DNA from: Eudoraea adriatica DSM 19308
GTDB taxonomy: Bacteria > Bacteroidota > Bacteroidia > Flavobacteriales > Flavobacteriaceae
Length of the DNA: 64,000 nt
Reading direction: 5' to 3'
Assembly (NCBI RefSeq): GCF_000382125.1
Contig: NZ_KB907552.1
Coordinates: forward strand, 119,456 to 183,455
Part shown: in pieces, positions 1 through 64,000 of the stretch
Layout: the number at the start of each line of letters is the position of its first letter
How positions within the stretch are numbered: position 1 is the first letter of the stretch
Position numbers and translations under genes: made by a program
Notes under the pieces: generated by a model
The model's database searches: none
Told to the model about the DNA's origin: nothing
Seen by the model: only the letters and a program-made list of their open reading frames with translations

Positions 1-188
1 ATTATGAAAATTCTATTTCCATAGACTATTTAAGTCGGCTGAACGAACGATATGAAGCCTGGGCCCATGGTTATGAAAAAGGCAACTTATTGGTTATTGA
101 TGTGGATCAATTGGATTTTGTTGACAATCCGGAACATCTCGGTGAAGTTATAAATAAGATAGACGCCGAAATACATGGACTCTTTTAG
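1..188 (+). CDS. Deoxynucleoside kinase, C-terminal part (5' end outside window)
   Basis: The open frame enters at base 3 and ends with TAG at 188, giving the last 61 residues. The tail (YLSRLNERYEAW, LLVIDVDQLDFVDNPEH) matches the C-terminus of the deoxynucleoside kinases that phosphorylate deoxyribonucleosides in nucleotide salvage. It is clearly related to the tail of the kinase domain at 39015-40154 (YLELINRGYFDYL, SLVIDIADLDFVEN), so the genome has two paralogs. The N-terminal P-loop is not in the window. A strong hairpin follows 12 bases after the stop. Confidence 0.8.
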   Translation, partial: YENSISIDYLSRLNERYEAWAHGYEKGNLLVIDVDQLDFVDNPEHLGEVINKIDAEIHGLF

Positions 189-200
189 AGGTTACCAGCA

Positions 201-235
201 AAAAATCCCCGTGGTTCGCCCGGGGATTTTTTTTT
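201..235. terminator. Bidirectional intrinsic terminator between kinase and hppA
   Basis: An 11-bp stem (201-211 with 221-231) is flanked by A-runs on one side and T-runs on the other. It can terminate both the plus-strand kinase gene ending at 188 and the minus-strand hppA gene ending at 257. Confidence 0.85.
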
Positions 236-256
236 GAAGCTTGGAAATAACAATTA

Positions 257-2647
257 CTATTCCTCCGTAACTTCTTTTACCTGCTTTTCTATGCGGATTT
301 TTGAATTAGAATCGACTTCATCTAATGCTTCTATCTGCTTTTTTACTTCTTCTTCACTGCCTTCAAAAATAAGTTCACGACTATTCTCCGCGCCATTTTC
401 CATAGTGGTTATCGTTACAACGGCTTTTACAAGATCCTTATCGTTCTTTTTCATCTCCACCTGTATCTCTTTCTTGACTTCCACCTTACTATTTGTAGCA
501 TTATACGCAGTTAAGGTATCTGAAGAAATGGCGATACTTGGCGCTATCACCAAGGCTACAACAGACATAAGCTTTAAAAGTATGTTCAATGAAGGCCCAG
601 AGGTATCCTTAAAAGGATCTCCAACGGTATCTCCTACCACAGCTGCTTTATGTGCGTCCGTGCCTTTACCGCCGTCTGCTTCAATCATTTTTTTGGCATT
701 ATCCCATGCGCCACCCGCATTCGATTGAAATATTGCCATAAGCACGCCACAGGTAGTAACCCCGGCTAAAAGTCCTCCGAGCATTTCTGCACCTCCTATA
801 AAGCCAACTGCAACAGGTACAGCAATTGCCAATAATCCCGGCAATACCATTTCTTTAATGGAAGCTTTTGTAGATATATCTACACATTTGTCATATTCCG
901 CAACTCCGTCTGCAGCATCAAATATTTTTCTGTCCTCTGGCGTTGCTTTGGACATATCAGAATCATACTTTCTCATGACTTCCAATGCAGCATGCAATTC
1001 CGGAATATCCCTGAACTGTCTGCGAACTTCTTCGATCATAGCCATAGCGGCCCGGCCCACTGCATTCATAGATAAGGCAGAGAACACAAATGGAAGCATA
1101 CCTCCTACTAATAAACCAGCCATAATATCAGGTCTTGACACGTCTATCGCAGTAACATTAGCTACTTTCATAAAGGCTGCAAACAATGCTAAAGCTGTCA
1201 ATGCAGCAGAGGCAATGGCAAATCCTTTTCCTATTGCTGCTGTAGTATTACCTACGGCATCTAATTTATCTGTACGCTCACGAACCTCTTTGGGCAATTC
1301 AGCCATTTCTGCAATTCCCCCGGCATTATCGGAAATAGGACCGTAAGCATCCACTGCCAATTGAATCCCGGTATTTGCAAGCATTCCAACGGCAGCTATT
1401 GCAATCCCGTATAAACCTGCAAAATGGTGTGAAACCAAAATAGCCCCTGCTATTAAAATAATAGGAACTGCAGTAGACATCATTCCAACACCTAAACCTG
1501 CAATAATATTTGTAGCAGCCCCTGTACTGGATTGCCGCACTATTGAACTAACTGGTTTAGTTCCTGTACCTGTATAGTACTCCGTTATTTTACCAACCCC
1601 AAAACCAGCTATTAAACCGGCTAAGGTAGCCCAGAAAACACCAATTGCCCCAAAAGGCAATCCGTCAATAGTTTCAGGCAACATAGACGTAATTATAAAA
1701 TAGGATGCAATTATCATTAAAAACCCAGATCCGAATTCGCCTAAGTTTAAGGCCTTATGAGGGCTTCCCCCATCCTTTACCTTAACGAAGAAAGTGCCAA
1801 TAATTGACATTACAATACCTACAGCAGCTAATACCAATGGTAAATATACTGCTCCCAGACCACCGAATTCCGGCGTAAAGATAAATGCACCTAAGACCAT
1901 GGTACCTATAATGGAACCAACAAAAGATTCAAATAAATCGGCTCCCATACCTGCAACATCCCCTACATTATCTCCTACATTATCTGCAATAGTTGCGGGA
2001 TTCAACGGGTGATCTTCAGGAATACCTGCTTCAACTTTACCTACTAGATCTGCACCAACATCTGCTGCCTTGGTATATATACCTCCACCAACACGAGCAA
2101 ACAAGGCTATGGATGATGCTCCCAGGGAAAATCCGGAAAGCACATTTAGTACCATAGGAATATTTTCACTACCCGGCCAAATCATTTGGTAAATCATAAA
2201 TAGCCCGCTTAATCCAAGAACACCAAGTCCGACAACACCTAATCCCATTACAGAACCACCTGCAAAAGCTACTTCCAGGGCCTTGCCCAAAGATTGTCTG
2301 GCTGCCTGTGTTGTTCTAACGTTTGCCTTTGTTGCAACACGCATTCCTATAAAGCCGGCTAATGCAGAACAAATGGCACCTACTACAAAGGAAAGTGCAA
2401 CCATTCCATTGGATCCTTCTTCAGAAGCTCCCTTGAAATACAACAAGATAGCTACAGCCACTACAAAAATTGAAAGGATTTTATACTCCGCCTTTAAAAA
2501 AGACATTGCCCCATCTGCAATATTTTTGGCGATTCGTGCCATCTTTGCATCCCCCACCTCTTGCTTGGAAACCCAAATATTTTTTATTAAGACAAAAAGC
2601 AGTGCTAAAACACCAAAAGCAGGTAAAATGTTTACGATTAATTCCAT
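257..2647 (-). CDS. hppA: Membrane-bound K+-dependent pyrophosphatase (H+ or Na+ pump)
   Basis: A 796-residue polytopic protein that couples pyrophosphate hydrolysis to cation export across the inner membrane. The substrate and Mg-binding signature [19 protein letters not shown] lies at residues 222-240. A second acidic cluster ([18 protein letters not shown]) lies near 672-689. The segment [10 protein letters not shown] (466-475) has Ala470 and Gly473 where K+-independent enzymes have Lys and Thr; by established family rules this marks a K+-dependent enzyme. Whether it pumps H+ or Na+ cannot be settled by eye. After the last membrane span (about residue 708) there is a hydrophilic tail of some 85 residues rich in Lys and Glu. 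A possible -7 element (TACTTTTG on the minus strand) lies at 2680-2687. Confidence 0.97.
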
Positions 2648-2734
2648 ATTAGTTAGTTATTTGCTATTTAAAACGGGTGCAAAAGTAGTAAAATGGATTA
2701 GAATAAAAAAGCTTAAATAGTTTCTATGGAGAAT

Positions 2735-5227
2735 TTAAAAACTAAAACCAAATGTTCCTTTAATACTAAAGGGGCGGGCATCCGGGTTCTCCAAATAATT
2801 ACCTCTGAAATTAAAGTCGATTCTGAAAATCTTGAAGATATTCCCAATACCAAAAGAGTACTCCCAATAAATCTTGTCGGAAGGAGCTATCAGTGGGATA
2901 TTCGTTGGGCTGCTCAGTGCAATATTTTCATCCGTTAAGGTGCCCCATGCTCCCCGTAAACCAACTATCTCCCTTAAATTCCAATTTCGGATGATTGGTA
3001 TCCTTGAAAAAATCCGGCCATTGAAATTATGTTCTAAATGAACAGTGGCATAGGTATCCGTAACAAACTCGTAAAAATTTAAATTTGGAAATGTATTATA
3101 TATGGTCCATAAGGTCTGGTTTCCGGGTATTACACTCAATAGGCCCAGGGGCACAGATCCAAATGTTTTACCAACCTCAACAGTACTTAACAATCTTCCG
3201 AAACCTCCAATCTGCCATGGTTGTGTATACGAAAATTGAATTTTATCAAATTCAAAATCGCTTTGAAAAAACCCTTTTAAGCCCCTTGTATAGTTTAATA
3301 ATAGAGTGCTGTAATTGTCATTTACGTTTCTTCTTTCCACCCCGTTACCAATAGTTTTTTTACCAGGTGTAAACAAGAGTATTGTATTTAGTTCAAACTG
3401 TTTAATCTCAGAAGATATACCTGTAGGAGAAGCAGGATCAATATAATCCAGACTAAATGCATCGGGCAATGCCGAGCTTAAAGTGCGATAGGAACTCCCG
3501 AAACGAATCCTGAAATTGGTTATAGGCTCAATATCTGTGTTGAATGTCGTAAGGTTAATATTGGTAAGCCTGTCATTAGCTCCAACCGTAAAAATTGCTG
3601 AAGAGGCCACGCTTCTGCCTAGCACATCAGTAGTTTGAGTGAGGTTAATACCCAATTGCTCTATATCTCTTCGGTTACCTCCGGATAGTATCAGTCTCGT
3701 TTTTTTATCCAAAAGCCATTTGCCTGAAATACCGTGCTTAAATTTTTCATCTTTAAACCCATATGCCAAATACCCCTCGATTCGCCAGGGATCATTTTGC
3801 CCAAAATACGTTCGGGCCCCTCCTCTTAATCTAATTCCTTCGGCTTCATTATACCCAAAACCACTGTAGATACTTCCCAAGTCTATATTCCATCTATCAA
3901 TTTCTATATAACCAGATGCCAAAATGCTTGCAATATCATAGGCCGTATTAAAACGTGGTACCGTCTTGAGTGTATCCAAAAGATCATATATTCCCTGTTC
4001 ATCCTTATTAAGGGATTCCAATCTGTTATTTTTCCAAAATATGCTGTCGCGTTGAAACGTAATAGGGTTAAAAGGATCCGTTTTATTTTTATAGAACTGC
4101 CCGGGTTTTTCTATATTAAAACTATAGTTATCGTAAACAGTTGTCCTTTTTCCATAGACTCCCTTGGATTCTTCTTTTTTAAAGAGGCTAAAATCACTCA
4201 GCATATAGTCTCTTTTTAATAAAAAAACAGAATCGTTGAGTACTTCGTATTCCTGTTCTATATAAATTTCCTTAACCCAATTTATATTGGCACTTTTTGT
4301 AACCTCCAGATTAATTTTTTTAATGGCAAAAGTTGAATCGTTAACCCAAAAATCTCCTTTAAATGTCAGTTCATTTTTTCTCCTGGGATAATATATAATA
4401 TGGTAGCACCATTTGCTGTCTATATATGCACTGTCTGAAAGCACATAATTATAAGCATCAATACCAGCTTCAGAAACCGGACTGGGAAAACTCTTATCGA
4501 AAAACTTTAAATACCTATCATAAATATCATATTCCGAATAAAGATCCTTAACAAAGCCAATAATTGCCTGATTATTACTAAAGCCTGAATTTTTATTCCC
4601 TAAAACATCCTCTTTGGTCTGGCCTAAATTGTTATCTCCATATACTTTACTTGAGGTTTCATTTAGAAATATTGGCAAATAAGTTTTTCCTGTAATTCTG
4701 GACGTATCAAGATCCTGAAATACAAATTCCATTCCTTTAAAAAGCTTACTCTTCATCATGGAACTATCTATTGAATTTAGGTCAAATTCTACCTTTTCAT
4801 ATTTATCATATTGATACTGCTCAAACATATAAAGGCCATTGATTTTCTTTTTTGCCCATATTTTTTTCAGGATTTCTATTGCCGGATTATTCTTTTTAGA
4901 TTGTTTCCCCATATACACAATAACCTCATCTAACTGTTCCCCTTCCTGCAAAACAACCTTGAGATTGTAGTTTACCCGTTGTGCTAACTTTAATTCTTCT
5001 GTTTTATAGCCAATGAATGATATGAGCAGAGCGTCGTATTTTATTGAAGATTCCAAATAGAATAACCCATCTTCATTGGTAATAGCACCCTCTGTAGAAC
5101 CTTTAAAAACAACGTTGGCAAATGCTACAGGATCTCCTTCCCCGTCTACTACAATCCCGCCGGCTTTAGTCTGAGAAAAGACAAATACGGGCGTTAACAA
5201 AAGAAAGAATAACAGGAATCTTTTCAT
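2735..5227 (-). CDS. DUF5686 outer-membrane protein with CarboxypepD_reg-like domain
   Basis: I start this at 5227 (MKRFLLFFLLLTPVFVFSQ), a clean signal peptide; an in-frame ATG 15 codons upstream would bury it. The mature protein opens with a carboxypeptidase-regulatory-like beta-sandwich (about residues 20-95: GGIVVDGEGDPVAFANVVFK), as in SusC/TonB-linked proteins. Then follows a long region typical of DUF5686, ending in alternating beta-strand sequence and a terminal Phe (GTFGFSF), the usual end of an outer-membrane barrel. The family is widespread in Bacteroidetes; its function is unknown, and no TonB plug domain is evident. It stands alone between hppA and pdhB. Confidence 0.88.
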   Translation of the reverse strand: MKRFLLFFLLLTPVFVFSQTKAGGIVVDGEGDPVAFANVVFKGSTEGAITNEDGLFYLESSIKYDALLISFIGYKTEELKLAQRVNYNLKVVLQEGEQLDEVIVYMGKQSKKNNPAIEILKKIWAKKKINGLYMFEQYQYDKYEKVEFDLNSIDSSMMKSKLFKGMEFVFQDLDTSRITGKTYLPIFLNETSSKVYGDNNLGQTKEDVLGNKNSGFSNNQAIIGFVKDLYSEYDIYDRYLKFFDKSFPSPVSEAGIDAYNYVLSDSAYIDSKWCYHIIYYPRRKNELTFKGDFWVNDSTFAIKKINLEVTKSANINWVKEIYIEQEYEVLNDSVFLLKRDYMLSDFSLFKKEESKGVYGKRTTVYDNYSFNIEKPGQFYKNKTDPFNPITFQRDSIFWKNNRLESLNKDEQGIYDLLDTLKTVPRFNTAYDIASILASGYIEIDRWNIDLGSIYSGFGYNEAEGIRLRGGARTYFGQNDPWRIEGYLAYGFKDEKFKHGISGKWLLDKKTRLILSGGNRRDIEQLGINLTQTTDVLGRSVASSAIFTVGANDRLTNINLTTFNTDIEPITNFRIRFGSSYRTLSSALPDAFSLDYIDPASPTGISSEIKQFELNTILLFTPGKKTIGNGVERRNVNDNYSTLLLNYTRGLKGFFQSDFEFDKIQFSYTQPWQIGGFGRLLSTVEVGKTFGSVPLGLLSVIPGNQTLWTIYNTFPNLNFYEFVTDTYATVHLEHNFNGRIFSRIPIIRNWNLREIVGLRGAWGTLTDENIALSSPTNIPLIAPSDKIYWEYSFGIGNIFKIFRIDFNFRGNYLENPDARPFSIKGTFGFSF

Positions 5228-5322
5228 CAGAATTGAATATTGCAATTCTCGATCCAAAGTAATCGAATACACAAAATTTGCAGCTATGGTTTAGGGTAAA
5301 TTGACTTCGAATAGAGTTCCTT

Positions 5323-5360
5323 TAATAAAAAAGCTTCGCCAAACCTTGGTCGACGAAGCT
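5323..5360 (-). terminator. Terminator downstream of pdhB
   Basis: On the minus strand the sequence reads AGCTTCG, a loop, CGAAGCT and a T-run (stem 5332-5338 with 5354-5360). It sits just after the pdhB stop at 5387. Confidence 0.8.
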
Positions 5361-5386
5361 AAGATACCTTTACAAAATCATTTAAC

Positions 5387-6364
5387 TTATTTATATAACA
5401 CTTTCTTAACAGCCTTGATTACATCTTTATAATTCGGTATCCATTCTTCGAGCAATACCGGCGAATATGGTGCAGGTGTATCTGCGGTGTTTATCTTTAC
5501 AACAGGAGCGTCCAAATAATCAAAAGCTTCTGATTGAACCAAATAAGTTATCTCGGTTGCAACGTTTCCAAAGGGCCATGCCTCCTCAAGTATAACCAAC
5601 CTGTTTGTTTTCTTAACCGATTTTAATATCTCTTCACGATCCATGGGCTTTACTGTTCGAAGGTCAATTATTTCGCAACTTATACCTTCTTTTTCCAATT
5701 CATCAGCCGCTTTGTATGCCTCTTTTATAATTTTTCCGAAAGAAACAATAGTGACATCTTTACCTTCCCTTTTAATTTCCGCTACTCCCAGGGGTATAGT
5801 ATATTCTCCCTCGGGTACTTCACCTTTATCCCCGTACATTTGTTCAGACTCCATAAAAATTACCGGGTCATCATCCCGGATTGCAGATTTTAAAAGCCCT
5901 TTGGCATCATTAGGATTCGAGGGCACTACCACTTTTAAACCCGGACAATTGGCGAACCAGCTTTCAAATGCCTGTGAGTGTGTTGCGGCTAACTGCCCTG
6001 CTGAACCTGTAGGTCCGCGAAAGACAATTGGACAATTAAACTGCCCCCCGGACATCTGTCTGATTTTTGCCGCGTTATTTATAATCTGGTCTATCCCTAC
6101 AAGTGCAAAATTGAAGGTCATAAATTCTATTATAGGCCTGTTTCCGTTCATTGCAGACCCTACACCTATTCCTGAAAAACCCAATTCAGAAATTGGCGTG
6201 TCCAGAACACGCTCCGGACCAAATTCATCTAACATTCCTTTTGATGCCTTATAGGCCCCATTATATTCTGCGACTTCTTCACCCATTAAATAAATAGATT
6301 CATCTCTCCGCATTTCTTCTGTCATTGCCTCAGCAATAGCTTGCCTAAATTGTATAGTCTTCAT
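5387..6364 (-). CDS. pdhB: Pyruvate dehydrogenase E1 component, beta subunit
   Basis: A 325-residue protein of normal length. It starts MKTIQFRQAIAEAMTEEM and carries the family's E1-beta landmarks: GEEVAEYNGAYKASKGM (thiamine-diphosphate activating Glu region), DTPISELGFSGIGVGSAMNG, and the C-terminal transketolase domain with ILEEAWPFGNVATEI. With an alpha subunit it decarboxylates pyruvate (or a branched 2-oxoacid) and passes the acyl group to the E2 lipoyl domain. The alpha subunit is not adjacent, so the alternative 2-oxoisovalerate E1-beta cannot be fully excluded, but sequence flavour favours pyruvate. It is transcribed divergently from etfB across the palindrome at 6467-6490. Confidence 0.92.
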   Translation of the reverse strand: MKTIQFRQAIAEAMTEEMRRDESIYLMGEEVAEYNGAYKASKGMLDEFGPERVLDTPISELGFSGIGVGSAMNGNRPIIEFMTFNFALVGIDQIINNAAKIRQMSGGQFNCPIVFRGPTGSAGQLAATHSQAFESWFANCPGLKVVVPSNPNDAKGLLKSAIRDDDPVIFMESEQMYGDKGEVPEGEYTIPLGVAEIKREGKDVTIVSFGKIIKEAYKAADELEKEGISCEIIDLRTVKPMDREEILKSVKKTNRLVILEEAWPFGNVATEITYLVQSEAFDYLDAPVVKINTADTPAPYSPVLLEEWIPNYKDVIKAVKKVLYK

Positions 6365-6466
6365 CTAATTGTGGTCCCCTTTTTAAATAATTCACTTTAA
6401 AATGCCAACAAAAATAGGAAAATATCTACCAATTAGCGCTTCCGGCGAATTAAAAAAAGATACAAA

Positions 6467-6490
6467 ATTTACTATGCATGCATAGTAAAT
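6467..6490. promoter_or_regulatory. Perfect 24-bp palindrome, candidate operator for etfBA (and pdhB)
   Basis: The two 12-base halves (ATTTACTATGCA and its exact reverse complement) meet without a spacer. The palindrome ends 15 bases before the etfB -7 element, exactly where the -33 box should be, and no TTG box is visible there. A dimeric regulator (for example of the TetR or MarR type) is the natural reading; which regulator binds is unknown. Confidence 0.65.
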
Positions 6491-6505
6491 TTGAAAATTA
6501 ATAGC

Positions 6506-6513
6506 TATCTTTG
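6506..6513 (+). promoter_or_regulatory. Bacteroidetes -7 element (TATCTTTG) of etfB
   Basis: TATCTTTG fits the TAnnTTTG consensus, 37 bases before the etfB start codon. The -33 region is occupied by the palindrome instead of a TTG box. Confidence 0.6.
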
Positions 6514-6549
6514 CTGCTACTTTTTGAATGCACAAAACGCAAGATAGGC

Positions 6550-7296
6550 ATGAAAATATTAGTTTGTATCAGTAACGTACCGGACACTACTTCGAAAATC
6601 AATTTTACTGAAGGAGATACAAAATTTGACACCAATGGTGTGCAATTTGTAATTAACCCCAATGATGAATTTGGTCTGACCCGTGCCATGTGGTTTAAGG
6701 AAAAACAGGGGGCAACTATTCATGTGGCGACTGTTGGGGGCCCTGGCGTTGAACCAACAATGAGAAAAGCCCTTGCCATTGGCGCAGATGAGGCTATTCG
6801 AATAAATGCAGAACCAACAGATGGACTTTTTGTTGCTCAGCAACTTACCGAAATTATTAAGACTGGTGGCTATGACCTTATCATAGCCGGCAGAGAATCA
6901 ATAGACTATAATGGAGGTATGGTTCCCGGCATGATGTCCGCCATGTTAAATTATAATTTTATAAATACATGTATTGGACTGGAAATTGAAGGCAATTCTG
7001 CTACAGCCGTACGTGAAATTGATGGTGGGAAGGAAAAACTCTCCGCGGAGCTCCCCCTAATTATAGGCGGTCAAAAAGGCCTGGTAGAAGAAAGTGATCT
7101 CCGTATTCCGAATATGAGAGGCATTATGATGGCCAGGCAGAAAAAACTAAATGTACTGGAACCCATTGATGCCAGTTTTGGAACCGAAGACATTAAATTT
7201 GAAAAACCAGCGACCAAAGGCGCTGTAAAATTGGTAGAATCAGATAATATTTCAGAATTAATAGACCTGTTGCATAATGAAGCCAAGGTCATCTAA
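6550..7296 (+). CDS. etfB: Electron transfer flavoprotein, beta subunit
   Basis: A 248-residue protein starting MKILVCISNVPDTTSKINF at 6550; the longer frame from 6511 would overlap the promoter. The N-terminal motif, the nucleotide-binding stretch with AGRESIDYNGGMVPGMM, and the signature GGQKGLVEESDLRIPNMRGIM near the C-terminus are those of EtfB. With EtfA it forms a soluble FAD/AMP heterodimer that carries electrons from acyl-CoA and other dehydrogenases to ETF:quinone oxidoreductase. It is followed by etfA 59 bases downstream on the same strand, with a hairpin between them. Confidence 0.95.
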   Translation: MKILVCISNVPDTTSKINFTEGDTKFDTNGVQFVINPNDEFGLTRAMWFKEKQGATIHVATVGGPGVEPTMRKALAIGADEAIRINAEPTDGLFVAQQLTEIIKTGGYDLIIAGRESIDYNGGMVPGMMSAMLNYNFINTCIGLEIEGNSATAVREIDGGKEKLSAELPLIIGGQKGLVEESDLRIPNMRGIMMARQKKLNVLEPIDASFGTEDIKFEKPATKGAVKLVESDNISELIDLLHNEAKVI

Positions 7297-7310
7297 TTAT
7301 TAAATCAGGT

Positions 7311-7334
7311 TTCAAAATTTCTTGAAATTTTGAA
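7311..7334 (+). other. Intergenic hairpin between etfB and etfA
   Basis: A perfect 10-bp stem (TTCAAAATTT at 7311-7320 with its complement at 7325-7334) closes a 4-base loop. No T-run follows, so it is more likely an RNA-processing or stability element than a terminator. Confidence 0.5.
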
Positions 7335-7355
7335 ATTAATCTTTAAAAGCACAAT

Positions 7356-8324
7356 ATGTCAGTTCTTGTTTATACAGAGTCCGATAACGGTAAATTTAAA
7401 AAAAATGCCCTGGAGGCTGCCTCCTACGCGCATAAGTTAGCTGAACAATTAGGCACTTCAGTAACTGCAATAACAATTAATATGGCAGATTCCGAAGTAA
7501 TCGGAACTTACGGAGTTTCAAAAATTTTGAAAGTTACCAATGATAAACTTTCCATTTTTAATGCGAAGGCTTACGCAACAACTATAGCACAGGCCGCACA
7601 AAATGAAGGAGCCAGCACCATTGTCGTTAGTTCCAGCACAGACACAAAGTATATGGCTGCTATCCTCGCCGGAATACTAAATGCAGGATATTGCACGAAT
7701 GTTGTTGCTCCACCTCTAAGCACCAATCCTTTGGTTGTAAAAAGAACGGCTTTTAGCAATAAGGGATTTGCACATACAAAGTATAAAACTGCTACCAATA
7801 TTATAGGAGTATCGAATAATGCCTACGGAATATTCGAAAACAAGCTTAGCCCACAGTTAGAAGACTTTGAACCCAGCTTAACTGATGCCGATTTCTCTGT
7901 TCAATCATTGAATATTGACAAAGTGGTTGGAAAGGCAACCATAGCGGATGCAGATATAGTCGTATCTGGCGGAAGAGGATTGAAGGGTCCCGAAAATTGG
8001 GGTATGATTGAAGAATTGGCAGAAGTTCTCGGAGCAGCCACAGCCTGCTCTAAACCGGTTTCAGACATGGGATGGAGGTCTCATAGTGAACATGTTGGAC
8101 AAACAGGTAAACCTGTTGCAAGCAATCTTTATATTGCAATTGGTATTTCCGGAGCAATTCAACATCTTGCAGGTATTAATGCCTCCAAAGTAAAAGTAGT
8201 GATCAATACAGATCCCGAAGCGCCATTTTTTAAGGCTGCGGATTATGGCATAATTGGGGATGCCTTCGAAGTCGTACCCAAACTCACCGAAAAATTAAAA
8301 GAATTTAAGGCCCAAAACGCTTAA
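7356..8324 (+). CDS. etfA: Electron transfer flavoprotein, alpha subunit
   Basis: A 322-residue protein of normal length. It has an N-terminal nucleotide-fold domain (MSVLVYTESDNGKFKKNALE) and the C-terminal FAD-binding domain with GGRGLKGPENW, SDMGWRSHSEHVGQTGKPV, GISGAIQHLAGI and the closing VINTDPEAPFFKAADYGIIG. It binds FAD and pairs with EtfB. The order etfB-etfA, same strand and short spacing indicate one operon under the palindrome-associated promoter. Confidence 0.96.
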   Translation: MSVLVYTESDNGKFKKNALEAASYAHKLAEQLGTSVTAITINMADSEVIGTYGVSKILKVTNDKLSIFNAKAYATTIAQAAQNEGASTIVVSSSTDTKYMAAILAGILNAGYCTNVVAPPLSTNPLVVKRTAFSNKGFAHTKYKTATNIIGVSNNAYGIFENKLSPQLEDFEPSLTDADFSVQSLNIDKVVGKATIADADIVVSGGRGLKGPENWGMIEELAEVLGAATACSKPVSDMGWRSHSEHVGQTGKPVASNLYIAIGISGAIQHLAGINASKVKVVINTDPEAPFFKAADYGIIGDAFEVVPKLTEKLKEFKAQNA

Positions 8325-8347
8325 TTTTTGTTAATTTGTGCCTCTAA

Positions 8348-8390
8348 AGCACTATTTAAATATCTGGAGAACCCTTATTTAAATAGCGCT
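8348..8390. other. AT-rich inverted repeat downstream of etfA
   Basis: An 11-bp perfect stem (CTATTTAAATA at 8352-8362 with 8376-8386) extends outward by 3 more pairs after one mismatch. The loop is 13 bases. The lack of a T-run makes it a weak terminator at best; it may protect the 3' end of the etf message or bind a protein. Confidence 0.4.
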
Positions 8391-8409
8391 GATTGGTATA
8401 CTTATAAAT

Positions 8410-9039
8410 ATGAGTTTAGTAAGGTTAAAAATAAAAGGTATTTCCTATAGTCAGACCCAAAATGGGGCTTATGCCCTTATTTTAAATGAAGTAGATGGCG
8501 ACAGAAAACTACCTATAGTAATTGGAGCATTCGAAGCCCAGTCTATTGCCATTGCTCTGGAAAAAGAAATAAAGCCTCCAAGACCTCTTACTCACGATCT
8601 TTTCAAGAATTTTGCAGACCGGTTCGACATAGTAGTTAAACAGGTTATAATACATAAATTGGTGGATGGCGTCTTTTATTCGAGTATTATTTGTGAACGC
8701 GATAAAATTGAAGAAATAATAGATGCCAGAACGAGTGATGCCATTGCCCTTGCACTTCGGTTTAATGCGCCAATTTTTACTTATAAAACCATTTTAGACA
8801 AAGCTGGTATCTTCCTGAAGTTTTCCTCGAAAGACAAAGAAAAAGCAGAGGGGGACGATAGCATTGTAGTTGATGAAATTTTGCAGGAGGGCGAAACGGT
8901 AGAAATAGATCCCGGCACAGCAACTCCTTACAAGGAATTAAGTCTCGAGGAATTGAACAAGGAATTGGCCAAAGCCGTGGCCAATGAAGACTATGAGAAA
9001 GCTGCGAAACTAAGAGATGAAATATCTAAACGCAATTGA
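8410..9039 (+). CDS. Bifunctional nuclease family protein (DUF151) with UvrB/UvrC motif
   Basis: A 209-residue protein. Residues 1-135 form the bifunctional nuclease (BFN/DUF151) domain, recognised by GAFEAQSIAIALEKE, PRPLTHDLF and DARTSDAIALALRFNAPIF. After an acidic linker, residues 170-205 form a UvrB/UvrC-type helical hairpin (ELNKELAKAVANEDYEKAAK, LRDE). This domain pairing is the usual one in Bacteroidetes. Plant and bacterial BFN homologs have been reported to cleave RNA and DNA; the bacterial role is poorly known. nupC follows 18 bases downstream, suggesting joint transcription. Confidence 0.9.
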   Translation: MSLVRLKIKGISYSQTQNGAYALILNEVDGDRKLPIVIGAFEAQSIAIALEKEIKPPRPLTHDLFKNFADRFDIVVKQVIIHKLVDGVFYSSIICERDKIEEIIDARTSDAIALALRFNAPIFTYKTILDKAGIFLKFSSKDKEKAEGDDSIVVDEILQEGETVEIDPGTATPYKELSLEELNKELAKAVANEDYEKAAKLRDEISKRN

Positions 9040-9057
9040 TAATATACCATCTCGTCT

Positions 9058-10521
9058 ATGAACCTCAGGTTTTGGATTCTTTTATTTTTATTGATTCTTT
9101 CATTTCCTTTAGTAGCTCAGCTAAATCAGATTCCGGATTCTCTGCCCGTTTCAATAGATACCACTACATTAAATGACATTTCCACACAAACCATTGATAT
9201 TATAACTCCTAATCAGGGTTTTTCATTTAACTCCCTGTGGAGAGGAGCTTTAGGAATGTTTGTGTTAATATTGATATCCTATCTCTTTAGCGCCAACCGT
9301 AATGGAATTAATTGGAGAACGGTCGGAATTGGGGTTGGGGGTCAACTAATTCTGGCCATAGGGATATTAAAGGTTCCCTTTATTCAGACTATTTTCAGAG
9401 CCGCAGGACAGTTTTTTGTAAATATTCTTGATTATACGCTTGCAGGAAGTGAATTTTTACTGGGTAACCTTTTAAATGTGGACAATCCAAACATTGGATA
9501 TGTCTTTGCATTCCAGATCTTACCCACCATCATTTTCTTTTCGGCACTCACCTCCGTTCTGTTTTATTTGGGAATTATACAAAAAATTGTCAAAGCCCTG
9601 GCCTGGTTACTCACAAAAACGTTGGGTATTTCAGGTGCAGAGGGCCTTTCTGTTGCCGGCAATATCTTTTTGGGACAAACAGAGGCTCCTTTATTAATCA
9701 AGGCATATTTGGAAAAAATGAACCGTTCGGAAATTCTTTTAGTAATGATTGGCGGAATGGCTACTGTTGCGGGAGGGGTTTTGGCTGCATATATTGGTTT
9801 TCTGGGAGGTACCGATGAGCTACTTCGATTAGAATTTGCACGCCATTTATTGGCAGCTTCAGTCATGGCGGCTCCCGGGGCAATTGTAATATCTAAAATA
9901 CTCTATCCGCAAACTGAAGCAGTTAATAAGGAGATACAGATATCTAATGAAAAAATTGGATCAAATTTGCTGGATGCCATTGCCAATGGAACTAGCGAAG
10001 GTTTAAAACTGGCAGTAAATGTAGGCGCTATGTTACTGGTTTTTATTGCCTTTATAGCCATGATTAACGGCATCTTAGGTTGGTTTGGCGACTTTACTTC
10101 CCTAAATGAATGGATTTCTTCCAACACTGTTTACGATTCCTTTTCGCTGGAAGCAATTCTGGGGGCTCTTTTTGCACCTTTAATGTGGCTGATTGGCGTA
10201 AATACTTCAGATATTATGCTAATGGGACAGTTATTGGGAATCAAACTAGCTGCCAGTGAGTTTGTTGGCTATATTCAATTGGCAGAATTAAAAAATGTCC
10301 TGAACCCTACCCACTTTGCCTTTAATAAATCCATTATTATGGGCACCTATATGTTATGTGGATTTGCCAATTTTGCTTCAATTGGAATTCAAATCGGCGG
10401 AATAGGTTCGTTGGCTCCCGGTCAGCGAAAAACACTATCAGAATTTGGCATGCGAGCGGTCCTGGGAGGTACGCTGGCTTCCTTGTTGTCAGCCACAATT
10501 GCCGGGTTGATTTTGGGTTAA
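9058..10521 (+). CDS. NupC-type concentrative nucleoside transporter
   Basis: A 487-residue inner-membrane protein of the CNT family. It carries the family's conserved core [20 protein letters not shown] followed by [11 protein letters not shown] and the C-terminal Gly-rich [23 protein letters not shown] transporters import nucleosides with H+ or Na+. Compared with E. coli NupC there is an N-terminal extension of about 60 residues with a signal-like hydrophobic start ([17 protein letters not shown]) and a polar stretch, common in Flavobacteria. The gene lies upstream of thyA, a pyrimidine context that suits nucleoside salvage. Confidence 0.92.
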
Positions 10522-10630
10522 ACTTTTTTTAAAGTCTTTGCTAAAATCTGTTCTGGTTAATAAGTTTTTAAAACTCAAAAACCAATCCAATCTATCTTTC
10601 ATTAAATTCGTCTTCGAAAGTTTAATTCCT

Positions 10631-11455
10631 ATGAAACAATACCACGATCTATTAAAGCATGTTCTTAAAACCGGTGCTCAAAAATCGGACAGGACCGGAA
10701 CTGGTACCTATAGCGTCTTTGGCTACCAAATGCGATTTGACCTCAGTGAAGGATTTCCGATGGTAACAACCAAAAAATTGCATTTAAAATCTATCATTTA
10801 TGAATTACTTTGGTTTTTAAAAGGAGATACGAACATTGGCTATCTGCAGGAAAATGGCGTTAGAATCTGGAACGAATGGGCTGATGAAAAAGGCGAATTA
10901 GGGCCGGTATATGGGCATCAGTGGCGCAATTGGAATGGTGAGCATATAGACCAGATATCTGATGTTATTAAAACATTGAAGGAAAATCCGGATAGCCGAA
11001 GAATGCTAGTATCTGCATGGAACCCCAGTGTTTTGCCGGATACTACTAAATCTTTTTCGGCAAATGTTGCAGATGGAAAAGCGGCATTACCTCCCTGCCA
11101 TGCTTTTTTTCAGTTTTATGTTTCAGATGGAAAATTATCATGCCAGTTATACCAACGCAGTGCGGATATCTTTTTAGGTGTACCATTTAATATTGCTTCC
11201 TATGCCTTATTTACAATGATGATGGCTCAGGTTTGTGGCTATGCCCCGGGAGATTTTATCCATACTTTTGGTGATGCTCATATATACAACAATCACCTGG
11301 AGCAAATTGAGCTGCAACTCAGCCGCGAGCCCAGACCACTGCCAAAAATGGTACTCAATCCCGAAGTCAAGAATATCTTTAATTTTAAATTTGAGGATTT
11401 TAAACTGTTGTATTATGATCCGTATCCGCACATCAAAGGCACTGTAGCAGTGTAG
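10631..11455 (+). CDS. thyA: Thymidylate synthase
   Basis: The start at 10631 ([15 protein letters not shown]) gives 274 residues, the normal ThyA length; the frame is open 93 bases further upstream but that part has no family similarity. Landmarks: [13 protein letters not shown] with the phosphate-binding Arg, the active-site Cys in [32 protein letters not shown], and [15 protein letters not shown]. It methylates dUMP to dTMP with methylene-tetrahydrofolate, producing dihydrofolate that the folA product (15973-16473) recycles. Confidence 0.97.
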
Positions 11456-11512
11456 TAAGGAGCTCTTTTATCTCCGCCCATAAATTCCTATATTTAAAGG
11501 AAATATTATGCT

Positions 11513-12673
11513 ATGCTTCTTACTGAAACACTTTTAGATACGTTCTTAATTACCAGAAAAGAAAGTGAAACAATTTGCGCTCCTCTTGAAATCGAAGACT
11601 ATGTAGTTCAGCCTGTAGAATACGTTTCGCCACCTAAATGGCATCTTGGACATACAACCTGGTTCTTTGAAGAATTTTTACTAAAACCATACTTAAAAGG
11701 CTATAAGGTTTTCGACAGGGAATTTTCCTATGTCTTTAACAGCTATTATGAAACTGTGGGAAAAAGAGTGGTCCGTGCAGACCGCGGCAATCTTTCAAGA
11801 CCATCGGTCCAAAAAGTATATGCCTACAGACAATACGTCACCAACGCTATTAAACTCCTTTTAGACAAAGTAAAGGATGAAAAGATGCATCAACTTTTGG
11901 AAATTGGTATACACCATGAAAAGCAGCATCAGGAACTTTTAGTAACAGATATCAAATATATTTTAGGAAATAACCCCTTATTACCCGCCTATACTGATTC
12001 AATTAAGGAACACAGAGAAGAGAGCCATCGGCAAGACTGGATTTCAATGGATCCCGGCATTTATGAAATTGGCCACGACCAGGATTCATTTTGTTTTGAC
12101 AATGAGCAGGCAAGGCATAGGGTTTACCTGCAGGCTTATGAAATTTCAAACAAACTTGTTACGAATAGAGAATATTTGGAATTTATTAATGGCGGGGGCT
12201 ATAGTTCATTTGAATTATGGCATGCGGAAGGTTGGGATTGGGTCTGCAAAAATGAAATTTCCTCTCCACTTTACTGGCATACTATTGATGGAGAATGGTT
12301 TAACTATACCCTTGAAGGACTGCAAGAAATTAGTGGGGATACCCCAATTACACATCTTTCCTATTTTGAAGCCTTTGCATTTGCACAATGGAAAGGGTAT
12401 AGGCTGCCAACCGAATTTGAATGGGAGGCCGCACAGGAATATTTCCCATGGGGATACAGATGGGAATGGACAGAAAGTGCCTACCTGCCTTATCCGGGCT
12501 ATAGGAAAGAGGAAGGCGCCTTAGGGGAGTACAATGGCAAATTTATGATAAATCAGAAAGTCCTTCGTGGAGGCTCTTTCGCCACTCCCGACAATCATAC
12601 ACGCTTTACATACCGCAATTTTTTTCACCCGCATTTAAGATGGCAGTATACTGGTTTAAGGTTAGCCAAATAA
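11513..12673 (+). CDS. egtB: Ergothioneine biosynthesis sulfoxide synthase EgtB
   Basis: A 386-residue two-domain protein. The N-terminal DinB-like helical domain supplies the iron-binding histidines in HLGHTTWFFEEF (about residue 43) and in HHEKQHQELL (about 139-148). The C-terminal domain is of the formylglycine-generating/sulfatase-modifying type (WKGYRLPTEFEWEAA, VLRGGSFATP, FRNF-like end). EgtB is the non-heme iron enzyme that joins a thiol (gamma-glutamylcysteine or cysteine) to trimethylhistidine using O2. egtD follows 17 bases downstream, which makes the pathway assignment firm. No egtC or egtE is seen nearby, though the PLP enzyme at 14443-15528 deserves a look. Confidence 0.93.
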   Translation: MLLTETLLDTFLITRKESETICAPLEIEDYVVQPVEYVSPPKWHLGHTTWFFEEFLLKPYLKGYKVFDREFSYVFNSYYETVGKRVVRADRGNLSRPSVQKVYAYRQYVTNAIKLLLDKVKDEKMHQLLEIGIHHEKQHQELLVTDIKYILGNNPLLPAYTDSIKEHREESHRQDWISMDPGIYEIGHDQDSFCFDNEQARHRVYLQAYEISNKLVTNREYLEFINGGGYSSFELWHAEGWDWVCKNEISSPLYWHTIDGEWFNYTLEGLQEISGDTPITHLSYFEAFAFAQWKGYRLPTEFEWEAAQEYFPWGYRWEWTESAYLPYPGYRKEEGALGEYNGKFMINQKVLRGGSFATPDNHTRFTYRNFFHPHLRWQYTGLRLAK

Positions 12674-12689
12674 TTCCGACAAAAGCAGT

Positions 12690-13664
12690 ATGCAAGAAAA
12701 AGCAACAATATTATCAACGTCTCAATTCCACAAAGACGTCTATACCGGGCTAACTGATTTCCCTAAACACTTATCTTCAAAATATTTCTATGATGCAAAA
12801 GGAGATAAGCTCTTTCAGGAAATCATGGATATGCCGGAATATTACCTGACGAATAGTGAATATAAAATTCTTGACAAGTTCAAAGATGAAATTTGCCATG
12901 TGTTTTTTAAAGATTCGGAGGAATTCGACCTTGTTGAACTTGGAGCAGGAGATGGAAAGAAAACAAAGATTCTGTTACGACATCTTTCTTTAAAAGGGAT
13001 CCCTTTTCAGTATATCCCCATTGATATTAGTGAGAATGCCCTGAATGAACTTGAGGTGTCTATAAACAATGAACTTCCGTCAGTGAAAATTAAATCATTG
13101 CAGGGAACCTATTTTGAAACCCTGGAACAGTTGTGCAAAATGCAGCACAGGAAAAAAGTTATTATGTTTCTGGGATCAAATATTGGCAACTTACTTCATC
13201 CTCAGGCAATAGAATTTTTGAGGAATATACAAGAGCTAATGAATAAAGACGATATTTTCTTTATTGGCTTTGATCAAAAAAAAGATCCACAAACCATTCT
13301 TAATGCCTATAATGACAGCGCAGGTATTACCGAGAGATTCAACAAAAATTTGTTAGCCAGAATAAACGTGGAATTAGATGCTGATTTTGATCTGAATAAA
13401 TTCTCGCATTGGGAAGTATACGATCCGGAATCAGGTACTGCCAAAAGTTATTTGGTTGCCAGGGAAAATCAGACCGTTCGTATTAATGGTCTTGATCTTA
13501 CAGTAGCTTTCGATGCTTGGGAAACTATACATACTGAAATTTCCCAAAAATATGATGACAAGGTAGTCTTATGGTTAGCTGATAAAGCCGGCATGAGAAT
13601 AAGCAGTGTTTTTAGTGATGAAAATAAATTTTACAAAAACTATATTTTAAAAAAACGGATATGA
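12690..13664 (+). CDS. egtD: L-histidine N(alpha)-methyltransferase EgtD
   Basis: A 324-residue SAM-dependent enzyme. The SAM-binding motif I is ELGAGDGKKTKILL (about residues 84-97). The family-typical start (SSKYFYDAKGDKLFQEI, PEYYLTNSE) and MFLGSNIGNL are all present. It trimethylates histidine to hercynine, the substrate of EgtB. Its stop codon overlaps the start codon of the broken DUF427 gene (ATGA at 13661-13664), so the three genes form one operon with translational coupling. Confidence 0.95.
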   Translation: MQEKATILSTSQFHKDVYTGLTDFPKHLSSKYFYDAKGDKLFQEIMDMPEYYLTNSEYKILDKFKDEICHVFFKDSEEFDLVELGAGDGKKTKILLRHLSLKGIPFQYIPIDISENALNELEVSINNELPSVKIKSLQGTYFETLEQLCKMQHRKKVIMFLGSNIGNLLHPQAIEFLRNIQELMNKDDIFFIGFDQKKDPQTILNAYNDSAGITERFNKNLLARINVELDADFDLNKFSHWEVYDPESGTAKSYLVARENQTVRINGLDLTVAFDAWETIHTEISQKYDDKVVLWLADKAGMRISSVFSDENKFYKNYILKKRI

Positions 13665-13940
13665 AAGCCTTATGGAATAACGCAATTATTGCTGAGAGTG
13701 ACGACACAATTGTAGTTGAACAATCATTACTTTCCGGCTGAAAGTATTAAAAAAGAGTATTTCAAAGCCAGTACTACCCACAGTAGTTGCCCATGGAAAG
13801 GTGTGGCTTCCTATTATACACTGGACGTCAACGGAAAGGAAAACAAAGATGCTGCCTGGTACTATCCCGAGATCAGCGAGCTTGCAAAACAAATAAAAGG
13901 TTTTGTTGCCTTTTGGAAAGGAGTAGAAATTGTGGAATAA
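13661..13940 (+). pseudogene. DUF427 family gene broken by a frameshift
   Basis: The start ATG at 13661 overlaps the egtD stop. The first frame reads MKALWNNAIIAESDDTIVVE and then runs to TGA at 13739-13741. Another frame continues the family sequence at about 13719 (NHYFPAESIKKEYF, then STTHSSCPWKGVASYYTLDV, then AAWYYPEISELAKQIKGF) to the TAA at 13940. Joining the two halves gives about 93 residues, the usual DUF427 length, if two bases are missing near 13719. DUF427 proteins are small beta-rich proteins of unknown function. This is either a recent loss or a sequencing error; the rest of the reading frame is undecayed. Confidence 0.85.
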
Positions 13941-13971
13941 AAAAGCCGGGAGTTTTCCTGAACATCCCGGC
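13941..13971 (-). terminator. Terminator for the CBM48 gene, possibly bidirectional
   Basis: A 7-bp GC-rich stem (GCCGGGA 13945-13951 with TCCCGGC 13965-13971). On the minus strand it is followed by a T-run, so it primarily serves the gene ending at 13993; it could also stop the egt operon arriving from the other side. Confidence 0.8.
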
Positions 13972-13992
13972 CTGTAAAATCCTGATTGTTAA

Positions 13993-14289
13993 TTACAATT
14001 CTAAAACAGCATTTTCTGAACCAGCGAAATCGTTCCACTGATAGCGGTCTGCCTCTGTTTCATTAATGAAGTCCCCATCTACGATATACTTAAACTCGAA
14101 CGTTTTCTCTTTTGGTAAATCGAACGTTCCTTTAAAAGTTCCGTTTTTTAGTTTTTTCAACATGCTTCCTTTTGGATTCCAATTGTTGAAATCTCCTACT
14201 ACAGCAACTTTTTCTGCATCTTTAGCAGGTACCGTAAAAGTTACCTTACAAATTGGTTTTGTTTTTAAATATTGTTTTGCGATTGACAT
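13993..14289 (-). CDS. Isoamylase early-set / CBM48-like protein
   Basis: A 98-residue stand-alone early-set domain. The core motif VAVVGDFNNWNPKGSMLKKL followed by KTFEFKYIVDGDFINE is the glycogen-binding CBM48 signature (AMPK-beta like). In larger enzymes such domains bind alpha-glucans; the single-domain version is common in Flavobacteria and its role is unknown. It has its own promoter (14316-14347) and terminator, and no glycogen genes are near. Confidence 0.87.
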   Translation of the reverse strand: MSIAKQYLKTKPICKVTFTVPAKDAEKVAVVGDFNNWNPKGSMLKKLKNGTFKGTFDLPKEKTFEFKYIVDGDFINETEADRYQWNDFAGSENAVLEL

Positions 14290-14315
14290 GATTTTTAATT
14301 TTTATGATTAAGGTG

Positions 14316-14347
14316 CAAAAATAATACATTAAATAGCTCATTTCCAA
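14316..14347 (-). promoter_or_regulatory. Bacteroidetes promoter of the CBM48 gene
   Basis: On the minus strand TTG (14345-14347), a 21-base spacer and TATTTTTG (14316-14323) match the TTG/TAnnTTTG consensus, 27 bases before the start codon. Confidence 0.7.
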
Positions 14348-14442
14348 TGACTAAAATCATAATTATTAATTTCTTAAAATATTAATGCCTTTTAGTTCAC
14401 TTTGGCAAAAAGGGGTAGTTTCTTTTTGCAACTAAGTAATTC

Positions 14443-15528
14443 CTATATCTTTTTTCTAATGATCTCCAATATGAAATCAATATCTTCCACCGTATTATAA
14501 TAGTGAAAACTAAGCCGGATGCCATTCCCGCGCCTGGAGCATACTACATTTGCTTCAATTAAATGATTGAATAACCGATCATCACCTTTAATATTAAAAA
14601 TAGTGCTGTGTCGGGGTCTATGGAGAACATCGCTATTTAATAAGCCTAATTCCCTAAAACCTTTAAGAGCCCTGGTACTTAAATGCTCGTTATAAACTGT
14701 AATTTCTTTCATTCCAATATCATTGAGCAGTTCCATAGCAAGTTTCAGGCTTCCAAAATTTAGACTATCCAGATGACCGGGCTCAAAATGCTTATTAAAT
14801 GGTATTGTTTCCTTCGCAAGGATAACTGCATTTGCAGAATTGAAGCCCGTGGCTTTTATACTGAACCTTCCTTTGGCCGAATCCCTGAATAGCATAAATC
14901 CATTACCGGTTCCTGCCAAAAGCCATTTATAACCACTTGCCCCGAGTACATCTATCCCTGAATTTTCAAAATCAATATCAAAAGCTCCACAAAACTGTGT
15001 GCCGTCTGCAATGATTAAAAGTTGCGGAAATTCTTCTTTTAATGATTTCAGGAAATCCAGGTCTACCCGAATACCGTTTATCCATTGAACCAAGCTAAGA
15101 GCAAGCACTGTCACAGAATTGGTCTTAACTTGCTCTTTAATATTCTCCTCTAACTTATCATCAATTTTAGCATAAGAAATTTGAAATCCTCTACTTTCAA
15201 AAGGCCAGTTGACGGAAGGATAGTCATTTTCAAGTAACAGTATATGTTCTTTGCTATTTAATCCTTCAAGCAACAGATTCAGCCCTAAAGAAAAATTTGG
15301 AATTAGAGCAACCAGATCCTTTTTACAATTAAAAAAATCGCCAATCAATACCCTTGCTTCACTTATGAGCCCCATACTATCAATCTTCATGGTGCTACCA
15401 CCTACAAGATAATCCAAATCGTGATTTTGGCGCCACTCTAAAAGCTCCTCGCCCAAAAGACCAAATGCAGCTGTATTTGCATAAATAGCATGATTAAGAA
15501 CAGGATATAACTTTCTATATTTTAGCAT
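14443..15528 (-). CDS. Class V aminotransferase-fold PLP enzyme
   Basis: A 361-residue fold-type I PLP protein. It has the PLP Schiff-base lysine in LGASGYKWLLAGTGNGF, the cofactor Asp in IIADGTQFCGAF, and a C-terminal small domain with SCRRGNGIRLSFHYYN-like sequence. It resembles cysteine desulfurase/kynureninase relatives but lacks the long active-site Cys loop of true IscS/SufS as far as I can see. The substrate is unknown. Because it lies one gene from the egt operon, a role like the EgtE C-S lyase is possible but rests only on proximity; it is on the opposite strand with the CBM48 gene between. Confidence 0.8.
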   Translation of the reverse strand: MLKYRKLYPVLNHAIYANTAAFGLLGEELLEWRQNHDLDYLVGGSTMKIDSMGLISEARVLIGDFFNCKKDLVALIPNFSLGLNLLLEGLNSKEHILLLENDYPSVNWPFESRGFQISYAKIDDKLEENIKEQVKTNSVTVLALSLVQWINGIRVDLDFLKSLKEEFPQLLIIADGTQFCGAFDIDFENSGIDVLGASGYKWLLAGTGNGFMLFRDSAKGRFSIKATGFNSANAVILAKETIPFNKHFEPGHLDSLNFGSLKLAMELLNDIGMKEITVYNEHLSTRALKGFRELGLLNSDVLHRPRHSTIFNIKGDDRLFNHLIEANVVCSRRGNGIRLSFHYYNTVEDIDFILEIIRKKI

Positions 15529-15540
15529 CCGGGATATTTA

Positions 15541-15568
15541 TTGAAATTTTTGATTTACTGTATCTTTG
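15541..15568 (+). promoter_or_regulatory. Bacteroidetes promoter of the 2TM-folA operon
   Basis: TTG (15541-15543), a 17-base spacer and TATCTTTG (15561-15568), 21 bases before the ATG at 15590. Confidence 0.75.
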
Positions 15569-15589
15569 TGTCTAAAGATAAGTATAAGA

Positions 15590-15973
15590 ATGTCTTCCAA
15601 AAATAAAAGTACATCCGGTATAGACAGAGAGCAGCATGAACAGCTGGAGTATGCGCATAAGCGGATCCGGCAGAAAAAAAATCTTTATGTCCATTTTGTG
15701 CTATTTCTGATCGGGAGCATATTTCTTATTTTGATCAATAAAATTCTCAAATATGGCGAAGAATATAATTGGTTCCTATGGGCCATCACATTTTGGGCAT
15801 TCTTGTTTGTAGTGCATTTGGTAAATGTCTTTATAACCCAAAAATTTATGGGAATTGATTGGGAAAGGAAACAACGGGAAAAATTAGTTGCAAAACAAAG
15901 GCAACGGATCAGGGAACTCCAAAAGGAAATTGAAACAGATTTTCCCATGACCAATTATAAAAAAAAAGAGTAG
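15590..15973 (+). CDS. 2TM domain-containing protein
   Basis: The start at 15590 (MSSKNKSTSGIDREQ) is preferred because the promoter -7 box overlaps the longer frame. The product has a basic N-terminal helix (YAHKRIRQKKNLYVHF), two hydrophobic helices (about residues 36-54 and 64-84) and a charged coiled C-terminus (WERKQREKLVAKQRQRIREL). This is the 2TM family, small membrane proteins also found on some Bacteroidetes histidine kinases; function unknown. The stop TAG shares its last base with the folA GTG start. Confidence 0.82.
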   Translation: MSSKNKSTSGIDREQHEQLEYAHKRIRQKKNLYVHFVLFLIGSIFLILINKILKYGEEYNWFLWAITFWAFLFVVHLVNVFITQKFMGIDWERKQREKLVAKQRQRIRELQKEIETDFPMTNYKKKE

Positions 15974-16473
15974 TGGGTAAAATTATTATGATTGCTGCCA
16001 TTGGAAAAAATAATGCCCTGGGAAAGGATAATGACCTCCTATGGCACCTTCCGGATGATTTTAAACGTTTTAAGCAATTAACAACTGGTCACAAAATTAT
16101 TATGGGCAGGAAAACATTTGAAAGTTTTCCAAAACCTTTGCCAAACAGAACGCATATAATTATTACACGAGACCCAAATTACAATCCGGATTTGCCTTCC
16201 TGTATTGTAGTTCATTCCATAGAAGAAGCAATACAATTGGTATATGATGATGACATTTCCTTTATAATTGGTGGAGGGGAAATCTATGAATTGGGGATGC
16301 CATATGCGGATGTTTTGGAAATAACCAGAATCCATGAATCTTTTGAGGCTGATACCTACTTTCCGGAAATAGATGAAAAGGTATGGAAGCAGACCAAAGA
16401 GGAATTTCACCCGGCTGATGAAAGACATAAATTCGATTTTACCTATCTCACTTACCTAAGATATACCTCTTAG
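15973..16473 (+). CDS. folA: Dihydrofolate reductase
   Basis: A 166-residue enzyme that regenerates tetrahydrofolate with NADPH. Signatures: IAAIGKNNALGKDNDLLWHL (substrate pocket, with the acidic Asp in LPDDFKRFK), MGRKTFESFPKPLPNRT (NADPH binding) and FIIGGGEIYELGMPYAD. The start is taken as GTG at 15973, overlapping the preceding stop by one base; an internal ATG at 15988 would remove the first five residues of the opening strand. Translational coupling to the 2TM gene is likely. Confidence 0.95.
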   Translation: MGKIIMIAAIGKNNALGKDNDLLWHLPDDFKRFKQLTTGHKIIMGRKTFESFPKPLPNRTHIIITRDPNYNPDLPSCIVVHSIEEAIQLVYDDDISFIIGGGEIYELGMPYADVLEITRIHESFEADTYFPEIDEKVWKQTKEEFHPADERHKFDFTYLTYLRYTS

Positions 16474-16554
16474 GAATTACTGAAATTACCATTTTTGACC
16501 TTCAGCAGAAAGTCACATTTCACAAGATTACACTTATTTTATTAGTGGCTTTTA

Positions 16555-17343
16555 TTAAAAGTCCAGATATGAGATTTGTTTTAAATTATCGTCATCTTCC
16601 AGAAAAGAAGTGAATATCTCAATATCGTTATTGGTGAAGAACTGTATATTTCCAGGTGATTTTTTTGGATTTTGGAGATTAGATTTCTTAAGGACTGCCT
16701 GGGTTTGTCTGGCTACGGCGGCACCACAATCAATAATGTTCACATGAGGCGGCAGTATTTCTCTTAAGACAGGGATTAAATAGGGATAGTGCGTACACCC
16801 CAATACAATATGATCCATATTTGCTTCGAGCATAGGCTTAATATAGCCAATCAATAATTGTCTGGTCTCTGAGGAATTTAATTTTCCGGCTTCAATTAAT
16901 GGAACAAGACCAGCACCCTCACGTTCAACAATGTTTATTTCTCCGGCATGGTCTTTTGAGGTTTTCAGAAATAGACTACTACTCAGGGTTCCTCTGGTTG
17001 CAAGCACTCCTACGGTTCCTGTTCCAGAATTTAGAGCTGCAGGTTTAATAGCCGGCTCAATACCTATAAAAGGAACATCATACTTTTGTCGTAAATGAGA
17101 TATGGCATTGGTTGTAGCTGTATTACAGGCAACTACAATAAGTTTACAACCCTTTTTCAGCAAAAGTTCAGTGTTCTTAACACTTAATTTAATTATTTCT
17201 TCTCTACTTCGTTGACCATAGGGTGCATTTTTACTATCTGCCAAATAAATAGTATCCTCATGGGGCATAAGCGCGTGTATTTCTCTCCATATTGAAGTAC
17301 CTCCTACCCCTGAATCAAAAATACCTATGGGTTTTACATTCAT
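16555..17343 (-). CDS. murI: Glutamate racemase
   Basis: A 262-residue enzyme making D-glutamate for peptidoglycan. It starts with PIGIFDSGVGGTSIWREI and has both catalytic cysteines, one in VVACNTATTNA and one in VLGCTHYPYLIP. It is the last gene of the minus-strand envelope block CBS-nadK-DUF6089-uppS-bamA-ompH-ompH, separated from the ompH pair by a terminator and about 210 bases, so it probably has its own promoter. Confidence 0.96.
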   Translation of the reverse strand: MNVKPIGIFDSGVGGTSIWREIHALMPHEDTIYLADSKNAPYGQRSREEIIKLSVKNTELLLKKGCKLIVVACNTATTNAISHLRQKYDVPFIGIEPAIKPAALNSGTGTVGVLATRGTLSSSLFLKTSKDHAGEINIVEREGAGLVPLIEAGKLNSSETRQLLIGYIKPMLEANMDHIVLGCTHYPYLIPVLREILPPHVNIIDCGAAVARQTQAVLKKSNLQNPKKSPGNIQFFTNNDIEIFTSFLEDDDNLKQISYLDF

Positions 17344-17500
17344 GCAAAATGTGGTTTACCAGAAATGATTTTCAAAAACAAATTTATACATTCCTAAAAC
17401 AAGCTTCCAGTTCTTAAACCATTATTATGCTCCCGCATATTTATCTGCCACCAAGTCATTGGCTGTCATATATGAAATGCGCACTGGTTCTCACTAAGAA

Positions 17501-17528
17501 ATAAAAAAACTGTCCTTGTGGGACAGTT
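17501..17528 (-). terminator. Terminator of the bamA-ompH operon
   Basis: An 8-bp stem (AACTGTCC 17508-17515 with 17521-17528) and 5-base loop, followed on the minus strand by a run of T. It lies 29 bases past the ompH stop codon. Confidence 0.88.
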
Positions 17529-17556
17529 CTAGTATTATTTGATGAAAAAACAAAAA

Positions 17557-18066
17557 TTAGAATCCTAATTCCTGTTTTACTTCGGCCAATAGGTCTTTGC
17601 CTTTTGCAACAATTAAGCCTCCACCCTGAGTGGCATCGATTACGTAATCATAGCCTTGTGCTGCAGCCACTTTCTCTATAGCTGCTTTGGCTTTTATTGA
17701 AATTGGTTCAAACAATTCTGCTTGTTTCTTGGCCAATTCCTGCTGCGCAGCTTGCTGAGCATCTCCTATGTTCTTTTCAAAACCCTGAAGCTCCTGAGCT
17801 CTTTTTTGGTTCTCCTCTTCAGATTTTGTAGTAGCTTCATTGGAGTACTGCGTATACTTGTTCTTTAGCTCCGTCATTGAACTTTCAATATCTGCCCGGT
17901 AAGTTTCCTGAAGTTTTTTTAGTTCTGCCTGAGCGGCTTTCATTTCCGGCATCTCACCCAATAATTCCGTTACATTAATATGGGCGATTTTGCTTTGTGC
18001 ATGTACAAAACTAGTAGCTGCTACAAATAAAGCTATGGCTATTGCTACATTTTTAAACTGTTTCAT
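17557..18066 (-). CDS. OmpH/Skp family periplasmic chaperone (short paralog)
   Basis: The start at 18066 (MKQFKNVAIAIALFVAA, ending SFVHAQ) gives a clear signal peptide; the frame is open 15 codons further upstream. The mature protein of about 145 residues begins SKIAHINVTELLGEMPE, continues as a long coiled coil, and ends with the family's compact C-terminal strand region (GYDYVIDATQGGGLIVAKGK). Skp-like proteins hold unfolded outer-membrane proteins in the periplasm and hand them to BamA, encoded just upstream. It follows the larger paralog by 48 bases. Confidence 0.92.
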   Translation of the reverse strand: MKQFKNVAIAIALFVAATSFVHAQSKIAHINVTELLGEMPEMKAAQAELKKLQETYRADIESSMTELKNKYTQYSNEATTKSEEENQKRAQELQGFEKNIGDAQQAAQQELAKKQAELFEPISIKAKAAIEKVAAAQGYDYVIDATQGGGLIVAKGKDLLAEVKQELGF

Positions 18067-18114
18067 GATTTTGATGTTTACTATTTGAGTGTTAATTAAA
18101 TTATTTTTCAAGTT

Positions 18115-18942
18115 TTAGTTATTAGTTTCTTCTTTATTTTCAATTATTTGATTTCGTTCTTCTGCTTTTTCTTTCTTCTTTGCTTCCCTCTCTTCCAGTA
18201 ATTTCTTTCTTCTCTCTTCATAAGCTTTCTTACGCTCTTCTCTTATTCTCAGTTGCTCTGCCCTTCGCTCCTCAGCCGTTTTGATTCTTGTTTCTTCTGC
18301 CTGCTTGGCCATTGCCTGTCTTTCGAGAAGTGCATCACTTATTTCCTCTTCTTCAGGGTCTCCTTCAAAGTTTTCCAGCTGGCTTTTGGTATTCTCCTTC
18401 TTTTTTGGTGCACTTACCTTCCTGGTCCTTGCTATCCCCCTTAACACCAATTCACTTATGTCATGTCTTTTTTGGGAGTACAACATTACAACATCCGCCG
18501 ATTTATCAAAAATAAAATCGTATTTTTTATTTGATCCGATTTTTTGTACTTCATTAAAAACCTGATCCTGTATTGGCTGAATTAATCTTTTCCTTTGCAA
18601 TACCAAATCCCCGTTAGGACCGAACCGATTTTGCTGATATTCAATCATTTCCTTTTCCAGAATCTGTATTTCTTCTTCTCGTTCAAGGATGAGTTCATTT
18701 GTCAACAAGACTTTTTCTGCCATTAAATCTTTCTTCATCTGATCCACTTCGCTCTGCTTCTGCTCCACTTCTATTTTCCACCGCTGAACTTTATTTTCCA
18801 ATTGCTCACTGGCATCGCGGTATTCTTCCACATTTTCAAGGATATACTCCATGTCCACATAACCAATTCTTACACCACGTTGCGAAAATGTGTTAGACCA
18901 AAGCAATAAACCAACAAATACTAAAAGAACTTTTGTCTTCAT
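18115..18942 (-). CDS. OmpH/Skp family chaperone with long charged C-terminal tail
   Basis: A 275-residue secreted protein with signal peptide (VLLVFVGLLLWSNTFS). The Skp core spans about residues 20-170 (RIGYVDMEYILENVEEYRDA; NKKYDFIFDKSADVVMLYSQ). Residues 175-275 are an extra, extremely charged Lys/Glu/Arg tail (repeats like ERRAEQLRIREERKKAYEER), predicted to be a continuous helix. The tail is absent in the short paralog next door. Position directly after bamA supports a job in outer-membrane protein delivery; what the tail does is unknown. Confidence 0.9.
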   Translation of the reverse strand: MKTKVLLVFVGLLLWSNTFSQRGVRIGYVDMEYILENVEEYRDASEQLENKVQRWKIEVEQKQSEVDQMKKDLMAEKVLLTNELILEREEEIQILEKEMIEYQQNRFGPNGDLVLQRKRLIQPIQDQVFNEVQKIGSNKKYDFIFDKSADVVMLYSQKRHDISELVLRGIARTRKVSAPKKKENTKSQLENFEGDPEEEEISDALLERQAMAKQAEETRIKTAEERRAEQLRIREERKKAYEERRKKLLEEREAKKKEKAEERNQIIENKEETNN

Positions 18943-19042
18943 AATTCAATTCGTTTTATTACATAGAAAATATCGTGCCAAAATTACTATTTATTTTAAA
19001 ATGAGTGGATTAACCTAAAATATTATTGGAAAAATTGCTTAG

Positions 19043-21649
19043 TTAGAACTGTTGCCCTATAATAAAGTGCGTTTGCCAGCCGCTTGGACCGCCACCCGCA
19101 GACTGTGGACGGCTATCTTCATCGAAACCATAACCAAAGTCAATCCCCAATAAACCAAATGCCGGCATAAATATCCGGACACCCACTCCGGCCGATCGTT
19201 TTAAAAGAAACGGATTATATTCCTGAAAATTGTTGAAATTATTTCCTGCCTCTAAAAAAGATAGGGCGTAAATAGATGCAGATGGCTTTAACGTTAATGG
19301 ATATCGAAGTTCCAGCGAATATTTATTAAATACAATTCCACCTTCCTGTTGCCCGGTAAGAGGATCAAGTGGCGTAATGGAGTTATTCTCATATCCTCTT
19401 AATTGTATGGTCTCTCTTCCATCCAATGTAAAATTACCTGCCAGACCATCTCCACCCATGAAGAAACGTTCAAAAGGCACCTTACCCAAATCACTGTTAT
19501 AACTACCAAGAAAACCAAATTCAACATTAGTACGCAAAACCAGTTTACCTACTATACGTGTATACCAATCTCCTTTAAATTTTATTTTAAAATACTCTAA
19601 CCATTCAAACCTCTCTTGCTGAATTGTCTCCAGTTCACTGATTTCGTCTTGCGTCAAAGGACGTTGCTGACTAATTTCACCAAGCTCAGTAGTTCTTTCC
19701 TGCAATGCTGCATAGTCCGTATTGCTAAAGAGAGAATAAGGAGGGGTTAACTTGGCAGTAACCTCAAAAATAGAACCTGACAAAGGGAAAATTCTTCCTG
19801 GGCCTGCAGAACTCCGGGATAGTCCCAAAGTATAGGTTAGGGAATTAGATGACCCATTACCAAACTGAAAAAGACCGGAATTGTAATTCTGAAAATCATA
19901 TAATTGATATCCCAATGCATGAGATATAGTAAAAAAGTCATCCGGCCATTGTAATCTTTTGGCAAGTCCAATAGAAATCCCTGTTATGGAAAACTGCTGA
20001 TCTTTATTGACTTCAATTCTTCCTGAAGTGCTGAAAGATGCGAGGAATTGCTGTGTCCTGGAAAACGACATGTTAAACCTTACCGGTTTCTTACCACCAA
20101 GCCAGGGTTCCGAAAAATTAAGACTATAAACCCTAAAAGTTCTACTGGCTTGTAAGCGCAATGCAAAAGTCTGGCCATCTCCCATAGGTACCGGTTTATA
20201 GGCCTTACCATTAAATATGTTTTTTATAGAAAAGTTATTAAACGACAAACCGAGGGTTCCTATAAATCCCCCACCGCCATAACCTCCCTGCAGTTCTATC
20301 TGACTCGCTCCTGATTCCACAAGGCTATACTTCAAATCAACCGTACCGGCATTGGGGTCCGGGTTTAAAATATCTGGTTTAATTTGTTCGGCATCAAAAA
20401 AGCCAAGTTGCCCTAATTCCCTTACACTACGGACTATGTTGTCTTTGCTGTATTTCTGACCGGGTCGAGTTCTTAACTCTCTGAAAATTACATGATCATT
20501 GGTTTTGTCATTCCCCTCAACATAGACATGATTTAAAAAAGTCTCCTTCCCTTCAATTATCCTGATTTCAAAATTTATAGTATCATTTTGGGCTGAAACT
20601 TCAACCGGGTTTATTTGGGAAAACAAATAACCATTATTTTGATAAAGGTTGGTGATGTCTTCCGCATCGGGTTTACTATCATCGGCTATTCGTTCTCTTA
20701 GAAGAACCCCATTATAGGTATCTCCCTTATTGATGCCCAAAACCTGATTTAGCTGACGATCTGTATAAACCGAATTACCTACAAATTCTATATTCCCGAA
20801 ATAGTACTTATTCCCCTCCTCTACCTTAATATCAATATTTATTTTCTTGTCATTTAGAACAGTAATGGAATCTGAGAGTACCCTGGCGTCCCTATACCCT
20901 TTCTCTGCATATTTATCGACCATTCTTGCGAGATCTTCCTGATAGTCTGCCTCAATATATTTAGATTTTTTCCAAACCCTCCCAAATTGTTGTTTCTTCG
21001 TATTCTTCAATGCTTTGCGAAGTTGCTTGTCCGAAAGCATTTTATTTCCATCAATGGTAATTTTTTTAATCTTTACCTTATCTCCGGTCTTAATATTAAC
21101 CACCATGCTTTCCGCATTTGTGTCCGAAGTGTCTACAGCAGTGGCAATCGTAACCTTGGCATTTAAATAACCATCTTTCTTATATTTATTTTCAATATAG
21201 TTTCTGGTATTTGAAATAAAACTCTCCGTAACCTTTTTGCCTTTTTTAAGATCGGTTTCTTTAATTATTTCATCTATCTTTTTCTTTTTAATCCCATAAA
21301 CCGTAACCTTAGATAAGGTTGGCCTTTCCACTATGTCAAGTTCCAGGAAAACCTTATCTCCTTCGATATTTGAGATATAAAAATTAATATCACTAAACAA
21401 TTCCAGGTCCCAAAGTTTTTTAATTACTGCACTAATTTGATCACCGGGAACGGTTATAGGCTGTCCTTCCCTTAGGCCGGTAAATGTTTTGACTGTCTGC
21501 TCGTTATAACTTTGCAAGCCTTTAACTTCAATTCCCCCGAGTATATATTTTTTACCATTCCCATAGGGAGTTTCCTGAGCAGAACTGAATGTAGTAAAAA
21601 GGAGTAGTAAAAATAAAATCAGAAGTTCAAGTGATATGAACTTGTTCAT
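19043..21649 (-). CDS. bamA: Outer-membrane protein assembly factor BamA
   Basis: The start at 21649 (MNKFISLELLILFLLLLF) leaves a signal peptide; the longer frame overlaps uppS. The 868-residue protein has a chain of POTRA domains (about residues 25-430; for example GNKMLSDKQLRKAL, GNIEFVGNSVYTDRQLNQVL) followed by an Omp85 barrel with the conserved RGYENNSITPLD loop motif and a terminal Phe. It is the essential core of the machine that inserts beta-barrel proteins into the outer membrane. The barrel contains an extra predicted extracellular segment rich in Glu/Gln (around ERTTELGEISQQRPLTQDE), typical of Flavobacteria. It starts 4 bases after the uppS stop. Confidence 0.95.
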   Translation of the reverse strand: MNKFISLELLILFLLLLFTTFSSAQETPYGNGKKYILGGIEVKGLQSYNEQTVKTFTGLREGQPITVPGDQISAVIKKLWDLELFSDINFYISNIEGDKVFLELDIVERPTLSKVTVYGIKKKKIDEIIKETDLKKGKKVTESFISNTRNYIENKYKKDGYLNAKVTIATAVDTSDTNAESMVVNIKTGDKVKIKKITIDGNKMLSDKQLRKALKNTKKQQFGRVWKKSKYIEADYQEDLARMVDKYAEKGYRDARVLSDSITVLNDKKINIDIKVEEGNKYYFGNIEFVGNSVYTDRQLNQVLGINKGDTYNGVLLRERIADDSKPDAEDITNLYQNNGYLFSQINPVEVSAQNDTINFEIRIIEGKETFLNHVYVEGNDKTNDHVIFRELRTRPGQKYSKDNIVRSVRELGQLGFFDAEQIKPDILNPDPNAGTVDLKYSLVESGASQIELQGGYGGGGFIGTLGLSFNNFSIKNIFNGKAYKPVPMGDGQTFALRLQASRTFRVYSLNFSEPWLGGKKPVRFNMSFSRTQQFLASFSTSGRIEVNKDQQFSITGISIGLAKRLQWPDDFFTISHALGYQLYDFQNYNSGLFQFGNGSSNSLTYTLGLSRSSAGPGRIFPLSGSIFEVTAKLTPPYSLFSNTDYAALQERTTELGEISQQRPLTQDEISELETIQQERFEWLEYFKIKFKGDWYTRIVGKLVLRTNVEFGFLGSYNSDLGKVPFERFFMGGDGLAGNFTLDGRETIQLRGYENNSITPLDPLTGQQEGGIVFNKYSLELRYPLTLKPSASIYALSFLEAGNNFNNFQEYNPFLLKRSAGVGVRIFMPAFGLLGIDFGYGFDEDSRPQSAGGGPSGWQTHFIIGQQF

Positions 21650-21653
21650 ATCG

Positions 21654-22397
21654 CTAGTTGAGTTGTTCGCTAGTTTTTCCAAATCTTCGTTCTCTGTGCT
21701 GATAATTCTTTAAAGCCTCTAACAGATGATGCTCTTTAAAATCGGGCCAAAATACATCAATAAAATATAATTCAGCATACGCTATCTGCCAAAGTAAAAA
21801 ATTGCTAATCCTGTGTTCACCACTGGTGCGGATTAGCAAGTCTACGTCTGGTAAATTTCGCGTGTAAAGATGGTTATTAATAATGGTTTCATCAATATTT
21901 TCGGGAGAAATTATATTATTTTTAACTTTGGTACTAATGCTTTGAATTGCTTTTTTGATCTCCTCTCTGGAACCGTAACTTAAAGCAAGGGTCAGCGTCA
22001 TTGTTGTATTGCTGCTTGTCTTGGCCATTACTTCTTTTAGTTCTGCGAGAGCCCTCGAAGGAAGAGATTCAATATTACCAATGGCATTTAACTTTATATT
22101 ATTCTCGTTAAGTGTGTGAAGTTCTTTTTTTAAGGAAGACACCAGTAATTTCATTAAGGTATCCACTTCTAATTTAGGTCGCTTCCAGTTTTCGGTAGAA
22201 AAGGCATATAGGGTAAGATACTTTATGCCAAGCTTAGAACAATTTACGGCTACATCCCGCACTGCTTTTACACCATGCTCATGACCAAAAACACGCAATC
22301 TTCCTTTTTGCTTAGCCCACCGGCCATTACCATCCATTATAATAGCCAGATGCTTTGGAAGTTTCCCGTTTTTTAAATCATCAATAGAATCCATCAT
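21654..22397 (-). CDS. uppS: Isoprenyl transferase (undecaprenyl diphosphate synthase)
   Basis: A 247-residue cis-prenyltransferase. It shows IMDGNGRWAKQKGRLRVFGH (catalytic Asp and diphosphate-binding residues), YLTLYAFSTENWKRP, and DLLIRTSGEHRISNFLLWQ near the C-terminus. It makes the undecaprenyl diphosphate lipid carrier for cell-wall and surface polysaccharides. It lies in a tight minus-strand run with DUF6089 upstream (5 bases) and bamA downstream (4 bases). Confidence 0.96.
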   Translation of the reverse strand: MMDSIDDLKNGKLPKHLAIIMDGNGRWAKQKGRLRVFGHEHGVKAVRDVAVNCSKLGIKYLTLYAFSTENWKRPKLEVDTLMKLLVSSLKKELHTLNENNIKLNAIGNIESLPSRALAELKEVMAKTSSNTTMTLTLALSYGSREEIKKAIQSISTKVKNNIISPENIDETIINNHLYTRNLPDVDLLIRTSGEHRISNFLLWQIAYAELYFIDVFWPDFKEHHLLEALKNYQHRERRFGKTSEQLN

Positions 22398-22402
22398 ATG
22401 TC

Positions 22403-23098
22403 TTACTCAAAACAATCGGAACATGGTTTTCTGCCAAAGGTATAAGTTAGTGTAATTCCTGAGAAAACGTACCAATCATCACTAAAAATATTTCCGAATC
22501 TGAATTGTTCAAAATTAGATCCTTCAGGATTACTGCCATCCAAATTGTCAGTAAAAGTCAATCGGGCTCCTATTTCCGCACCAATAATTAAAAACTGCGT
22601 TAACCTCGCTTTTGCTCCAATGGTCATCGGAATAGCAAAAGAACCGTCTTTTTGACCCAAATCCTGCACTTGTCCGGCATCAAAATATTTATACTCATAT
22701 CTGAAATATGTAATTCCAGTATATAAATAAGGTGTAAATGCGGGTCCTAATTTATGCAAATTATATTCAACAAAATTAAATTCCAGTCCTGCGGATGCTT
22801 CCAGCAGAGAATTATCCATATTGTATGCCCTTTGCCTTCTTGAAGAAATACTCGATTTTGCATCATCTGCAGTAAACTCTCCATATATCAAACTAGCTCG
22901 CCAGGCATAGCGCTTACTTTTATTCCATTTAAAAATTCCACCAAATGCCGGACCTGAAGGAGCTATATAGTTCATTCTTCCAACATCTCCAATATTATTG
23001 ACCCCTCCTGCATAAATCCCAACTTCATAAGTTTGGGCATTTATTAAACCATAGCCAAGTAAAAGAAAAACAATAATATAAGCTCTCATTAAACTCAA
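22403..23098 (-). CDS. DUF6089 family outer-membrane beta-barrel protein
   Basis: A 231-residue protein with signal peptide (AYIIVFLLLGYGLINAQ) and alternating beta-strand sequence (YEVGIYAGGVNNIGDVG; FKWNKSKRYAWRASLIYGEF; a repeated strand pattern to the C-terminus). It matches the DUF6089 proteins encoded beside bamA in most Flavobacteria. The stable linkage suggests a role in outer-membrane assembly, but this is inferred from position only. A TATATTTG -7 element on the minus strand at 23106-23113 is just upstream of the start, so this gene may begin the transcript DUF6089-uppS-bamA-ompH-ompH. Confidence 0.85.
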   Translation of the reverse strand: MSLMRAYIIVFLLLGYGLINAQTYEVGIYAGGVNNIGDVGRMNYIAPSGPAFGGIFKWNKSKRYAWRASLIYGEFTADDAKSSISSRRQRAYNMDNSLLEASAGLEFNFVEYNLHKLGPAFTPYLYTGITYFRYEYKYFDAGQVQDLGQKDGSFAIPMTIGAKARLTQFLIIGAEIGARLTFTDNLDGSNPEGSNFEQFRFGNIFSDDWYVFSGITLTYTFGRKPCSDCFE

Positions 23099-23204
23099 AA
23101 GTTTGCAAATATAATTAATATGGTATTTTAGACCTATTGTCTTGATACCTCTGTTTACTTTTGATAAACAGTATTTGCAGTTATTTATTGTTTTCGGGAA
23201 GTAT

Positions 23205-24086
23205 CTAATTCCGCTTATCCTGTCCCCAAAGCAATTTGTTTCTAATGGTTTCTAAAAAGCTCTCGGAAGTATAGGCAATCATTTTTATTTTAAAAGGAGC
23301 CTTTTTAATCGTAATTTCTTTACCATTTTCGATCGTGGCAATCCGTGAATCCAAGGAAACAAGGTGATTTTCCTCTCGTCCCGAAACTTTTAGCCGTATT
23401 ATTGTATCGTCCGAAATAACCAGGGGTCTTGCGCTTAAATTATGGGGGGCAATCGGGGTTATTACCAAAGATTGCACTCCTGGTAAAATTACCGGACCTC
23501 CGCAACTCAGTGAATATCCCGTAGATCCTGTTGGCGTTGAAACAATAAGGCCATCTGCCCAATAGGAGGTTAGATATTCATTATTGAGATGTGTTTCCAC
23601 AGTTATCATAGAAGTAGTATCCTTTCTGCTTACGGATACTTCATTTAAGGCGTAATTCATATCCTTGAATTCAGGGATATCAAAATCTGCATTTACTTCT
23701 ACCAAGCTGCGTTCATCTATGGAATAGCCTCCTGAAAGAAATTCAGTTACAACTCTTCTGACTTCTTCCTTTTTTAAAGTAGAAAGAAATCCGAGTCTGC
23801 CCGTATTTACCCCTACTATAGGAATTCCCAGATCACGGACATAAGTTATAGCTCTAAGAATTGTTCCATCCCCTCCAAAGCTCACAAACATTTCAAAAGA
23901 CGAATCCAATCCAACTTCCCGATCGAAGGTAGTGTAATTTTCTATTTGCCTTGCTGCAGATAACTGTTCGTAAAAATCAGATTCAATAGATACTTCTGCG
24001 TCAACATTCTTGCATTCATCCAATAATTCAACAACATAATCGATAGCTTCAGTCTGGTAAATCTGAGCATATATCGCAATTTTCAT
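23205..24086 (-). CDS. nadK: NAD kinase
   Basis: A 293-residue enzyme phosphorylating NAD to NADP. Landmarks are SFGGDGTILRAITYV (GGDG phosphate-binding motif), GVNTGRLGFLSTLKKEE, the NE/D motif region YALNEVSVSR, and TPTGSTGYSLSCGGP. Length and motifs are normal. It sits in the conserved flavobacterial block between a CBS-domain gene and DUF6089. Confidence 0.96.
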   Translation of the reverse strand: MKIAIYAQIYQTEAIDYVVELLDECKNVDAEVSIESDFYEQLSAARQIENYTTFDREVGLDSSFEMFVSFGGDGTILRAITYVRDLGIPIVGVNTGRLGFLSTLKKEEVRRVVTEFLSGGYSIDERSLVEVNADFDIPEFKDMNYALNEVSVSRKDTTSMITVETHLNNEYLTSYWADGLIVSTPTGSTGYSLSCGGPVILPGVQSLVITPIAPHNLSARPLVISDDTIIRLKVSGREENHLVSLDSRIATIENGKEITIKKAPFKIKMIAYTSESFLETIRNKLLWGQDKRN

Positions 24087-24173
24087 AGTACACAGGTTTA
24101 TGAAATCATTCTTTTTTTAAGGAGGATGATGCAACTGAAATTACTTTTTTCAGAATATTTAACCGCATAAAAT

Positions 24174-24830
24174 TTAAACATTAAGGTATTTATCCAGATA
24201 ATCCGATCTTTCTTTTAAATTCTCAATAAACTGATCATCCTTGTTACCAAAGAGTATGTTGTAGTTGTATCGTCTGAAAGTATGGACTACCTCACTAAAA
24301 TTACCGGTGCTTATTTTTATTGTAATTTGTAAAATATCATTTCGAATATCTGTAATAAATGCGCCAAGCAACCTGGTATTATTGCTTTCAACAATCTGAG
24401 ATATTTCGCTAAAAGAATAGTCCTTTATGTTTTTTTCCAATACCAGTATTCCACCTGGTTCGGTAAAAAAAGGGGTGTCTATGAATACTCCTACTATATC
24501 ATTAAGATCATAATACCCCAAAACCTTATTTTCTTCATCCAAAACCGGCAATAAATTGCATTCATTTCTGGCAAATTTTTCAAGGACATCCAGCCATGAC
24601 GTGCTTTTAAGGACAAAAAAGGACTCAAGATTATATTTGTAGTCCTCTATTTTTTTTTCGCTCTCAAAGGTTTCAAGATCATTCTCCGATAAGACCCCCA
24701 AAAAATAATTATTCTCAACGATAGCTACATGCGAATAGGTCGTATGCTTAAAAAAGTGAATGACCTTTTTGAGTGTTTCTTCCAAATTGAAAACCGGAAT
24801 CGTATTGATTATGTGAGATTGAATCTGCAT
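24174..24830 (-). CDS. CBS domain-containing protein
   Basis: A 218-residue protein. Residues 1-120 form a pair of CBS modules (HVAIVENNYFLGVLSENDLE; LLPVLDEENKVLGYYDLNDI), the kind that binds adenine nucleotides and senses energy state. The last 90 residues look like an ACT-like or similar regulatory fold (LEKNIKDYSFSEISQIVES). The ligand is unknown. It is adjacent to nadK on the same strand, as in related genomes, so an adenylate or NAD(P)-related regulatory role is a reasonable guess. Confidence 0.85.
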   Translation of the reverse strand: MQIQSHIINTIPVFNLEETLKKVIHFFKHTTYSHVAIVENNYFLGVLSENDLETFESEKKIEDYKYNLESFFVLKSTSWLDVLEKFARNECNLLPVLDEENKVLGYYDLNDIVGVFIDTPFFTEPGGILVLEKNIKDYSFSEISQIVESNNTRLLGAFITDIRNDILQITIKISTGNFSEVVHTFRRYNYNILFGNKDDQFIENLKERSDYLDKYLNV

Positions 24831-24923
24831 GTCATTAAAATCTTACGCAAAATACTAATTTTAAATATCAAAAGGTATGCCTAATTTGTATTTTTGAGCC
24901 CTGGAAAATATAAATATCGCAAA

Positions 24924-25637
24924 ATGACAAAGCTTAGTGTTAATGTTAACAAAATAGCCACCCTAAGAAATTCAAGAGGAGGGAATGTCCCTGATCTCTT
25001 AAAAGTAGTAGCTGATATAGAAGATTTTGGTGCACAAGGTATAACTATTCATCCCAGGCCGGACGAAAGGCATATTAGATATGAGGATGCCCGGAAATTA
25101 AGAGATGTTGTAACCACAGAATTGAATATCGAAGGGAATCCTATTGATAAATTTATTGATTTGGTTTTAGAGGTTCAGCCAGCTCAGGTAACTCTGGTAC
25201 CGGACTCCCCGGACGCTATAACATCCAATGCTGGCTGGAACACCATAACTCATAAGGACTTCCTAAAAGAAGTCATTGGGGTATTTAAAGAAAAAAATAT
25301 TCGGACGTCCATATTTGTAGACCCTGAAACCAGCATGGTAGCAGGAGCAGCAAAAACCGGTGCAGACAGAATTGAGCTCTATACAGAGCAATATGCCAGG
25401 GATTATGAGGCAGGCAACATGCATGGGATTCAGCCCTTTATTGAGGCTGCAAACATTGCGTATGAATTGGGCCTTGGTATAAATGCAGGGCATGATTTAA
25501 GCCTCAGGAACATAAAGTATTTCAAGGATCATGTTTCAAATCTGCTGGAAGTATCCATCGGGCATGCACTGATTTGCGAATCTCTTTATCTGGGGCTGGA
25601 GAATGTAATTAATATGTATCTACACCGATTGAAATAA
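24924..25637 (+). CDS. pdxJ: Pyridoxine 5'-phosphate synthase
   Basis: The start at 24924 (MTKLSVNVNKIATLRNSRGG) gives 237 residues, the usual PdxJ length; a ten-codon upstream extension lacks family similarity. The TIM-barrel motifs ITIHPRPDERHIRYED, VTLVPDSPDAITSNAGW and LGINAGHDLSLRN are present. It condenses 3-amino-2-oxopropyl phosphate with deoxyxylulose 5-phosphate to form vitamin B6. A TATTTTTG -7 element is at 24889-24896, without a convincing -33 box. The stop codon overlaps the start of the next gene. Confidence 0.96.
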   Translation: MTKLSVNVNKIATLRNSRGGNVPDLLKVVADIEDFGAQGITIHPRPDERHIRYEDARKLRDVVTTELNIEGNPIDKFIDLVLEVQPAQVTLVPDSPDAITSNAGWNTITHKDFLKEVIGVFKEKNIRTSIFVDPETSMVAGAAKTGADRIELYTEQYARDYEAGNMHGIQPFIEAANIAYELGLGINAGHDLSLRNIKYFKDHVSNLLEVSIGHALICESLYLGLENVINMYLHRLK

Positions 25638-26407
25638 TGAACTTACTTCATTCAAATATTTTAGGCCAGGGTAAACCACTTATAATTCTACACGGTTTTT
25701 TGGGAATGTCGGATAATTGGAAAACGTTGGGTACCCAATATGCCCAGCACGGTTATGAAGTTCATCTTTTGGATCAGCGAAATCATGGCAGGAGCTTTTG
25801 GTCTGAAGAGTTTAATTATACCATTCTTGCCGATGATTTGAAGTACTATCTGGACTATCACGACTTATCAAAGGCCTGTATCCTGGGCCATTCCATGGGA
25901 GGCAAAACCGCAATGACCTTTGCTTGCAAGCATCCGGATTCTGTAGATAAATTATTAGTTGCCGACATTGCTCCAAAATTTTATCCACCCCATCATCAGT
26001 ATATCATTGATGCCTTAAAAACTTTACCCACAAACGAACTTACCTCCCGAAGTCAGGCCGATTTTCTTCTGGCGGAACACCTTCATGACTGGGGAATCAG
26101 GCAGTTTTTGTTAAAAAACCTCCATCGTACAGAAAAAGGAAAATTGGCATTTCGTTTTAACCTCAGCGTCCTGGCAGAAAAAATGGAAGAAATTGGCGAA
26201 GCACTGGGTCATACCGAATATTTTACCGGCCCTGCCTTATTTCTGCGGGGCAGCAGATCAGAGTACATTACCCCTGAGGACCTGTCTCAGATTAAGCATC
26301 ATTTTCCAAATGCCACGCTAGAAACTATTGATGACGCAGGGCATTGGTTACATGCAGAAAATCCGCAACAGTTTATTGAAAAATCCATGGTTTTTCTGAA
26401 TAGTTAA
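25637..26407 (+). CDS. Alpha/beta hydrolase (YbfF-like esterase)
   Basis: A 256-residue alpha/beta hydrolase with the oxyanion region LHGFLGMSDNW, the nucleophile elbow LGHSMGGKTA, and the catalytic His in DDAGHWLHAENP. The overall pattern matches the YbfF/esterase group that cleaves short acyl esters; the natural substrate is unknown. Its ATG overlaps the pdxJ stop (TAATG), so the two are translationally coupled, and a terminator follows at 26493-26524. Confidence 0.9.
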   Translation: MNLLHSNILGQGKPLIILHGFLGMSDNWKTLGTQYAQHGYEVHLLDQRNHGRSFWSEEFNYTILADDLKYYLDYHDLSKACILGHSMGGKTAMTFACKHPDSVDKLLVADIAPKFYPPHHQYIIDALKTLPTNELTSRSQADFLLAEHLHDWGIRQFLLKNLHRTEKGKLAFRFNLSVLAEKMEEIGEALGHTEYFTGPALFLRGSRSEYITPEDLSQIKHHFPNATLETIDDAGHWLHAENPQQFIEKSMVFLNS

Positions 26408-26492
26408 AAAAAGGCAGACCTGCCAGATAATGATCCTCCGGATCTAAGAACTTGTTTACATGTGAAATAACAAAAAATATAACTATTTTTAA

Positions 26493-26524
26493 TGGCGTCA
26501 ATGCATACTGACGCTATTTTTATT
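26493..26524 (+). terminator. Terminator after the pdxJ-hydrolase operon
   Basis: An 8-bp stem with one G-U pair (26493-26500 with 26509-26516) and a following T-rich tract. Confidence 0.75.
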
Positions 26525-26544
26525 TAACCTAAAGACCAAAACAA

Positions 26545-26886
26545 ATGAAACTTATTGTTCGAATTTTATTGAGTGCCCTTGCAGTTGTAATATTGTCAAA
26601 TGTGCTGCCCGGCGTTGGAGTCGACTCCTATACTACGGCGATTATCGTGGCCATTGTATTGGGCCTTCTAAATTTTGTCGTAAAGCCTATTCTTATAATT
26701 CTTACCTTGCCCATAACCATACTAACACTGGGATTGTTCTTACTGATTATTAACGCCCTGATTATTCTGCTCGCAGACAAATTTGTGTCCGGGTTTACTG
26801 TCGATACTATCTGGTGGGCGCTACTGTTTAGCCTGCTTTTGACCTTCCTGGAATCTATCTTTTTCTCATTTTTAAAAGAGGATTAA
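26545..26886 (+). CDS. Holin-superfamily-IV-like (YvlD-type) small membrane protein
   Basis: A 113-residue protein with four hydrophobic helices and the family-typical NFVVKPILIILTLPITILTL and FLLIINALIILLADK. This is the annotated 'mycobacterial 4TMS phage holin superfamily IV' group, present in many non-phage bacterial chromosomes. No phage genes surround it, so I do not read it as a prophage lysis gene. Function unknown. Confidence 0.87.
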   Translation: MKLIVRILLSALAVVILSNVLPGVGVDSYTTAIIVAIVLGLLNFVVKPILIILTLPITILTLGLFLLIINALIILLADKFVSGFTVDTIWWALLFSLLLTFLESIFFSFLKED

Positions 26887-26926
26887 ATTTCCTTATATAA
26901 GAATTGATAATCAGCTATTTAAAAAC

Positions 26927-26957
26927 TTGTCCCGGTTTATAAAATATCCTATTTTTG
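26927..26957 (+). promoter_or_regulatory. Bacteroidetes promoter of tig
   Basis: TTG (26927-26929), 20-base spacer, TATTTTTG (26950-26957), 33 bases before the tig start. Confidence 0.75.
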
Positions 26958-26989
26958 CATCCCATTTTAGAAAGCAAATAGAGATATAA

Positions 26990-28312
26990 ATGAATATTCA
27001 GAAAGAGCAGATAGACGAGTTAAATGCTATTGTTAAGGTAGCAATAACTAAAGATGACTATAGTGACAAGGTAGATAAAATTCTTAAGGATTATAAAAAA
27101 CAGGCCAATATTCCAGGATTCAGGAAAGGCCAGGTTCCTATGGGATTAATCAAAAAACAATATGGCAAAGCCGTCCTGGTTGACGAAGTAAATAAGCTTT
27201 TGCAGGATAACCTTAACAAATATCTTACCGAAGAAAAATTAGATGTCCTTGGAAATCCACTTCCAAAACAACAAGATAATTTCAATTGGGAGGCAGAAGA
27301 TTTTTCTTTTGAATTTGAATTAGGCCTCGCCCCTAATTTTGAGGTATCCTTAAAGACAAAAAAGCCGGTTACGCACTATAAAATTGTAGCCGATAAGAAG
27401 ATGATAGATGAACAGGTTGAGCGTATCAGAAAACAGTACGGAAAACTTATCAGCAAATCTGAAGCAGGAAAGAACGATGAGCTTACAGGTACTTTTCGCA
27501 ATGAAGGAGAGGAAATAGACAATAAGTCCACTCTTGAAATGTCTAAACTGAAAAGCAAAAAAGCCATTAACAGTCTTATCGGGAAAAAAGCGGGAGATAC
27601 CGTTGTTTTGAAAACAAAAGGCCTTTTTGAAGAAGACTACTTATTATCAGGAGCTTTAGGAATTCAGAGAGACCAGGCAGCAAAACTCAATATAGAAGTT
27701 AGTTTTACGATAGAGGAAATAAATGAGAGGGAGTCTGCAAATTTAGATCAGGACTTATTTGACAAGTTATTTGGTAAAGATGTCATCAAATCGGAAAAAG
27801 ATCTGAGAGATAGAATTAAAGAAGATTCGGAGAAACAATTTGAACAACAGTCAGATCAAAAATTATTAAATGATATTACCGAAAGACTAATAGAAACCAT
27901 AAAATTTGATCTTCCAACCGGGTTTCTTAAAAAATGGATTCAGACTACAGGAGAAAAGTCCCTTACGGAAGAAGAGGCCAATGATGAGTATGAAAAATCT
28001 GAAAAAGGATTGCGCTATCAATTAATTGAAGGCAAAATCATTAAGGATAATGGAATTGAAATTCAATTTGACGAATTGAAAGAATTTGCCAAAGGTTTTA
28101 TTAAGTCGCAAATGGCACAATACGGCCAGTTAAATCCGCAGGAAGAAGAACTTGACAATATTGCTGCCAGAGTTATGAGCAACCAGGAGGAAGTGAAAAG
28201 GTTATCCGAACAGCTGATGAGTCAAAAGTTACTTACACTTTATAAGGAAAAGGCAAATTTGAAGAAGAAGGAAGTTACCTATGACAATTTTGTGAAAGAG
28301 GTTTACGGTTAG
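26990..28312 (+). CDS. tig: Trigger factor, ribosome-associated chaperone
   Basis: A 440-residue protein. The N-terminal ribosome-binding domain carries IPGFRKGQVPMGLIKKQYG, close to the family's GFRxGxxP signature. The middle portion is diverged and does not show a convincing FKBP-type prolyl isomerase core, which is usual in Bacteroidetes. The C-terminal helical arms (residues about 260-430) form the substrate cradle. It binds nascent chains at the ribosome exit. Order tig-clpP-clpX is the classic bacterial arrangement; a strong terminator separates it from clpP. Confidence 0.93.
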   Translation: MNIQKEQIDELNAIVKVAITKDDYSDKVDKILKDYKKQANIPGFRKGQVPMGLIKKQYGKAVLVDEVNKLLQDNLNKYLTEEKLDVLGNPLPKQQDNFNWEAEDFSFEFELGLAPNFEVSLKTKKPVTHYKIVADKKMIDEQVERIRKQYGKLISKSEAGKNDELTGTFRNEGEEIDNKSTLEMSKLKSKKAINSLIGKKAGDTVVLKTKGLFEEDYLLSGALGIQRDQAAKLNIEVSFTIEEINERESANLDQDLFDKLFGKDVIKSEKDLRDRIKEDSEKQFEQQSDQKLLNDITERLIETIKFDLPTGFLKKWIQTTGEKSLTEEEANDEYEKSEKGLRYQLIEGKIIKDNGIEIQFDELKEFAKGFIKSQMAQYGQLNPQEEELDNIAARVMSNQEEVKRLSEQLMSQKLLTLYKEKANLKKKEVTYDNFVKEVYG

Positions 28313-28340
28313 AATTCAAAAATAAATTAAGTATCTTTAC

Positions 28341-28375
28341 GGTGCCGAAAGCAGTAATTTCGGCACCTTTTTTTT
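28341..28375 (+). terminator. Terminator between tig and clpP
   Basis: A perfect 10-bp stem (GGTGCCGAAA 28341-28350 with 28358-28367) followed by at least ten T. Confidence 0.92.
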
Positions 28376-28397
28376 TAAAAAAAACATCATTATTTAT

Positions 28398-29078
28398 ATG
28401 GATTTCGGAAAAGAATTTCAAAATTATGCCATTAAAGACCAGGGCATTAACAGCATGTACTATGAGCGTATTATTAGTAGTATGTATCCGGTTAACATGA
28501 CACCAAACATTATTGAGGAAAGGCAGCTGAATGCAATTGCAATGGATGTTTTCTCCAGACTTATGATGGATCGTATTATTTTTTTGGGAACAGGAATTAA
28601 TGACCAGGTCGCAAATATTGTGCAGGCACAATTACTTTTTCTGGCGAGTGCAGATTCATCAAAAGATATTCAGATTTACATAAACTCTCCCGGAGGTAGT
28701 GTCTATGCAGGTCTTGGTATTTACGATACCATGCAGTTTATTAAACCCGATGTGGCTACAATCTGCACAGGAATGGCAGCTTCCATGGCTGCAGTTCTGT
28801 TGTGTGCAGGGGAAAAAGGCAAACGCAGTGGTTTAACCCATTCCAGGGTTATGATTCACCAACCGATGTCCGGAGCACAGGGGCAGGCAAGTGACATAGA
28901 GATTGCCGCCAATGAAGTACTTAAAATTAAGGATGAATTATACCAAATTATATCTAAACACTCAGGTCAAAAATTTGAGAAGGTCTATGAAGATAGCGAT
29001 CGGGATTATTGGATGAAGGCTCAGGAAGCGAAGGATTATGGTATGATAGATGAAATATTGGAAAGGGATAAGGATTAA
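28398..29078 (+). CDS. clpP: ATP-dependent Clp protease proteolytic subunit
   Basis: A 226-residue serine protease with [11 protein letters not shown], the catalytic Ser in [16 protein letters not shown] and catalytic His in [12 protein letters not shown]. It is about 20-30 residues longer than E. coli ClpP at the N-terminus ([16 protein letters not shown]), as is usual for this group. Tetradecameric ClpP degrades proteins unfolded by ClpX, encoded 96 bases downstream. Confidence 0.96.
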
Positions 29079-29174
29079 TTTCGACGAAATACCAACATTT
29101 ATAGTGTTATAGGTATATTTTAATGAACCAAAATAGCTTTTGTTTCGTTATTGTTTAGAAATCTAGTATAAGTT

Positions 29175-30410
29175 ATGGCAAAGGAAAATCTGGAATGTTC
29201 TTTTTGTGGAAGAAAAAAACCCGAGACAAATCTCTTGATAGCAGGTTTGGATGCGCATATTTGTGACAGATGTATAGAGCAGGCCCATGGGATAGTTGCG
29301 GAAGAATCAAAGCAATCAAAGAATGATGACCTCTCTTCTGAACTTATCCTAAAAAAACCGGTTGAAATAAAAGATTTTCTGGACACCTATATCATTGGTC
29401 AGAAACGCACAAAGAAGGTGCTTTCCGTAGCAGTGTATAATCATTATAAAAGACTCCTGCAACCGCGTTCCAAAGAGGATGAAATAGAGATTCAAAAAAG
29501 CAATATTGTAATGGTTGGTCAAACCGGCACCGGCAAAACACTAATGGCCAAAACCATTGCAAAAATGCTTAATGTACCACTGGCTATTGTTGATGCAACT
29601 GTATTAACCGAGGCGGGTTATGTAGGTGAAGATGTGGAAAGTATCCTGACACGACTTTTACAGGCTGCAGATTACAGCCTGGAAAAAGCGGAGAGAGGCA
29701 TTGTTTTTATTGACGAGCTTGACAAAATTGCCCGAAAAAGCGATAATCCTTCAATTACCCGTGATGTTTCCGGTGAAGGTGTGCAACAGGGATTACTTAA
29801 ATTATTGGAGGGAACCGTGGTAAATGTGCCGCCCAAAGGCGGAAGAAAACATCCCGATCAAAAATTCATAGAAGTAAATACAGAAAATATCCTGTTTATC
29901 GCGGGAGGTGCTTTTGATGGGATAGAGCGAATTATAACCAAACGATTAAATATGCAGGCTATTGGCTATAGTGCAGCTAAAAAAGAAGATAGTCTGGATA
30001 ATTCGAATGTACTGCAATATATCATACCAAAAGATCTAAAAGAATTTGGGCTAATTCCGGAAATAATTGGAAGATTGCCAGTCCTTACACATATGAATCC
30101 TCTGGACCAAAAAGCACTAAGAGCTATTTTAACTGAGCCTAAAAACGCTATTATAAAACAGTATGAAAAATTATTTGCCATGGATGGCATTAATTTTAAG
30201 ATTACAGATCAGGCATTGGACTACATTGTGGAAAAAGCAGTGGAATATAAGCTAGGGGCCAGGGGTCTAAGATCTTTATGCGAAGCAGTTTTTACCGATG
30301 CAATGTTTGAGCTACCCAGCACTGATGAAACAGAATTCAAGGTTACTAAACCTTATGCAGAGAATAAGTTGTCCTTTGAAACCATCAAGAAACTAAAGGC
30401 AGTTTCTTGA
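29175..30410 (+). CDS. clpX: ClpXP ATPase subunit ClpX
   Basis: A 411-residue AAA+ unfoldase. The N-terminal zinc-binding domain has [14 protein letters not shown] and the CDRC pair. Walker A is GQTGTGKT, Walker B is [12 protein letters not shown], and the pore and arginine-sensor region contains [19 protein letters not shown] and [10 protein letters not shown]. It unfolds tagged proteins and feeds ClpP. Its last 26 bases overlap the 3' end of the convergent gene at 30385-30951. Confidence 0.97.
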
Positions 30411-30951
30411 AACTAAGTGTGTTTTTTAACAGGCCTTGCAGCAAATTCAGACTTACCTTTTGAATTATTTTGTCGTCACTATATAATTCCCTGCCGAAGT
30501 TCGGGACAATTTCCATGTTTACATCCAATTCAGAAGCCCATTTAGCAGTCGGCTTGTCCCTGTGATATTCGCCAAAAAGTAAATTTACCTTACATTCTGG
30601 TTTTTCGTTTTGCATATGGAGGCTTAAAGGGGATATTGCGGTTAGTGACTTCATTGGCAGACCTCGTAATGCGGCATTCCAGGCTATAGTGCCACCTGCA
30701 CAAAAAGTGAGGTAATGACTTTCTTCTCTCTCTTTGGATAAAAGTTGAGCCAATGCTATATTCATGCCTCCTTTGGAAAACGCTTCACAGACATTTTCAG
30801 GGGTATAGTCAGAAAGTTTTATATCGGAAAGTTGAAGACTATCGTAAAAAACAATATCAAAATATTGTTGCAAATAGCCTAAATAAGACGTAATCCATAA
30901 TCCCTTTTTTGCGCCCCACATGTCGGATAAAACAACCAGTCGTTCAGCCAT
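30385..30951 (-). CDS. Alpha/beta-hydrolase-like protein, Cys in the nucleophile position
   Basis: A 188-residue cytoplasmic protein with an alpha/beta hydrolase outline: first strand RLVVLSDMWGAKKGLW, nucleophile elbow YLTFCAGGTIAW, then NLLFGEYHRDKP. The elbow has Cys where Ser is usual (G-x-S-x-G becomes T-F-C-A-G), and I see no clear catalytic His near the end. It may be a thiol-type or an inactive hydrolase. The family is not one I can name. It converges on clpX with a 26-bp coding overlap. Confidence 0.7.
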   Translation of the reverse strand: MAERLVVLSDMWGAKKGLWITSYLGYLQQYFDIVFYDSLQLSDIKLSDYTPENVCEAFSKGGMNIALAQLLSKEREESHYLTFCAGGTIAWNAALRGLPMKSLTAISPLSLHMQNEKPECKVNLLFGEYHRDKPTAKWASELDVNMEIVPNFGRELYSDDKIIQKVSLNLLQGLLKNTLSFKKLPLVS

Positions 30952-31108
30952 AAATGTGATATTTATTAATAATCAGGTTAAGTTAGGGGATGCAAATTGA
31001 CCATTAATAATCTATTTCCGGAATTTTTTGGATTAATTGGTGTATTTCATCGATATAGTAGCATAATAAGTAGTATCCTGAGGAAATTAAAGGTAATCAA
31101 TCAGGTTT

Positions 31109-32623
31109 TTAGCTATTCATTTCCAATAACTCATCCACATAGATCCTCTCATTGGACAGTCTTGGAATTTTATGCTGTCCGCCAAGTTTTCCTTTAGACT
31201 TTAACCAGTCATAGAAAAGGTTTCTTCTGGCTATATGAACTTTGGGCATTTTTAATGTCATATTATTGTATCGCTTTGCCTCATAATCAGAATTTAAAGA
31301 TTTAAGAGCATTGTCCAATACTTCTGTAAAATATTGAATTTCTTCCGGAGTTTTTCGGAATTCAATGATCCATTCATGCGCCCCTTTTTCATTTTGTGAC
31401 ATAAAAATGGGTGCTGCGGTATAATCCATTATTTCCGCACCGGTCTTCTGACAACTATTTTTGAGTGCCTCTTCAGCATTTTCAATGATAAGTTCCTCAC
31501 CGAAAGCATTAATATGGTGTTTTGTTCTTCCTGTAACCTTTATCCTATAGGGATTGGTAGAAGTAAAACGAATAGTATCTCCTATTGAATAGCGCCATAG
31601 TCCGGAATTTGTCGTAATTATAATGGCATAATTCTGATTCTTTTCTACCTCCCATAGCGGAATTACTTTCTGATCCGGATTTCCATAGGATTCCATTGGA
31701 ATAAATTCGTAAAAAATCCCATAATCGAGCATTAACAATAAGTCATCTGCATTATTCCGGTCCTGAATGGCAAAAAATCCTTCAGAGGCATTATAAATCT
31801 CATAATAGTTGAAATTCCCCTTTGGAAGCAGATTATGGTATTGCTCCAGATAGGGGTTAAAACTTACACCTCCATGAAAGTAGACTTCAAGATTTTCCCA
31901 TACCTCAAACAAATTATCCTTCCCTGTTTCTTCCAGTACCTTATTTAAGAGAACCAACATCCAGGAAGGAACACCAGCTAAACTGGTAACGTTTTCCTGT
32001 ATGCTTTCCTGTATAATGGCATTCATTTTAGTTTCCCATTCGCTCATAAGAGAAACCCTGCTGCTGGGGGTACTGCTCAGCTCTGCCCAAAAGGGCATGT
32101 TATCAATCAAAATAGCCGAAAGATCGCCAAAAAATGTACCGTTATCTTCATATAGCTCCTTGCTGCCTCCCAAGCGAAGACTTTTACCCGTAAACAACTG
32201 AGAATTCTCATTATTATTTAAATAGAGACATAATAAGTCCTTGCCCGATTTATAATGGCAATCTTCTAACGCCTCTGCACTTACAGGGATAAATTTGCTT
32301 TTGGCATTGGTAGTTCCACTACTCTTTGCAAACCACTTAATTGCTGTAGGCCAAAAAATGTTTTGCTCACCTCTTCTGGTACGCTCTATTAAAGGTTCTA
32401 ATTCCTCATAGGTAACAATAGGAATGCGTTCAGCAAAAGCCTTATAGCTTGTAATTGAATCAAATTTGTGTTCTCTACCAATCTTTGTGTCTTCAGCAAT
32501 TCCCAACAATTGAAATAAAACCTCCTCCTGTACTTCTGCAGGGTACTTAAGAAATAGTTCTATCTGGTGATAGCGCTTTTTCAAAAGCCATGAAGCAATA
32601 GAATTAAATAAAGGTATTGGCAT
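31109..32623 (-). CDS. GH3-family acyl-adenylating enzyme
   Basis: A 504-residue protein of the GH3 fold. It shows the ATP/AMP motif KSSGTTNAKSKFIPVS, the YNASEGFFAIQD region and LWRYSIGDTIRF, all characteristic of GH3 acyl-acid-amido synthetases. In plants GH3 proteins join amino acids to auxin or jasmonate; bacterial members, common in Bacteroidetes, have unknown substrates. It is a single gene with no obvious pathway partners. Confidence 0.88.
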   Translation of the reverse strand: MPIPLFNSIASWLLKKRYHQIELFLKYPAEVQEEVLFQLLGIAEDTKIGREHKFDSITSYKAFAERIPIVTYEELEPLIERTRRGEQNIFWPTAIKWFAKSSGTTNAKSKFIPVSAEALEDCHYKSGKDLLCLYLNNNENSQLFTGKSLRLGGSKELYEDNGTFFGDLSAILIDNMPFWAELSSTPSSRVSLMSEWETKMNAIIQESIQENVTSLAGVPSWMLVLLNKVLEETGKDNLFEVWENLEVYFHGGVSFNPYLEQYHNLLPKGNFNYYEIYNASEGFFAIQDRNNADDLLLMLDYGIFYEFIPMESYGNPDQKVIPLWEVEKNQNYAIIITTNSGLWRYSIGDTIRFTSTNPYRIKVTGRTKHHINAFGEELIIENAEEALKNSCQKTGAEIMDYTAAPIFMSQNEKGAHEWIIEFRKTPEEIQYFTEVLDNALKSLNSDYEAKRYNNMTLKMPKVHIARRNLFYDWLKSKGKLGGQHKIPRLSNERIYVDELLEMNS

Positions 32624-32702
32624 TTTTGGGTATCTTTAGTGACTTAATCCTAACGGCTAAAGTTAGTATTTTCAATTGAATTTTTAACAAAAATCACGTT
32701 TC

Positions 32703-33497
32703 ATGCTTTACGAAGGTGTATTGCGCAAGATGCAATCTGAAATGGGCAACCCTATTCAGTATTATCTGATATTTAAGGAAGATTTTTTAAATGTCAATCA
32801 GGTGCTGGACAAAGAATTACAATTGCGTTTTATAAAATACCAGTGCCTGAATTGTGGTGAAGACAAGCCTGTTTTCAGGCAGGGTTTTTGTCAAACGTGT
32901 TTTTTTGAAACTCCTGCCGCCGGCGATTGGATAATGCGACCAGAACTGAGTACGGCCCATTTGGATAAGGAGGACCGGGATTTGGAATATGAAAAAAAAG
33001 TGCAGTTGCAACCTCATATAGTCTATCTGGCAAATTCCAGTAATGTAAAGGTAGGCGTTACAAGGAAATCACAGATCCCTACCAGATGGATTGATCAGGG
33101 AGCACATGAGGCCATCGAAATTGTTGAGGTCCCCAACCGCTATTTGGCCGGCATAACGGAACTCGCCTTAAAAGAACATGTCAGCGACAAAACTAATTGG
33201 CGTAAAATGCTAACAAATACTTTGGAAGACGTAGATTTGATTGAATGGCGAAACAAGTTAAGGCAATACATCCCCGATGAAGCTGTTGCTTATTATATAG
33301 AAAATAATCAGGAAACCCATATGAAGTTTCCGGTTCTTCAATATCCGGTAAAAGTAAAAAGCCTTAATCTCCAAAAAACAAAGGTATATAAAGGCATTCT
33401 CAAAGGAATAAAGGGACAATACTTATTATTTGAAGATAATACTGTGCTTAATGTTCGGGGCAATGAGGGTTTGTATGTAAGTCTCGGAATCAGTTAA
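32703..33497 (+). CDS. DUF2797 domain-containing protein
   Basis: A 264-residue protein with a Cys-rich segment CLNCGEDKPVFRQGFCQTC (two CxxC-like pairs, a probable zinc site, residues about 58-76). It continues with the DUF2797 pattern (VYLANSSNVKVGVTRKSQIP, RWIDQGAHEAIEI), which resembles a GIY-YIG-like nuclease core. Function is not established. Its last 8 bases overlap the convergent AsmA gene. Confidence 0.85.
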   Translation: MLYEGVLRKMQSEMGNPIQYYLIFKEDFLNVNQVLDKELQLRFIKYQCLNCGEDKPVFRQGFCQTCFFETPAAGDWIMRPELSTAHLDKEDRDLEYEKKVQLQPHIVYLANSSNVKVGVTRKSQIPTRWIDQGAHEAIEIVEVPNRYLAGITELALKEHVSDKTNWRKMLTNTLEDVDLIEWRNKLRQYIPDEAVAYYIENNQETHMKFPVLQYPVKVKSLNLQKTKVYKGILKGIKGQYLLFEDNTVLNVRGNEGLYVSLGIS

Positions 33498-36243
33498 TTG
33501 TATCTTCCACAGCCTTAGATTCATTTGTATTTTTTTTCTTTCCACCCAAAATACCTCCCAGAATTCCTTTTGCTGCTTTTGTTACAGGGTCTTCCTTTGC
33601 TATAGAGTCGCTCTTTAAATTGGATGTGTCATTTTTTTCTGTCTGCCCTGCCACTATACCTCCAAGGACTTCGTTTATTTTTGCATTCTCTTTGCTCCCT
33701 TTGCCGGCAGAGTCGGTTTTATTGCCGTTTCCGGATAAAATACCTCCCAGTAGTTCTCCTGCTTTCTCCGTGCCTTTATTTATCATTTTTTGTTTTTGAA
33801 CGACAAGCAGTCTTGAAGTTAAATCTTTCATTCCTGCACTAAGGTCCGTATTAATTTCTGGTGCATCATAAAAACCACTAACATTGGCCTTCACAGGAAG
33901 AGTCAGGTTCTCCAGTTCTTTTTCATCAATCTGGGCGATTAGCGAATTAATCTCCTTACCCAAATATTTTCGCGGAACTTCTATGTTCAGGTTATAATTC
34001 AACTTTTTATCAAAGGAATGGCTGCCTCCTACGGCTATGGCAATATCGTCGTAGTTAATTGTAAATGGTTTAACACTGACGATGCCGTCTTTGAAGGAAA
34101 GTGCAGTTTTCAAGGCCTTTAAATCAAATTTGTCTGCTTCAATGAAATTCAGACGTGAATTCAGCGCATTTATAATTTTGCTGTTTTCGGGATTCAATTT
34201 CATGGCCAGCATTTCTGCATTTACCGTTCCGGTAATTGTATTGAGGTCCGGCGTAAAATCATCATTCAATTGGCCGGAAATACTTATTGCCGAATTTAAT
34301 TTTCCTTCCAGGGATGCTGCCATAGGGGCAAGAATGCGGAATAGCTCCAGAGATTTAAAGGTGTTTCCTAAATTTAAATTTGTCATGCCAAGTTGCATCT
34401 GAAAATCAGGTGTTTCCCCTTTGGTACTTGTAAAGCCGTTTAAGTTCAGGCTCCCATCAAATAATGATGACTCAAAGTTGGAAAGCTGTGCTTTTTGATC
34501 AACAATTCTTAATCGCCCTTTTACATTTCGCAGAATAAGATTATCATAAACAACTGAACCAGCCCTGGCATCAATAGTACAATCGAGGAATGCCGGGATT
34601 TGAATTTTTTCCGTTTTAAGTTCTGATCCTTCCTTGCTTTTTGCTGTATCCGTTTTTTTGGAATCTGCAATTTCTTCCTTCGACATAAAATCGCCCAGAT
34701 CAAAAGTGTCTGAACTCATTGTAAAACTGCCTGTTATATTTTCATCATTAAATAAAAACCCAAGCAGATTTTGAATGGTTCCATCTATATTAAAATCCGT
34801 TTTACCAAGTTGTCCATTCATATCCTCGAGCATTACCCCTGAAGGGGCAAATTCCATTCTGGCAGTACGAATTGAGAGAGGTTCGGATAAAATATCAGAA
34901 TTGTATCTCAAACCATTTACTTTTAAATGCCCATTTAGCACTGTATTTTTATATCTCTTTTTTTCTATGGATTCCATATCAAAAGAGGTATTTATATCTG
35001 CATCGAGCAGACCTTTCAAATCCAGTACCCCGGGCAAGGGGTAAGCGCCTGAAATATTTGCAAGATTCATGTTGCATATCACATGCGACTGCACTTTGGT
35101 ATTACCCAATAATTCCGTAAGCCTTGCGCTTAATACGAAACGGTCATTTTCGATTGCAAAGGAGGCATTGTCAATTTCTATAAAAGTATCCTCCGCCAGA
35201 CCCGAAGTATTTTTAATACTCATGTCCATATTGATGTTCTTAATGGCCTTTGGCAAATCCGGATACTTTATAGAAGCATCCCTGGCATCTATCCGGACAT
35301 CAAATTCCGGAATATGTTCATCATCTAGAATACCGGCAACCACACCTTCAACATTGAAAATTCCTGTGGTTTTAACATCTTCAATATTCCGGGCATAGGC
35401 TTCAGGAATAACTGCCAAAAAATTGTCAAACCCGGATGACGGCGTTTTGAATTTTATATCCACTTCCTGCTTTTCTTCAAAATTTCTGACATATCCTTCA
35501 AATACTAAAGGAAGCTTGTTAACAAACCCCTCGTTCTTTAAAAAGGAATAAGTGTTTGTTTTAAGGTCAATCCCAATTACGGCATCCAGCAAAACCAGTG
35601 TATTATCCAAATATCTGGTACTATCTCGTTCAAACGAAACAAGAGCCTTGGTTTGCGTTACCAGTTCACTTAGCTCCAGGGAAAGGTCTCCTTTGCCAAT
35701 GTGTTCCAGGTCTTTTAATTCAAGTAGTATTCCGGAACTCAGATCTTCATAGGTTATTTCAGCATCTGTTAATTGAAAAGATTCCAGACCTAAAGTAAAA
35801 CCACCTGAATCCAATTCATTCTTAGTATTCGGTTCCTCCTTATTAGCTATCTGGTAATTTGCATTTTGTAGTTTATCTGTTTTGAGTTTCAAAACTGCTC
35901 CGTCCACGATCAGGCTATTTATTACTATTGGCTCCTCAGCATTCTTTAAGAGTTCCTTAATGCCCATTTCTAAGGAAATAGATTCTGACCTAAAGAGGGT
36001 ATCACCTTCAAACGAACCCTTTGTAAGCAGGACCAGGTCCTCAATTCGAAGCTCGGCCTTAGGAAAGCTTCTCAGGAGACTTAGGTTTACTTTAGAGAAA
36101 TCTAACGTTGCGTTGATGTTCTTATTTACATTGTTCTTTATCAGATCACCAATCTTAGCCTCCAGGAAGAAAGGGACGGCGATTAGCACCCCCAAAACAA
36201 CCAACAGCAGTATTCCGGTAATTCTTAATATTTTCTTTTTCAT
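33490..36243 (-). CDS. AsmA-like inner-membrane/periplasmic protein
   Basis: A 917-residue protein with one N-terminal membrane anchor (ILRITGILLLVVLGVLIAVP) and a long periplasmic region of repeated beta-strands typical of AsmA (KVNLSLLRSFPKAELRIEDL near the N-terminus; LNLGNTFKSLELF and SISGQLNDDFTP later). AsmA-type proteins are thought to form beta-grooves that move phospholipid between membranes. The last 120 residues are low-complexity with repeated GILGGILGGKK-like and LLGGILSGNGNK segments and Lys/Asp-rich linkers, which are not part of the AsmA fold. Confidence 0.9.
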   Translation of the reverse strand: MKKKILRITGILLLVVLGVLIAVPFFLEAKIGDLIKNNVNKNINATLDFSKVNLSLLRSFPKAELRIEDLVLLTKGSFEGDTLFRSESISLEMGIKELLKNAEEPIVINSLIVDGAVLKLKTDKLQNANYQIANKEEPNTKNELDSGGFTLGLESFQLTDAEITYEDLSSGILLELKDLEHIGKGDLSLELSELVTQTKALVSFERDSTRYLDNTLVLLDAVIGIDLKTNTYSFLKNEGFVNKLPLVFEGYVRNFEEKQEVDIKFKTPSSGFDNFLAVIPEAYARNIEDVKTTGIFNVEGVVAGILDDEHIPEFDVRIDARDASIKYPDLPKAIKNINMDMSIKNTSGLAEDTFIEIDNASFAIENDRFVLSARLTELLGNTKVQSHVICNMNLANISGAYPLPGVLDLKGLLDADINTSFDMESIEKKRYKNTVLNGHLKVNGLRYNSDILSEPLSIRTARMEFAPSGVMLEDMNGQLGKTDFNIDGTIQNLLGFLFNDENITGSFTMSSDTFDLGDFMSKEEIADSKKTDTAKSKEGSELKTEKIQIPAFLDCTIDARAGSVVYDNLILRNVKGRLRIVDQKAQLSNFESSLFDGSLNLNGFTSTKGETPDFQMQLGMTNLNLGNTFKSLELFRILAPMAASLEGKLNSAISISGQLNDDFTPDLNTITGTVNAEMLAMKLNPENSKIINALNSRLNFIEADKFDLKALKTALSFKDGIVSVKPFTINYDDIAIAVGGSHSFDKKLNYNLNIEVPRKYLGKEINSLIAQIDEKELENLTLPVKANVSGFYDAPEINTDLSAGMKDLTSRLLVVQKQKMINKGTEKAGELLGGILSGNGNKTDSAGKGSKENAKINEVLGGIVAGQTEKNDTSNLKSDSIAKEDPVTKAAKGILGGILGGKKKNTNESKAVEDTIN

Positions 36244-36364
36244 AATGTATGAAGCTCAGTCCGTTTAGAACTTAAAATAAATAGTATTAGTATACCTTTT
36301 ATCGAAAACTTAAAAAATAAAAAAAGGTTCTCTAGTTAACAATGAATAGACTCTATACTGCCAA

Positions 36365-37081
36365 TCAATTTCCGGCATCAAGGTCAATTTCCTCACCCAT
36401 GGCCAGTTTAAATCGCTTTCTGAAGATATATACGAACAAATAGAGAAAAGGGGTATCCAGAAAAGCGATGAATATTTTAAAAATAACGCCACTTATAACT
36501 AAACCCTTGAACATATTCCATGGAATTACCCCAAAAATGCAGAGTAGCCCCACTACGGTAGTGGTATCAATAATCTGCGAAGAAAAAGTGGAGAAATTAT
36601 TACGAAGCCATAATAATTTTCCTTTGGTCAGGCGCTTCCAGAAATGATAGATTGCAATGTCCACGTATTGCGCGCTAAGGTAGGCCAGCATTGAGGCGAG
36701 AACAGCTAAAGGAGATAGCGCAAAAACGCTCCTGAAAACAGAATCGTCTACAGGAGAGGAAGGAATTGACGGGGCAATATCTGCCAGCAGGATAATACCC
36801 ATGGAAAAAAAGGAAGCAAAAATCCCCGTGGTTACAACCTGATTGGCTTTTTTCCTTCCAAATATTTCGGAAATAAGGTCCGTAATTAAAAAGGTAATGG
36901 GGTAAGGCAATACCCCGACGGAAATCTCAAATAAGGGCGCTCCAAAAACAGTAACATCGCCAAAAGGATACCAAAAAAAGAATTTTTGGAATATTAAATT
37001 GGAAACAACCAGGGATGTTATAAAAAGTGCACCCAGGTATATGTATATACGATATGCCTGTTTTCTTTTATCGGGAGTCAT
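36365..37081 (-). CDS. Queuosine precursor transporter (YhhQ/VUT family)
   Basis: A 238-residue, roughly six-helix membrane protein. The family core is visible in FLITDLISEIFGRKKANQVV, YLSAQYVDIAIYHFWKRLT and NFSTFSSQIIDTTTVVGLL. YhhQ imports preQ0/preQ1 for tRNA queuosine synthesis. It lies 4 bases after the sppA stop, on the same strand, so both are probably co-transcribed. No preQ1 riboswitch is recognisable upstream. Confidence 0.9.
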   Translation of the reverse strand: MTPDKRKQAYRIYIYLGALFITSLVVSNLIFQKFFFWYPFGDVTVFGAPLFEISVGVLPYPITFLITDLISEIFGRKKANQVVTTGIFASFFSMGIILLADIAPSIPSSPVDDSVFRSVFALSPLAVLASMLAYLSAQYVDIAIYHFWKRLTKGKLLWLRNNFSTFSSQIIDTTTVVGLLCIFGVIPWNMFKGLVISGVIFKIFIAFLDTPFLYLFVYIFRKRFKLAMGEEIDLDAGN

Positions 37082-37085
37082 TAAG

Positions 37086-38843
37086 CTATTTAATGGTTAA
37101 GGTAAAAGGCAAGCGCGCCTGAAATCCTTTTTGTTCCATTACAGATTTGACTTCCTTATACAGACCATAGATCTCAGTGCCAATCTCTCTGCGGATTATT
37201 TCTTCCTTGTTTAGAATACTTGTCCCTCCAAAATCTTCCATAAAACGTTCAAAACTGCTTTTATATTTCGGATATTTCCTTACCGAGTAAGAATCCACAT
37301 TAGCTAATAATGCAGCTGCTTCAATGGCATCTTCAAGACCTCCCAATTCATCTACAAGTCCAAGTTCTCTGGCCTGGGCCCCACTCCAAACACGGCCCTG
37401 GGCCAGACTATCTGCCCGGGCAATGGTAATATTCCTGCCCTCAGATACTTTACCCAGAAAAGTCTGGTAAGTAGACTCTATGCCTTCTTTTACAAATGCT
37501 CTAAATTCATCACTCATTGGTTCAAACAAAGAATAATCAACAGAGTTTTTATTGGTCCCCACCTGCTCCGCATTGATTCCAATGTTAGTTGCCAGTTCAT
37601 TAATATTCGGAATAGCTCCAAAGACCCCAATAGATCCTGTAATTGTTGTAGGTTCCGCATAAATCTTATCAGCACCGGCAGAAATATAGTAACCTCCGGA
37701 TGCAGCAACATCTCCCATAGACACAACAAGTGGTTTTTCCTTTTTTGCAATTTCCAGTTCACGCCATATAATGTCTGAGGTAAGTGCGCTGCCACCAGGA
37801 GAGTTCACCCTTAATACAATTGCCTTAACAGACTTGTCATCCCTTGCTTTAATAATAGCCTTGTTAATTATGCCCTGCCCAATATAATTGGGCCCTCCTT
37901 CTCCATAAAATATCTCACCCTGTGCATAAATGATTGCTATTTTATCTTTTCCTGAAAGCAATTTCTTTTTGCGTGAAACCCTCGTATAATCTTCAAGTGA
38001 AATAATGTTGAGTTTATCATCCTCACCAATACCAACAGCCTGTTTTAATCGTTTTGCATATTCGTCATAGTAAATAACATCATCAAGCAGTCCTGAAGCT
38101 TTTGCGTATTCCGGCTTTCTGCCCCCCAGGGTGTCAGCTATTACATTTATATCCTCCTCAGAAATTGACCTGTCCATGGCAATTTCAGCGACAATGGTAT
38201 TCCAAATTGAACCTATAAGCTCACTGATTTGGGTTCTGTTTTCCTCACTCATTTCATTGGAAAGAAACGGCTCTACAGCGCTCTTGTATTTGCCGTGCCT
38301 TACAACTTCCATTTTTACCCCTGTCTTATCCTGCAAATCTTTAAAAAATAATACTTCCGCAGCGAGCCCCTTAAAATCCATTGCGCCAACCGGATTTAGA
38401 AAAATACTATCTGCGACGCTCGCCAGATAGTAGTCCTTTTGCATATAGAAATCCCCAAAGGCGTATATGAATTTTCCACTTTCCTTAAAATCGGCTAAGG
38501 CATTTCTTATAGCCTGCGTTGATGAAATTCCGGCAGAAATATAATTGTTATTAATACTGATACCCTTAATATCGTTATCCTCTTTTGCCACCTTTATCGC
38601 ATGGAGAATTTCGTCCAGACCCTGTGCCTTCTCAAAAAGAACATCAAAAGGGTCTCCTTCTTTATTCCCGGTATAGTCAGTAATAGCGTATTTCATTTGT
38701 AATTCCAAAACGGAATTCTTCTTAACCGTTACCGCTTCTTCCGTGTTTACAAGACTTATAAAAAACACAAACATGAAGAATATTATGCCGAAGGCTATCA
38801 AAGTACCCAGTATGGCAGCCAGGAGATTTCTTAAAAAATTCAT
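37086..38843 (-). CDS. sppA: Signal peptide peptidase SppA, 67K type
   Basis: A 585-residue protease anchored by an N-terminal membrane helix (ILGTLIAFGIIFFMFVFFI). It has the duplicated SppA domains of the long form. The catalytic Lys is likely in EVVRHGKYKSAVEPF (N-terminal half) and the catalytic Ser in VSMGDVAASGGYYISAGAD (C-terminal half), with LRVNSPGGSALTSD preceding it. It degrades signal peptides left in the inner membrane. Confidence 0.95.
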   Translation of the reverse strand: MNFLRNLLAAILGTLIAFGIIFFMFVFFISLVNTEEAVTVKKNSVLELQMKYAITDYTGNKEGDPFDVLFEKAQGLDEILHAIKVAKEDNDIKGISINNNYISAGISSTQAIRNALADFKESGKFIYAFGDFYMQKDYYLASVADSIFLNPVGAMDFKGLAAEVLFFKDLQDKTGVKMEVVRHGKYKSAVEPFLSNEMSEENRTQISELIGSIWNTIVAEIAMDRSISEEDINVIADTLGGRKPEYAKASGLLDDVIYYDEYAKRLKQAVGIGEDDKLNIISLEDYTRVSRKKKLLSGKDKIAIIYAQGEIFYGEGGPNYIGQGIINKAIIKARDDKSVKAIVLRVNSPGGSALTSDIIWRELEIAKKEKPLVVSMGDVAASGGYYISAGADKIYAEPTTITGSIGVFGAIPNINELATNIGINAEQVGTNKNSVDYSLFEPMSDEFRAFVKEGIESTYQTFLGKVSEGRNITIARADSLAQGRVWSGAQARELGLVDELGGLEDAIEAAALLANVDSYSVRKYPKYKSSFERFMEDFGGTSILNKEEIIRREIGTEIYGLYKEVKSVMEQKGFQARLPFTLTIK

Positions 38844-38866
38844 ACAATACTAATCTTAATAGATGT

Positions 38867-38895
38867 CAAAGATAACCAAACTTAAGATGATGCAA
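38867..38895 (-). promoter_or_regulatory. Bacteroidetes promoter of sppA
   Basis: On the minus strand TTG (38893-38895), 18-base spacer, TATCTTTG (38867-38874), 24 bases before the sppA ATG. Confidence 0.75.
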
Positions 38896-38972
38896 TCAAG
38901 TTATTTTTTACTTTATCCTATTTCAAACCAATCAAATAAAGTATCAGGTGCTTAATAAATTGAGTTTCATTA

Positions 38973-39004
38973 TTGTAATTAACTCATCATCTGGCGTACC
39001 TTTG
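38973..39004 (+). promoter_or_regulatory. Bacteroidetes promoter of folK-dNK
   Basis: TTG (38973-38975), 21-base spacer, TACCTTTG (38997-39004). The start codon is at 39015, so transcription would begin only a few bases before the ATG, giving a very short or absent leader. Confidence 0.7.
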
Positions 39005-39014
39005 TTTACACACT

Positions 39015-40154
39015 ATGAAGGAAGCCAAAACAATATATCTTTCGCTTGGAAGCAACCTTGGAAACAAACTTTTCAATCTGCAGCGTGCCGTCCTGCTCTT
39101 ACAAAAGGAGCTTGGAACCATTCTTAAAATTTCCGGTGTTTACAAGAGTCCTTCATGGGGGTTTGAAGGAGAAGACTTCCTGAATGCGTGCTTGTCCGTC
39201 GAGACCAAACACACACCGGCCGAGGTACTGCATATTATCTTAAGAATTGAGCAGGATATGGGCCGACTGAGATCTGAAGGAGAAGGATTTCAGTCCAGAA
39301 TTATTGATATTGATTTGTTGTATTATAATTCCGAAATAATTCAAACAGATGAACTAACAGTACCACACCCCCAAATGCATTTAAGAAGATTTGTCCTAAA
39401 ACCCCTGGCAGATATTGCTCCACAATTCTATCACCCTGTGCGGGGCAAGGATACCAGAAATTTGTTGCAGGAATGCAAAGACAAGACTGGTTTGCAGCAA
39501 ACCCCTCATAAATTATACCCCAGCAGGGAGTTACTCTTTTCGCAATTGCATTTGGTAGCTATTGAAGGTAATATTGGTGCAGGCAAAACTACCCTGGCCA
39601 GGAAAATAGCCAGTGAGCACAATGCCAAACTTGTATTGGAACGTTTTGCGGACAACCCTTTTTTGCCGAAATTCTACAAGGATCAAAGCAGATATGCCTT
39701 TCCATTGGAAATGTCTTTTTTGGCCGACAGGTACCAGCAGTTTACAGATGATACCTCCCAATTTGATCTTTTTAAGAACTTCATGGTAAGTGATTACGAT
39801 ATCTGCAAATCCCTGATTTTTGCGCAAATAACTCTGCAAAAAGAGGAATTTAAGCTATATCGTAAAATGTTTAATTTTATGTATAATGAAGTAAAAAAAC
39901 CCGATATCTACATCTTCCTCTACCAGAGTACCGAACGTTTATTAGAAAATATTAAAAAAAGAGGACGTTCTTATGAACAGGGAATAGACAAGGAATACCT
40001 GGAGCTGATAAATCGCGGGTATTTTGATTATTTAAAGGGTTTTCCTCCCAGCAAAAGCCTGGTCATTGATATTGCGGATCTCGATTTTGTTGAAAATACC
40101 TCGCATTACGAATTAATAATTGACAAAATTCTTGAACAGGCACTTACCCAATAA
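39015..40154 (+). CDS. folK: Fusion of HPPK (folK) and deoxynucleoside kinase
   Basis: A 379-residue two-domain enzyme. Residues 1-165 are 2-amino-4-hydroxy-6-hydroxymethyldihydropteridine diphosphokinase (SLGSNLGNKLFNLQRAV; RIIDIDLLYYNSEIIQTDEL; VPHPQMHLRRFVLKPLADIA), a folate-pathway step. Residues 178-379 are a deoxynucleoside kinase with P-loop LVAIEGNIGAGKTTLARKI and the lid/Arg segment ENIKKRGRSYEQGIDKEY. The frame is continuous through the linker. The fusion is known in Flavobacteriia, and it joins folate synthesis to deoxynucleoside salvage, both feeding dTMP production. Confidence 0.95.
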   Translation: MKEAKTIYLSLGSNLGNKLFNLQRAVLLLQKELGTILKISGVYKSPSWGFEGEDFLNACLSVETKHTPAEVLHIILRIEQDMGRLRSEGEGFQSRIIDIDLLYYNSEIIQTDELTVPHPQMHLRRFVLKPLADIAPQFYHPVRGKDTRNLLQECKDKTGLQQTPHKLYPSRELLFSQLHLVAIEGNIGAGKTTLARKIASEHNAKLVLERFADNPFLPKFYKDQSRYAFPLEMSFLADRYQQFTDDTSQFDLFKNFMVSDYDICKSLIFAQITLQKEEFKLYRKMFNFMYNEVKKPDIYIFLYQSTERLLENIKKRGRSYEQGIDKEYLELINRGYFDYLKGFPPSKSLVIDIADLDFVENTSHYELIIDKILEQALTQ

Positions 40155-40296
40155 AGCCATTTTTTACCCCCGATTTTAAAGAAAAAGCACTTGCCTTTTT
40201 AACACTTATTTAGCATTTTTCTTGCATAGTTGAAAAGGAATTACTTTATTGCACCTCCAATTTAGAGAAACTAACTAACTCAAACTATATACCCGA
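40155..40296 (+). other. AT-rich intergenic region, possible small-RNA leader
   Basis: There is no open frame here. It carries a TTG (in GCATAGTTGAAAAGG) and downstream TTACTTTATTG, loosely promoter-like, followed by about 60 bases without coding potential up to the strong terminator at 40297-40326. It may be only a 3' UTR of folK-dNK or a short independent transcript. Confidence 0.3.
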
Positions 40297-40326
40297 AAAC
40301 CCTGGCTTTTTTGTCAGGGTTTTTAT
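40297..40326 (+). terminator. Intrinsic terminator downstream of folK-dNK
   Basis: An 8-bp stem (AAACCCTG 40297-40304 with CAGGGTTT 40315-40322) and T-run on the plus strand, 140 bases after the stop codon. Confidence 0.85.
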
Positions 40327-40362
40327 TTTCAGGCAGTTACGGCCTAAAATCCACCACTAAAT

Positions 40363-40905
40363 TTATTTCATTTTTAAGGCAGGCTGAAGCTTAGACCATA
40401 GGTCCCAAATGACTACTCCGGCACTTACAGCTATATTTAAGGAATGCTTGGTTCCATACTGGGGTATTTCCAAAACACCCATACAACTATCAACCACTTC
40501 CTGTGAAACCCCTTTTACTTCATTACCAAATACCAGCGCATACTTTGTTGAACTTTCAGGAATAAATTGATTTAGTGGAATGGCATTTTCCGTTTGTTCC
40601 ACCGCCAAACACAAATAGTCTTTCTTTAGGTCCTTAATTAAATCTACGGTATTCTTTTTATACTCCCAGGCTACACTCTCGGTTGCCCCCAGCGCCGTTT
40701 TGTGAATATCCTTATGCGGGGGTGAAGCGGTTATTCCACATAAATAAATCTTTTCGATCAGGAACGCATCCGCGGTTCTGAAAACAGAACCTATATTGTT
40801 TAAACTCCGGATATTGTCTAAAACAATAACCAGGGGGGTCTTTTGTGCGTTCCTGAACTGATCAGTATCCAGGCGGTCCAGCTCACTGTTTTTAAGTTTT
40901 CGCAT
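40363..40905 (-). CDS. TrmH/SpoU-family RNA 2'-O-methyltransferase
   Basis: A 180-residue SPOUT methyltransferase. Motif 1 is VLDNIRSLNNIGSVFRTADA, motif 2 is ALVFGNEVKGVSQEVVD and motif 3 is EIPQYGTKHSLNIAVSAGV, the trefoil-knot SAM site. It methylates a ribose in tRNA or rRNA; the exact target is not readable from sequence. It is convergent with folK-dNK and divergent from mutS. Confidence 0.92.
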   Translation of the reverse strand: MRKLKNSELDRLDTDQFRNAQKTPLVIVLDNIRSLNNIGSVFRTADAFLIEKIYLCGITASPPHKDIHKTALGATESVAWEYKKNTVDLIKDLKKDYLCLAVEQTENAIPLNQFIPESSTKYALVFGNEVKGVSQEVVDSCMGVLEIPQYGTKHSLNIAVSAGVVIWDLWSKLQPALKMK

Positions 40906-41059
40906 ATTTAGACTAAGATTTCAAAATCCAGGGAATAAGCCTTCCCATAAATGAACTTGTACTAAGTTATCCGAAAATATCAACAAGGGGTCACAAACCC
41001 TGGGAAAAATAGTATTTTCGTTTACTCCCTGAATGACAAAAATAGGGTAATAAACTGCT

Positions 41060-43681
41060 TTGGCCAATTCCGGTAAAATAAAGAAAGTGACGCCTCTTAT
41101 GAGGCAGTACAACACCATCAAGACGAAATATCCTGATGCACTGTTGCTATTCAGGGTTGGCGACTTTTATGAAACTTTTGGAGAAGATGCCGTAAAAGCG
41201 GCAGGAATTCTTGGAATTGTGCTAACTCATAGAAACAATGGTGGCGACAGGACAGAGCTGGCAGGTTTTCCACATCATTCATTAAACACTTACCTCCCCA
41301 AGCTAGTAAAGGCTGGGCAACGGGTTGCTATCTGTGATCAATTGGAAGACCCTAAATTAACAAAGACAATAGTAAAAAGGGGAGTTACAGAGTTGGTAAC
41401 CCCCGGGGTGGCATTAAATGATGATATCTTAAGTGCCAAATCGAATAATTTTCTCTGTGCCGTTCATTTCGGAGCTAAGCTGCATGGGGTCTCTTTTCTG
41501 GATATCTCAACCGGTGAATTCTTAACGGCCGAGGGCAACCTGGAACAAATAGATAAATTGCTTCAAAATTTCGCGCCTAATGAAGTTCTGGTTTCCAAAG
41601 CACATAAGACTGATTTCAAGGAAGCTTTTGGCGCTGGTTTGCACACTTTCTTTCTGGAAGACTGGATCTTTCAGGAGGACTATGCCCGGGAGACCCTTAC
41701 CAACCATTTTAAGACGGCAACTTTAAAAGGTTTTGGTATTGCTCAGCTAAAGTATGGCATAATTGCTTCAGGGGCGGTGATGCATTATCTTTCCGATACA
41801 AGGCATAATCAATTACAGCATATTCAAAAGATACAAAGAATAGCAGAGGAGGAATATATCTGGATGGACAGGTTTACCATAAAAAACCTGGAATTGTATC
41901 ATTCACAAAATGAGAATGCTGTTACGCTTATAGACGTTATCGACAAGACTATTTCCGCCATGGGCGGGCGCCTGTTAAAACGCTGGCTGGCACTTCCTCT
42001 TAAGAATATTGAAAGAATAAGGAACAGGCATGAGGTAATTTCTTATCTCATTGAAAATGAAGACTCACTGCATAAACTACAGTATGGTATTAAACATATT
42101 GCAGATCTTGAACGACTTATTTCCAAAGTTGCCACCGGCAAAGTGAATCCCAGGGAAACCGTGCAATTAAAAAATTCACTGGAAGCCATTGTACCCATAA
42201 AACAATTAATTGTCCAAAGTGAAAACAAATCCTTGCGGTTATTAGGAGATCAGTTAGATACATGCGATAAGGTTCGCGAAAAAATAAAAAAGCTGTTGCA
42301 GGAAGATGCCCCAATTAATGTTCTCAAAGGCAATGTTATTGCAAAAGGATATTCTGCAGAGCTGGATGAACTCAAGGAGCTAGCCTTTACCGGAAAGGAC
42401 CATCTGGACCAGATGCTGAAAAGGGAAACAGAACGAACCGGCATTACATCCCTGAAAATTGCATCCAATAATGTTTTTGGATACTATATTGAAGTGCGCA
42501 ATACGCATAAGGAGAAGGTTCCTGAAGATTGGATTCGCAAGCAAACCCTGGTGAGTGCAGAACGTTATATCACGGAGGAATTAAAGGAATACGAAGCTAA
42601 GATCCTGGGAGCTGAGGAGCGTATCCTAAGTCTTGAGCAGCAGTTGTTCTCGCAATTAGTGGTATGGTTGCAGGAATATATTTCTCCGGTGCAACAAAAT
42701 GCCCATCAGATTGCCAGGCTTGATTGCCTGTGCGGTTTTACACAACTGGCAAAAGAAAACAATTATGTGGCTCCCTCCTTAAACGACAGTACTGAAATTT
42801 CCATAAAAAATGGCCGGCATCCTGTTATTGAAAAGCAACTGCCCTTAGGCGAAGCATATATTCCCAACGATCTGGTCTTAAACAGGGAATCTCAACAAAT
42901 TATAATGATTACAGGACCCAATATGAGTGGTAAATCAGCCATATTAAGACAAACCGCGCTCATTGTTTTGCTGGCGCAGATGGGAAGTTATGTTCCGGCA
43001 GAAGCCGCCCAGATAGGTTATGTTGACAAGATTTTTACGCGAGTTGGTGCCAGTGATAATATTTCCCTTGGAGAATCTACTTTTATGGTGGAAATGAATG
43101 AAACGGCATCTATCCTCAACAATCTTTCGGAGAGAAGCTTAATCCTGCTTGATGAAATTGGAAGGGGTACCAGCACGTATGATGGTATTTCCATTGCCTG
43201 GGCTATTTCTGAATATTTGCATGAACATCCGGCAAGGGCAAAAACCCTTTTTGCCACCCATTATCATGAACTCAATGAAATGGCAACCACTTTTGAGCGG
43301 ATAAAGAATTACAATGTTGCTGTAAAAGAGTTAAAGGATACGGTTTTGTTTTTAAGGAAGCTTGTGCCCGGGGGAAGTGAGCACAGTTTTGGGATCTATG
43401 TGGCTAAAATGGCGGGTATGCCCCAGCAGGTTATCCATAAGGCCGGGAAGATCTTAAAAAAACTGGAAAAATCGCATTCCAGCGAAGAACTCACAGATAA
43501 TCTGCAGGCGGCACAAAATGAAATGCAACTCAGTTTTTTTAACCTGGATGACCCTCTGCTTGAGCGGATAAAGGAGGAACTGATGCATTTAGATATCAAT
43601 ACTCTAACCCCTGTTGAAGCATTGATGAAACTTAACGAAATTAAACGAATGCTCACCAAGAATAAAAAAGCTACTTCCTGA
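41060..43681 (+). CDS. mutS: DNA mismatch repair protein MutS
   Basis: An 873-residue protein if translation starts at TTG 41060 ([20 protein letters not shown]), which restores the family's usual N-terminus; the first internal ATG (in PLMRQY) would delete part of it. The mismatch-sensing Phe-x-Glu is in [13 protein letters not shown]. The ATPase has Walker [11 protein letters not shown] and Walker [17 protein letters not shown]. It recognises mismatches and recruits MutL. Confidence 0.95.
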
Positions 43682-43704
43682 TTTAAGTGGACTAATTACT
43701 TCTG

Positions 43705-43738
43705 ATCCGGGGCACCATAATCCGGGATAATTTTTTTT
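43705..43738 (+). terminator. Probable mutS terminator
   Basis: A short GC stem with one bulge (ATCCGG at 43705-43710 with CCGGGAT at 43722-43728), followed by a run of eight or more T. Confidence 0.6.
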
Positions 43739-43780
43739 ACATTTAATAGGCATCTTCCTGTTCTTTTTGGTTAAAAGTTC

Positions 43781-43810
43781 TTTGCTTTCTATAGAATTGT
43801 ATTAAATTTG
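43781..43810 (+). promoter_or_regulatory. Bacteroidetes promoter of the repeat-tRNA-Gly-tRNA-Leu transcript
   Basis: TTTG (43781-43784), 18-base spacer, TAAATTTG (43803-43810), a full consensus match. Transcription would start near 43817 and pass through the two 92-bp repeats before the tRNAs. Confidence 0.75.
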
Positions 43811-43846
43811 CGTCCGCAACCATTTTTGAGGTGCCACGTTCTTTAG

Positions 43847-44030
43847 AATACGCGAAAATAGCTTCCCGATAGTTATCGGGAGTTGAGCGCCACATTGCCA
43901 CAGCAATAAGGGTTCAAAAACTGAAGGGCTATTTTCTAAATACGCGAAAATAGCTTCCCGATAGTTATCGGGAGTTGAGCGCCACATTGCCACAGCAATA
44001 AGGGTTCAAAAACTGAAGGGCTATTTTCTA
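43847..44030 (+). repeat. Two identical 92-bp tandem repeats resembling tRNA-Gly
   Basis: Copies at 43847-43938 and 43939-44030 are identical, and the tRNA-Gly begins exactly one period later in phase (its AATACGCGAAAATAGCT starts at 44031). Each copy shares the tRNA's first 12 bases, then has an inserted palindrome CCCGATAGTTATCGGG (43865-43880, 43957-43972), then AGTTGAGCGCCACATTGCCA, close to the tRNA's D-arm and anticodon region, and later GGGTTC as in the T-loop. Each unit is also closed by a 9-bp stem (GAAAATAGC with GCTATTTTC). They look like decayed tRNA copies lying in the tRNA leader. Confidence 0.85.
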
Positions 44031-44035
44031 AATAC

Positions 44036-44108
44036 GCGAAAATAGCTCAGTTGGTAGAGCGCCACCTTGCCAAGGTGGAGGTCGCGGGTTCGAATCCCGT
44101 TTTTCGCT
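44036..44108 (+). tRNA. tRNA-Gly (anticodon GCC)
   Basis: 73 bases with a complete cloverleaf: acceptor stem GCGAAAA with TTTTCGC, D-arm GCTC/GAGC, anticodon stem CCACC/GGTGG enclosing TTGCCAA (anticodon GCC at 44069-44071), T-arm GCGGG-TTCGAAT-CCCGT, discriminator T. The CCA end is not encoded. It reads GGC and GGU glycine codons. Confidence 0.95.
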
Positions 44109-44163
44109 CAAATTAAGAACCACGTGCTGCCCGTGTTCAGGCAGCCGCTACCAAGGTAGTTAG

Positions 44164-44248
44164 GCTCGAGTGGTGGAATTGGTAGACACGTTGGACTTAA
44201 AATCCAATGGCCATTATGGCCGTGCGGGTTCAAGTCCCGCCTCGAGTA
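44164..44248 (+). tRNA. tRNA-Leu (anticodon UAA)
   Basis: 85 bases with acceptor GCTCGAG/CTCGAGT, anticodon stem TTGGA/TCCAA enclosing CTTAAAA (anticodon TAA at 44198-44200), a long variable arm (TGGCCATTATGGCCG) as expected for leucine, T-arm GCGGG-TTCAAGT-CCCGC, discriminator A. CCA is not encoded. It follows tRNA-Gly by 55 bases, so both are in one transcript. Confidence 0.95.
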
Positions 44249-44262
44249 CAGATGAGAAGAAA

Positions 44263-44290
44263 AGTCAGAGCAAAGCTCTGGCTTTTTTTG
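44263..44290 (+). terminator. Terminator of the tRNA transcript
   Basis: A 9-bp stem with a G-U pair (AGTCAGAGC 44263-44271 with GCTCTGGCT 44275-44283) and seven T. Confidence 0.88.
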
Positions 44291-44617
44291 TTTCTAAAAC
44301 AGACCCGAGTTTGCTCGAGCGAGAGTTTAAGAAACGAAAGAAGTTAGCCTGTAAGGCTTACTTTTCTTTTTTAAAGATGTTCGGGCGCGACAAACCGATC
44401 CCGATAGTTATCGGGAGAGGTAATTCTCCGCCTCTAGTGCAGATACACGCAAAAACCGGATGTAATGTGTGCTTTTGCCTGTTCAAAATGTTTGAGCTGG
44501 GATGATCATTTGTTCCGGCAATATCCGCCAAAGAAGACCAAAAGAAATATATCTAAATGAAGGTTTTGCTTCGTAAATTAGTGTTAGATATTTTTAGGCG
44601 ACAATTATCGATTTAAA
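44291..44617. other. Non-coding region with one dispersed palindrome
   Basis: No credible gene. A frame reads through tRNA-Leu and this region but is an artefact. It contains a small hairpin AGCCT-gta-AGGCT (44346-44358) followed by T-rich sequence, and a third copy of CCCGATAGTTATCGGG at 44400-44415. The remainder shows no structure I recognise. Confidence 0.5.
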
Positions 44618-45718
44618 ATGTGGTCAGGTTTGAGAATTTGGTGTTTATTTATTGCAATTTTCCTTTACTCAACAGAATATTCTTTCTCTCAGAATACAAG
44701 TGACTCACTTAATTCAGTGAAGCTGGTTGGACTGAAATTTCACCTAGGTTCGGTACTTATCCACAGCCGGGAGCTCAGACCAATTGAGGATTCCTACCCT
44801 ACTGGCATTGAATTGGATTTGGCCTGGCACAAAATATCTCAAAAAGCATGGGAGTCATGTATGTGTTATCCAAAACTTGGTATTGCGCTCACCTATTGGG
44901 GATTTGACAATAAGGAAGTGCTTGGACAAGGGATAACGGGACTCTTTTATATAGAACCTGTATTTAATACCAAGGGCAGAGTAAATTATTCCGTGCGGGC
45001 AGGTCTTGGTTTATCGTATCAGAACTCCCCATATGATCCGATTTCAAATCCGGATAATCAGAGCTACAGTACCTATATAGGTTTTCCCTTGCAACTGGGA
45101 GGAACGGTACACTTTAGAATCAAATCCCGTTGGTTACTGAATGGGACACTGGTATATAACCACATTTCAAACGGTGGCGTCAGCCAACCTAATAAGGGTA
45201 TTAACTGGCCCTCTATAGGTATTGGTATGGCCTATTATCTAAAAGAGTTTGAATTTAAGAAAAGAGCTGTCAACAACTGGAGAGATCTTGGCCCGCCTCA
45301 AAAAAGGCTGGATTTTACTTTTTTTATGGCCTATGAAGAACCGAGAGATAATCTATTTCTGCTTTCCCCTGGTCTGGAAATAAAATGGAGCAAGCAGTTT
45401 GCCCGGGTAATTGCATACACCTTGGGAGGGGAAGTCATGTATGATAATGGTACCGGATATGTACTTGAACAGAACGGAGATGAAGCTAGTCCTGTGAACG
45501 CCGGAATAGCAGTTGGTCTTGAATTCTTATTAGGAAAGTTTCTTTTCAGTCAGCAATTTGGAGTCTATCTTAACAACCCTAATCCTTTGCACTCGGATGT
45601 GTATCAGAGATACGGGCTGGTATACAGGATTAACAAGCATTTTAACATTGGAATCAATCTGAAAGCACATGGTCATGTGGCGAACTTCCTTGATATTAGA
45701 ATGGGTTTTTCCTTATGA
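44618..45718 (+). CDS. Acyloxyacyl hydrolase-like (PagL-type) outer-membrane protein
   Basis: A 366-residue protein with signal peptide (LFIAIFLYSTEYSFSQ) and many amphipathic beta-strands. The segment VYNHISNGGVSQPNKGINW carries the His-Ser-Asn-Gly pattern with downstream Asn-x-Gly that is typical of the PagL/acyloxyacyl hydrolase (lipid A 3-O-deacylase) family. It is about twice the length of PagL: the catalytic barrel occupies roughly residues 30-215, and a second barrel-like half follows. It probably trims lipid A acyl chains in the outer membrane; activity of this long form is an inference. Confidence 0.75.
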   Translation: MWSGLRIWCLFIAIFLYSTEYSFSQNTSDSLNSVKLVGLKFHLGSVLIHSRELRPIEDSYPTGIELDLAWHKISQKAWESCMCYPKLGIALTYWGFDNKEVLGQGITGLFYIEPVFNTKGRVNYSVRAGLGLSYQNSPYDPISNPDNQSYSTYIGFPLQLGGTVHFRIKSRWLLNGTLVYNHISNGGVSQPNKGINWPSIGIGMAYYLKEFEFKKRAVNNWRDLGPPQKRLDFTFFMAYEEPRDNLFLLSPGLEIKWSKQFARVIAYTLGGEVMYDNGTGYVLEQNGDEASPVNAGIAVGLEFLLGKFLFSQQFGVYLNNPNPLHSDVYQRYGLVYRINKHFNIGINLKAHGHVANFLDIRMGFSL

Positions 45719-45874
45719 GTTTAGAAATGATACAGATTTTTTTTGGACATAGAATTAAGAACCGTATTGAATACATTAGAACCTTCTTAATCGATTGATT
45801 TTAATGGTTTACTGATAATATAAATCGTTTCTTTCCTACATTCTTATTTACGACATGAATAAAGACTTTATTAT

Positions 45875-46110
45875 TCAAATCTTCTTAGGAACATTGCTAT
45901 ATAAACCCGGGCTATCTCCTTCTTTAAATGTTCCTTTGCCTATTATCTCATCCTTTTCATTATCCCAAATAACCTCAACAAAGAACAGATCTATGGCGTA
46001 AAGGACATATTTTTAGTGCCTTCAATAACAATATCCAAAAACTTTCCTTTAGAAAATACAGTATCGTACTGCTCATCTTCTGATAGCATTTTGTATTCGT
46101 AAAGAGTCAT
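45875..46110 (-). pseudogene. Frameshifted small ORF, best-preserved copy of a repeated family
   Basis: The minus strand from ATG 46110 reads MTLYEYKMLSEDEQYDTVF, then SKGKFLDIVIEGTK. A shift near 46001-46016 then moves the frame to YVLYAIDLFFVEVIWDNEKD and EIIGKGTFKEGDSPGLYSNV, stopping at 45875. Reconstructed length is about 78 residues. I do not recognise the family. Decayed copies lie at 48445-48534 and 51834-51974. The flanking 45719-45874 holds nothing I can identify. Confidence 0.7.
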
Positions 46111-46188
46111 TGTAGCAATTTAATTATGTTGAGTGCAGTTATAATGCAGAATTAGATTGTTTTAATTATAGTCTTTGTTGTGCTTTCG

Positions 46189-46989
46189 TTATTGTTCTAA
46201 TTCCTGATCTATTGACAATATGACCTGTTCAGCCCTTTTCCTGCTATTAACAAGTGTTTCACAAGTCAAAGAAACCTTATCTAATAAGGTATGTAACCTG
46301 ATTATAATAAGTTTGTTTTCTCTAATAAGTCTAATTGGATCTTCTACATCACTCATCCTTCTAAGATCAATCTGATGTTGATTCTCTAATAAATCTTTAG
46401 TTTTCATTGTTATTTCTAGATTATTATCCCACAATGCCCCGGAAAACCACATTTCTGCATTAAGATAGTATTCGTTAATTATCGATTTTAATTCTGGGTT
46501 ATTCAAAGCAGAAAACAGACCCGAATTGCCAAATTCTATAATGGCTTTATCATTTATAAACGACCCTACTGTGCTCAAATCGATCGCTGAAAAACATGCC
46601 TCAAAATATGCTCGATCCCAACCCTCAGGAATAGGTTTGTTCCACAAAACCCGAGGTTGGTTAGGAAATTCATCATATTGGTAATCATATAGTCTAACGG
46701 TTTCACCGGCCATTTCTAATATATACTTTATGGCATGAAATCTAAACCCTTCCATCCCAAGAACCCTGTCATGTGATTCAATATCAGATTGAATTGCAGT
46801 TTTCAAATTTTTTAATTGCAGATTAACCTGATTTTGAATCTGGCGGTTTTCATTCCAATTATTGATCTGCAAGGCAATTAATATCCCAACAACCACTAAT
46901 ACAACCTCACCAATAGCATATCTGGCGTATTTAAAAAACTGGTTGTCATCAGCGAGTTTTTTACGGATTTTTCTAAAGAAGTTAATCAT
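46189..46989 (-). CDS. DUF6090 family protein (copy a)
   Basis: A 266-residue one-TM protein. The N-terminus is MINFFRKIRKKLADDNQFFK, then a hydrophobic helix ending VVVGILIALQINNWNE (about residues 28-50), then a mostly helical soluble domain of about 215 residues, probably periplasmic. The C-terminal domain (GFRFHAIKYILEMAGE; LLENQHQIDLRRMSDVED) is close to that of copy f at 51984-52796, and the two genes' 5' ends are nearly identical in DNA. DUF6090 is a Bacteroidetes family of unknown function. The stop codon is embedded in a TAACGAAAGCACAACAA 3' motif shared with other genes of the island. Confidence 0.85.
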   Translation of the reverse strand: MINFFRKIRKKLADDNQFFKYARYAIGEVVLVVVGILIALQINNWNENRQIQNQVNLQLKNLKTAIQSDIESHDRVLGMEGFRFHAIKYILEMAGETVRLYDYQYDEFPNQPRVLWNKPIPEGWDRAYFEACFSAIDLSTVGSFINDKAIIEFGNSGLFSALNNPELKSIINEYYLNAEMWFSGALWDNNLEITMKTKDLLENQHQIDLRRMSDVEDPIRLIRENKLIIIRLHTLLDKVSLTCETLVNSRKRAEQVILSIDQELEQ

Positions 46990-47036
46990 GGAAAGGAAGC
47001 AGTTGGTTGTTCTTCCTAAGGTAAGGAATTATTATA
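46990..47036 (-). repeat. Shared leader segment upstream of DUF6090 copy a
   Basis: On the minus strand it contains AATAATTCCTTACCTTAGGA followed by AGAACAACT just before the start codon. Related sequence precedes copy e (51809-51845), copy f (52797-52840) and the cupin gene (48440-48465). It corresponds to the 3' end of the decayed small ORF (reading NNSLP and stop). Confidence 0.65.
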
Positions 47037-47053
47037 AGGAACTTAAAATCAAG

Positions 47054-47091
47054 ACCACCACATTATGCAATATCATGGATGTTTTGGTGGT
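47054..47091 (-). other. Hairpin downstream of DUF6090 copy b
   Basis: A 7-bp stem ACCACCA/TGGTGGT (47054-47060 with 47085-47091) encloses a 24-base loop. It lies about 70 bases past the stop of copy b. The T-run is weak, so terminator function is uncertain. Confidence 0.35.
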
Positions 47092-47160
47092 TGGGGAAGA
47101 TTGCCAGCCTTTCCTTATCTTTCTTCACCCGCCTTAGTTATTTTTTCCATATAGAAATAG

Positions 47161-47934
47161 TCAATCATACGTATTTAATTTTCCAAGTTCCCTATTTATA
47201 TGTGCAAGAACCAATTCTATTCGATCAATCCCCGCAAAATTCAAACCAATTTTCCGCCTTCTAATCTGAAATGTTTCCTGGAGATCAATTTGTAATTCAT
47301 TATCATTTCTAATCTCAGAGATAGATTTTATTTTGAATTTATATTCAGGATATCGGGAATAATTTAATTGATTCCCTACTATTTGATCTGTTAAAATGAA
47401 ATGTTTTTTATAATAAGGATGAAGTGCCATGCTGATATCCCATCTAGGATTCGATTCATCCCATTCTTTTATCCTTGGGAAAGTGAGTTCGTATAGTTCC
47501 GTAATCTCTAATCTAAGTGAGTCATTTGAAATTATATTCATATCAGAGGATTTAAAAGATTCATAACCTGATGAATTTGGGAAAAAATGTCGGTCTTGAC
47601 TCAAAGAACTAAAGTGCAGAAATATTGAATCCTCTAACATATTCTCACCTAATAAGAAGCGTTTGAACTTATTGCCATTTTTTTGACTTTCTAGATGACT
47701 CTCATAGTCGTTTTTGAGATCGATTAAGGTTCTATCCAAATCTGTTCTTATAGTTTTGAGCAACTCAATTTCGACAACTTTACTTTTACGATCCTCATTC
47801 CAATTATTGACCTGCAAGGCTATTAGTATCCCAATAACTACCAATAAGATCTCACCTATAGCATACTTCATGTATTTCAAAGGCTTGTTATCGTCTGCGA
47901 GTTTTTTGCGAATACGTCTAAAGAAATTTATCAT
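47161..47934 (-). CDS. DUF6090 family protein (copy b)
   Basis: A 257-residue protein: MINFFRRIRKKLADDNKPLK, a TM helix ending IGILIALQVNNWNEDRK, then a helical domain with the subgroup motif GYESFKSSDMNIISNDSLRL shared with copies c, e and (more weakly) h. The N-terminus is predicted cytoplasmic and the large domain periplasmic. Function unknown. Its leader contains a second, aborted MINFF start (47975-48031). Confidence 0.85.
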   Translation of the reverse strand: MINFFRRIRKKLADDNKPLKYMKYAIGEILLVVIGILIALQVNNWNEDRKSKVVEIELLKTIRTDLDRTLIDLKNDYESHLESQKNGNKFKRFLLGENMLEDSIFLHFSSLSQDRHFFPNSSGYESFKSSDMNIISNDSLRLEITELYELTFPRIKEWDESNPRWDISMALHPYYKKHFILTDQIVGNQLNYSRYPEYKFKIKSISEIRNDNELQIDLQETFQIRRRKIGLNFAGIDRIELVLAHINRELGKLNTYD

Positions 47935-47974
47935 AGTCTTAGTCTTAATGCCCTCCCGCCGGCTGGCCCATTCA

Positions 47975-48031
47975 CTAAAAACATTCGCTGAATGTTTTTT
48001 TAACGCTCTGTCCTCTAAAGAAGTTGATCAT
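47975..48031 (-). other. Aborted DUF6090 start plus strong hairpin
   Basis: From ATG 48031 on the minus strand the frame reads MINFFRGQSVKKTFSECF and stops; only the first residues match DUF6090. Inside it a perfect 10-bp stem with 3-base loop (47977-47986 with 47990-47999) is flanked by A/T runs, so it can act as terminator of the cupin gene ending at 48045. It looks like a remnant of a recombined gene start. Confidence 0.5.
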
Positions 48032-48044
48032 ATTTTAAAAATAT

Positions 48045-48422
48045 TTACTCGTTTAATTCAATTAGCAAGGAGTGAAATTCTGTATAGCCTGTATTTTCAA
48101 TTGAATGTACGACATCTTTTATCTTAAATTTTTGTCCTTTTTTGAATGAACGTTCCATAACGGTATCATTAACGATATTTATCCTTAATTCGGCATCCTC
48201 AAGAAAATACGCGTACATAGGTGGATGATGATGTATGGGTTCTTTTTCTCCAGGTTTAAGAACATGGTCTACAATCCGAACATTTTCATTCTCATATAAA
48301 ATTGTGTAGTAAGGCTCAGGAAGAGGTGTAAAGGCGGAATCTTTAAATGAATTTTGTAGCAAGTATAAAAGCGCTATTCCTATTACAATTCCCATAGCCA
48401 GGAAAGTAATTTTAGTTTTCAT
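48045..48422 (-). CDS. Membrane-anchored cupin-domain protein
   Basis: A 125-residue protein with an N-terminal membrane helix (ITFLAMGIVIGIALLYLL) and a single cupin barrel. The metal-binding motif is visible as GEKEPIHHHPPMYAYFLED. Small cupins of this kind bind a metal and a small ligand; the role is unknown. The helix lacks a clear cleavage site, so the barrel is probably tethered on the outer face of the inner membrane. It lies among DUF6090 copies. Confidence 0.85.
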   Translation of the reverse strand: MKTKITFLAMGIVIGIALLYLLQNSFKDSAFTPLPEPYYTILYENENVRIVDHVLKPGEKEPIHHHPPMYAYFLEDAELRINIVNDTVMERSFKKGQKFKIKDVVHSIENTGYTEFHSLLIELNE

Positions 48423-48444
48423 AGTTGGTGAAGTTATCTATTTC

Positions 48445-48534
48445 CTAAGGTAAGGAATTATTATCTATGGCATAAAGGACATACTTGGTGTTACTATCAA
48501 TATAAATATCCAGGAACTTGGCTTTGGCAATTGA
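48445..48534 (-). pseudogene. Fragment of the repeated small ORF
   Basis: The minus strand reads IAKAKFLDIYIDSNTKYVLY then AIDNNSLP and a stop at 48445, matching the middle of the family seen at 45875-46110 (KFLDIVIEGTK, YVLYAID). The 5' part is missing; the membrane-protein gene ends just upstream at 48539. Confidence 0.6.
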
Positions 48535-48538
48535 AAGG

Positions 48539-49168
48539 TCAGAATATCAAATTGAACGTAATTTGATGGATTATCCATAGTGAGATGATCAACAAATATG
48601 GTTTATAATTCCTGCCATTTTTTCTATCGAGAAATATTAACCCGATCAGGATAAGATATATCACCATGCAAAAAACATTCTGATTTACTTTATCTGACAG
48701 CCCTAACCAGAAAATTCCAATTCTGCCTAATGTAGGGTCTAGAAAAACCAGTGCTGCACCGATCATATACCTCATATGTTTTGGAGTGTTGAGCTTATAA
48801 TAAATTGCCAGTGAATAAAACAACACTAACATAATAACATCCGATAAAGGAAAAAATAAAATGGCCGGGGCATCTGAATTGGCTATCCTTACCATTCCCG
48901 GAATAAAAGATAAAATAAGCAGGGGGAAAACCCAGTATGAAATTTTCCCCACCAGACGGTGCAGTTTATATTTCTTTTTTCTTATTAACAGGGGTTGGGC
49001 TATAAGCATCAAAATCCATATAGAAGCAATTGCGGCATGAATATGAATATAGGTATTAGTCTCTTCAAATGTTGGAAACTGATTAAAATAGGTTTTGTAA
49101 AAACCGAAAAACGTAAACGGAATCAATAAAAGCAAAACGTAACCTAAATTTTTATATGCTTTTTCCAT
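48539..49168 (-). CDS. Multi-pass membrane protein, DUF2306-like
   Basis: A 209-residue protein with about six to seven membrane helices. Histidines in YIHIHAAIASIWILMLIAQP and in YKLHRLVGKISYW are placed like those of DUF2306-type and related heme-associated membrane proteins. Assignment to that family is tentative. It has its own leader within the attC-like site at 49189-49257. Confidence 0.65.
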   Translation of the reverse strand: MEKAYKNLGYVLLLLIPFTFFGFYKTYFNQFPTFEETNTYIHIHAAIASIWILMLIAQPLLIRKKKYKLHRLVGKISYWVFPLLILSFIPGMVRIANSDAPAILFFPLSDVIMLVLFYSLAIYYKLNTPKHMRYMIGAALVFLDPTLGRIGIFWLGLSDKVNQNVFCMVIYLILIGLIFLDRKNGRNYKPYLLIISLWIIHQITFNLIF

Positions 49169-49188
49169 TATTTTAAGTTTTGTATCAT

Positions 49189-49257
49189 AATAACCGCTAA
49201 CAGTCTCTTATATAGATCCTTTTAATGGTTTATATATATTGTTAGCCTTTCGTTATT
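49189..49257. repeat. attC-like imperfect palindrome A
   Basis: A 69-bp element between two minus-strand genes. Nested inverted repeats: AATAAC (49189-49194) with GTTATT (49252-49257); GCTAACA (49196-49202) with TGTTAGC (49240-49246); TATATA (49209-49214) with TATATA (49231-49236), around a 16-base centre. The layout (outer AAC/GTT boxes, spacer, inner boxes, loop) resembles integron attC sites, though the boxes do not fit the GTTRRRY core exactly. Confidence 0.5.
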
Positions 49258-49288
49258 TTTAAATTTCTTATTTATCTCTTTTATACAA

Positions 49289-50026
49289 TCAATCAGATTT
49301 TTTTAATTCTTGCCTCACCATGTGCAAAATTCGCTGGTTTTCTTCTCTGTGATCGGTAATCAGGTCTAAAAAGTACATACGTTGACCTTCAGTTTTATTA
49401 ATAAGGGCAATAAAATAATAGTTTTGCAGTATTTTGTCTGGTTCAAAAGGAATATAAAACACATCCTCATCGTTCTTATAAATCTTCTGAACAAAATGTT
49501 CGTCAATAAACTTCTCCCTATCTGCTTTGTCTACATCACCCCATTCCAATTCTACATGAAAACGTGGTTGTGTTTCTTCAAAAAATAACATCAATTCTTT
49601 TTTCAGACTGTCATTTTGAACAATTTCAAAACCTGTATTTTTAATGGATTCATATCCCATATCGGCGAGTTTAAATCCGGAGGTATTCATTAGGGCACTA
49701 TGGAAAATCACGGAAAGGGAATCGTGGTATGGCATTTTTTGATCAAGGACATTAATTATATGCTGCCCTGCGCCACGGAAATAGTTGATAAAGTGAAACC
49801 GATTTTCCATCAAAGCCTCATTCTGCTCTAAATTATCGACTAAATTCTCTAGCAGTTTTTTCTCCAATACCTTGTCTTTTCTCACTTCATTCCAATTATT
49901 AATCTGCAAGGCAATCAAAATCCCAATAACCACCAATAAAATCTCCCCAATAGCATACCTCATGTATTTTAAGGGCTTGTTATCGTCTGCGAGTTTTCTG
50001 CGTATTCCCCTAAAAAAATTAATCAT
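49289..50026 (-). CDS. DUF6090 family protein (copy c)
   Basis: I start at 50026 (MINFFRGIRRKLADDNKPLK), seven codons inside the longest frame, to match its paralogs; 245 residues. The TM helix ends IGILIALQINNWNEVRK. The soluble domain has GYESIKNTGFEIVQNDSLKK and FEETQPRF, the subgroup pattern shared with b and e. The DNA of its first 140 bases closely resembles that of copy b. An overlapping upstream ORF (50019-50156) precedes it. Confidence 0.85.
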   Translation of the reverse strand: MINFFRGIRRKLADDNKPLKYMRYAIGEILLVVIGILIALQINNWNEVRKDKVLEKKLLENLVDNLEQNEALMENRFHFINYFRGAGQHIINVLDQKMPYHDSLSVIFHSALMNTSGFKLADMGYESIKNTGFEIVQNDSLKKELMLFFEETQPRFHVELEWGDVDKADREKFIDEHFVQKIYKNDEDVFYIPFEPDKILQNYYFIALINKTEGQRMYFLDLITDHREENQRILHMVRQELKKSD

Positions 50027-50156
50027 AGTTTCTAATAATATTTTCAAGACGTCCGCAAGCGGCTATCTCAACCATCCCGATAACTATCGGGAGTCCACTG
50101 GACATTTGATTTTGCATTTGCAAAATTCTGTTTCGATAATGGAAGAAGTTGATCAT
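50019..50156 (-). other. 45-codon upstream ORF beginning MINFF, overlapping copy c
   Basis: From ATG 50156 the frame reads MINFFHYRNRILQMQNQMSS and continues through the palindrome (as LPIVIG, 50076-50091) and the shared 21-bp leader block (50053-50073) to a TAA overlapping the start of copy c. Only the first five residues match DUF6090. It is either a regulatory leader peptide or, more likely, a remnant of a recombined gene start. Confidence 0.4.
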
Positions 50157-50160
50157 TGGT

Positions 50161-50186
50161 TATTGTTAGCCTTTCGTTATTTTTAA
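50161..50186 (-). repeat. Half of an attC-like site at the end of DUF6090 copy d
   Basis: These 26 bases are identical to 49237-49262 in site A and include AATAACGAAAGGCTAACAA on the minus strand, overlapping the stop codon of copy d. The partner half is absent; the aborted MINFF ORF follows directly. Confidence 0.55.
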
Positions 50187-50926
50187 TCTGCTCCATTTAA
50201 TTGATCATCAATGCTGGCGATCAGGTTTTCAGCGTCAGCTATTTTGCGAGACATATCACCAATGTATGCTCTGCGATACCTGAATGATTTTTCCAATGCA
50301 TTTCTGACCCCTCTTTTATTAAAGATTTCGTTAAAGTCGAAATCAACCTTATTGGCTTTTGGATTTATTTCATTGTAATCGACATTTGGATGAATGTGAA
50401 GTATTTCAAGTTCTTGCAATGTTTCCCCCAGTTTTGTAATAGCAGCATTAATAGATTGGGTTTCTTGAAGGTAGGTTAAGAATTTGCGATTCAATTCTTT
50501 ATCAATTCTATCAATCGTACCCTGCGCAATTACTAAATCATTTCGATTGATGTTTTTATTAATCGGAGTAAGTATTTGAAAATCAGTCAGAGCCGAAACG
50601 ATTTCCTGATGTTCATCAGGAGTAAGACTTTGAACACCACCATCAAACAACTTTATGGTGTTTTTTATGTTATCATTAATTCTCTGATAATGAGATTTTC
50701 TTTCCCTAAGTGATGATATATCTACTGACAATTCAACTTTCAAATTGTTCAGAAACTCAATATCCTGGATGTGAATTTTTCTAAGTTCATTCCAATTATT
50801 AATCTGCAATGCAATCAAAATTCCAATGACTACCAACACAATTTCACCAATAGCGTATTTAAGATACTTTCCAGTTTTACCTTCTGAAAGTAGATGTTGA
50901 CGGATTTTTTTAAAGAATTTTATCAT
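50183..50926 (-). CDS. DUF6090 family protein (copy d)
   Basis: A 247-residue protein starting MIKFFKKIRQHLLSEGKTGK, TM helix ending IGILIALQINNWNELRK, then a helical domain unlike that of the other copies (SLTPDEHQEIVSALTDF; VRNALEKSFRYRRAYIGDMS), with coiled-coil character at both ends. It represents a third C-terminal type within the array. Function unknown. Confidence 0.83.
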   Translation of the reverse strand: MIKFFKKIRQHLLSEGKTGKYLKYAIGEIVLVVIGILIALQINNWNELRKIHIQDIEFLNNLKVELSVDISSLRERKSHYQRINDNIKNTIKLFDGGVQSLTPDEHQEIVSALTDFQILTPINKNINRNDLVIAQGTIDRIDKELNRKFLTYLQETQSINAAITKLGETLQELEILHIHPNVDYNEINPKANKVDFDFNEIFNKRGVRNALEKSFRYRRAYIGDMSRKIADAENLIASIDDQLNGAD

Positions 50927-51088
50927 TGGTTATAGTTTCTATTCCGAAGCCTTTCGGCCTTCGGAGCCAGGTTACTTGCGCCTCCGATAATGCTTCAGCC
51001 GCACGCGGACGGCCAAGCAGGCCGGCGCAGGATTATTGAAGCACAACGGATAACTTTGGTCTTCATAGTTTTTGCTGGTGTTTCAATT
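50927..51088 (-). other. GC-rich leader between DUF6090 copies d and e
   Basis: Bases 50941-51040 are strikingly GC-rich against the AT-rich surroundings and contain several short self-complementary runs (for example CGAAGCCTTTCGGCCTTCG). The outer part pairs as an imperfect palindrome near the end of copy e (ATTGAAACAC with GTGCTTCAAT on the minus strand). No gene is apparent. Confidence 0.5.
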
Positions 51089-51808
51089 TTACTGCAACGC
51101 ATCCTTAATAAGTTGGAGGACTCTTTCGGTTTCCTTCTTACACAACATCATCACCTTAAAAACTCTATTTCTTCCACCCTCTATCTCCCGGACAATAGTC
51201 ATAAATTTTTTATCTTCTATCAGAGAACCATAGTCCAGAGGAATTAAGCCTGGATCAGAGGGTCCAATGTAAAAATAATCTTGCATCCACATGGGATTAC
51301 TCCCCCAGGTGGCATTGACCACTTCTGTCTCCTGGACATAGCTTGGATAACTTGTTTCAAATAGCGATAAGATTTCATTCTTAAGCACTTTTGAAGTAAG
51401 AATTTCAAAACCAATATTTTTAAGAGATTCGTACCCATTTGTGTTTAAATTTAACAGGTAAGAACCTGACCTGTTAAATTGGCTAAAATGATACTTCAAT
51501 GTATCTGTGTACGGCTTTCTTTCCGCAATAATCTCTATCATAGTCCCGGTGCTCTTGTTTATTTCATTCATCTCAGCGGCAGCGATATCAATAAGAGCAA
51601 GGTTTCTTTCTAAATTGTTCTCTAACTCCAGTAAAATGCTTTTTTCGATAATTCTCTCCTTCCTCCACTCATTCCAATTATTAATCTGCAACGCAATCAA
51701 TATCCCAATCACAACCAATATAATCTCGCCAATTGCATATCTGGCATATTTGAAGAACTGGTTATCGTCGGCCAGTTTTCTACGGATTTTTCTAAATAAA
51801 CCAATCAT
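51089..51808 (-). CDS. DUF6090 family protein (copy e)
   Basis: A 239-residue protein: MIGLFRKIRRKLADDNQFFK, TM helix ending IGILIALQINNWNEWRK, helical domain with NGYESLKNIGFEILTSKVLK and LFETSYPSY, the b/c subgroup pattern. The 5' end in DNA is closest to copies a and f, while the 3' domain groups with b and c, so the gene looks mosaic. The leader shares the small-ORF tail segment. Confidence 0.85.
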   Translation of the reverse strand: MIGLFRKIRRKLADDNQFFKYARYAIGEIILVVIGILIALQINNWNEWRKERIIEKSILLELENNLERNLALIDIAAAEMNEINKSTGTMIEIIAERKPYTDTLKYHFSQFNRSGSYLLNLNTNGYESLKNIGFEILTSKVLKNEILSLFETSYPSYVQETEVVNATWGSNPMWMQDYFYIGPSDPGLIPLDYGSLIEDKKFMTIVREIEGGRNRVFKVMMLCKKETERVLQLIKDALQ

Positions 51809-51833
51809 CAGAAGTAAATGTTAGTTGTTCTTC

Positions 51834-51974
51834 CTAGGGTAAGGAATTATTAAATATAGCATAAAGGATATAATTGGTGTTGCCATCAATATGAATATCT
51901 AGGAACTTGCCTTTTGAAAATACAGTATCCTAATGGTCATCTTCAAAAAGTATTTTGTATTCGTACAGAGTCAT
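51834..51974 (-). pseudogene. Decayed small ORF with in-frame stop, between copies e and f
   Basis: ATG at 51974 reads MTLYEYKILFEDDH, then TAG, then DTVFSKGKFLDIHIDGNTNY and ILYAIFNNSLP to a stop at 51834. Both halves are in one frame, so a single nonsense change broke it. It aligns along its length with the copy at 45875-46110 up to YAI, after which the two differ (NNSLP-stop versus LFFVEVIW). Confidence 0.7.
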
Positions 51975-51983
51975 TGTCCTAAG

Positions 51984-52796
51984 TTAATTATTTAATTGAT
52001 TCAACTCGGTCTTAATGTCTTCCAATACCTGCAAGGCCATTTGGCTACTGTTCAAAAATGTCTGGCAGCTCCAAGATATGTTATCTAGCAAAATGTGGAG
52101 CTTTGAAGTTATTACAGTATCATTTTTAAATAATTCTATCATGCCTTTCACATCTCTTACCCTTCTGCTATCTATTTGGTGTTGATCGAGCAAGAAATCC
52201 CTTATTTGCAGAGATATATCAAGTTTGTATTCCCAGGCCCGACCAACATACCTAGTATCAGTATAGATGTAATATTCATTGATTTTCTTTTTGAGTTCTA
52301 CATTTTTCAATGAAGAGAACAATCCAGTAGAATTAAACTCACTAATAGCTGATTTATTTATAATTGATCCAGTTGGGCCATTATCTAAGATAGATAAACA
52401 AGTTGTAATATATTCCTCATCATATTCTTCGGGAATTGGTTTGTCCCACATAAAAGACCATTGATTCTTTGGAAATTTATGGTAGTCATAACTGTAAATG
52501 AGAATTTCTTCTTCAGCCAGTCCTAATAAGTATTTTACAGCATGAAATCGAAATCCTTCTTGGGACAAAAGATTTTCATAGCTTTTTACATCACTTTCGA
52601 TCGCATCAATAAGGTTAATCAATTGAGCTTGTACATTCTCTTGGGTCTTGATTTTTTCATTCCAATTATTGATCTGCAAGGCAATCAATATCCCAACAAC
52701 CACTAATACAATCTCACCAATAGCATATCTGGCGTATTTAAAAAACTGGTTATCATCTGCGAGTTTCTTGCGGATTTTACGGAAGAAGCCAATCAT
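51984..52796 (-). CDS. DUF6090 family protein (copy f)
   Basis: A 270-residue protein: MIGFFRKIRKKLADDNQFFK, TM helix ending VVGILIALQINNWNEKIK, then the same C-terminal type as copy a (EGFRFHAVKYLLGLAEEE; DQHQIDSRRVRDVKGM). The two genes are clear duplicates, separated by four other genes and a pseudogene. The leader carries the shared segment ending in AAGAACAACTAAC. Confidence 0.85.
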   Translation of the reverse strand: MIGFFRKIRKKLADDNQFFKYARYAIGEIVLVVVGILIALQINNWNEKIKTQENVQAQLINLIDAIESDVKSYENLLSQEGFRFHAVKYLLGLAEEEILIYSYDYHKFPKNQWSFMWDKPIPEEYDEEYITTCLSILDNGPTGSIINKSAISEFNSTGLFSSLKNVELKKKINEYYIYTDTRYVGRAWEYKLDISLQIRDFLLDQHQIDSRRVRDVKGMIELFKNDTVITSKLHILLDNISWSCQTFLNSSQMALQVLEDIKTELNQLNN

Positions 52797-52861
52797 GAGA
52801 AGTAAAAGTTAGTTGTTCTTCATAAGGTAAGGAATTATAGCCATTATTGTGGAGCATATTT

Positions 52862-55294
52862 TCATTCAACATCTTCAATGATAGTCAGCAATTTTTGCCT
52901 GGCCTTTTCGAAATGAGCGGTAATATTAGGTGCCGGATTATCTCCATATGCCTGTTTCGTCATATTTTCGGACACTTTTAATATTTCCAGAAGTTTATTG
53001 GCTGCTACTACTTTGGCAGCAGAAGACGTACTTCCTATTACATTGAACCAAATTGGTGAACTCTCTGCATATATATAACTATCCATCACAGGCCACTCAC
53101 TCTTGCTCCCTGTAACCCGACCGGTAACCCACCCACCTTCCGGAACTTTAACAGAACCTTTATAACTTAAACTATTGCCATCTTTACTTTTCGTTGACCA
53201 TACCACTTCGCCATTGATGAATATTTCAACTTTGTCGTACGGTACCGGCGAATAGGTGTTAAGCGTCCAATTAACATTCTTTTTCTTGGTTGTTACCACT
53301 TCGCCTACCTCTTTGCCATTTACACTGAATACCAGTTGCGGGCCATTGCTCACAAAGCTTCTTCCTTTTATAAGACCTTTTAAAAAGCTTTGTTCAGTCA
53401 AAGGGCCTTCCGGTTTTACGTATACCCTGGTAGCCCCTATTGCCATGGTTCTGTAAAAGTTGTTCATCACATCACTACCGGCAGACATGGCCATTGGAAT
53501 GCCCAGATTTAAAAACTCATGCCATAGGGAAGCCGTTCCGATTTCATCAGTCCATAAACAACCAATTTCGAGGATACCAACCTCTCCCAAAATACCATCC
53601 GCGACTAAAGCCTTTGGTATAGATTGATGCGATTTTTCCTGAAATGGATCCTGTACTGAGACAGGGTGTACATATCCGGCTAAAGCTCCTTTATTTCTGG
53701 CAAACCTTAAGGGCTCCGCATTTAACCTGTCATCTTTTCCATAGATATCATAAGATGGCCCCCATACCCATGGCCAATACAATTCCCTGGTTCCGATTAT
53801 GTTGAGATGTCCAAAGTAATGGGAACGAACTTCCTGTCCGAATTTTAATATCGGGCTTCCCTCATTTTGATAGTTCATCAGGTGTTTTTCCAAAAACCGA
53901 TTACCTAAATTGGCCACAAGCGGGTAGCCAATATCGATACCTTCTGCCGCAAGATCAACTAAGATATCCTCAGGGTCTAGTTGATTCGTACCTCCATAAT
54001 TAAGATGGAAATGATTGTCAGCAGCATACCATCCTTCTGCACTGGCATCCCATATTCTTTCCAAATTCAATGTCACTTTGTTATTTCCTTCTGCTATTTT
54101 GACCTTTTGCACTTGCTTTTCGGTTTCAAAACCATGAGTTGCTGTAATCGTTACTTCACCGATAGGGGCCCGGACTTCAACCTCCCCGGAAGAGTAAAAA
54201 AAGACCATTCCATTTTGGCCTTCACTGTGTATAACGCCACGGCCCGGGATAACAGGATGCCCATTGCTATCAGAAATGCTTAGCCGAACTGCTTCTTTCT
54301 GTCCATCAACATTGCTTGCAATGTGCAAGGTGCCGGTTGGTGCTTGCCAATCCCACACTTCTACGTTCAGGGTTTCTGGTTCCCCGCCAAATACACTTAT
54401 TCTTTTCAATTCAGATATTTCCTGCTTATTATACTCCGCATAGTAAACCCAGTCACCTTCATGGTTGAATTTAGGAACAAGGGGCAAACCGGATCCTTTG
54501 GTTAGGAGCATTCTGCTTTCAGGAACATTAATATTCAGGAGATTTAGTTCATAATTATCTCCATTTGGCCAGGTATACACCAGGGTTTCATTATTGGGGG
54601 ACAGCGAAAAGGCTGCTTGGGATGCGAAGTTTTCCTGTACCAGATGGGAAGAAGTGTTTTCAGATAGATCATGAAGCATAATGGCATCATAAGAGAATCC
54701 TTTCTTTTCCAGAAAAATCACTTTGGCTTCATCGATCAAAGGAACAGGCAACCTTTCAAGGTTTTTTGATGTGGTAAGTAAAGTTTCTTTTGATGTGGAT
54801 AATTCTAGCTTCCATAAATCGAATGATCCGTTTTTTGCTGAAGAATAATAGATAAACTTACCGGAAGCAGAGAATATAGGGTCTAATTCTAATCTATCCG
54901 AATCTACAAGAACAGTTTCTTTTTTTGAGGGAAGATCTAATAACACAATCTGCGTATCTGACCCGGTATCTCTTACAAAAACGATTTGCTTCCCATCAGG
55001 AGACCAGTTAGGCCTGGCATCCATGCCGGAGGAATGGGTAACTCTTGTTGCTTTTGATGTATTGGGTTCGTAGAGCCATAACCATCCTTTTGCTGAAAAC
55101 ACAAGCTGGTCGTTTGTGGGTGATGGAGCAGGATCCATCGGGCCCGAATTGAGAACAGGCAGTTCATAGCCTTCAAGATAAACATGATGCCCATAGCCAT
55201 CTACTTTTGGGTATCTATTTGTCCATTGTGCATGGGTGTATGTTATGCTCAACAGCAAAAAGATTGTAATTGGTAAAAAATTCTTCATTTTCAA
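52862..55294 (-). CDS. CehA/McbA-type metallohydrolase with TolB-like propeller
   Basis: An 810-residue secreted protein (signal peptide FLPITIFLLLSITYTHAQ). Residues about 50-340 are WD40/TolB-like beta-propeller repeats (NWSPDGKQIVFVRDTGSDTQ; DPIFSASGKFIYYSSAKNGS). The second half is a PHP-like metallohydrolase of the CehA/McbA type, with the metal motif ADNHFHLNYGG (about residue 425), GYVHPVS and MSAGSDVMNN. CehA hydrolyses carbaryl in other bacteria, but most family members have unknown substrates. A conserved Ser/Thr-rich beta domain closes the protein. Confidence 0.87.
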   Translation of the reverse strand: MKMKNFLPITIFLLLSITYTHAQWTNRYPKVDGYGHHVYLEGYELPVLNSGPMDPAPSPTNDQLVFSAKGWLWLYEPNTSKATRVTHSSGMDARPNWSPDGKQIVFVRDTGSDTQIVLLDLPSKKETVLVDSDRLELDPIFSASGKFIYYSSAKNGSFDLWKLELSTSKETLLTTSKNLERLPVPLIDEAKVIFLEKKGFSYDAIMLHDLSENTSSHLVQENFASQAAFSLSPNNETLVYTWPNGDNYELNLLNINVPESRMLLTKGSGLPLVPKFNHEGDWVYYAEYNKQEISELKRISVFGGEPETLNVEVWDWQAPTGTLHIASNVDGQKEAVRLSISDSNGHPVIPGRGVIHSEGQNGMVFFYSSGEVEVRAPIGEVTITATHGFETEKQVQKVKIAEGNNKVTLNLERIWDASAEGWYAADNHFHLNYGGTNQLDPEDILVDLAAEGIDIGYPLVANLGNRFLEKHLMNYQNEGSPILKFGQEVRSHYFGHLNIIGTRELYWPWVWGPSYDIYGKDDRLNAEPLRFARNKGALAGYVHPVSVQDPFQEKSHQSIPKALVADGILGEVGILEIGCLWTDEIGTASLWHEFLNLGIPMAMSAGSDVMNNFYRTMAIGATRVYVKPEGPLTEQSFLKGLIKGRSFVSNGPQLVFSVNGKEVGEVVTTKKKNVNWTLNTYSPVPYDKVEIFINGEVVWSTKSKDGNSLSYKGSVKVPEGGWVTGRVTGSKSEWPVMDSYIYAESSPIWFNVIGSTSSAAKVVAANKLLEILKVSENMTKQAYGDNPAPNITAHFEKARQKLLTIIEDVE

Positions 55295-55334
55295 TAAAAT
55301 TATGATTTAGTTTCGTTATGCTCTACTAGTTATT

Positions 55335-55384
55335 TCCAACGGTCTTGATAAAAAGTTTTTTAATGTAATTTATCTTTTGTTAGT
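55335..55384. repeat. attC-like imperfect palindrome C
   Basis: Between CehA and the esterase. CCAAC (55336-55340), spacer GGTCTT, GATAAA (55347-55352), 16-base centre, TTTATC (55369-55374), then GTTAGT (55379-55384). The inner pair is perfect; the outer pair matches only at AAC/GTT. It overlaps the esterase stop codon. Spacer and box order match sites A and B. Confidence 0.45.
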
Positions 55385-56284
55385 AGTCGTTAATGGATTG
55401 TTGAAATTATTACTGATGAAAATTAATGCATCATCCAAGGCAGTGCGGAAGTAAATTCTATTATGCTTACCATCCCTTACCCTATACTCATGGGCAATTT
55501 CCAAATCACGTAGTTTGATATGAAATAAGGAATTCCCTTTATACAAGTGGTCATCGTCACCAATATCAATATAGTACTTGACTTGACTGATTCTTTTAAT
55601 TGGCAAATTGCTAATGAGATAAAGGATACTATTTGAATTCCAAAAGTCATTTATCCTTACTGTGTTCCTATTAATTTCTCCAAAGGCACTTTTATAATTT
55701 TTCAAAAAATCCTCATATGGCATCTCTTCAATCTGTTCGTCAGTTCTAATGGCAGCTGCCAGGACAGCACAGGCATTAAATAATTCCGGATGGTGCAGAC
55801 TATATAGCAAGGCGCCAAAGCCACCCATTGATTGTCCGGCTATTCCTCTAAAAGCTTTTTCCCCTCCACATTTAAATCTTTTTTCAACAGCAGGCACAAG
55901 TTCTTCAATAAAGTAATCTTCAAACTGATAATCACCATTTATGTTATTCAGGTAAAATGTCATTTCTGCATCGGGAATAACAACTACCATCGGGTTAACC
56001 TTACCACTCGCGATTAAACTATCCATTTTACCCTGAAAACCTGCATCCACCAACCTTTGATGTAAGTCAGGTCGCGTTCCGCTTCCATGTAAAAGATAAA
56101 GGACCGGATAAACTTCCTGAGAGGAATCATAGTCTGGTGGAAGATAAATATTGAACAGTTTGTCCCTGGAGAGAATTTCACTCTTAATTGATACGTTTGT
56201 CAAGATTTTGCTAGCCTGGGCAAACGAATGAATGCCAGTAATACACCCTAATAAGAGAAACAGAAATGTTTTTAGGATCATCAT
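55370..56284 (-). CDS. Secreted esterase (esterase D / PHB-depolymerase-like alpha/beta hydrolase)
   Basis: A 304-residue protein with signal peptide (LKTFLFLLLGCITGIHSFAQ). Hydrolase motifs are YPVLYLLHGSGTRPD, the nucleophile in GIAGQSMGGFGALLYS, Asp in DIGDDDHLYKGN, and His in RVRDGKHNRIYF. This fits the esterase D/antigen-85-like group that cleaves carbohydrate-linked or aromatic acyl esters. The last codons lie inside attC-like site C. Confidence 0.88.
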   Translation of the reverse strand: MMILKTFLFLLLGCITGIHSFAQASKILTNVSIKSEILSRDKLFNIYLPPDYDSSQEVYPVLYLLHGSGTRPDLHQRLVDAGFQGKMDSLIASGKVNPMVVVIPDAEMTFYLNNINGDYQFEDYFIEELVPAVEKRFKCGGEKAFRGIAGQSMGGFGALLYSLHHPELFNACAVLAAAIRTDEQIEEMPYEDFLKNYKSAFGEINRNTVRINDFWNSNSILYLISNLPIKRISQVKYYIDIGDDDHLYKGNSLFHIKLRDLEIAHEYRVRDGKHNRIYFRTALDDALIFISNNFNNPLTTTNKR

Positions 56285-56305
56285 CTTACTTTAATTGATA
56301 AGACT

Positions 56306-56356
56306 ACTAACGACCTTAATAAATGATCGTTCTTATGCCGTTTATTTATTGTTAGT
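56306..56356. repeat. attC-like imperfect palindrome B
   Basis: ACTAAC (56306-56311), spacer GACCTT, AATAAAT (56318-56324), 19-base centre, ATTTATT (56344-56350), GTTAGT (56351-56356). Both pairs are perfect inverted repeats in the same nested order as site A. It overlaps the stop codon of the gene at 56342. Confidence 0.5.
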
Positions 56357-57403
56357 ATTCGTTTTATAATCTACCTCAGTAAATAATATTTTTCTAATTG
56401 TTTCAAATCCCAATGAATCTCGTAAAATTCCATGTCCGGCACCTTCAACAATTTGCATGTGGACATACGGAGACCCTACAGACGCCAGTTTTTCATAATA
56501 AGTAAGCCCTTGATTTAAAGCACCTACCTGATCATTGCCCCCATAAATAAGGTAAACACTGGTATTTGGATAATAGTACCTCCCTCCATGAGAAATACTG
56601 CTATTTTTATAAACCTCATAATAGGTAGTATCACGCAGTTCACAAGGCCCTTTTGCATCTAAATTAAAACCTAAACTTTGATCGATTACTGTTCTGGCTC
56701 TCTTAGAATAATGGAGCTGACTATTTAGAGGATCGCTATCAAAACATCCAATATCTAACCTCCCCATCCAAAAACCAGCAAAAATAATAGCCTTGTCTGT
56801 GATACTATCGATTCCATAAAAACTAAGCATGTAGGCTATCTGTGCAGCTCCTCCTGAACTGCCAAAAAGAATAAACGGCTTATCCCTTTCTACTAAATTA
56901 TCAAAGATATACTGAGTAATTGAAGCAGGATGAACAGCCAATTTACGAAAGCCTTCTCTTTTCTCCTTACTACCTTTGAACCATCCTTCGTTCCATTTTA
57001 TTTGAATTACACGATATCCTTTTTCTAATGATTCTTCTATTATGGTATTACCTGATTTTTTTGCACCATAGAAGAAATTACCGTTTCCACCTGAGTACAT
57101 TACAACAGTTCCAATTATATCTCCTTCAGGCTCATCTATCCTTAAAACTCCGGTTTTGGTTTCGAATACTTGAGAGGAAGATGAAGTAAATTTATAGCAC
57201 TTACTTGTCTCACATGTATGTGATTTAGGATTAAAATTGACCACACCCAGATCCAATGTTCCAGACGCGTCACCATTTTTGTCGGTTTTACATGACGCTA
57301 AAAAGGATATTGCAATAAGAATTCCCGAAGCATAAATCAGATATTTACCGAATTTGTTTTCTGGCAATAATTGTTGTCTAATATGTCTGAAAAACTTGAT
57401 CAT
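56342..57403 (-). CDS. Lipoprotein alpha/beta hydrolase with a DUF6090-like N-terminus
   Basis: A 353-residue protein. Residues 1-25 (MIKFFRHIRQQLLPENKFGK, then YLIYA) copy the opening of DUF6090 proteins. Then comes a hydrophobic stretch ending in a canonical lipobox (GILIAISFLASC, Cys about 37). The rest is an alpha/beta hydrolase with YSGGNGNFFYG, nucleophile elbow FILFGSSGGAAQIAYML, and a C-terminal His in IVEGAGHGILRDSLG. It looks like an in-frame join of a DUF6090 5' end to the signal peptide of a hydrolase lipoprotein. No other Met precedes the lipobox, so the joined start is probably the one in use. Substrate unknown. Confidence 0.8.
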   Translation of the reverse strand: MIKFFRHIRQQLLPENKFGKYLIYASGILIAISFLASCKTDKNGDASGTLDLGVVNFNPKSHTCETSKCYKFTSSSSQVFETKTGVLRIDEPEGDIIGTVVMYSGGNGNFFYGAKKSGNTIIEESLEKGYRVIQIKWNEGWFKGSKEKREGFRKLAVHPASITQYIFDNLVERDKPFILFGSSGGAAQIAYMLSFYGIDSITDKAIIFAGFWMGRLDIGCFDSDPLNSQLHYSKRARTVIDQSLGFNLDAKGPCELRDTTYYEVYKNSSISHGGRYYYPNTSVYLIYGGNDQVGALNQGLTYYEKLASVGSPYVHMQIVEGAGHGILRDSLGFETIRKILFTEVDYKTNTNNK

Positions 57404-57773
57404 TTATTTTAATTTTCTGGCCTGTGCACCGACACCGCCATGGCCCAGCCACTATGGCAGAGTAAGGTGGCTCCTCACTACCTAAGGCCTGCAAGACCTT
57501 TCCTTTCTATTCGGACCACTAAAGAATTTTATCATTGTTACAGACTGGTCAAAGTTGTTGCCAAGTTGTACTATAAGGACTAATATAACTTAAAATCCCG
57601 CAATATTTCGGGTTATGTGGACCTCTTTGGCTTTTTATCCTCCATTTATTGGTTTTGATGTCAATTGCCTGCTATTTTAGAAGAAAAGATTTTTTAAACG
57701 CTTATATTAAGACATAAACGCCTTTAAAAAGGGAGCTTATTCTGTAACTTGGCAATAACTTAAATCACTACAA
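57404..57773. other. 370-base intergenic region at the strand switch of the island
   Basis: The first 100 bases are GC-rich (around GCCATGGCCCAGCCACTATG), forming the leader of the hydrolase gene, similar in flavour to 50941-51040. A small palindrome CCCGCAATATTTCGGG lies near 57597. Divergent promoters for the minus-strand array and the plus-strand genes must lie here, but I see no consensus promoter. Confidence 0.4.
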
Positions 57774-58232
57774 ATGAAAAGACTTAATCCTATAATTTTA
57801 ATGATATTTTGCGCAACGATATCATTTGGCCAGAACACATTAGAAACCGACAAATCATATATAAAAAATTTGATTATTGGGTCTTTTGACGAAATTTGGT
57901 CTGAATTGAACTCTAAAAACATTGATAAGTACTACACAAAAGATTTTCTGCTTTTGGAAAATGGAGAGGTGTGGAATAACGACTCCATTTCAGATTATCT
58001 GGACAAAGCCGTACTTAAAAACCCAATTTCCAATCGACTGAACACCATTGAATTTATTGAAGTTAAAGTCTCAGAAGGAATGGCCTGGGTTGCATACAAA
58101 AACCAGGCTACTTTTTCTCTGGACAACGAAATAATCAGAAAAATTCATTGGCTGGAAAGTGCGACCGCAATTTTAACGGAAAATGGATGGCGACTGGAAA
58201 TGCTCCATTCAACCCGGACGGAAATCAAATAA
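57774..58232 (+). CDS. Secreted NTF2/SnoaL-like protein (DUF4440 type)
   Basis: A 152-residue protein with signal peptide (RLNPIILMIFCATISFGQ) and an NTF2-like cone fold: IKNLIIGSFDEIWSELNSKN, KYYTKDFLLLENGEVW, and a closing strand pair MAWVAYKNQATFSL and GWRLEMLHSTRTE. Such domains bind small molecules or act as isomerase scaffolds. No catalytic assignment is possible. Confidence 0.8.
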   Translation: MKRLNPIILMIFCATISFGQNTLETDKSYIKNLIIGSFDEIWSELNSKNIDKYYTKDFLLLENGEVWNNDSISDYLDKAVLKNPISNRLNTIEFIEVKVSEGMAWVAYKNQATFSLDNEIIRKIHWLESATAILTENGWRLEMLHSTRTEIK

Positions 58233-58392
58233 TTACCACTCCCGGAACTGAATAAAAATAATTACCTAAATTTAGACGTGCCTAAAAGTAGTTACAAGTT
58301 TACCGCGTCTGATTTTCCTATGAAAAAAACCTCCCACCTGGACCCGGAACTATTCTTATTCAAGACCCTTGTGTAGATATTAAAACGAACTA

Positions 58393-58884
58393 ATGAAACG
58401 AAATAATCCTTTATTCTTACTCTTTATGTCTTGCATTAGTCTTACGATATCCGCTCAGGAAAATATGGAGGATACAAATATTTTTCTTAGGATATATAAT
58501 CCACAGGGCATAAAATTTAGCAAAGGAAAGCTCGTTTCTATCCAGGATAATGCAATTTTATTAATGAGACACAAAAAAAACATTTCAATTGAGGTATCTG
58601 AAATTGGAAGGATAAAAACAAAGCGCGCTCTGGGGCATAATATTGGAATTGGTGCACTGGCTGGCACTTCGGCAGGAATTATCTATGGTTTTGCGCAAGG
58701 GGCAGATGGAGGTGCTTTTGGCACAAACTCAGGCGGAGATAACGCATTGGTATTTGGAACACTTGGATTACTGGCGGGCTCCTTTGCCGGTGGAATTAGT
58801 GGAATAGGAAAGAAATCGAGATCCTTTGAAATTAATAAAGATCCTGAGCAACTGCGCAAATTCAGGGAAATAGTGCATGAATAA
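58393..58884 (+). CDS. Hypothetical protein with Gly-rich membrane segment
   Basis: A 163-residue protein with signal peptide (LFLLFMSCISLTISAQ). Next comes a short beta-like domain (GKLVSIQDNAILLMRHKKN). Two Gly/Ala-rich hydrophobic stretches follow (IGIGALAGTSAGIIYGFAQG; LVFGTLGLLAGSFAGGISG), then a short charged end. I do not recognise the family; the glycine-zipper-like segments suggest membrane association or oligomerisation. The 160 bases before it and 271 bases after it show no further gene. Confidence 0.65.
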   Translation: MKRNNPLFLLFMSCISLTISAQENMEDTNIFLRIYNPQGIKFSKGKLVSIQDNAILLMRHKKNISIEVSEIGRIKTKRALGHNIGIGALAGTSAGIIYGFAQGADGGAFGTNSGGDNALVFGTLGLLAGSFAGGISGIGKKSRSFEINKDPEQLRKFREIVHE

Positions 58885-59155
58885 TTCTGCCAGGCATTAT
58901 TCCCCTTTCCAAATGTCATATATTTAATCGGTCTTATTTCGCTGGTTAAAATATCTATGACCACCAAACCCAATGCCGAAACAGGTAGTCAAACCGAAAT
59001 CAAAACCTGGTCGTGCTTGCTTAATATGAAAATGACAAGAATGTGCACATTAATTTGCAAACGCTATTCTATATTGAAAATTAGTACCTTCAAACGAATA
59101 ATTGATGTTCATACGAGACCGTTGTACATTATTTAAACCAAACAATTACCAATAG

Positions 59156-60175
59156 ATGCTATATAGACTTATTGGCATATTTTACTTTCTAACAGCTTTT
59201 CTGGTGTTAGGCTGTAAAAGCCATGAAAAAAAAGAGGTAGGAAAAGAACCAAAAAATCCAGATACCTACGTTTTGGTAGAAAACTGGCTAAAAATGCCAG
59301 AAGACCATGTTTTAGGAAACCCTACCGGACTTGGAACGGACTCTGAAAATAATATTGTGGTCTTTCACAGAGCAAGCAGAGTCTGGCAAGAACCAATGCC
59401 AGAAGATAAAATTCAGGAGAACACTATTCTGGTTATTGATAAACAAACAGGTGAAATATTAAAAAGTTGGGGGGCCGATTTATTTATAATGCCACATGGC
59501 CTGGAAGTTGACAAAGACAATAATGTCTGGATTACCGATGTTGCCCTGCATCAGGTTTTTAAGTTTAGTGCAGATGGCAAGCTACTTTTAAAGTTAGGTG
59601 AAGCCCAAATTGCCGGAAATGATGCGGAACATTTCAATCTTCCCACGGATGTCGCCGTTTCAGACGATGGTTCTTTTTACGTAAGTGATGGCTACGGCAA
59701 CAGCAGAGTAGTTAAATACTCTAAAGACGGAACATACTTATTTGAATGGGGCAAATTCGGAAATAAGCAGGGGGAATTTAACATTCCACACGGAATTGAT
59801 TTAGATAGAGATGATAATGTTTATGTTGCAGATCGTGAGAACAACAGAATTCAAAAATTTGATAGTAAAGGAAATTTCATTGCCGTTTGGCAAAATAAAA
59901 TAACCGAACAACTATATTCTGTTGCTATTGACAATCAAAACGACAACCTGTTTGGAATAGATTATATGACTGTAAACGATACTATTGTTAAAGGTTCTGA
60001 TATTTTTCGATTTGATTTGGATTTAAACCTGCAAATACAATTTGGCAGAACCGCTTTTTATGATGGCCCGATAGCAAGGTATCACGACATTGCAATCGAT
60101 GATGAAGGGAGTATTTACGTCGTTGATATTTTAGAAAATAAAGTTCAAAAATTTCAAATGAAAAAAGCTTATTGA
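59156..60175 (+). CDS. NHL-repeat lipoprotein, peptidyl-hydroxyglycine lyase-like
   Basis: A 339-residue lipoprotein (lipobox LVLGC, Cys 20) built of NHL propeller blades: PHGLEVDKDNNVWITDVALH, LPTDVAVSDDGSFYVSDGYG, IPHGIDLDRDDNVYVADREN, and HDIAIDDEGSIYVVDILENK. The repeated H-x-(L/I)-x-x-D pattern is that of peptidyl-alpha-hydroxyglycine alpha-amidating lyase relatives; bacterial members are mostly of unknown function. Its 3' flank (AAAAAACGAACAAACAAGAA) resembles the 3' motif of the minus-strand cassettes. Confidence 0.83.
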   Translation: MLYRLIGIFYFLTAFLVLGCKSHEKKEVGKEPKNPDTYVLVENWLKMPEDHVLGNPTGLGTDSENNIVVFHRASRVWQEPMPEDKIQENTILVIDKQTGEILKSWGADLFIMPHGLEVDKDNNVWITDVALHQVFKFSADGKLLLKLGEAQIAGNDAEHFNLPTDVAVSDDGSFYVSDGYGNSRVVKYSKDGTYLFEWGKFGNKQGEFNIPHGIDLDRDDNVYVADRENNRIQKFDSKGNFIAVWQNKITEQLYSVAIDNQNDNLFGIDYMTVNDTIVKGSDIFRFDLDLNLQIQFGRTAFYDGPIARYHDIAIDDEGSIYVVDILENKVQKFQMKKAY

Positions 60176-60247
60176 AATAAAAAAACGAACAAACAAGAAC
60201 GTATATTAGTCATAAGTTAATACCATTTGTCCAAATACCGGACCATT

Positions 60248-60268
60248 GGTTGAGATAGCCGCTTGCGG
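60248..60268 (+). repeat. 21-bp leader block shared with DUF6090 copy c
   Basis: These 21 bases (containing TGAGATAGCCGCTTGCGG) are the exact reverse complement of 50053-50073. In both places they lie 20-50 bases upstream of a DUF6090 gene and in the same orientation relative to it. Confidence 0.7.
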
Positions 60269-60293
60269 TCGTAACCAAACTACCACTTAGATA

Positions 60294-61052
60294 ATGATCA
60301 ATTTTTTTAGGCGAATTCGGAAGAAACTACTAGCCGAAAATAGGTTTACCAAATACTTACTATATGGAATTGGAGAAATCGTTTTGGTTGTCATTGGAAT
60401 CTTAATAGCCCTGCAAATAAACAATTGGAATGAAGATAAAAAAACGGCTAAGCAAGAAATCAAAATTTTAAACGAACTAAAGAATGACCTGGAAACCAAT
60501 TTAAACGAAATTATAGAAACCTATAACACAACCAGACACAGAGAATTATCCGCTGTCCTTATTCTAGATTATTTTGATAAGGCAAAACCAGTGGATGATA
60601 GCTTAAAACAAGCATTCGAAAATATTAATATGGATGGTCTGTTCAACATTTCAAACACGTCCTATAAATTTATTGAAAGCCAGGGTATTAATAGCTTGAG
60701 CAATGATAGCTTACGCATTAGAGTCACAGAAATGTATGAACGTCATTTAAAAAATATCCTCACTCGTGAAAATATAAATCTGGAAATTATTAATGAAGAA
60801 TTAATCCCACTTATGAATGATCGCTTTTTATCATCTCCAACAATTGATAAAACAGTTTCATTTGCTGTAGAAGCTATAAATACACCTAAAAATATAGAAT
60901 CCTTAAGGGAGGACGCCATATTTAAAAATGTAATTGTTAGATTACAGAACTGGTTATTAGTGCGTTTAAAATGGCAACAAGTTGCTCGTACAAATTTAGA
61001 GCAACTTATTGCAGACGTGGAAAAAGAGATTGATAGATTAAAATTGAAATAA
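60294..61052 (+). CDS. DUF6090 family protein (copy h)
   Basis: A 252-residue protein, the only copy on the plus strand. It starts MINFFRRIRKKLLAENRFTK, has a TM helix ending VIGILIALQINNWNEDK, and a helical soluble domain with SQGINSLSNDSLRIRVTEMY, related to the b/c/e motif. The C-terminus is a charged helix (RTNLEQLIADVEKEIDRLK). The stop is 3 bases before the amidohydrolase start, so the two are co-transcribed. Confidence 0.85.
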   Translation: MINFFRRIRKKLLAENRFTKYLLYGIGEIVLVVIGILIALQINNWNEDKKTAKQEIKILNELKNDLETNLNEIIETYNTTRHRELSAVLILDYFDKAKPVDDSLKQAFENINMDGLFNISNTSYKFIESQGINSLSNDSLRIRVTEMYERHLKNILTRENINLEIINEELIPLMNDRFLSSPTIDKTVSFAVEAINTPKNIESLREDAIFKNVIVRLQNWLLVRLKWQQVARTNLEQLIADVEKEIDRLKLK

Positions 61053-61055
61053 TTT

Positions 61056-62477
61056 ATGAAAAATAGCATATTACTTACCGTCTTCCTGGCTATAGCCATA
61101 AGTTTGATTAACTGCGGTAAACCAGCTGAACCTGGATATCAGACGCTGAAAGGAGCAACTATTTTCGACGGTAATGGAAATAGCATACCAAATGGAATTA
61201 TTGTAATTAAAGACGGGAAAATTGAGGCAGTTGGTGATGAATCCACACCCATACCCGGCAATTCTGCCACCATTGATTTGTCCGGAAAGTTTATCACTCC
61301 CGGCCTGATTGATGCTCACGTCCATTTTTTTCAGACCGGCTTTTTTGATTCCCGGCCAGATGCCCTTGATATCCGGGATTCCATTAATTATGAAGAGTTA
61401 CAGGATTTTGTTAGCACAAATCCCGAGCCCTATTTTGAATCCTATCTTCGATCCGGAGTGACGGCCGTCTATGATGTTGGCGGATTTCCCTGGAGTCTCG
61501 AGTTGCCTAAGCTGGCAGAAAATAATTTGAACGCCCCGCATGTAGCAGCATCAGGACCTTTATTAACTCCTGTGCCTGCTGAGCGTATCGTAACCTTCAA
61601 CACCTCTAAGGACACAGTCATGTATTCTATTATATCATCTGAACAAGGTAAAAAAGTGGTCAATAATAATCATGCCTTAGGTGCCACGGGCATCAAGATC
61701 TGGAGCCTGAATCTCAAAGATTCAACTTTCATGACAAACCTTCAATCCGTAAAAACAGAGATTGACCGTCTTGGCAATAAAATGATCGTACATGCCACCA
61801 ATCTGGACCAGGCTACAGAAGCCCTTAGGTTGGGGGCTAAAGTGTTAGTGCATAGTATAGATGATACTATCGTTACAAATGAATTCATAGCGTTGGCAAA
61901 AGGCCAAAATGTCATTTACTGCCCAACACTTATTGTAAGCCGGGGATATTACAATGCATATAGAGCTTTGAAATATGGATTTCAATTTGAAGACCCCAAT
62001 GATGTTGTGGATGAAAGGACGAAAGGCCTTCTAAATGCATCAACCCGTTTTATGAAATATTGGTCCTCAGAGCAATATGATATTGATGAATACCTGAAGC
62101 GAACCGATAGCTACCTGAAAGAAAGAGAACAGATTAGAGCCACAAATCTTAAATTACTTTACGATGCGGGTATTACCATTGCAGTTGCCACAGATGCAGG
62201 CAATCCGGGCACTCTCCATGGGATTTCCATCTATCCTGAGATGAACGCCATGGAGGAGGCGGGTGTTACTCCTCTGGATATTTTAACCATGGCAACTAAA
62301 AATGGTGCCTTGGCCATGGACAGATTGGATGATCTCGGGACTTTGGAGAAAGGGAAAATCGCCGATCTGATTGTATTGGAAAAAGATCCGTCTCAAACAA
62401 TAGAAAACATGCGCTCCATTTCTCATGTTATGCGAAGCGGGTTAATGCGGCCTGTGATGGAAGAATTTGCAGATTAA
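61056..62477 (+). CDS. Secreted amidohydrolase (lipoprotein)
   Basis: A 473-residue metal-dependent amidohydrolase. It has a hydrophobic signal ending LINCGKPA (probable lipoprotein Cys). The first metal motif is LIDAHVHFFQTGF. Further metal ligands lie in KMIVHATNLDQATEAL and in AVATDAGNPGTLHG (Asp), with VLVHSIDD between. The C-terminal strand VLEKDPSQTIENMRSISHVM is typical of the imidazolonepropionase-like/prolidase group. Substrate unknown. It follows DUF6090 copy h by 3 bases. Confidence 0.9.
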   Translation: MKNSILLTVFLAIAISLINCGKPAEPGYQTLKGATIFDGNGNSIPNGIIVIKDGKIEAVGDESTPIPGNSATIDLSGKFITPGLIDAHVHFFQTGFFDSRPDALDIRDSINYEELQDFVSTNPEPYFESYLRSGVTAVYDVGGFPWSLELPKLAENNLNAPHVAASGPLLTPVPAERIVTFNTSKDTVMYSIISSEQGKKVVNNNHALGATGIKIWSLNLKDSTFMTNLQSVKTEIDRLGNKMIVHATNLDQATEALRLGAKVLVHSIDDTIVTNEFIALAKGQNVIYCPTLIVSRGYYNAYRALKYGFQFEDPNDVVDERTKGLLNASTRFMKYWSSEQYDIDEYLKRTDSYLKEREQIRATNLKLLYDAGITIAVATDAGNPGTLHGISIYPEMNAMEEAGVTPLDILTMATKNGALAMDRLDDLGTLEKGKIADLIVLEKDPSQTIENMRSISHVMRSGLMRPVMEEFAD

Positions 62478-62489
62478 GTTTAAGGAAAG

Positions 62490-62557
62490 ATATCACCGGA
62501 GTTTGTCAAAAATTAGTTCTTGAATACATAGAAAAAGCAGAAGCATTAGACACTTGA
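62490..62557 (+). pseudogene. Decayed 3' end of a paralog of the glycosyltransferase-like gene
   Basis: This stretch reads KLVLEYIEKAEALDT and stop, matching the C-terminus KLVLRYTAKVEALDI of the intact gene at 62862-63698. The following 60 bases also resemble the intact downstream DNA, including an A-run and a CTGGAGATCAAG-like piece of the dapB end. Coordinates are accurate to a few bases. Confidence 0.6.
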
Positions 62558-62861
62558 TGAATCCTTCTTAGATAATCAAAAAACCCTTTCCGGGTTAACA
62601 ATTACTGACCTGGAGATCAAGGGTAAAATTATATCCTATTTGCTAACCTATGATCATGGGCATCTAATTCTTAAGAAACCCAATGCACAAATAATTCACA
62701 GGACCGACCATTTTACAGTAAAGAGAAAAATTTGAGGTAGAATTATTTTAAGCATAATCTTTTACATTTACTTACTGTACTTTTGAAAAGGAAAAACTGC
62801 AATGGTTGCACCTAAAATTGTGTGTTTATCCTAACAATAAATTAATATAATCTATTCAGAT
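62558..62861. other. Degenerate region upstream of the glycosyltransferase-like gene
   Basis: A stretch of about 60 open codons (ending LKKPNAQIIHRTDHFTVKRK near 62737) has no start codon and no family I recognise. It may be a residue of the duplicated segment noted just before. A minus-strand terminator-like hairpin (AACCC/GGGTT) lies near 62585-62600. The rest is AT-rich without visible features. Confidence 0.35.
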
Positions 62862-63698
62862 TTGGATCCCAAAAGAAAATACAACATCATCTTTAGGACT
62901 TGTGATATTGTCAATGCCGTTAACAAGAATCCCAGACCTTTTAATTTGGAGAAAGGGCAGCTTATCAAGCTATGCTTTCTTAGTTTGGTTGAATCACTAA
63001 AAGACCTGGATTTTAAGATCATCGTTGTAGGGGATAGGCTTTCTGAAGAAATGATTGCTTTTTTTAACCACTTCGAAGTTGAATTGCATCTTGGCAACTT
63101 TGGAAATGATGCGTCCTTCAGAGAAACGCTAAAAATAGTAGCTACAATACCAAATGATGAATGGATCTACTTCTGTGAAGATGATTACCTGCATGTGCCT
63201 CATGCCTTTGAATTTATAGATCATTTTCTGGATGAACGAGAAACTCTTTTTAAACAAAAAAAGAAGTTCTTTAGCCTATTCCGAGAAGTAATTTTAAAAG
63301 ATAAAGACCTTTTTATTTTTCCCCCGGATTATCCGGATCGTTATGACGCGGGGAACTGCAAATCCTCCTTAATCCTATTTTCAAATGATTGCCACTGGAG
63401 GCAGGTGAACAATATTACCTTAACATTCCTTACAAAATCTTCCACTATTAAAAAACATAGGGCACTATTCAAAAAAGCTTCAGTGAAAGCAAGAGCAGGC
63501 AGTTCAGGTAATGCCGATCGAGTGATTAGCAGAAGGCTCTTTGGAAGGCATGGTTTTGGTTTCCTGAGCAGTTCGGTTTGCTTCTCCCCTATTCCAGGAT
63601 TATCAACCCACATGCATCGAGACACCATGACACCTGTGGTGGACTGGGAGAAGTTAGTTCTTAGATACACAGCAAAAGTAGAAGCATTAGATATTTGA
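62862..63698 (+). CDS. Glycosyltransferase-like protein (GT-A type)
   Basis: A 278-residue protein with probable TTG start at 62862 (MDPKRKYNIIFRTCDIVNAV); the next ATG would remove the first strand. The sequence has IIVVGDRLSEEM and the acidic metal/sugar-nucleotide motif WIYFCEDDYLHVPHAF, as in GT-A glycosyltransferases acting on surface glycans. The late SGNADRVISRRLFGRHGFGF segment is basic. Donor and acceptor are unknown. A decayed copy of its 3' end lies upstream. Confidence 0.7.
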   Translation: MDPKRKYNIIFRTCDIVNAVNKNPRPFNLEKGQLIKLCFLSLVESLKDLDFKIIVVGDRLSEEMIAFFNHFEVELHLGNFGNDASFRETLKIVATIPNDEWIYFCEDDYLHVPHAFEFIDHFLDERETLFKQKKKFFSLFREVILKDKDLFIFPPDYPDRYDAGNCKSSLILFSNDCHWRQVNNITLTFLTKSSTIKKHRALFKKASVKARAGSSGNADRVISRRLFGRHGFGFLSSSVCFSPIPGLSTHMHRDTMTPVVDWEKLVLRYTAKVEALDI

Positions 63699-63732
63699 TC
63701 CTTCCCCCTGGAATAATAAAAAAGCTCCCCGG

Positions 63733-64000
63733 CTAACTATTGCCGTTCTGGAAATCCAGAGCGGCATCCAGGCCTGTTTCCACACCTCTTATAGTGTTCA
63801 CATAGCGAATAGCTAGTAAAGCGCCATTAACGAACGATTCATAAGACGCGCTACTATGATGTACGGAGAAAGTTTCACCCGCATTACTAAAGGCTACTTC
63901 CTGATCCGATAGCAACCCCTTCATACGCAAGGAATGAACACGCACCCCTGAAACCAAACCTCCCCTAGCACCTTTAACTACTTCGGTCTTATCTTCCTGC
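63733..64000 (-). CDS. dapB: 4-hydroxy-tetrahydrodipicolinate reductase, C-terminal part (5' end outside window)
   Basis: The frame runs from the window edge to TAG at 63733-63735 and covers about the last 88 residues. GARGGLVSGVRVHSLRMKGL followed by SDQEVAFSNAGETFSVHHSS and SYESFVNGALLAIRYV is the DapB C-terminal domain. The enzyme reduces the dihydrodipicolinate precursor on the lysine/diaminopimelate route. Confidence 0.9.
   Translation of the reverse strand, partial: QEDKTEVVKGARGGLVSGVRVHSLRMKGLLSDQEVAFSNAGETFSVHHSSASYESFVNGALLAIRYVNTIRGVETGLDAALDFQNGNS

What the first reader, a model, noticed from the sequence alone, without database searches (positions are those of the whole stretch)
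46189..61052. Array of seven DUF6090 paralogs plus one chimera, with constant N-termini and variable C-terminal domains
Copies a (46189), b (47161), c (49289), d (50183), e (51089), f (51984) and h (60294) share a nearly invariant first 50 residues (MINFFRKIRKKLADDN-like, then a TM helix ending GILIALQINNWNE). Behind it are at least three different soluble domains: type 1 in a and f, type 2 in b, c, e and weakly h, type 3 in d. Copy e has a type 2 domain but a 5' DNA end closest to a and f. A constant membrane module with exchangeable outer domains suggests diversification by recombination, as in surface sensing, self-recognition or inter-bacterial competition. The family has no known function.
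Basis: partly seen in the sequence, partly recalled or inferred. Interest (0 to 1): 0.8.

Follow-up and report, generated by a model that had tools for sequence, protein, structure and literature searches.

The report
Constant membrane anchor, swappable outer domains
A marine bacterium carries more than fifty copies of a gene for a small membrane protein of unknown function, and comparison with related species shows that the outer halves of these proteins are repeatedly exchanged, even between species, behind a more conserved membrane anchor, which makes this look like a bacterial repertoire of interchangeable recognition domains.

Summary
The seven window copies are among 56 DUF6090 (PF19578) matches in this genome (genus inferred: Eudoraea); ten genomes of the genus hold 3 to 56.

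Recombination was tested and holds. Across genomes, 32 non-redundant gene pairs share a C-terminal domain (at least 70% aa). In 22 of 32 the 5' module is significantly less similar than the C-domain, in 0 the reverse, in 10 no difference. In the extreme pair 583 of 585 C-domain bases are identical behind a 72% identical 5' end. Most change points fall in the last ~70 bp of the module. Within the genome, N- and C-part similarities are uncorrelated. The 18-kb island is absent from the same site in two relatives.

Corrections: most N-terminal constancy is selection on the protein (silent sites near saturation), and the 'three different domains' are mostly one hyperdivergent helical family; d is weakly joined.

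How it diversifies is well supported; what it does is not. I favour a periplasmic immunity or exclusion repertoire (about 0.35), with a sensor array as main rival.

The parts
46189..46989 (-). copy a, DUF6090, type 1 outer domain
   Evidence: PF19578 E 8.7e-9; AF2 model mean pLDDT 85.1; C-domain 95.3% identical in DNA to a G009 gene whose 5' part is 81% identical
46990..47024 (-). leader of a, holding TTACCTTAGGAAGAACAACCAAC at 47002-47024; similar leaders at 51820-51842 (e) and 52808-52830 (f)
   Evidence: 24 places in the genome with up to 3 mismatches, 0 for the pattern read backwards; 22 of 24 lie in front of DUF6090 copies (assigned by coordinates)
47161..47934 (-). copy b, DUF6090, type 2 outer domain
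   Evidence: PF19578 E 3.9e-15; preceded by a duplicated start
47935..48031 (-). duplicated start and hairpin-forming insert in front of b (upstream ORF MINFFRGQSVKKTFSECF*)
   Evidence: these 97 bp have 7 matches in the genome, itself included, all at DUF6090 gene starts
49289..50026 (-). copy c, DUF6090, type 2 outer domain
   Evidence: PF19578 E 5e-7; AF2 model mean pLDDT 89.3
50027..50156 (-). duplicated start and insert in front of c
50183..50926 (-). copy d, DUF6090, type 3 outer domain
   Evidence: PF19578 E 1.2e-10; C-domain 87.7% and 5' part 73% identical to a G009 gene at L021:5760
51089..51808 (-). copy e, DUF6090, type 2 outer domain
   Evidence: PF19578 E 2.8e-9; 5' part less similar than C-domain against G009 (L030) and against L050
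51984..52796 (-). copy f, DUF6090, type 1 outer domain
   Evidence: PF19578 E 9.9e-7; 5' part 130 of 141 identical to a, C part 393 of 669; C part 634 of 669 identical to own C5_113737
56342..57403 (-). chimera: first ~25 residues of a DUF6090 module joined to a lipoprotein-type hydrolase-like body
   Evidence: module profile matches positions 1-30 only; DNA alignment; no PF19578 match
57404..57535 (-). duplicated start and insert in front of the chimera
60294..61052 (+). copy h, DUF6090, on the other strand
   Evidence: PF19578 E 3.6e-16
45739..63751 (.). island present here, absent between the same flanks in G008 and G009
   Evidence: in both relatives sequence matching up to 45738 is followed, 229 or 135 bp later, by sequence matching from 63752; G009 has a relative of the 278-aa gene (62862-63698) on the other side of the PagL-like gene

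Best explanation
This is a multi-copy family of single-pass membrane proteins. A short charged tail and one membrane helix (residues 1-47), often with a family leader sequence, form a conserved 5' module. Behind it sits a fast-diverging helical domain of about 200 residues, predicted to lie outside the cytoplasm. Shown here: C-domains and 5' modules have separate histories; C-domains occur in other species, some almost unchanged, behind different modules; most estimated switches from one history to the other lie in the last ~70 bp of the module. Inferred: the conserved module DNA is the homology where incoming or sister genes recombine (ordinary homologous recombination rather than a dedicated recombinase), so that new outer domains come to stand behind a resident promoter and anchor. 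Inferred, about 0.35: the outer domains are a repertoire of specific binders that neutralise or exclude incoming agents in the periplasm (immunity or exclusion proteins against competitors or phages), each gene working alone. My confidence is about 0.85 for the diversification mechanism and 0.35 for the role; the figure below is for the statement as a whole.
For: Exchange: 22 of 32 non-redundant cross-genome pairs have a 5' part less similar than the C-domain (p<0.01 each, uncorrected), 0 the reverse, in 17 of 25 C-domain lineages. Own C3_505253 against L045: C-domain 583 of 585, 5' part 72 of 100, Fisher 3.7e-23. In nine own-G009 pairs C-domain dS is 0.025-0.806, below both flanking control genes (0.574, 0.686) in 6 of 9, while module dS of the same pairs is 0.82 or more, once not calculable. 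Within the genome: Mantel rho 0.050; C2_667448 and C2_696948 match 28-30 of 30 per block from -90 to +120, then 9-22 of 30. A unit bounded by modules on both sides: L021_4915/L021_5760. Anchor: AF2 helix 18-82 in c. Topology: mean net charge of the tail +5.5, of the 25 residues after the module -0.6. Repertoire: 3-56 matches per genome in the genus; no Pfam family matched more than 2 of 87 neighbouring ORFs, so no partner gene was recognised.
Against: No function was observed. Ten of 32 cross-genome pairs show no difference between the parts, and of the six pairs with named loci tested only 2 were discordant. Several change points near -70 may mark the border between the variable tail and the conserved membrane codons rather than a crossover. 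Topology is only moderately supported: K+R are 6.9 in the tail of ~26 residues but also 3.5 in the 15 residues after the helix. C-domain dN/dS is raised (median 0.24 in nine own-G009 pairs; two flanking genes 0.11 and 0.14) without clear positive selection; the one value near 1 rests on 3 silent changes. Changes are not concentrated in the middle or in the long helices. No toxin was recognised among the 25 displayed of 118 Pfam families of the neighbours. The single queries used found no relative in viral, phage or plasmid collections, so nothing links the family directly to phages or competitors. Foldseek gave no informative relative of c.
Confidence: 0.55

Rival explanations
1. Sensor array: each outer domain binds a different ligand and signals through the constant helix and tail to one shared cytoplasmic partner.
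For: The tail and helix are more conserved than a plain anchor should need (R9, Y21, V32 and N43 in 0.98-1.0 of 50 copies); the domain is a helical bundle continuous with the membrane helix, a shape common in receptors (recalled).
Against: The tail has only about 25 residues and no recognised signalling domain; no shared partner gene was recognised nearby; ligand binding is untested.
Confidence: 0.3
2. No recombination: the N-terminus is constant only because selection keeps its protein sequence, while C-domains drift.
For: Pooled four-fold site identity of modules is 0.32, close to the 0.30 of C-domains; same-codon fraction 0.47-0.50 against 0.41 expected. This does explain most of the constancy.
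Against: It cannot produce C-domains 94-99.7% identical in DNA behind 5' parts 65-81% identical, nor about 200 bp of near-identical DNA that ends at the domain border.
Confidence: 0.05
3. Neutral or selfish gene family: the copies spread and recombine because they carry good homology and a promoter, with no selected function of the repertoire.
For: Large copy-number differences within a genus; modules also stand in front of unrelated genes (window chimera, C2_664037); clusters scattered over the genome.
Against: Of 56 matches only one has a stop inside; C-domain dN/dS is 0.09-0.40 in 8 of 9 own-G009 pairs.
Confidence: 0.15
4. Polymorphic toxin or contact-dependent effector family with variable C-terminal toxin domains.
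For: Constant N-part and exchanged C-part, as in those systems (PMC3482391, seen as a search listing with the start of its abstract).
Against: No toxin family match in seven of seven copies against Pfam or four of seven against NCBIfam; C-domains are mostly one helical family; no recurring partner gene was recognised.
Confidence: 0.04
5. Programmed variation (silent cassettes or a site-specific recombinase).
For: Modular structure; two of 87 neighbours match Phage_integrase and one integrase-like ORF lies near the G009 pair (recognised by eye).
Against: Among the fetched clusters no C-domain stretch lies outside the listed genes except the tail of one broken copy; change points scatter from -72 to +66 nt.
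Confidence: 0.03

Closest known systems
DUF6090, Pfam PF19578
   Same: All seven copies match above the curated cut-off.
   Different: Pfam lists it as a family of unknown function. I found no description of the modular exchange: DUF6090 and PF19578 occur in 0 papers of the held library.
[quoted passage not shown]
   Same: Bacteroidota; arrays of orphan genes; rapid sequence change.
   Different: Those are orphan immunity genes related to T6SS immunity genes, in recombinase-associated clusters; here the copies share one membrane module and no link to a T6SS was seen.
T6SS effector-immunity gene arrays of Vibrio cholerae (PMC5361080, outline with abstract and start of introduction read)
   Same: Homologous recombination, horizontal acquisition, accumulation of arrays.
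   Different: There effector-immunity pairs are added at T6SS clusters; here single genes with exchanged outer domains lie in many places of the chromosome.
Polymorphic toxin systems (PMC3482391, listing and start of abstract only)
   Same: C-terminal part exchanged by recombination.
   Different: The C-part here is mostly one helical family without a recognised toxin, and no partner gene was recognised.

Membership tests
DUF6090 (PF19578) | profile score above the curated cut-off | tested here: met
   7 of 7 window copies, 29.2-60.0 bits against 23.5; the chimera does not match
Polymorphic toxin systems | C-terminal toxin domain | tested here: not met
   no toxin family in Pfam (7 of 7 copies) or NCBIfam (4 of 7 copies given); an unknown toxin fold is not excluded
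Polymorphic toxin systems | adjacent immunity gene | tested here: inconclusive
   no Pfam family matched more than 2 of 87 neighbouring ORFs (87 of the 91 found were given; ORFs under 100 aa and families without a Pfam model not covered)
rAID / orphan immunity arrays | homology to immunity proteins of known effectors | tested here: inconclusive
   no immunity family among Pfam or NCBIfam matches of the copies; unknown immunity families cannot be excluded
rAID / orphan immunity arrays | associated tyrosine recombinase | tested here: inconclusive
   2 of 87 neighbours match Phage_integrase; none among the 17 main ORFs of the window island scanned
Silent-cassette antigenic variation | promoterless cassettes lacking the N-part | tested here: not met
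   2 hits outside listed genes, both at the tail of one broken copy (only the fetched clusters were searched)
Known anti-phage defence systems | match to a PADLOC model | tested here: not met
   8 proteins scanned, one weak partial match (E 0.0057), none better
Phage superinfection-exclusion proteins | block of phage entry | not testable with these tools
   needs infection assays; copy c has no match in 50,697 phage records and alignment A3 none in IMG/VR

The most novel reading that the evidence does not exclude
A bacterial repertoire system built like a constant/variable receptor family. A promoter plus a 47-residue membrane module is the conserved segment and recombination anchor; one old helical fold, diverged beyond BLAST recognition, supplies variable outer domains that are traded between species and collected by the dozen per genome, giving each strain its own set of periplasmic recognition or immunity proteins. 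The same segment also captures unrelated genes.
Probability: 0.35. Interest if true: 0.85.

Novelty: new variant of a known kind. Interest (0 to 1): 0.66.

Why it matters
Domain exchange behind a constant N-part is known for toxins and some surface antigens (recalled). Here it shapes a widespread uncharacterised family: 91 of 149 sampled genomes of the bacterial family and 38 of 198 of the phylum have a match, several of them at the scoring limit of the search. C-domains that are nearly identical between species but stand behind different modules mean that the outer domain itself is what is passed on. That gives a handle on function: find what these domains bind. If they are immunity or exclusion proteins, the family would be a large hidden defence repertoire.

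Tried and rejected
Silent cassettes: searched in the fetched own-genome clusters, none except at the tail of a broken copy. Phage, plasmid or viral carriage: no match (with alignment A3; with copy c only). Defence-system models: one weak partial match, E 0.0057. PHROGs: best E 0.0069, for h against an Rz-like spanin, over 19-82, the membrane helix and coiled part; not followed. Solved-structure sequence search: best E 0.11. Fold searches of the c model: best E 0.027 (PDB) and 0.025 (viral), generic helical matches; the a model was not fold-searched. The idea that the inserts at duplicated starts are a general mobile repeat: the one tested (97 bp) occurs only at DUF6090 starts (7 of 7); the other types were not searched. 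The idea that intergenic repeats are universal cassette ends: a loose 3' tag follows only 16 of 59 own and 9 of 51 G009 genes. Variation concentrated in one part of the domain: not seen. A first profile-comparison script hit its time limit and a dN/dS script failed; both were redone in changed form.

Rows dropped: of 59 own genes, 55 entered C-domain work (left out: broken C1_552830, chimera, hybrid C2_664037, remote C8_2711). C3_503722 is cut short by the edge of my fetched stretch. Of 51 G009 genes found (55 Pfam matches), 41 were used. Of 39 cross-genome pairs, 6 were self-pairs (L045 is taken to be genome G006, from identical genes) and 1 a duplicate, leaving the 32. Pairs are not independent (25 lineages) and p-values are uncorrected.

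Changed on re-check, odds left as they were: dN/dS range corrected to 0.09-0.40, residues cited for conservation changed, topology evidence told more fully, leader coordinates corrected.
Full report
1. What is there. Seven window ORFs match PF19578/DUF6090 above its cut-off and share residues 1-47: a charged tail, one membrane helix and NNWNE. An eighth gene (56342-57403) has only about 25 such residues before a lipoprotein-type signal and a hydrolase-like body. The window belongs to a 3.90-Mb genome with 56 PF19578 matches, against none in 14 control genomes. I extracted 59 module-bearing genes; the 55 used for C-domain work form 14 clusters or singletons. The genus is inferred to be Eudoraea: a contig of same-genus genome G009 has the same length, 663146, as the contig of the named Eudoraea locus L047, and one gene on each is identical.

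2. Is the constancy recombination or selection? Both. Over the 55 genes the pooled four-fold site identity of modules is 0.32, close to the 0.30 of C-domains, and the same-codon fraction is 0.47-0.50 against 0.41 expected. So on average the modules are old, and selection on the protein keeps them alike. But some pairs are nearly identical in 5' DNA and unrelated behind it: C2_667448 and C2_696948 match in 28-30 of 30 per block from -90 to +120, then in 9-22 of 30. Copies a and f match in 130 of 141 in the 5' part and 393 of 669 behind (Fisher 2.3e-16), while f's C part is 634 of 669 identical to C5_113737, whose 5' part is less alike (123 of 141, p 0.0023). Overall, N-DNA identity and C-domain similarity are uncorrelated (Mantel rho 0.050; 390 of 2000 permutations reach it) and the nearest N and C neighbours coincide for 3 of 55. 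Both parts are somewhat more alike within clusters than between (N: 2 of 2000 permutations reach the difference; C: 31 of 2000).

3. Between genomes. Against G009, nine gene pairs share a C-domain at 73-94% aa; in 7 of 9 the 5' module is significantly less similar, in 2 of 9 not. Of six own genes compared with named loci, 2 were discordant and 4 not. With G001, G006, G007, G008, G009 and the named loci together, 32 non-redundant pairs share a C-domain at 70% or more: 22 discordant at p<0.01, 0 reversed, 10 not different; 17 of 25 lineages have a discordant pair, and window copies a, d, e and f are among them. The most recent case is own C3_505253 against L045: 583 of 585 C-domain bases identical, 72 of 100 in the 5' part (p 3.7e-23). 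Estimated change points run from -72 to +66 nt relative to the module end, median -43; 20 of 22 lie between -72 and 0 (counted). Those near -70 may reflect the border between variable tail and conserved membrane codons rather than a crossover. The scatter fits homologous recombination better than a site-specific enzyme (inference). In G009 the gene after L021_4915 has a 5' module closest to that of own C2_668267 but the C-domain of window copy d: this exchanged unit is bounded by modules on both sides.

4. Timing. For the nine own-G009 pairs C-domain dS is 0.025, 0.093, 0.265, 0.358, 0.404, 0.505, 0.598, 0.666 and 0.806; two flanking genes give 0.574 and 0.686. So 6 of 9 C-domains are closer than both flanks, as expected for transfer after the species split; the other three are not. 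Module dS for the same pairs is 0.82 or more, in one case not calculable. C-domain dN/dS is 0.09-0.40 in 8 of 9 and 1.05 in one (3 silent, 13 replacement changes); the flanks have 0.11 and 0.14. This is faster protein change, not proof of positive selection.

5. The island. In G008 and G009 sequence matching up to window 45738 is followed, after 229 and 135 bp, by sequence matching from 63752. G009 has two DUF6090 genes and the relative of the 278-aa gene on the other side of the PagL-like gene. In G006 a different stretch of about 7 kb with other genes lies between the same flanks. Two tRNA genes lie just left of the PagL-like gene in the window.

6. The outer domains. Profile comparison joins 52 of 55 C-domains by single linkage at probability 95 or more and at least 80 columns, 53 at 90 (d joins), 54 at 80; 1079 of 1485 pairs reach 95. 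Controls with shuffled (0 of 120) or reversed (0 of 150) columns never reach 50. So the 'types' are mostly one hyperdivergent family, with C2_680138 outside and d and C5_159931 weakly attached. AF2 models of c (mean pLDDT 89.3, pTM 0.76) and a (85.1, 0.74) agree in outline: helix 2-14, a very long helix from 18 through the membrane to 82 or 93, shorter elements in the middle, and a long C-terminal helix (203-244, 226-265). Foldseek found no informative relative for c. Net charge is +5.5 for the tail and -0.6 for the 25 residues after the module (means over 55), which by the positive-inside rule (recalled) puts the domain outside the cytoplasm; but K+R are also 3.5 in the first 15 residues after it, against 6.9 in the tail, so this is moderate evidence. 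Thirty of 55 C-domains have no cysteine.

7. The 5' module as a unit. The leader TTACCTTAGGAAGAACAACCAAC (up to 3 mismatches) occurs 24 times in the genome, 0 for the pattern read backwards. By coordinates, 22 precede DUF6090 genes, one the hybrid C2_664037 (a quinoprotein-like body, recalled, not scanned) and one a cyclase-like gene (recalled, not scanned). TACCTTAG resembles the Bacteroidetes -7 element (recalled). Twelve of 59 genes have a duplicated start, the two starts 97-132 bp apart with hairpin-forming sequence between; the one searched has 7 matches in the genome, all at DUF6090 starts.

8. Spread. Matches per genome in the genus: 56, 12, 10, 21, 21, 12, 33, 13, 3, 55, some assemblies being incomplete. 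Sampled: 91 of 149 genomes of the family and 38 of 198 of the phylum, several at the scoring limit. No relative was found in IMG/VR contigs, plasmids or phages by the single queries used.

9. What it does. No Pfam family matches more than 2 of 87 neighbouring ORFs (25 of 118 families displayed). Single genes with a conserved anchor, an exchanged outer domain, horizontal spread and strongly varying number fit a repertoire of specific binders. I favour immunity or exclusion in the periplasm (0.35), by analogy with orphan immunity arrays (PMC12247911, PMC5361080, abstracts read), over a sensor array (0.30) and a family without selected function (0.15). None of these is shown.

10. Literature. Held papers naming DUF6090 or PF19578: 0. 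Searches for constant-N/variable-C families in Bacteroidetes or flavobacteria, or for the motif NNWNE, listed nothing on this family, judged from listings.

Noticed in passing
window 47935-48031, 50027-50156, 57404-57535: Duplicated gene starts: the first codons of the module, then hairpin-forming sequence, then the real start 97-132 bp on; the short upstream ORFs could be regulatory leader peptides.
   Followed up: partly
L004:16268, L005:9638, L005:10722, L002:6360, L015:4159: Five own-genome copies carry an in-frame insertion of about ten residues (PPAGSRRADR-like; a variant in L015) at the same place in the tail; similar ones occur in G009.
   Followed up: partly
L004:12038-14242: A 734-aa quinoprotein-like gene (recalled) with a decayed DUF6090 tail and the family leader; G009 has a close relative with the same fusion.
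   Followed up: partly
L054 (G000:C8:26053-26075): The DUF6090 leader stands in front of a cyclase-like gene (recalled), away from the DUF6090 clusters.
   Followed up: partly
window 45861-46188 and 3' of several copies: Relics reading like MTLYEYK.L.EDD follow several DUF6090 genes; possibly decayed copies of another dispersed gene.
   Followed up: no
window 46188, 51047; L013, L016: Intergenic sequences with CGAAAGCACAAC and GTTGTGCTTC, inversely repeated, resembling ends of cassettes.
   Followed up: partly
L040:12672-19365: In G006 the same site holds other genes (an amidohydrolase among them), so the place beside the PagL-like gene looks like a hot spot.
   Followed up: no
L013:5301-6055: One broken DUF6090 copy (C1_552830): the module is open and C-domain sequence remains behind a stop.
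   Followed up: no
window 60294-61052 (copy h): Weak match of residues 19-82 to an Rz-like spanin family of phages (E 0.0069), probably only the membrane helix and coiled part.
   Followed up: no
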